From: Flavobacterium sp.
GTDB lineage: Bacteria > Bacteroidota > Bacteroidia > Flavobacteriales > Flavobacteriaceae
Reading direction: 5' to 3'
Assembly (NCBI RefSeq): GCF_020217025.1
Contig: NZ_JAIWOF010000227.1
Coordinates: 1 to 17,100, forward strand
Length of the DNA stretch: 17,100 bases
Shown: piece by piece, positions 1 through 17,100 of the stretch
Layout of the letters: the number at the start of each line of letters is the position of its first letter
Position numbering within the stretch: the first letter of the stretch is position 1
Notes under the pieces: model-generated
The model's input: only the letters and a program-made list of their open reading frames with translations
Database searches by the model: none
What the model was told of the DNA's origin: nothing
Program-made: the position numbers and the translations under genes

Positions 1-91
1 GAAATGGCGCAGTTGTTTAATTTAAAGTTTTGGTTATATTTGTGAAGGCTTGGTGTTGGTTTTTCGCCACATTTTTAAGCCACAGAACGTT
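1..91 (+). repeat. attC-like site of the cassette to the left (partial)
   Basis: This is the right part of a repeat cut by the window start. It has the family landmarks TATATTTG (35-42), GGCTTGGTGTTGG and AAGCCACAGAAC before GTT at 89-91. The next cassette begins with GTTAGCAAAC (89-98), which pairs with 581-590 and not with this site, so the site belongs to an unseen upstream cassette. Confidence 0.75.
12..42 (+). promoter_or_regulatory. Possible Bacteroidota-type promoter inside the attC-like repeat
   Basis: GTTG (12-15), a 19-base spacer and TATATTTG (35-42) resemble the Bacteroidota housekeeping promoter TTTG-N19-21-TAnnTTTG. It points at the cassette 1 gene about 80 bases downstream. 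The -7-like octamer recurs in most repeats of the array, but the -33 element does not, so function is uncertain. Confidence 0.35.
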
Positions 92-120
92 AGCAAACAT
101 TTAAAAAAAGAAAACTTTCA

Positions 121-576
121 ATGAATATTTTGAATAAACTATATCTAATATTCTTTACAAGAAAAATTATTTATTTTAACACTGAAAGTTTTTCGCTATG
201 TTTTCCAATTAACTGGCGTAAATCAATTGGCCCAAAAAAATCATTTATTTTTTTTGAGGAAACAACTAATTATGGTTTTATAATTGAAGAATACTGTTCA
301 CAAAAAGTAACAGCAGATGCAATTCTTGATGTTTATGCTGAAAAGCATTCTGATTGTATCATAAAACCGATTGAAGAAATAATTAATGATAATGTGGTAC
401 TGAAGTGGATTTTTGATTATAAGAATGAAAAAGTTTTAGAATATAAAAGATTAATTATTGGAGATAAAGTTATCTTAGACATTACTTATTCTATTCAAAA
501 TAATTTATCGACTCAAAAAAACTCTGAAGCAATGGAAAAACTTGAAAGTATAATGAATTCAATAAAATTAAAATAA
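121..576 (+). CDS. Cassette 1 hypothetical protein, possible PsbP/MOG1-like fold
   Basis: The predicted protein has 151 residues and no convincing signal peptide, although residues 1-12 are hydrophobic. From about residue 22 the run SFSLCFPINWRKS resembles the opening strand of PsbP/MOG1/DcrB-like domains, where a strand is followed by a P-x-x-W turn. The protein ends with ESIMNSIKLK, like the closing helix of such domains. This is a resemblance by eye, not a family assignment. The ATG lies 32 bases after the GTT box, and the stop codon touches the 15-base arm of the cassette's attC-like site (576-590). It is the only gene of its cassette. Function is unknown; a role in stress or envelope physiology would be a guess. 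The coding region is certain from its length and tight fit between the two cassette ends. Confidence 0.7.
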   Translation: MNILNKLYLIFFTRKIIYFNTESFSLCFPINWRKSIGPKKSFIFFEETTNYGFIIEEYCSQKVTADAILDVYAEKHSDCIIKPIEEIINDNVVLKWIFDYKNEKVLEYKRLIIGDKVILDITYSIQNNLSTQKNSEAMEKLESIMNSIKLK

Positions 577-717
577 AAACGTTTGCTAACAGCGGTTTGC
601 TTCAATGGCTACTTCCGGATTTTCCTACGGAAAATCCGCTACTGAATGGAATGTTTTATTATATTTGTAATGGCTTGGTGTTGGTTCAACGCCACTGAGA
701 GCAAGCCGCAGAACGTT
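576..717 (+). repeat. attC-like site of cassette 1 (type I)
   Basis: The right-hand arm GTTTGCTAAC (581-590) is the exact reverse complement of the cassette start GTTAGCAAAC (89-98). The body contains an inner stem GCGGTTTGC / GCAAGCCGC, a perfect 10-bp hairpin CGGATTTTCC-TAC-GGAAAATCCG (616-638), TATATTTG (660-667) and a second hairpin GGTGTTG / CAACGCC. It ends at GTT (715-717). AAC to GTT is 130 bases. Confidence 0.85.
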
Positions 718-727
718 AGCGGTAATC

Positions 728-1351
728 TTACTTAAGACCAGTCAGAATATTAACTTTTTCATCGGAATCGAAAAGTTTATACATCTCGCATATTGAAGAA
801 TCAAAACTTTCAGAACTGAATTCACCTAATTTTTTAGCATTTTTTACCGCTGTTTCCTGATTATTCTTGATTTTTTTATACAAATCATTCTTAACAAAAT
901 ACTTTTCACTCTTATCATAATCTTTTAAATGTTTCTTTAGTAACTGATTAGCTTCACTACAATCTTTAAAAGGTTTTGCAGTATATTCATAATGAAGCAA
1001 TAACCAATATTCAAGACAAGGATTAGAAACAATTACTTTAACATTCTTTAATCTCGATAAATCTTTATAATATTTTAAAAATTCTTCCTTAGGATTTTTA
1101 CCTTCTTTCTTTTTACTTCTCTCCTCTTCAAGAACTTTATCTAAATCAACAATCCAAATTACTAAATCATAGTCACTTGCTGATTTTTTCACTTCTTTAT
1201 ATAAATCAAAGAGCTTCTTTTTTCTTGGCAATTTTGGTAACAAATCAAGATTAATAGCATTTTCATTTCTTTTCATCATTTGAAAATACCATAATTCACA
1301 TTCTCCATCAACAAAAATAGCTGCTTTCTTTTTCTTACTAATTTTCGCCAT
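728..1351 (-). CDS. RloB-like protein of an ATPase/RloB anti-phage pair (AbiLii-like)
   Basis: About 207 residues from MAKISKKKK. ATG codons 6 and 21 bases upstream (1357, 1372) are also possible starts. Family landmarks of RloB are visible: a basic start, the acidic first motif in FVDGECELWYF, the WIVDLDK acidic motif, and SNPCLEYWLLLHYE, the most characteristic RloB block. The acidic positions suggest a TOPRIM-like metal-binding nuclease site. The start overlaps the end of the upstream ATPase gene (stop at 1338-1340), so translation is probably coupled. RloB partners of AAA ATPases occur in restriction-linked loci and in the lactococcal abortive infection system AbiL. The likely role is therefore the effector half of an anti-phage system; this comes from the family, not from the sequence alone. 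The stop codon overlaps the start arm of cassette 2 (715-729), so the gene fills the cassette exactly. Confidence 0.82.
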   Translation of the reverse strand: MAKISKKKKAAIFVDGECELWYFQMMKRNENAINLDLLPKLPRKKKLFDLYKEVKKSASDYDLVIWIVDLDKVLEEERSKKKEGKNPKEEFLKYYKDLSRLKNVKVIVSNPCLEYWLLLHYEYTAKPFKDCSEANQLLKKHLKDYDKSEKYFVKNDLYKKIKNNQETAVKNAKKLGEFSSESFDSSICEMYKLFDSDEKVNILTGLK

Positions 1352-2666
1352 CTTCATCGTATTTAAAATCAAGAAAATAATCTCCTAATTCAGGTACACC
1401 TCCTAATTTACCAATACTATAAGCATTGTAAACATTACTACTATTTCTTATAGTTTTAGTGTCGAAATCTTCTAATGAATAAATTTCAGTATTACCTTCT
1501 TCTGTTTTATCAGCAAACCAAATACAATCATCTCTAAAAATATCTCTATTTTTTAATATTTCTCTGTTATGAGTAGTAGCGATTAATTGAGATTTGGATG
1601 AATTTACAAGATGCATTAAAATAAAATGGATATACAAATCGGGATGAAGAGAAGATTCTAACTCATCTATTGGCACAATACTATTTTGTCTTACAAGAAT
1701 ATCCAATACACCAGCTAAACCATAAAATCTTTGTGTTCCTTGAGATTGATTTTCAAAAGGTAAATTATAACTCTTATCTCCGAACTTATGGACAAATTCT
1801 AAATTAACAGCAGTAACTTTACCTTTTTCTCTAATAGAAGAAATTTTCTTTCTGTCCTCTTCATTCTTTGTACTAGTTTCCAAAAACTCAAGTAAACCTT
1901 CTGGTATATCTCTTTCCTTTTCTTCAATAATAATATCTTCAATGTTTAAATCTGCTTTTCTCAAAACTTCTAAAACATTTTCTTTACTAATATTACCACC
2001 ATCATTTAAATTTCTAGTAACAAATCCATCTAAATCTGTTCTTGGTGAAATCATTGGTCTTAAAGCACTTTCAAACCAATCAAGAACTTCTCTTAACTCA
2101 ACAATATCAATATTTGTTTTTAGAAAACCTCCAAAAACCGTGTTGTTAGATAATGTATTGCTGACAAGAGTATTAACATAATCTTTATTCAGTTTAACTT
2201 TACTTCCAAAAACAATTTCAGTAAGATTATTATTAACATTTGTAGTTCTTTTAAAAACAGTTGCTTTATTAGGATTAAAAACTAACAATGTTTCTTGGCT
2301 AATAACTTTCTTATTAAATTCAACCCTGTAAGAATATTTTTTTGATTTATGAACGAAATCTATTTCAATAGTTGAGTCTAAATTTTTACTTTCATTATCA
2401 AACAAAAATGGATTAAAATCAAATTTTTCATTTTTTTTCTCAAATGGATCTAATACAATATCACGCAAAAATTCTATTGCATTTAACATTGTGGTTTTTC
2501 CAGACGCATTAGCACCATATAAAAAAATTAATTTTAATAATCTTAATCCCTTTATGGGTTCAATTACATAATAGTTCTCTAAATCGTCATATTTTTTTGC
2601 TTCAAAAGAAATTGTTTGCTTTTCTCTTATCGGACCAAAATTGGTAACTGAAAAACTTATTATCAT
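1338..2666 (-). CDS. AAA (AAA_21/RloA-like) ATPase, partner of RloB (AbiLi-like)
   Basis: 442 residues from the start MIISFSVTNFGPI, chosen because this is the usual N-terminus of this ATPase family; an ATG at 2702 would add 12 basic residues. Walker A is GANASGKTT (about 51-59), a signature-like SQGTQ is at about 308-312, Walker B is IVPIDELE (about 330-337), and the switch histidine is in ATTHNRE (about 366). This is the ABC/OLD-like layout of AAA_21 proteins that sense a trigger and control a toxic partner. It is transcribed against the array together with the overlapping rloB-like gene, so it must have its own promoter in about 2667-2750. It is the largest cassette and the only one in reverse orientation. 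The family match is strong; the phage-defence role is inferred from the pair. Confidence 0.85.
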   Translation of the reverse strand: MIISFSVTNFGPIREKQTISFEAKKYDDLENYYVIEPIKGLRLLKLIFLYGANASGKTTMLNAIEFLRDIVLDPFEKKNEKFDFNPFLFDNESKNLDSTIEIDFVHKSKKYSYRVEFNKKVISQETLLVFNPNKATVFKRTTNVNNNLTEIVFGSKVKLNKDYVNTLVSNTLSNNTVFGGFLKTNIDIVELREVLDWFESALRPMISPRTDLDGFVTRNLNDGGNISKENVLEVLRKADLNIEDIIIEEKERDIPEGLLEFLETSTKNEEDRKKISSIREKGKVTAVNLEFVHKFGDKSYNLPFENQSQGTQRFYGLAGVLDILVRQNSIVPIDELESSLHPDLYIHFILMHLVNSSKSQLIATTHNREILKNRDIFRDDCIWFADKTEEGNTEIYSLEDFDTKTIRNSSNVYNAYSIGKLGGVPELGDYFLDFKYDEDGEN

Positions 2667-2745
2667 CTTTTTTTTTGGTTTTAATTTGCAATTAATACGC
2701 AAATTTAAGCATAAAAATTGAATTTTGGACTATTTTTTAAAATAA

Positions 2746-2885
2746 AAGACTACCGCTAACAGCCGTTTGCACCAATGGCGTGGCTCGGGATTTATTTGGA
2801 AAAGAATACCGCTAAATGAAATGTTATTTCTATATTTGTTATCGTCAGTGTCGAAAAACGCCACTGGCGCAAGCGACAGAACGTT
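2746..2885 (+). repeat. attC-like site of cassette 2 (divergent type)
   Basis: TACCGCTAAC (2751-2760) is the exact reverse complement of the cassette start GTTAGCGGTA (715-724); four further bases (2746-2749) pair across a C/A mismatch. The body lacks the type I hairpin. It keeps AACAGCCGTTTGC, ACCAATGGCG, TATATTTG (2831-2838), GCCACTGG and GCAAGCGACAGAAC before GTT at 2883-2885. AAC to GTT is 128 bases. Confidence 0.82.
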
Positions 2886-2935
2886 GTGCGCTATTTTGTG
2901 AGCTATCTACTAACGAAAACATTTATTTCAAAAAT

Positions 2936-3406
2936 ATGAAAATAAAAGAGCTAAAAAATCTGGTTGATAATTATATCGACGATTATAACGAGTTTTCAAT
3001 AAATAGAGAACTTTTCGACTTTGAGGACGGTCGAAAAAAGTATAATTCAACAATTAGAGACAACGTTCGTAAAAATAGTTTTGGAATCTATGTTTGGGTA
3101 AATCCAAAAAACGATGAAGTTATTTACATCGGTATGGCGGGAAAAATAAAATCGGACGGAACATCTTGCGATCATTCACTTGCGAAACGATTAACAGCAA
3201 CACGAGGAAAAGATAAGGAAACAAAACTCGATATTCTTACAAATGATTACGTAAAAACAATTATGGATTTAAAGGAAATCGAGAAATTAGATTTTTATAT
3301 TTTTTATACAAAAACAGATGAACCACCATCATATGTTGAATCTATTTTGCTTTATAATTACTTCAAACAACAAAAAAGATTACCAATTTTAAATAATTCT
3401 TTTTAA
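2936..3406 (+). CDS. Cassette 3 GIY-YIG domain protein
   Basis: 156 residues. An upstream in-frame ATG at 2816 lies inside the repeat and is rejected; the start at 2936 follows the cassette boundary by about 50 bases. The core reads GIYVWVNPKNDEVIYIG, with GIY at 50-52 and YIG at 64-66, a candidate catalytic arginine at 85 and glutamate 135 in SYVESILLY, then a closing LPILN. This matches the GIY-YIG nuclease fold. Residues 1-45 are charged and unassigned. No separate DNA-binding domain is seen, so it is a stand-alone, small GIY-YIG protein. Whether it cuts DNA in defence, repair or mobility, or is inactive, cannot be told. It is the only gene of its cassette. The fold assignment is good; the function is open. 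Confidence 0.75.
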   Translation: MKIKELKNLVDNYIDDYNEFSINRELFDFEDGRKKYNSTIRDNVRKNSFGIYVWVNPKNDEVIYIGMAGKIKSDGTSCDHSLAKRLTATRGKDKETKLDILTNDYVKTIMDLKEIEKLDFYIFYTKTDEPPSYVESILLYNYFKQQKRLPILNNSF

Positions 3407-3407
3407 T

Positions 3408-3544
3408 AAAACAGCGCACAACAGCGGTTTTGCATGATTGCTGTTTTTGTTGTAAAAGTTCGTTCAGTTTTTCATAACTTCGTTTCGTCCAGCCGAGAGT
3501 ACGTAGTTCCAATTTCCGCAACCAGCGCAAAGCCACAGGACGTT
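3408..3544 (+). repeat. attC-like site of cassette 3 (divergent type)
   Basis: AGCGCACAAC (3413-3422) is the exact reverse complement of GTTGTGCGCT (2883-2892); AAAA before it also pairs with TTTT after the A at position 11. The inner stem GGTTTTGC / GCAAAGCC is kept. The centre differs from the other repeats and has no TATATTTG. The site ends at GTT 3542-3544; AAC to GTT is 125 bases. Confidence 0.8.
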
Positions 3545-3610
3545 GTGCGTAATGTTTGTGCAGATAAGAGATTGAAAGAACTAAACCAAAAATAATTTAC
3601 CAAAAGAAAA

Positions 3611-4045
3611 ATGAAAAAAATACTTATTAAAATCAGTTTATTAACATTATTATCATTAGTTATATCGTGTACAAAAAACGATGATAACAATTCAAATGTG
3701 GATTCAATAATTGGAAAATGGGAATACTCAACTCAATTTGAAAATGACATTCAATTTACACAAAATGATTGTCAACCATCAACTATTGAGTTTTCAAATA
3801 ACGGAAGTAGAACCGACAAATATTATGATCAAAACCTAGCTAATGAATGTGTTTTAGTTGATGATGTAAATCTTACTTGGACAAAAATTAATGATAACAC
3901 TTATCAATTCAATCAGAATGGAGATATTTATACCGAAAACGTCACATTTGAAAACGGAAATAATAAACTTATTTTAGAAAGTTCTGATGATGATGGAAAT
4001 GGGAATGTTATAATTTATAAGTTTGTATATAATCGAATAAATTAA
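3611..4045 (+). CDS. Cassette 4 lipocalin-like lipoprotein
   Basis: 144 residues with a lipoprotein signal peptide. Residues 1-20 are basic then hydrophobic, and the lipobox LVISC puts the lipidated cysteine at 20. The mature start is rich in N, D and S, typical of surface-exposed lipoproteins in Bacteroidota. Then IIGKWEYS begins a lipocalin-like beta-barrel pattern (G-x-W near the start), followed by alternating strands up to YKFVYNRIN. The cargo or ligand is unknown. It is the sole gene of the cassette, which ends a few bases after the stop at the arm TACGCACAAC (4049-4058). The lipoprotein call is firm; the lipocalin-like fold is a by-eye inference from the GKW motif and strand pattern. 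Confidence 0.72.
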   Translation: MKKILIKISLLTLLSLVISCTKNDDNNSNVDSIIGKWEYSTQFENDIQFTQNDCQPSTIEFSNNGSRTDKYYDQNLANECVLVDDVNLTWTKINDNTYQFNQNGDIYTENVTFENGNNKLILESSDDDGNGNVIIYKFVYNRIN

Positions 4046-4185
4046 CACTACGCACAACAGCGGTTTGCTTCAATGGCTACTTCCGGATTTTCCTGCGGAA
4101 AATCCGCTGCTGAATGGAATGTTTTGTTATATTTGTAATGGCTTGGTGTTGGTTCGACGCCACTGAGAGCAAGCCTCATAACGTT
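4044..4185 (+). repeat. attC-like site of cassette 4 (type I)
   Basis: TACGCACAAC (4049-4058) is the exact reverse complement of GTTGTGCGTA (3542-3551). The body is about 95 percent identical to that of cassette 1, with only six differences seen. It has the perfect hairpin CGGATTTTCC-TGC-GGAAAATCCG (4084-4106) and TATATTTG (4128-4135), and ends at GTT 4183-4185. AAC to GTT is 130 bases. Confidence 0.85.
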
Positions 4186-4254
4186 AGCAGTAATGGTAGG
4201 ACGACCCAACCAACAATAAGATTCAACTCAAAAAAAACATTATTTACAAAAAAT

Positions 4255-4869
4255 ATGGCAATTAAACTCACAAACAGCATTGACAAGTTCGGCACAATAG
4301 GACTTTTCTTGACAGCAATATTTTCACCTTGCTGTTTTCCACTTTTTGCATTTGCAGCTTCTGCACTCGGACTTGGAAGTTTTGAGCTTTTTGGTGGGTG
4401 GACAATGTGGATTTTTCAAGCAATGGTTTTAATTTCTGTTGGCGGGCTTTACATTTCGTATCGCAGACACCGTTGTATGTATCCTTTAATAGTTGCCATT
4501 CCAAGCGGAATTTTGATTTTTTACGCTTATCATTTTAACGACAGCGAATACTGGACGTATTTTCTTTACGTTGGTATGTTCGGACTTCTAATAGCGACAA
4601 TTTGGAATTATAAACGAAACAAAATGAACGGAAATTGCAACACTTGCACAACATATAATGGCAAGACAGTTGAAACACAATCAACATTGACCTGTCCAAA
4701 CTGCGGACATAAGAAAACTGAAATTATGCCGACAGACGCTTGTCTATATTTCTATGAGTGCGAAAATTGTAAAACACGACTGAAACCATTGCAAGGCGAC
4801 TGTTGTGTTTATTGTAGTTATGGGACGGTTAAATGTCCACCAATTCAAGCAGGTGAAAATTGCTGCTAA
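4255..4869 (+). CDS. MerC-type membrane protein fused to a GDCCVxC domain
   Basis: 204 residues from MAIKLTNSIDK. An in-frame ATG at 4114 sits inside the repeat and is rejected. The N-terminal half has four hydrophobic segments (about 14-40, 45-68, 75-93, 98-118). A Cys-Cys pair at 26-27 in FSPCCFPLF matches MerC-like mercury transport proteins. The C-terminal half is cysteine-rich: CPNCG, then YECENC, then GDCCVYCSYGTVKCPP (from about 181), the hallmark of GDCCVxC-domain proteins, some of which are selenoproteins in other bacteria. Here the motif positions are cysteines. The fusion suggests metal uptake or sensing in the membrane coupled to a thiol-rich soluble domain. It is followed after 11 bases by an HMA-CDF transporter gene, so the cassette is a two-gene metal (possibly mercury) operon. 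Family calls are strong; the metal is inferred. Confidence 0.85.
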   Translation: MAIKLTNSIDKFGTIGLFLTAIFSPCCFPLFAFAASALGLGSFELFGGWTMWIFQAMVLISVGGLYISYRRHRCMYPLIVAIPSGILIFYAYHFNDSEYWTYFLYVGMFGLLIATIWNYKRNKMNGNCNTCTTYNGKTVETQSTLTCPNCGHKKTEIMPTDACLYFYECENCKTRLKPLQGDCCVYCSYGTVKCPPIQAGENCC

Positions 4870-4880
4870 TAATAAAGCCA

Positions 4881-5678
4881 ATGCAAAAAACGACATTTAA
4901 AATATCAAAAATGGATTGCCCATCCGAAGAACAAATGATACGGATGAAACTTGCCGACTTGACAAACATCAACTCGTTAGACTTTGATATTGCAAACAGA
5001 CAACTGACCGTTTTTCACACAGACAACCACGACAAAATTTTTCAGCGACTTGACAATTTAAAATTTGACACTTCACTTATTGACAGCGTTTCGGCAGACA
5101 ATTATTCTGTTACAACCGACAACACCGACCGAGAAAGAAAATTGCTTTGGCAAGTTTTAGCTATCAACTTTTTCTTTTTTGCACTTGAACTTACGACAGG
5201 TTTCGTTTCAAACTCAATGGGACTTGTTGCCGACAGTTTAGATATGCTTGCCGACAGTATTGTTTACGGACTTGCACTTTTCGCTGTTGGTGGGACAATG
5301 ACACGAAAAAAGAACATTGCAAAATCAGCAGGTTATTTTCAGTTGACACTTGCCATTTTTGGTTTCATTGAAGTAATCAGACGATTTATTGGAACTGAAA
5401 CAGTTCCTACATTTCAGACAATCATAATTATTTCAATTCTTGCACTTATTGGCAACGGACTTTGTTTGTATTTACTGCAAAAAAGCAAAAGCAGAGAAGC
5501 ACATATGCAAGCGAGTATGATTTTTACATCTAATGACGTAGTTGTAAATTTAGGTGTAATTGTCGCAGGCGGACTTGTTTACTTGACAAACTCAAAATAT
5601 CCCGACCTTATCGTTGGGACAATAGTATTTTTCATCGTTGGACAAGGAGCATTTAAAATCTTGAAACTATCGAAATGA
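4881..5678 (+). CDS. Cation diffusion facilitator-type transporter with N-terminal HMA-like domain
   Basis: 265 residues from MQKTTFKISKMDCPSEEQ; an ATG seven codons upstream overlaps the previous gene and is less likely. Residues 1-70 look like a heavy-metal-associated domain, but the usual CxxC is reduced to one cysteine (C13 in MDCPSEE). From about 93 there are four to six membrane segments. MGLVADSLDMLADSIVYG carries the paired aspartates expected at the CDF metal site, and a second set is in MQASMIFTSNDVVVNLG. This indicates a proton-coupled metal exporter in the inner membrane. It shares a cassette and probably a transcript with the MerC-GDCCVxC gene. It lacks the long C-terminal cytoplasmic domain of many CDF proteins. 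The transporter call is strong; the substrate is unknown. Confidence 0.83.
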   Translation: MQKTTFKISKMDCPSEEQMIRMKLADLTNINSLDFDIANRQLTVFHTDNHDKIFQRLDNLKFDTSLIDSVSADNYSVTTDNTDRERKLLWQVLAINFFFFALELTTGFVSNSMGLVADSLDMLADSIVYGLALFAVGGTMTRKKNIAKSAGYFQLTLAIFGFIEVIRRFIGTETVPTFQTIIIISILALIGNGLCLYLLQKSKSREAHMQASMIFTSNDVVVNLGVIVAGGLVYLTNSKYPDLIVGTIVFFIVGQGAFKILKLSK

Positions 5679-5692
5679 CGGACGAAAATAGA

Positions 5693-5828
5693 ACCACTAC
5701 TGCTAACAGCGGTTTGGCAAAAGGCGGGGTTTCGTGCTTCGTAGAAACATTTGTGCAAGGTTCAACATTTGTGCTTCGTATGAACTTTAGTGCTAAAAAT
5801 CCCACCCTTCGCCAAGCCGCAAAACGTT
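5693..5828 (+). repeat. attC-like site of cassette 5 (type with internal direct repeats)
   Basis: TACTGCTAAC (5698-5707) is the exact reverse complement of GTTAGCAGTA (4183-4192). The inner stem GCGGTTTGGC / GCCAAGCCGC is ten paired bases with one T-G pair. The centre has two direct repeats: GTGCTTCGTA at 5734 and 5771, and ACATTTGTGC at 5747 and 5765. It ends at GTT 5826-5828; AAC to GTT is 124 bases. No TATATTTG is present. Confidence 0.82.
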
Positions 5829-5851
5829 GTAGCACATTTTGAGAAAACTCT

Positions 5852-6409
5852 ATGGAACTAACTTTTCAAGTAATATTTATTATAATAGCAATTTTAATTG
5901 TTTTGTCAATTTGGTTTCTCATAATCAAATATTTTCTTTATCCATTATTCTTTAAACCAGAACTAAACTTAATAGAAACATTTGATTTTTTTAAGAGTAA
6001 AAATCTGGTATTTATAGAAAAAAGAGAATTAAAAAAAGCGGAAATGAAAATAAATCCATTCAATTATAAGAGCGGTCTTTCGTTTAAAAAAATGTTTTCG
6101 GAACGATCTGAATATGTTGTTGTCGGATATTCAAAATCTAAAAGAGAATATTACTTTTTTTGGCTCGAGCTAAACCAATGGTATTCTTTTCATATGAAAT
6201 TCTTTATTGAAATACTAACAGGAGAAAAAATCGAAAGAAGACGAAATTTAATATTTAAAGAAATAACAGAAAAAGAAGTGCTAACTGAATTAAAAAAAAA
6301 ATATGAATCTCAAACCGTATTGATTACCGACAAATGTCCTGCTTGCCATAATAGAGTTTCAGACAAAATAACTGAATGTCCGAATTGTGGACTAAATTTA
6401 GTCGCTTAA
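5852..6409 (+). CDS. Cassette 6 membrane-anchored zinc-ribbon protein, unknown function
   Basis: 185 residues. One long hydrophobic stretch (about 6-34) anchors the N-terminus. A basic, beta-rich cytoplasmic domain (about 45-150) contains GYSKSKREYYFFWLELNQWYSF. The C-terminus is a zinc ribbon with C162, C165, C176 and C179 (CPAC and CPNC). No enzyme motif is visible. The start at 5852 is 26 bases after GTT, with AAAACTCT upstream and no clear ribosome site. It is the only gene of the cassette, and the stop is followed within 15 bases by the arm GTGCTACAAC (6421-6430). The family is not recognised. A regulatory or scaffold role at the membrane would be a guess. Confidence 0.7.
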   Translation: MELTFQVIFIIIAILIVLSIWFLIIKYFLYPLFFKPELNLIETFDFFKSKNLVFIEKRELKKAEMKINPFNYKSGLSFKKMFSERSEYVVVGYSKSKREYYFFWLELNQWYSFHMKFFIEILTGEKIERRRNLIFKEITEKEVLTELKKKYESQTVLITDKCPACHNRVSDKITECPNCGLNLVA

Positions 6410-6415
6410 TAATAA

Positions 6416-6557
6416 AAAACGTGCTACAACAGCGGTTTGCTTCAATGGCTACTTCCGGATTTTCCTACGGAAAATCCGCTGCTGAATGGAATGTTTTATT
6501 ATATTTGTAATGGCTTGGTGTTGGTGCAACGCCACTGAGAGCAAGCCGCAGAACGTT
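6416..6557 (+). repeat. attC-like site of cassette 6 (type I)
   Basis: GTGCTACAAC (6421-6430) is the exact reverse complement of GTTGTAGCAC (5826-5835). The body is nearly identical to the cassette 1 repeat, with the perfect hairpin at 6456-6478 and TATATTTG at 6500-6507. It ends at GTT 6555-6557; AAC to GTT is 130 bases. Confidence 0.85.
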
Positions 6558-6585
6558 GTAAGCAAGCTTAAAAAACGAACTACGA

Positions 6586-7050
6586 ATGAAATTTAAACTA
6601 ACTTTTTTACTTCTAGTTGGAATTATAATTAACGGATTTGGACAAAATCTGAATATGGTAATTGAAGTAAACGAAAGGTTAGTCACATCCGAAATTTCAG
6701 GTGCTTATTTGAATTTTGAAAACATGGACGGAACTAAAAGCAGAAATTTAGTCGGATATCATCCTGGAGAATTGATTCTTCAACCAGAAGATTGGGAAAA
6801 AATAAACTCTGACCTGACAAAAAATATCACTCTGACTTTTGACTATAATACTTTCAAAAGAAATGGACATCAAATCGGGAATTTTGGAATTGAAATGAAA
6901 AAGCAAGATTTTGAAAGAAGATATTTGATTTTAAGAGTTTATGATTTTAGAGAAAGGAAATTTAAAAAAAGATATAGTTGCCTGACGGATAAAGATTTTA
7001 TAGCGGAATTAAATTTTCCTCAAGGTGGAATATTAGTACGATGCAGATAA
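6586..7050 (+). CDS. Cassette 7 secreted protein of unknown function
   Basis: 154 residues. Residues 1-19 form a Sec signal peptide, with a likely cut after GFG before QNLNM. The mature part alternates strands and loops without a recognisable motif: NFENMDGTKSRNLVGYHPGE, then a charged region, ending ELNFPQGGILVRCR. The absence of a cysteine at the cut site argues for a soluble or periplasmic protein rather than a lipoprotein. The ATG is 31 bases after GTT, and the stop is followed by the arm TGCTTACAAC (7059-7068), so the gene fills the cassette. No homology can be claimed from the sequence alone. Confidence 0.7.
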   Translation: MKFKLTFLLLVGIIINGFGQNLNMVIEVNERLVTSEISGAYLNFENMDGTKSRNLVGYHPGELILQPEDWEKINSDLTKNITLTFDYNTFKRNGHQIGNFGIEMKKQDFERRYLILRVYDFRERKFKKRYSCLTDKDFIAELNFPQGGILVRCR

Positions 7051-7053
7051 AAA

Positions 7054-7195
7054 AAGCCTGCTTACAACAGCGGTTTGCTTCAATGATTGCTTCCGGATTT
7101 TCCTACGAAAAAATCCACTGCTGAATGGAATGTTTTGTTATATTTGTGAAGGCTTGGTGTTGCATTTTTGCCAGATTTTTAAACTACGGAAAGTA
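7054..7195 (+). repeat. attC-like site of cassette 7 (type I, decaying right half)
   Basis: TGCTTACAAC (7059-7068) is the exact reverse complement of GTTGTAAGCA (6555-6564), and the adjacent AAGC also pairs. The left half is type I, but the hairpin's right arm carries changes (GAAAAAATCCA). The right half has drifted: AAACTACGGAAA replaces AAGCCGCAGAAC, and the GTT box is GTA (7193-7195). TATATTTG is at 7139-7146. Confidence 0.78.
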
Positions 7196-7205
7196 AGCAA
7201 CCATT

Positions 7206-8204
7206 ATGAAACAAATTTTACTTATAATTCTATTACTTTATTCTTTCATCTCGAAATCTCAAAATATTTTTAAGTACGAAAAGGAAGTAAACAATATCGA
7301 AAATTATGATTCTCAAGAAATTGATTTTCAAAATCTGAAGGAAAATATAAAACTTTCAGGGACATTAATTAAACCAAAATCTGATTTTGATAAAATTGTT
7401 ATAATCGTTCCAGGTAGTGGAAAAGACACCAGACATTCTCATTATATATTGTCTGAAGAACTTCTCAAAAATAATATTGCAGTATATCGATTTGATGAAC
7501 GAGGTATAGGAAAATCAGAAGGAAATTATTCTGAATTAGCTACCGATTTATCAAAAGATTTAAACTATGCTTTTAAAAATTTACAAAAAACATATAATAC
7601 CAAAAAAATAGGGATAATTGGACATAGTATCGGAGGAATTGCTACTCTAAAAATTATTGAAGAAAATAGTAATCCGAATTTTATCATTTTAATAGAAACA
7701 CCTATTATAAAAAATGGTGCGTTTATTATTAATCAATTTAAAATGAACTACGAAAATAGTATTCCCGAAATTATGCGAGAAGGTAAGACTAAAAATGAAA
7801 TAGTGACTTTCATGGAGGGATACTTAGCTGTTATAAAAAATAGTAATTCTAATTCTTTAAAAAAAGAAGTAAAAAAGTATATTCAGGATAAAGGATTCAA
7901 TAAACGTTTTATTGCTTTGTTACATGATGCTTTTTTAATCGAAATGGCTTCAACTAATATTGAAGCGACTTTAAAAAACACTTCTATTAAAACATTGTTT
8001 GTTACAGGTACAAAAGATTTAATCATTAATCATAAAGATGAAATTAATTTAATTGAATCTTTTAAAAACCCTAATATTGAATATAAAATTTTTGAAAGTT
8101 TAAATCACTATTTAACGGATAGAAATGGAACTGTAGGTTCTTCATTATACCAAATGGACCAAGAACCACTTTCAGATATAAAAAACTGGATATTAAAACA
8201 ATAA
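7206..8204 (+). CDS. Cassette 8 secreted alpha/beta hydrolase
   Basis: 332 residues. A signal peptide covers about 1-18, ending FISKSQN. The alpha/beta-hydrolase core is complete: oxyanion region VPGSGKD (68-74), FDERGIGKSEG (96-106), nucleophile elbow GHSIGG with Ser141, an acid in VTGTKD (Asp271) and His301 in SLNHYLTD. This fits periplasmic alpha/beta hydrolases of the dienelactone-hydrolase or BAAT-like type, with unknown ester, peptide or amide substrate. The start codon overlaps the 15-base start arm of its cassette (7193-7207). The cassette's own boundaries are partly degenerate at the left side. The catalytic triad is inferred from motif order; the protein family is firm. Confidence 0.8.
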   Translation: MKQILLIILLLYSFISKSQNIFKYEKEVNNIENYDSQEIDFQNLKENIKLSGTLIKPKSDFDKIVIIVPGSGKDTRHSHYILSEELLKNNIAVYRFDERGIGKSEGNYSELATDLSKDLNYAFKNLQKTYNTKKIGIIGHSIGGIATLKIIEENSNPNFIILIETPIIKNGAFIINQFKMNYENSIPEIMREGKTKNEIVTFMEGYLAVIKNSNSNSLKKEVKKYIQDKGFNKRFIALLHDAFLIEMASTNIEATLKNTSIKTLFVTGTKDLIINHKDEINLIESFKNPNIEYKIFESLNHYLTDRNGTVGSSLYQMDQEPLSDIKNWILKQ

Positions 8205-8337
8205 CTGTTACTAACAATGGTTTTACGAAATTTTGGCTTTAGGATTTAATGGAAAGATCTTTTTGTATATTTGGCTTAGTAGGAATGGAATGGTTCGGAG
8301 CAATATAAATCCAAACTTCGCAAAGCCTTGATACGTT
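8201..8337 (+). repeat. attC-like site of cassette 8 (divergent type)
   Basis: The arm ATAA-C-TGTTACTAAC (8201-8215) pairs with GTAAGCAACC-A-TTAT (7193-7207) at 11 of the 14 flanking positions; the A/C position is kept. The body keeps AATGGTTTTACG / CGCAAAGCC, TATATTTG (8266-8273) and ends at GTT 8335-8337. AAC to GTT is 125 bases. Confidence 0.7.
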
Positions 8338-8409
8338 GGCGGTAAGTTTACCAAACCAACGTGCAGACAAACAGAACCGATTAACAAACGACAAATTTCA
8401 CAAAACAAA

Positions 8410-9522
8410 TTGGAGCAAAATATTCAACAAAAATTATACGGACTTGACCATTTACGTGCATTAGCAATTGTATTCGTTTTCCTTTTTCATTATTTTATTT
8501 TAAGCGGTGGACAACCTGAATGGTTACCTGACTTTGCAAAATTTGGTTGGACTGGTGTAGATTTATTTTTTGTTCTGAGCGGATTTTTAATTTCATCACA
8601 ACTTTTTGTTCAAATCAAACAAGGACAAAATATCTCTTTTAAGCAATTCTTTCTTAAACGTTTTTTTAGAATTGTTCCTGCTTTTTTGATAACTATTGGA
8701 CTATACTTTTGCTTTCCATTTTTCCGTGAAAAAGAAAATTTACCCCCTTTATGGAAGTTCCTAACTTTTACACAAAATCTTGGACTAAACTTGAAAGATT
8801 ATGGAACATTTTCCCACGCTTGGTCGCTTTGTGTAGAAGAGCATTTTTATTTGTTTCTACCAATTCTTTTAATAATTTTCCAAAATTCAAAATTGTTTTT
8901 CAAATCTTATTGGCTTTTAATTTTCCTATTTTTATTCGGTTTTACCATTAGAATTTATAGTTTTAATTATTTATATCTAGCGAATATTGAAGAAGAAAAT
9001 AGTTGGATGTACTGGTATCAATTTATTTACTATCCAACTTACAACCGTTTAGACGGACTTTTGGTTGGTGTTTCAATTGCAGGAATTTATCAGTTTTTAC
9101 CAAATGTTTGGAGTCGAATATCTAAATATGGTAATCTATGTATCATTTTTAGTTTACTTGTTTTGACAGGTGCCTATTTTTTATGTGATAATCAAATGAC
9201 TTTTAACGCTTCCGTTTTTGGCTTTCCACTCATCGCAATTGGCTACGGATTTATGGTTACTGGAGCAGTAAGTCCGACCAGTTTTTTATACAAATGGAAT
9301 TCCAAAATAACAACATTTATTGCAACACTTTCGTACGCTACTTATTTGACACACAAAGGTGTAACACATATAACACATCAATTATTAGCCGACTTTAAAA
9401 TTGACAACAATTTGATGCTTTTAATTTGTATAGTAACGTGTTTGAGTTTTGCCAATTTGCTACAGTTGACAGTTGAAAAACCATTTATGAAATTACGAAA
9501 TAGAATAATTGAAAAGAAATAA
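8410..9522 (+). CDS. Cassette 9 acyltransferase-3 family membrane protein (OafA/NodX-like)
   Basis: 370 residues with about ten membrane segments. The N-terminus has LDHLRALAIVFVFLFHYF, the typical acyltransferase-3 opening with R-A and a following histidine, then GVDLFFVLSGFLISS, FLKRFFRIVPAF and SHAWSLCVEEHFYLFLP, all in family order. These enzymes O-acetylate or acylate surface sugars in the inner membrane. The start appears to be TTG at 8410, because no in-frame ATG gives the conserved N-terminus; translation from further upstream is not supported. It is the last cassette gene before core chromosome. Its 3' attC-like site has lost most of the AAC arm, so the gene is probably fixed in place. 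The exact sugar target is unknown. Confidence 0.88.
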   Translation: MEQNIQQKLYGLDHLRALAIVFVFLFHYFILSGGQPEWLPDFAKFGWTGVDLFFVLSGFLISSQLFVQIKQGQNISFKQFFLKRFFRIVPAFLITIGLYFCFPFFREKENLPPLWKFLTFTQNLGLNLKDYGTFSHAWSLCVEEHFYLFLPILLIIFQNSKLFFKSYWLLIFLFLFGFTIRIYSFNYLYLANIEEENSWMYWYQFIYYPTYNRLDGLLVGVSIAGIYQFLPNVWSRISKYGNLCIIFSLLVLTGAYFLCDNQMTFNASVFGFPLIAIGYGFMVTGAVSPTSFLYKWNSKITTFIATLSYATYLTHKGVTHITHQLLADFKIDNNLMLLICIVTCLSFANLLQLTVEKPFMKLRNRIIEKK

Positions 9523-9627
9523 AACCTATCGGTTTAGTAATATGGTAGCTGAAGTGGTTCTATGAAACTTTTGTGTTAAAAAACCTCCACATTACAAAGC
9601 GTGGAACCATTAAACCTAATTACCGTT
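9522..9627 (+). repeat. Decayed attC-like site ending array 1
   Basis: Cassette 9 starts with GTTGGCGGTA-A-GTTT (8335-8349), which predicts AAAC-C-TACCGCCAAC before its own repeat. Seen at 9522-9530 is AAACCTATC: AAAC, C and TA match, then about nine bases including AAC are missing, and CGGTTTAG, the usual inner stem, follows. Inverted pieces GGTTTA (9531-9536) / TAAACC (9611-9616) and ATGG / CCAT remain. CGTT at 9624-9627 may be the old right box, inside the last codons of the neighbouring hydrolase gene. The call is inferred; a plain terminator hairpin is the alternative. Confidence 0.45.
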
Positions 9628-10411
9628 TTTTTAAATACCCAATCACCGTTTCATTAAAAACAACCGGTTGTTCTACATTCACGACATGTCCGCAGTTTTG
9701 GATGATGAAAAGTTCGGCGGTTTTAACGTGATTAGCAACGACTTGCTTTACCGAAGGTAAAAACATATAATCTTCTTCGCCCATGACGTAAAGTGTAGGG
9801 ATATTCAATTCTTTTTGACGGAACCAGCGTAATACTGGATTGATTTCAGCGGTAAGTTTGAACCATTTAATGAATTCTTTTTGGTACAATTTCTTAGCTT
9901 CGTTAATGAATAATAAACGGGATTGTTTGTGATTCTTTTTTGGCATAATCACAAAGGCAAAAAACTTGTACAACACCAAATAAGGCAATACATATTTAAA
10001 CGTATTTCCCAATCGCATCAAAACTTGCGAACGGAAATTCATTTTTAAAATGGCACCACCTAAAATCATGCTTTTCACGCGTTCAGGATGCATTTCTGCT
10101 AATTGACGAATCACAATGGAACCTAAAGAAATTCCAACAAAATGCGAAGATTCAATCTTTAAAAAATCGATTACCTCAACAATGTCTTCCGCAATGGCTT
10201 TAAACGTATATTTTTGTTTGAGTGCCGATTTCAATTGTTCTTTTGAATTTCCATGACCACGCAAATCCAGCAACAACACATTAAAATGCTTCTGAAAATC
10301 ACGAATTTGCTTGAACCAAATAGAAGAACTTCCTCCTGCTCCATGAACAAAAGTCACCCATTCGGTACTGGTTTCGTTTTTATAAATTGTGTAGGAAATC
10401 AAATGTTTCAA
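9620..10411 (-). CDS. Alpha/beta hydrolase
   Basis: 263 residues, no signal peptide. The motifs are in order: HGAGG oxyanion loop (23-27), DLRGHGNS (49-56), nucleophile elbow GISLGS with Ser95, an acid in GEEDYMF (Asp214) and GHVVNVE with His242. This is the cytoplasmic alpha/beta hydrolase fold-1 type found widely in Flavobacteriaceae; the substrate is not predictable. It lies at the 3' end of a minus-strand group after the metal-receptor gene (50-base gap). It marks the return to core chromosome: codon use and base composition are more balanced than in the cassettes. The last codons may overlap the right end of the decayed array boundary. Confidence 0.82.
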   Translation of the reverse strand: MKHLISYTIYKNETSTEWVTFVHGAGGSSSIWFKQIRDFQKHFNVLLLDLRGHGNSKEQLKSALKQKYTFKAIAEDIVEVIDFLKIESSHFVGISLGSIVIRQLAEMHPERVKSMILGGAILKMNFRSQVLMRLGNTFKYVLPYLVLYKFFAFVIMPKKNHKQSRLLFINEAKKLYQKEFIKWFKLTAEINPVLRWFRQKELNIPTLYVMGEEDYMFLPSVKQVVANHVKTAELFIIQNCGHVVNVEQPVVFNETVIGYLKKR

Positions 10412-10460
10412 TTTTTGTCAAATGTACTGTTTTTAAAACAACTACATTGTTGAACAAATT

Positions 10461-11264
10461 TTAAATTTTAGCATGCAGTAATTTGAAATAATCAAACGCT
10501 TTCAACAAGCGGCTTCCGTACCAAGAAAACATTTCGCCATCCACAAAAACGGTTTTCGCATGGTGCGTAAAACGTCCAATTTCAAACGCATGTTCGTCTT
10601 TAAACAGAAACGGTTCGGAAGACAAAAACACATAATCGGGATCACCTTCTAAACGGATTTTCTTCAACTCGATTTCAGGATAACGACCTTCTTTATTTGC
10701 ATAAATATTCTCGAAATGATTTAATTTCAATAATTCGTTAATAAACGTATGATTTCCCGCTACCATATGAGGATTGGCCCAAATAAAATAAGCGGCTTTT
10801 TTAATCGGTTTATCTTTGATGAATTGCTGAAAATCTTGATGAGCAAAATTGATTTTATCTATCCATTTTTGCGCATTTGTTCGTTTATTGAAGAGTTGAC
10901 CGAAATCTTGAATCATTTGTAGATTATCTTCAATCGTCATAATATCGGTAACCCAAACCGGACAAATTTGGGATAATTCTTCTACGATTTCTTTGGTATT
11001 TTCTTCTTTATTACAAATGACAATATCAGGCTGAAGTGCTTTTATTTTATCAAATTTGATAGTTTTCGTCCCACCAACAATCGTCTTCGTCGCTTTAAAA
11101 TGAAACGGATGCACACAAAATTTAGTAATTCCAACAATGTTATCTTCCAAACCTAAATCATATAACAATTCGGTTTGTGAAGGTACTAACGAAACGATGC
11201 GCAAAGGTGTGGCTTCGAAAGTATGTTGGGTTCCTAATTGGTCTTGCATTGGTTCAATATTCAA
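10461..11264 (-). CDS. Helical-backbone metal receptor (BtuF/TroA-like substrate-binding domain)
   Basis: 267 residues. After a short leader comes RIVSLVPSQTELLYDLGLEDNIVGITKFCVHP, the standard opening of the BtuF/FhuD class III binding-protein domain. IKALQPDIVICNKEENTKE and the C-terminal DGEMFSWYGSRLLKAFDYF are also typical. No signal peptide or lipobox is seen, so it is probably cytoplasmic or leaderless, unlike ABC partner lipoproteins. Bacteroidota often encode such soluble versions; the ligand could be cobalamin-like, haem or ferric chelates. A second start, MQDQLG, is five codons in. Its start is three bases after the pyrF stop, so it is translated from the same transcript. Function as a metal or corrinoid receptor is from family only. 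Confidence 0.78.
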   Translation of the reverse strand: MNIEPMQDQLGTQHTFEATPLRIVSLVPSQTELLYDLGLEDNIVGITKFCVHPFHFKATKTIVGGTKTIKFDKIKALQPDIVICNKEENTKEIVEELSQICPVWVTDIMTIEDNLQMIQDFGQLFNKRTNAQKWIDKINFAHQDFQQFIKDKPIKKAAYFIWANPHMVAGNHTFINELLKLNHFENIYANKEGRYPEIELKKIRLEGDPDYVFLSSEPFLFKDEHAFEIGRFTHHAKTVFVDGEMFSWYGSRLLKAFDYFKLLHAKI

Positions 11265-11267
11265 AAT

Positions 11268-12080
11268 TTACCCTAAAATGGATTGCATTTCTTGTTGCAA
11301 CTTCAACGCTTCTTCCCTAGCCTTTGCTGCGAAATCCATTCCGTTTGAAGCGTAAATAATCCCTCTTGATGAATTGATTAACAAGCCAACATTAGCATTC
11401 ATTCCGTATTTGCAAACCTCAACCAAACTTCCGCCTTGAGCGCCAACTCCTGGAACTAATAAGAAACTATCAGGAACAATTTTTCGGATTTCAGTGAAAT
11501 ACTCCGCTTTGGTTGCACCAACTACATACATCAAATTATGCGCGTTTTTCCAAGATTTTGAAGTTTCTAAAACTACTTTGTACAATTCTTTTCCTTCCAC
11601 ATTTTGCGTTTGGAAATCGAAAGCGCCTTCATTTGAAGTTAACGCCAACATAATCGTGTGCTTGTCTTCAAAAGCTAAGAAAGGCTCTACCGAATCTTTT
11701 CCCATGTAAGGTGCCACTGTTACCGAATCAAAATCTAAATCGTTGAAAAAAGCTCTGGCATACATAGACGAAGTATTGCCAATATCACCACGTTTAGCAT
11801 CCGCAATAGTGAAGATTTCAGGATATTTCTCATTGATGTAATTAATGGTTTTTTCTAGCGATTGCCAACCTTTGATTCCGTAAGCTTCGTAAAAAGCAGT
11901 ATTTGGTTTGTACGAAACACATAAATCGTGAGTCGCATCGATAATGGCTTTATTGAATTCGAAAATAGGATCTTCGGTTTGTAGTAAATGCTCGGGAATT
12001 TTATTCAAATCGACATCCAAACCAATGCAAAGAAATGATTTTTTAGTTCGGATTTGGGTAATTAGTTGTTCAGTAGTCAT
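11268..12080 (-). CDS. pyrF: Orotidine 5'-phosphate decarboxylase
   Basis: 270 residues from [16 protein letters not shown]; an ATG seven codons upstream is possible but adds an atypical MRLNNNT. The protein catalyses the last step of de novo UMP synthesis (OMP to UMP) in the cytoplasm. Visible: [10 protein letters not shown] with the substrate-binding aspartates, KPN near 58-60, and the catalytic [11 protein letters not shown] (D94, K96, D99). The length fits the longer, type 2 (about 270 residue) OMP decarboxylases. It heads a small minus-strand group with the metal receptor and hydrolase, and lies downstream of a terminator following prfA. A 12-base palindrome CGCAAATTTGCG (12097-12108) precedes it. 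The identification is secure. Confidence 0.95.
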
Positions 12081-12096
12081 TGTGTTGTTGTTTAAC

Positions 12097-12108
12097 CGCA
12101 AATTTGCG
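12097..12108. promoter_or_regulatory. Palindrome upstream of pyrF
   Basis: CGCAAATTTGCG is a perfect 12-base palindrome 17 bases upstream of the pyrF start. AATTTG within it resembles a weak -7 element on the minus strand, but no -33 match is seen. It could be an operator or chance. Confidence 0.25.
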
Positions 12109-12130
12109 AAATATTTTTGATTTTGGATAT

Positions 12131-12156
12131 AAAAAAAGCCTCAATAAATGAGGCTT
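12131..12156 (-). terminator. Rho-independent terminator after prfA
   Basis: Read on the minus strand, stem AAGCCTCA, loop TTTAT, stem TGAGGCTT, then a run of T. It sits directly after the prfA stop (12162) and before the pyrF leader. Confidence 0.85.
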
Positions 12157-12161
12157 ATATT

Positions 12162-13235
12162 TTAGAAAACTTCGCTTTCTTTTAGTTTTTCGGTGTTGGC
12201 TACCAATTGTAATTCTTCAATCATTTTGTGAAGATTTCCATTCATGAAACCATCTAAATCGAAAATACTTAAACCAATTCTATGATCGGTAATTCTACCT
12301 TGTGCATAGTTATAGGTACGAATTTTAGCCGAACGGTCACCCGAACTTACCTGAGAATTACGTTTTTTCGCATCTTCTTCTTGTTTTTTGGCCAATTCCA
12401 TTTCATACAAACGCGAACGTAAAACCGTTAACGCTTTGTCTTTGTTTTTATGTTGCGATTTCTCATCCTGACATTGTGCTACCAAACCTGTTGGAATGTG
12501 CGTCATGCGAACCGCTGATTTCGTTGTATTTACCGATTGCCCACCAGGACCAGACGAACAGAAAAAGTCGATACGAACGTCGTTCATGTCGATTTGTACG
12601 TCAAATTCTTCTGCTTCTGGCAACACCATTACTGTTGCTGCTGAAGTGTGCACACGACCTTGTGTTTCCGTTTGTGGCACACGTTGTACACGATGTACTC
12701 CTGCTTCATATTTTAAAGTTCCGTACACATCTTCTCCAGTTACTTCAAAGATTATCTCTTTAAAACCACCAGAAGTTCCTTCACTTACATCTACTACAGA
12801 TGTTCTCCATCCTTTTGAATCACAATATTTAGTGTACATACGGTACAAATCTCCAGCAAAGATAGAAGCTTCATCTCCACCCGTACCTGCGCGGATTTCC
12901 ACCATAACGTTTTTCGCATCTTCTGGGTCTTTTGGAATCAACATATATTTGATTTCGTCTTCTAACTGAGGTAAACGTTCTTTAGCTTCGTCCAATTGCA
13001 TTTTAGCCATTTCTAACATTTCGGCATCCGAACCATCCGCAATAATCTCGTTAGCTTCTTTAATATTTCCGTCAAGATTAATGTATTCTTCACGTTTATC
13101 TACTAAAGCTTTAAGGTCTTTGTATTCTTTATTTAATTGTACATAACGCTTTTGATCGGCAATTACATCAGGCTGAATAATCAAATCTGATACTTCGTCA
13201 AAACGTTGTTTTACATATTGTAATCTATCTAACAT
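12162..13235 (-). CDS. prfA: Peptide chain release factor 1
   Basis: 357 residues, the normal length. RF1 ends translation at UAA and UAG in the ribosomal A site. Stop-codon recognition motif PxT is present as PQT (187-189) in [14 protein letters not shown], which separates it from RF2. The peptidyl-tRNA hydrolysis motif GGQ is at 231-233 in [17 protein letters not shown]. The N-terminal coiled helical domain (1-100) and [16 protein letters not shown] are also standard. A promoter is readable 22 bases upstream and a terminator directly downstream, so it is probably transcribed alone. The identification is secure. Confidence 0.97.
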
Positions 13236-13257
13236 AGCTGTTATTTATTTTGGAGTG

Positions 13258-13288
13258 CAAAGTTACAATTTTAGTTGAAAGTTTAAAA
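13258..13288 (-). promoter_or_regulatory. prfA promoter (Bacteroidota type)
   Basis: On the minus strand TTTT (13288-13285), 19 bases, then TAACTTTG (13265-13258), which fits TTTG-N19-TAnnTTTG with one change in the -33 box. It lies 22 bases before the prfA start. Confidence 0.6.
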
Positions 13289-13348
13289 ATTAAAATGTTT
13301 AAAAGTTTTAAAACTGAAAATCAACTTCTTAACTATTTTATTTAAAAT

Positions 13349-13421
13349 AAATCTAAATAAACTTTGTGAATTCATTTTTGCTTATTATTTTTGCGGTGTT
13401 ATTTTAATTAAATCTAAATAA
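13349..13421 (+). promoter_or_regulatory. Paired 12-base direct repeat flanking the receptor promoter, possible operator
   Basis: AAATCTAAATAA occurs at 13349-13360 and 13410-13421, either side of the promoter, the second copy ending just before the start codon. The placement suits a repressor, and the downstream genes are of siderophore type, so an iron-dependent regulator (DtxR/IdeR or Fur family) is a reasonable guess. No experimentally known box is claimed. Confidence 0.4.
13363..13393 (+). promoter_or_regulatory. Promoter of the TonB receptor operon
   Basis: TTTG (13363-13366), a 19-base spacer and TATTTTTG (13386-13393) fully match the Bacteroidota promoter TTTG-N19-TAnnTTTG. Start codon is 30 bases downstream. 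Confidence 0.75.
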
Positions 13422-13422
13422 G

Positions 13423-15651
13423 ATGTATAAAAACATTTTCAAATCTATAGTACTACTGTCTTCTTTTCAGGCAGTGGCCCAACAAACTCCAAATGATGTT
13501 AGCGAAAACTATTTTACAGAAAACGATACTGTGAAAACGCTAAACGAAGTAGTCATTAACGGAAAAAACAATCCTTCTAAGTCTTCAGTTAACAGAGCTG
13601 GAATCAAAGAAAAAGATTTACCTCAAGCCATTCAGGTTATTGGAACAGAAATCATCCAACAACAACAATCCATTCGTTTGAGTGATGTGGTTAAAAATGC
13701 CAACGGTGTTTATGTAGGTTCGGCTCGTGGTGGCGCTCAAGAATCATTTTGGTCAAGAGGTTATGACATGACATCTAACAACATGTTTAAAAATGGTTTC
13801 CGCTTTAATGGCGGTTCTATTCCTGAAGTTTCTTCGTTAGAAAAAGTAGAAATCTTAAAAGGAAGTGCAGCACTTTTATATGGAAATGTGGCGCCTGGAG
13901 GAATTATGAACATGGTAACCAAATCGCCTAACTTCAGAACTGGTGGCGAATTCACCATGCAAGCTGGAAGTTATAGTTTCTACAAACCTTCGGCAGATGT
14001 ATATGGTGCTTTTAACAATTCGATTGCGTATCGTTTTAATGGTTCATATGAAAACTCGGAGAGCTTTAGAGATTATGTTACCAGAGAACGTTATTATGTA
14101 AATCCTTCCCTACTTTTTAAAGTGAGTGACAAAACTGAAATTACACTACAAGCAGATTATTTAAGTGATGACTGGACACCAGATTTTGGAACTGGTTCTA
14201 TTGGAAAAGAAATTGCAGATGTACCAAGAAACGCTTATTTAGGCGCAAAATGGTCAAATGGAAACACCAAACAAGCAACCGCTTCGATATTAGTAAACCA
14301 TGAATTCAATAAAAATTGGAAACTGAATTTTAATTCTTCTTTCCAAGATTACGACAGAGAATCTATCGGAACAGAACGTATTCAACCAAATCCAGACGGT
14401 AGTGGCGATTGGAAACGTCCTTACGGGAGAAATAAAGCGGTAGAACAAATTTTTGCCAACCAAATTAGTTTACAAGGCAACTTTAAAACAGGTAAAATCA
14501 AACACCAATTATTTACGGGTATCGATACCGAAATTTCGTATGCCGATGCTTATACGTTTAGATTTTTTAATCCTAATGTGTTAGATGTGAATGGAAATCC
14601 GGTAACTGAAACAACTTACGATACGGTAAATATTTTTGATCCATCGTCTTATGCAGCTTCAAATGAAGGACCAATTTTACCTTCTGAAGTAACAAGAATC
14701 GTAAAAACTCAAACTACACGTTTTGGTGTTTATGCACAAGATTTAATTTCGTTTTCTGACAAATTTAAAGCGTTATTAGGTTTACGTTATTCGTACCAAG
14801 AAGCAAAACCAGAAACGTACAACATTGCGGCAAATACTGTTACAGAAGAAAAAATTCGTAACGATAGAGCTTTCTCGCCTAAAGTAGGATTGATTTATCA
14901 ACCTACAAAGAGCATTACTTTATTCTCTAGTTATTCCAACTCGTTTACACCAAATACTGGAATAGATATTAATAACGAAGCTTTAAAACCATCAATCATT
15001 GATCAAATTGAAGCCGGAATTAAAAACGAATTCTGGAAAGGAAAATTAACTACAAACGTTACTTTATACCAAATTGTAAACAGCAATTTAGTTCAAACGG
15101 CAGAATTTGACGCAAACGGAAACATCAATACAAATCCAAATCTTAAAGCGTTAAGCGGAGAAACAACCAGTAAAGGAATTGAATTAGACTTAAACTACAA
15201 ACCAATTGATGGTTTAAACATTATATCAGGATATAGTTATAACGACATGCGTTATACCAAAACCACTGGTGCCACAGGAAGTTTTATTGAAGGCGATCGT
15301 TTGGTAAGAACACCTCAACATACAGCTAACTTAAGTTTCTTTTATACGGTACAAACTGGAGTTCTTAAAAATGTATCGGTTGGAGCTATTGGAAACTACA
15401 TTGGTGACAGACTTGGCGGTTGGAACAATCAAGTAAATCCTGCTTATCCAAACGGAATTTGGGATAGAGAAATTCCAGTTGATGGCTACACAACAATTGA
15501 TGTATCGTTAGGTTACAATTGGAAACAATTTTCATTACTTTGCAAATTATCTAATATTACCAACGAGTTGAATTATACTTTACACGAAAATTACAGTGTA
15601 AACCCTATTGCCCCAAGACAAATTTTAACTTCGTTACGATACAAATTTTAA
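13423..15651 (+). CDS. TonB-dependent siderophore receptor
   Basis: 742 residues. A signal peptide (1-19) ends in AVAQQ. TLNEVVINGKN (about 39-49) is a TonB-box-like segment. The plug domain follows with LPQAIQVIGTEIIQQQQSIRLSDVVKN, GGAQESFWSRGYD and VEILKGSAALLYGNVAPGGIMNMVTK. The long beta-barrel ends in the classic aromatic C-terminus LRYKF. GYD and the single plug without an N-terminal carboxypeptidase-like repeat fit the FhuE/FpvA/ferrichrome-type siderophore class rather than SusC. It imports ferric siderophores across the outer membrane using TonB energy. It is followed 20 bases later by a PepSY-type gene, forming an iron operon with its own promoter and flanking repeats. The class is strong; the siderophore is unknown. 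Confidence 0.93.
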   Translation: MYKNIFKSIVLLSSFQAVAQQTPNDVSENYFTENDTVKTLNEVVINGKNNPSKSSVNRAGIKEKDLPQAIQVIGTEIIQQQQSIRLSDVVKNANGVYVGSARGGAQESFWSRGYDMTSNNMFKNGFRFNGGSIPEVSSLEKVEILKGSAALLYGNVAPGGIMNMVTKSPNFRTGGEFTMQAGSYSFYKPSADVYGAFNNSIAYRFNGSYENSESFRDYVTRERYYVNPSLLFKVSDKTEITLQADYLSDDWTPDFGTGSIGKEIADVPRNAYLGAKWSNGNTKQATASILVNHEFNKNWKLNFNSSFQDYDRESIGTERIQPNPDGSGDWKRPYGRNKAVEQIFANQISLQGNFKTGKIKHQLFTGIDTEISYADAYTFRFFNPNVLDVNGNPVTETTYDTVNIFDPSSYAASNEGPILPSEVTRIVKTQTTRFGVYAQDLISFSDKFKALLGLRYSYQEAKPETYNIAANTVTEEKIRNDRAFSPKVGLIYQPTKSITLFSSYSNSFTPNTGIDINNEALKPSIIDQIEAGIKNEFWKGKLTTNVTLYQIVNSNLVQTAEFDANGNINTNPNLKALSGETTSKGIELDLNYKPIDGLNIISGYSYNDMRYTKTTGATGSFIEGDRLVRTPQHTANLSFFYTVQTGVLKNVSVGAIGNYIGDRLGGWNNQVNPAYPNGIWDREIPVDGYTTIDVSLGYNWKQFSLLCKLSNITNELNYTLHENYSVNPIAPRQILTSLRYKF

Positions 15652-15671
15652 GAATTCAATTAAAACAAAAC

Positions 15672-16220
15672 ATGAAACAAAAATTAATTAGAGACATTCA
15701 CCGCGATTTTGGTTACTTCTACGTAGGATTAATTATTTCGTTTGCCTTTTCAGGAATTTTAATGAACCACAGAGAACATTGGCATCCTGAAAAATACACC
15801 ATCGAAACCAAAAACATCAAAGTACAATTGCCAGAAGAAAGCCAAATTACAGAAGAATTTGCTGAAAACTTAGGAAAACAATTGGGCATCGATGATAAAA
15901 TGCGTCGCCACAACGTAAAGAAAGGTACGTTTAAAATTTCGTTTGAAAAGCACGATGTAGAAATCGACATGAAAACGGGTAAAGGTGAAATTGTTGCCTT
16001 CAACAAAACACCAATTATCAGCCAAACAATGAAGTTACACAAAACCACTTCGAATTGGTGGATTTACTACTCTGATATTTTTGGAATCTCCTTAATATTA
16101 ATTGCCATCACGGGAACTTTAATGGTAACCCACGGCAAAAACACCTTTAAAAATAGAGGCTGGAAACTAGCCGTAGCCGGAATTATTTTTCCCATCTTAG
16201 TTTTAGTTATTTTGAGTTAA
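15672..16220 (+). CDS. PepSY-associated transmembrane protein
   Basis: 182 residues. TM1 is about 13-32 (FYVGLIISFAFSGILMNH), followed by HREHWHP. A soluble domain (40-118) with IDMKTGKGEIVAFNKTPI is PepSY-like, then LHKTTSNWWIYYSDIFG and two C-terminal membrane segments (about 133-152, 161-181). Small PepSY_TM proteins next to TonB siderophore receptors are thought to act in ferric siderophore reduction or handling at the inner membrane. The histidines at 34, 37 and 39, and near 124, could bind haem or metal. It is cotranscribed with the receptor, and a hairpin terminator follows. It is half the length of full PepSY_TM reductases, so it is probably a partner, not the whole enzyme. Confidence 0.82.
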   Translation: MKQKLIRDIHRDFGYFYVGLIISFAFSGILMNHREHWHPEKYTIETKNIKVQLPEESQITEEFAENLGKQLGIDDKMRRHNVKKGTFKISFEKHDVEIDMKTGKGEIVAFNKTPIISQTMKLHKTTSNWWIYYSDIFGISLILIAITGTLMVTHGKNTFKNRGWKLAVAGIIFPILVLVILS

Positions 16221-16226
16221 TAAACG

Positions 16227-16255
16227 AAAAGGTTCACGAAAGTGAGCCTTTTTTG
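16227..16255 (+). terminator. Rho-independent terminator of the TonB/PepSY operon
   Basis: Stem AAAAGGTTCAC (16227-16237), loop GAAA, stem GTGAGCCTTTT (16242-16252) with one T-G pair, then T-rich. It lies seven bases after the stop codon and closes the core region. Confidence 0.85.
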
Positions 16256-16285
16256 TTTTAGAAATTGTAAATATTTTATTATATT

Positions 16286-16388
16286 TGATTTCGTTAAAAA
16301 AATAAGCGAAATAAAAACTTGCCAAACTTTCGCCAATCTTGCCAATATGGTATGATACTAGTTCGAAAGTTTCGTATATAAACGAGTT
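16286..16388 (+). other. Insertion point of array 2: attI-like or secondary site (candidate)
   Basis: No gene is supported between 16221 and 16415. The first cassette of array 2 begins at GTT 16386, but the preceding 100 bases lack the AAGCC..GAAC right end and the CGGTTT inner stem seen before every other cassette. Instead there is a perfect 9-base inverted repeat AAACTTTCG (16324-16332) / CGAAAGTTT (16364-16372), three GCCAA copies within 16321-16346, and a smaller ATTTCG / CGAAAT hairpin. This could be an attI-like site, a secondary genomic target, or a very decayed attC. Confidence 0.35.
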
Positions 16389-16415
16389 ACCAGTAATTTT
16401 ACCCAAAAATCGTAA

Positions 16416-16997
16416 ATGGACAATTTAATAATTTATAGTTTAGGTTTCTTAATATTACTTCCGATACTTATTGGATATTATTTTGACTACAAAAACGACC
16501 CTAAAGAATTCAAATTATCATTAAAATCTTTGTGGAATAAACGCTCTTCAAAAGCTTTACTATTTCTAATAATTTATTTCAGTTTTGTTAAAATTTATGA
16601 ACATACTATCCCATTAAATAAAAACAAAGGAATTGAATTTAATTCGACAAGAGAGAAAATTGGTATTCCACTAATTGGAAAAAATTGGGAAATAAATGAT
16701 TCAAGATATAGAACAATATGGTCAAACGTTGATTCAACTGATAGACATTTTAGAAAGACAATTGAATACGGAATATTGAATGCGAAAACTGAAACTGATT
16801 ATTATCAAAACAAAAAACGAGAGGGAACATTTGCGTGGTCAGTTTATAATTATGGAAACAACTCTTTTGAATACTATTTAGAAAAACCTAACGAGAAATT
16901 AGTTTCTGTAAATGAAAAAGGGAACCTGAAATACGAAAACCCAACAATTGAAAAAAAAGTTAATAAAACTGAATTTGAAAAATACATAACAGAATAA
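16416..16997 (+). CDS. Cassette 10 membrane protein of unknown function
   Basis: 193 residues. Two membrane segments, about 3-21 (LIIYSLGFLILLPILIGYY) and 48-62 (ALLFLIIYFSFVKIY), are joined by a basic loop. The rest (65-193) is a polar domain with GIPLIGKNWEINDSRYRTIW and TEFEKYITE, and no recognised motif. It starts 30 bases after the cassette boundary, and the stop almost touches the end arm. AT-rich codon use matches the other cassettes and not the adjacent core operon, in line with separate acquisition. Function is not recognised. Confidence 0.7.
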   Translation: MDNLIIYSLGFLILLPILIGYYFDYKNDPKEFKLSLKSLWNKRSSKALLFLIIYFSFVKIYEHTIPLNKNKGIEFNSTREKIGIPLIGKNWEINDSRYRTIWSNVDSTDRHFRKTIEYGILNAKTETDYYQNKKREGTFAWSVYNYGNNSFEYYLEKPNEKLVSVNEKGNLKYENPTIEKKVNKTEFEKYITE

Positions 16998-17100
16998 AAA
17001 ACTACTGGTAACAGCGGTTTGCTTCAATGGCTACTTCCGGATTTTCCTACGGAAAATCCGCTGCTGAATGGAATGTTTTGTTATATTTGTAATGGCTTGG
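16998..17100 (+). repeat. attC-like site of cassette 10 (type I, cut by window end)
   Basis: Arm TACTGGTAAC (17003-17012), inner stem GCGGTTTGC, perfect hairpin CGGATTTTCC-TAC-GGAAAATCCG (17038-17060) and TATATTTG (17082-17089). It is nearly identical to the repeats of cassettes 1, 4 and 6 although more than 10 kb away. Confidence 0.85.

Follow-up and report, generated by a model that had tools for sequence, protein, structure and literature searches.

The window, the whole 17,100-nt stretch of Flavobacterium sp. DNA analysed here, holds a cassette array, all features of which are given on the + strand. At its left edge lies the right part of the preceding cassette's recombination-site core (1–88), cut by the window start and ending in AAGCCACAGAAC directly before the GTT at 89. 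Cassette 1 opens with a start arm (89–103, A at 99) that pairs with its end arm (576–590, C at 580), and is completed by a 124-nt junction, the recombination-site core (L''–loop–L', 591–714). The same order of start arm, end arm and core, with the arms placed by their pairing and the cores by the junctions, is repeated in cassette 2 (715–729, A at 725; 2746–2760, C at 2750; 2761–2882), cassette 3 (2883–2897, A at 2893; 3408–3422, C at 3412; 3423–3541), cassette 4 (3542–3556, A at 3552; 4044–4058, C at 4048; 4059–4182), cassette 5 (4183–4197, A at 4193; 5693–5707, C at 5697; 5708–5825), cassette 6 (5826–5840, A at 5836; 6416–6430, C at 6420; 6431–6554, the core here placed also by folding) and cassette 7 (6555–6569, A at 6565; 7054–7068, C at 7058), whose core (7069–7192) is, by its sequence, decaying. 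Cassette 5 carries MerC-like and cation-efflux genes.

Two decayed cassettes follow, one with both a start arm (7193–7207, A at 7203) and an end arm (8201–8215, C at 8205), which retain 9 of 11 pairs, and one recognised by its start arm (8335–8349, A at 8345). Cassette 8 lies outside the main array (start arm 16386–16400, A at 16396; end arm 16998–17012, C at 17002), its core (17013–17100) being cut by the contig end. It is preceded by TTCGTATATAAACGA, which resembles an attI left arm; in an empty-site comparison for this solitary cassette, the alignment with the nearest match (G012) ends at window position 16257, before the cassette is reached. A search of the window against Rfam returned nothing at the gathering threshold.

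The initial annotation had claimed that in the eight intact cassettes the first ten bases of the start arm pair perfectly with the cassette's own end arm, that position 11 is A in the former and C in the latter, and that four further bases pair (three in cassette 1). All of this was confirmed: positions 1–10 pair throughout, A and C face each other at position 11 in 8/8 cassettes, and positions 12–15 give 4/4 pairs in seven cassettes and 3/4 in cassette 1. The arm sequence does differ between cassettes, as had also been stated, and does so within one array. Over positions 4–10 and 12–15, the pairing of each start with its own end gives 87/88 matches, and the true assignment alone, among all 40,320 end-to-start assignments, reaches 87 (runner-up 81); the 56 single mispairings average 5.2/11 matches, with a maximum of 8. 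Chance pairing of the arms is ruled out by mispairing and permutation tests. The further statement that both decayed cassettes keep A and C stands for the one at 7193, where positions 12–15 retain 4/4 pairs and positions 4–10 retain 5/7; for the one at 8335 the start-arm A alone was confirmed, and a search for an end with a matching arm found none.

The position-11 rule is real and general. It is followed by seven additional cassettes of this genome, four on contig C156 and three on contig C95 (one of the latter with 3/4 outer pairs), and another two C95 cassettes can be fitted only if a bulge or a mismatch at position 10 is allowed. An arm-blind set of 163 cassettes was taken from arrays found without inspecting the arms, by a method strict enough to recover only 2/8 window cassettes. 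In this set the rule is obeyed by 154 cassettes (129 of them without and 25 with a bulge of one base) and A/C stands at position 11 in 160, a one-base shift being allowed; checked on other genomes, the rule is no local accident. As controls, I2-bearing IntI loci of the same phylum were used, a Diaphorobacter plasmid locus being left out; in their arrays none of 69 cassettes obeys the full rule, A/C occupies position 11 in 1/69, and pairing fades past about 11 bases. A first search of L103–L129 for classical sites found none, with a filter that was probably too strict. The rule also occurs in other Flavobacterium genomes, other Bacteroidota, one Spirochaetota locus and one Firmicutes locus, and the integrase profile is matched by 77 of 150 sampled Flavobacterium genomes at E ≤ 1e-60. 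Rule-obeying cassettes were found in 14 of 18 neighbourhoods of the shorter-type integrases, two of the other four offering too little sequence, and no recognisable array was seen at the integrase loci L168, L176, L181 and L187.

That complementarity extends well beyond a 7-bp R box, as had been proposed, is correct as an observation and rejected as a novelty, since a passage of an earlier study already reports 9–11 consecutive self-pairing bases in most ordinary integron cassettes (PMC2727003), and the IntI control arrays have similar pairing lengths. What is specific to the rule arrays is the fixed A/C at position 11 together with the pairs at 12–15. In other arrays some cassettes have two A residues opposed at position 10, or a bulge of one base ahead of position 11. 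Beyond 15 pairing stops, positions 16–22 being paired in 10–24% of the arm-blind cassettes (10% at position 16, 11–24% at 17–22); an active stem ending at 15 is not claimed, since the drop could come from the A-rich sequence flanking either side. Wobbles elsewhere occupy only 6 of 1,419 cells in the rule arms, so that a general tolerance of wobble pairs is ruled out as the source of position 11; few wobbles are seen in classical arms too (6 of 483 cells).

The inner L box repeats the pattern, a point missed in the initial annotation: the 15th base after AAC is A with C opposite in 187/207 junctions, versus 1/85 in controls. A gene for a tyrosine recombinase is found immediately upstream of the arrays and points toward them, attI being located past its 3' end; the intI of known integrons is divergent from the array. 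A rule-obeying first cassette begins 31–320 nt past the integrase stop at 30 of 117 recombinase ORFs examined, many of which lie outside the family or at contig ends, and ties leave out L050, L079 and L179. The commonest bases before this first cassette are TGCGnATATAnAnnA, directly followed by GTT, and 23/30 loci have the same A in the left arm of attI. As in integrons, tandem cassettes are bounded by GTT (R') and AAC (R''), their site is an imperfect hairpin, and the first cassette is inserted at an attI adjoining the integrase gene. The window contig is without an integrase gene and the same genome has one beside an array piece on C156; as the contigs are fragments, the two may form one locus.

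The cassettes also appear, from sequence comparisons, to move as integron cassettes do, as units cut at GTT. An identical 1-kb cassette is present at two places in L161, with the limits of identity falling between C and GTT on both sides, and a 98.8% identical cassette is found in two genomes; in each instance the two arms are part of the shared unit. In one cassette copy, a C/T change at position 12 is found in both arms. Among three remote homologous pairs whose arms are not the same, two show 4 and 5 changed arm positions, each change being present in both arms; the third sets a bulged arm against a straight one and cannot be compared.

The enzymes encoded beside these arrays are not standard IntI, which the initial annotation had missed. 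Against the integron-integrase profile TIGR02249, five of the integrases score 182–210 bits, below the cut-off of 265, and are matched in at least two stretches, the best ending at profile positions 172–181 and the second starting from 241 in the integrase of the window's genome. By alignment the I2 insertion of integron integrases is absent from the family, with 42 columns that are occupied in ≥80% of IntI sequences and in ≤10% of the rule-array family. In a quick tree, 20 IntI rows (12 supported by the profile, and eight assigned in this analysis that group with those 12) lie on one side of a branch with an SH-aLRT of 100, and the 36 family rows, including L180, which is without array evidence, lie outside the IntI clade; a single clade for the family was not rejected in the same quick tree (p-AU 0.651).

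A common N-terminal module was found in the integrases of 35/37 rule loci, 0/10 IntI-clade rows and 0/25 other recombinases. It is a small beta-beta-alpha-beta-beta-alpha unit with a G..W......W signature, present in one to three copies per integrase. The integrase at L054, a locus that obeys the rule, lacks it, so that either the module can be dispensed with or this locus relies on a different enzyme. A 300-residue N-terminal extension was rejected as the cause of the rule, integrases of ~350 residues with one module having the same arrays. The module weakly resembles the HARP domain of SMARCAL1. That of L079 scores 29.0–29.4 bits against Pfam HARP (PF07443; gathering score 25) and, taken alone, has the HARP structure 4O66 as its best match (E 0.016); Pfam HARP matches 2/22 modules at E ≤ 1, and with a profile of all 22 modules 4O66 comes only seventh (E 0.36), behind unrelated chains. 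Foldseek places 4o66_A in the top row for the module (E 0.037, probability 0.94), 4O66 is absent from the 50 rows listed by VIA-align for the module, and VIA-align of the whole integrase model returned matches to the catalytic part.

On folding, position 11 was expected to form a T-G wobble in the bottom strand and an A-C mismatch in the top strand, and this was borne out when both strands were folded. Because of this asymmetry the bottom strand is predicted to be the more stable for the whole site in 151/163 cassettes, by a mean of -4.4 kcal/mol. With the R stem alone it is favoured in 159/163, and with the L stem alone in only 140/207. Classical sites also favour the bottom strand (58/69, mean -1.8 kcal/mol), and in 68/69 the classical arms pair better with each other than with their neighbours' arms, so neither trait is unique to the rule arrays. 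That the wobble marks the strand is a prediction.

The reading that we consider likely, inferring recombination from sequence, is that these arrays belong to an integron-like system acting on single strands, with position 11 marking both strand and arm. The window would be one cassette array of such a system, and a cassette the mobile unit running from a GTT to the C preceding the next GTT. In a circle or single strand, end arm, core and start arm would fold into one bottom-strand hairpin with an outer R stem of 15 positions, both the R and inner L stems comprising ten positions, a special eleventh and about four more pairs. An integrase dimer would sit on both stems and cut at GTT/AAC, and the cut site would be joined either to a second such site or to the attI that closely follows the integrase gene. 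At position 11 the strand leading away from the cut has A and its partner has C, which gives each arm a T-G wobble in the bottom strand and an A-C mismatch in the top strand. This pair would favour bottom-strand folding, and the integrase, with help from its putative HARP-like N-terminal module, may read it as the sign that an arm has folded correctly, a role played in ordinary integrons by the I2 helix and extrahelical bases. The sequence itself shows the borders of the units, the pairing of the arms, A/C in both boxes, the linkage to an integrase, the lack of I2 and a shared N-terminal module, while the use of single strands, the reading of position 11 and what the module is and does are inferred. 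That integron-type single-strand recombination exists, or originated a second time, without I2, using a XerA-like recombinase fused to HARP-like modules that recognises folded sites by the fixed T-G wobble at position 11 in both their arms, is a proposal towards which we lean slightly.

Position 11 could instead be a base-specific contact on duplex DNA, the C serving only to block a perfect palindrome, with strand choice lying elsewhere, in spacer asymmetry or bulges. The A of the double-stranded attI left arm would fit this as well as it fits the integron-like reading, and so would the A at base 11 in 41 of 44 starts without a recognised partner end, at least four of which, identical L182 rows, may not be real starts; by eye, the spacer between the stems of the window's cores also looks asymmetric (1 versus 5 bases). 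A contact with A alone needs no C opposite, yet C is nearly universal in the R and L boxes, and G or A, which would also break the palindrome, is almost never seen there, leaving this explanation doubtful, if far from negligible. The perfect pairing might also be produced by templated correction, one arm serving as template for the other in a folded circle or array at replication, from which position 11 escapes. The rarity of wobble intermediates in both rule and classical arms speaks for such a process, as do the position-12 change found in both arms of one copy and the two remote pairs that differ in both arms. However, correction should erase A/C too, and its retention in 160/163 cassettes means that selection on position 11 would be needed even so; on its own this account seems rather unlikely, and correction may act together with the integron-like system favoured above.

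It is quite improbable that the locus is simply an integron of the usual kind whose IntI has diverged and the rule only a local site family. Tandem cassettes, GTT/AAC borders, hairpin cores and an attI by the integrase would all be expected of one, self-pairing of 9–11 bp is known there (the same passage of PMC2727003), and insert-less relatives are not unknown, the integron-specific insertion being described in part of a recombinase survey as not fully conserved in an 'integron-like' subgroup (PMC8138268). Against this stand the sub-threshold profile scores, the alignment without I2, the position outside the IntI clade, and the failure of any of the 69 IntI cassettes to obey the rule. Each unit contains an inverted repeat, as would terminal repeats of transposon-like units read double-stranded by a transposase without folding, but the repeat varies from cassette to cassette within one array, the end arm lies ~120 bp inside a unit whose border falls between C and GTT, a scan of ten proteins from the window's cassettes gave no transposase match, and the gene upstream of the arrays is that of a tyrosine recombinase; we find this idea barely credible.

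A separate group of recombinases, lacking I2, the part believed to be essential in ordinary integrons, and having another module instead, stands here beside cassette arrays whose sites have a hairpin layout. The ability of IntI to recombine single strands is held to go back to the acquisition of the I2 helix, said to be absent from any other protein (passages of PMC7790495); if the present hairpins are recombined, I2 would be one of two solutions, and the fixed T-G pair would offer a one-base handle on strand choice. Many Flavobacterium genomes carry the system, which also extends across Bacteroidota; it may have escaped notice because an additional domain was used to pick out integrases, as an excerpt of at least one survey describes (PMC2426708). 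The single complete integron named for Bacteroidetes proper, in Salinibacter ruber, in a passage on IntegronFinder 2.0 (PMC9024848), set against a match in about half of the sampled genomes of one genus, would fit. Among the papers listed in literature searches on integrons and on HARP, judged by titles and abstract openings from open-licence PMC with no preprints, none described these arrays or the position-11 rule.

Xer recombinases act on double-stranded dif-like sites and are not known to have cassette arrays; XerA, XerC and XerD differ further in the N-terminal module, of which there was no counterpart in the 25 other recombinases tested. The HARP domains of SMARCAL1 and T4 UvsW share the fold order and tryptophan signature of the module, with L079 above the Pfam cut-off, but are fused to a helicase, whereas the module is fused to a recombinase, in one to three copies and with weak similarity in most members. 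Like CALIN, the attC clusters without integrase, the window array sits on a contig without an integrase gene, although its genome holds one beside another array piece. With integrons the rule arrays share GTT/AAC tandem units, a hairpin core with L''/L' and R''/R', own-arm pairing, an integrase gene and attI beside the array, and a more stable folded bottom strand; they differ in an integrase without I2 and with an N-terminal HARP-like module, in an R stem of 15 positions with a near-invariant A/C at 11, repeated in the L stem, and, by eye, in the 1 versus 5 base hairpin spacer of the window's cores.

The genome to which the window belongs is a 2.5-Mb, 238-contig, Flavobacterium-like assembly, and the window (contig C166) carries tandem cassettes from 89 to about 9500, followed by housekeeping genes and a further cassette at 16386. 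The genus is suggested by close relatives of its integrase that bear the name Flavobacterium. Each junction consists of AAC, a hairpin core of 118–124 bases, and GTT. The initial annotation held that the outer (R) arms at the two ends of a cassette pair over ten bases, carry A at the start and C at the end at position 11, and pair again over the next four. The eight intact cassettes follow this rule as worded, with 87 of 88 matches at positions 4–10 and 12–15, a score reached solely by the real arrangement among all 40,320 end-to-start assignments. Its extension to two decayed cassettes stood for that at 7193, which keeps A/C and positions 12–15; for that at 8335, no end was found. In the same genome, seven further cassettes fit the rule straight, and two more, on contig C95, fit with a bulge or a position-10 variant. 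The position-11 observation is genuine and holds generally, with more to it than the initial annotation stated.

Array pieces are distributed over three contigs (C95, C156 and C166) that end in cores, and may represent one long array broken in assembly. The solitary cassette (16386–17012) stands outside the array and follows a housekeeping gene; its 15 preceding bases resemble the attI left arm, and an insertion at a secondary site is suggested. In cassette 2, a reverse-oriented gene pair (728–2702, minus strand) encodes an RloB-like protein and an AAA ATPase, with AbiLii and AbiLi as best PADLOC matches, making a phage-defence cassette possible. Cassette 5 is a metal-handling cassette: its two genes (4255–5678) encode a MerC-like protein and a cation-efflux protein that includes a heavy-metal domain.

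The integrase gene lies on contig C156 (3268–5076, minus strand, 602 codons with the start chosen), and a rule-obeying cassette begins 44 bp past its stop codon in the same direction. Its product joins an N-terminal part of ~300 residues to a tyrosine-recombinase domain, and scores 209.6 bits against the NCBIfam integron-integrase model (cut-off 265); the match is split in two, the central part of the profile being left out. For four other rule-positive integrases the score is 182–209 bits in two or more stretches, and for three control IntI, the ordinary integron integrases, 403–463 bits in one. Alignment revealed 42 columns, the I2 region included, occupied in at least 80% of IntI and at most 10% of the rule-associated family. 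A quick tree of 74 rows gathers the 20 IntI rows into one group (SH-aLRT 100) and leaves the 36 family rows outside it, among them L180, a locus without array evidence; a single clade for the family was not rejected (p-AU 0.651). The domain that defines the IntI family was tested for and is absent, and for this reason the system does not count as a member. Within the “integron-like” subgroup of a recombinase survey, the insertion is described as not fully conserved (PMC8138268).

Of 150 genomes sampled from the genus, 12 (its own counted) carry near-full-length relatives of the integrase, and 77 any match at E<=1e-60; in a family-level draw, three of 397 genomes passed E<=1e-110 (its own and two of another genus). 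Among fetched loci, the rule was found beside integrases of Flavobacterium, Arundinibacter, Aquiflexum, Winogradskyella, Algibacter, Alkalitalea and Carboxylicivirga, and in one Spirochaetota MAG (L079) and one Firmicutes MAG (L070).

To avoid circularity, junctions were sought solely through how stable the inner (L) stem is, the arms being left unread beyond AAC and GTT. This search covered 79 loci (the window, 25 loci of two genera, and L050–L102, some of which belong to other recombinases), and was strict, recovering two of the eight window cassettes. Its 313 candidates gave 163 cassettes in 32 loci with at least five of six pairs at positions 4–9, the remaining 150 being dropped as false or decayed. 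Position 11 is A at the start and C at the end in 160 of the 163, straight or past a one-base bulge, and the full rule holds in 154. Among 146 straight cases, pairing reaches 97, 94, 92 and 84% at positions 12, 13, 14 and 15, compared with 31–46% matches at these four positions in 1,656 within-array mispairings. Positions 16–22 pair in 10–24%, most of the bases there being A facing A, and A-rich flanks on both sides may explain this low pairing. Six of the nine exceptions retain A/C with two of the four outer pairs, and one belongs to L092, a locus outside the family. Two recurrent variants precede position 11. In 32 of 129 straight-rule cases, position 10 has A opposite A, 27 times ahead of G or C; in 25 of 154 cases there is a one-base bulge, most commonly CA facing TCG.

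As controls, 20 stretches were fetched beside I2-bearing IntI genes, which exceeded the cut-off in 105 of 395 genomes of the phylum and were not found in the window's own genome; 19 were used (the remaining one measured only 2 kb), and the same method reduced 111 candidates to 69 cassettes in 10 loci.

Rebuilt circular sites were folded with DNA parameters. The bottom strand is predicted to be more stable in 151 of 163 family sites (mean difference −4.4 kcal/mol) and 58 of 69 controls (−1.8 kcal/mol); for the R stem alone, the prediction favours it in 159 of 163 versus 47 of 69, and for L stems in 140 of 207. When C is changed to T in silico in 72 fully paired arms, the strand difference of the R stem disappears. 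A cassette's two arms are predicted to pair far better with each other than with the arm next to them in the array (means of −13.5 and −5.5 kcal/mol), in 161 of 163 cassettes and in 68 of 69 controls; a complete site would therefore form only in the circle or where both cassette ends meet, as in classical arrays.

The inner box carries a similar mark: in 187 of 207 family junctions, versus one of 85 controls, the core's 15th base from AAC is A and faces C; if the spacer has four bases, this corresponds to position 11 of an R-like arm. In 23 of 30 loci the left arm of the double-stranded attI has the matching A, and base 11 past a junction whose right-hand cassette was unrecognised is A in 41 of 44 cases, at least four identical L182 rows among these 44 being possibly not real starts. 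These counts suggest that A at 11 is a feature of every integrase arm, and the opposing C one of folded arms. TAnnTTTG is the Bacteroidetes-type −7 promoter box. It occurs on the top strand of 41 of 207 family cores (window 660–667, for example), versus 10.6 in mononucleotide shuffles and five on the bottom strand; cassettes may thereby carry promoters inside the recombination site.

AlphaFold modelling of a long-type integrase places three beta-beta-alpha-beta-beta-alpha units ahead of the recombinase part (whole-model mean pLDDT 69.9, pTM 0.33; ten-residue blocks within units mostly 76–90); short-type integrases have one. A profile of this module matches 35 of 37 rule-positive loci, none of 10 IntI-clade rows and none of 25 other recombinases; 16 of the 18 loci kept out of profile building match, some being close relatives of those used. 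Of the two misses, the L054 integrase truly starts at the recombinase part, and at L182 a different recombinase gene had been picked, the same genome's integrase (L148) having the module. The 20-kb L182 stretch (genome G138) holds five tyrosine-recombinase genes of 287–288 codons, at five places from 1807 to 16254, each yielding nearly the same match. The L079 module scores 29 bits against Pfam HARP (cut-off 25). Compared by sequence with solved structures, it matches the SMARCAL1 HARP structure, 4O66, best (E 0.016), and 4O66 also heads the Foldseek rows for the model of the module itself (pLDDT 72.2; E 0.037). Other results weigh against a HARP identity: with a 22-module profile, 4O66 ranks seventh (E 0.36), behind unrelated chains; only two of 22 modules reach Pfam HARP at E<=1, and 4O66 is absent from the module's VIA-align listing. 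For SMARCAL1 and UvsW, an important role of the HARP domain in fork reversal has been described (PMC4666394). The module may be linked to the reading of position 11.

Traces of mobility include a 1-kb cassette present twice at locus L161, its two copies matching exactly between their C|GTT borders and having different neighbours, and one cassette shared by two genomes at 98.8% identity. Two copies that are 92% identical differ at position 12 by the same base in each arm; of three remote homologous pairs, two differ at four and five arm positions, every time in both arms, and the third has one bulged arm against one straight. Since wobbles elsewhere are rare (six of 1,419 cells in family arms, six of 483 in classical arms), there are hints that a correcting process acts besides selection.

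As far as sequence can tell, the system works like an integron, and the position-11 rule serves as a signature of this distinct, integron-like system. In 64 straight control cassettes, pairing falls from 89% at position 10 to 72% at 11 and 45% at 12; among all 69, the rule was found in none and A/C at 11 in one. By these counts, both systems often pair over ~10–12 bases, which agrees with the 9–11 self-pairing bases reported for most ordinary integron cassettes (PMC2727003), whereas the fixed A/C pair and the outer four pairs belong to the family arrays and are not shared with the integron controls.
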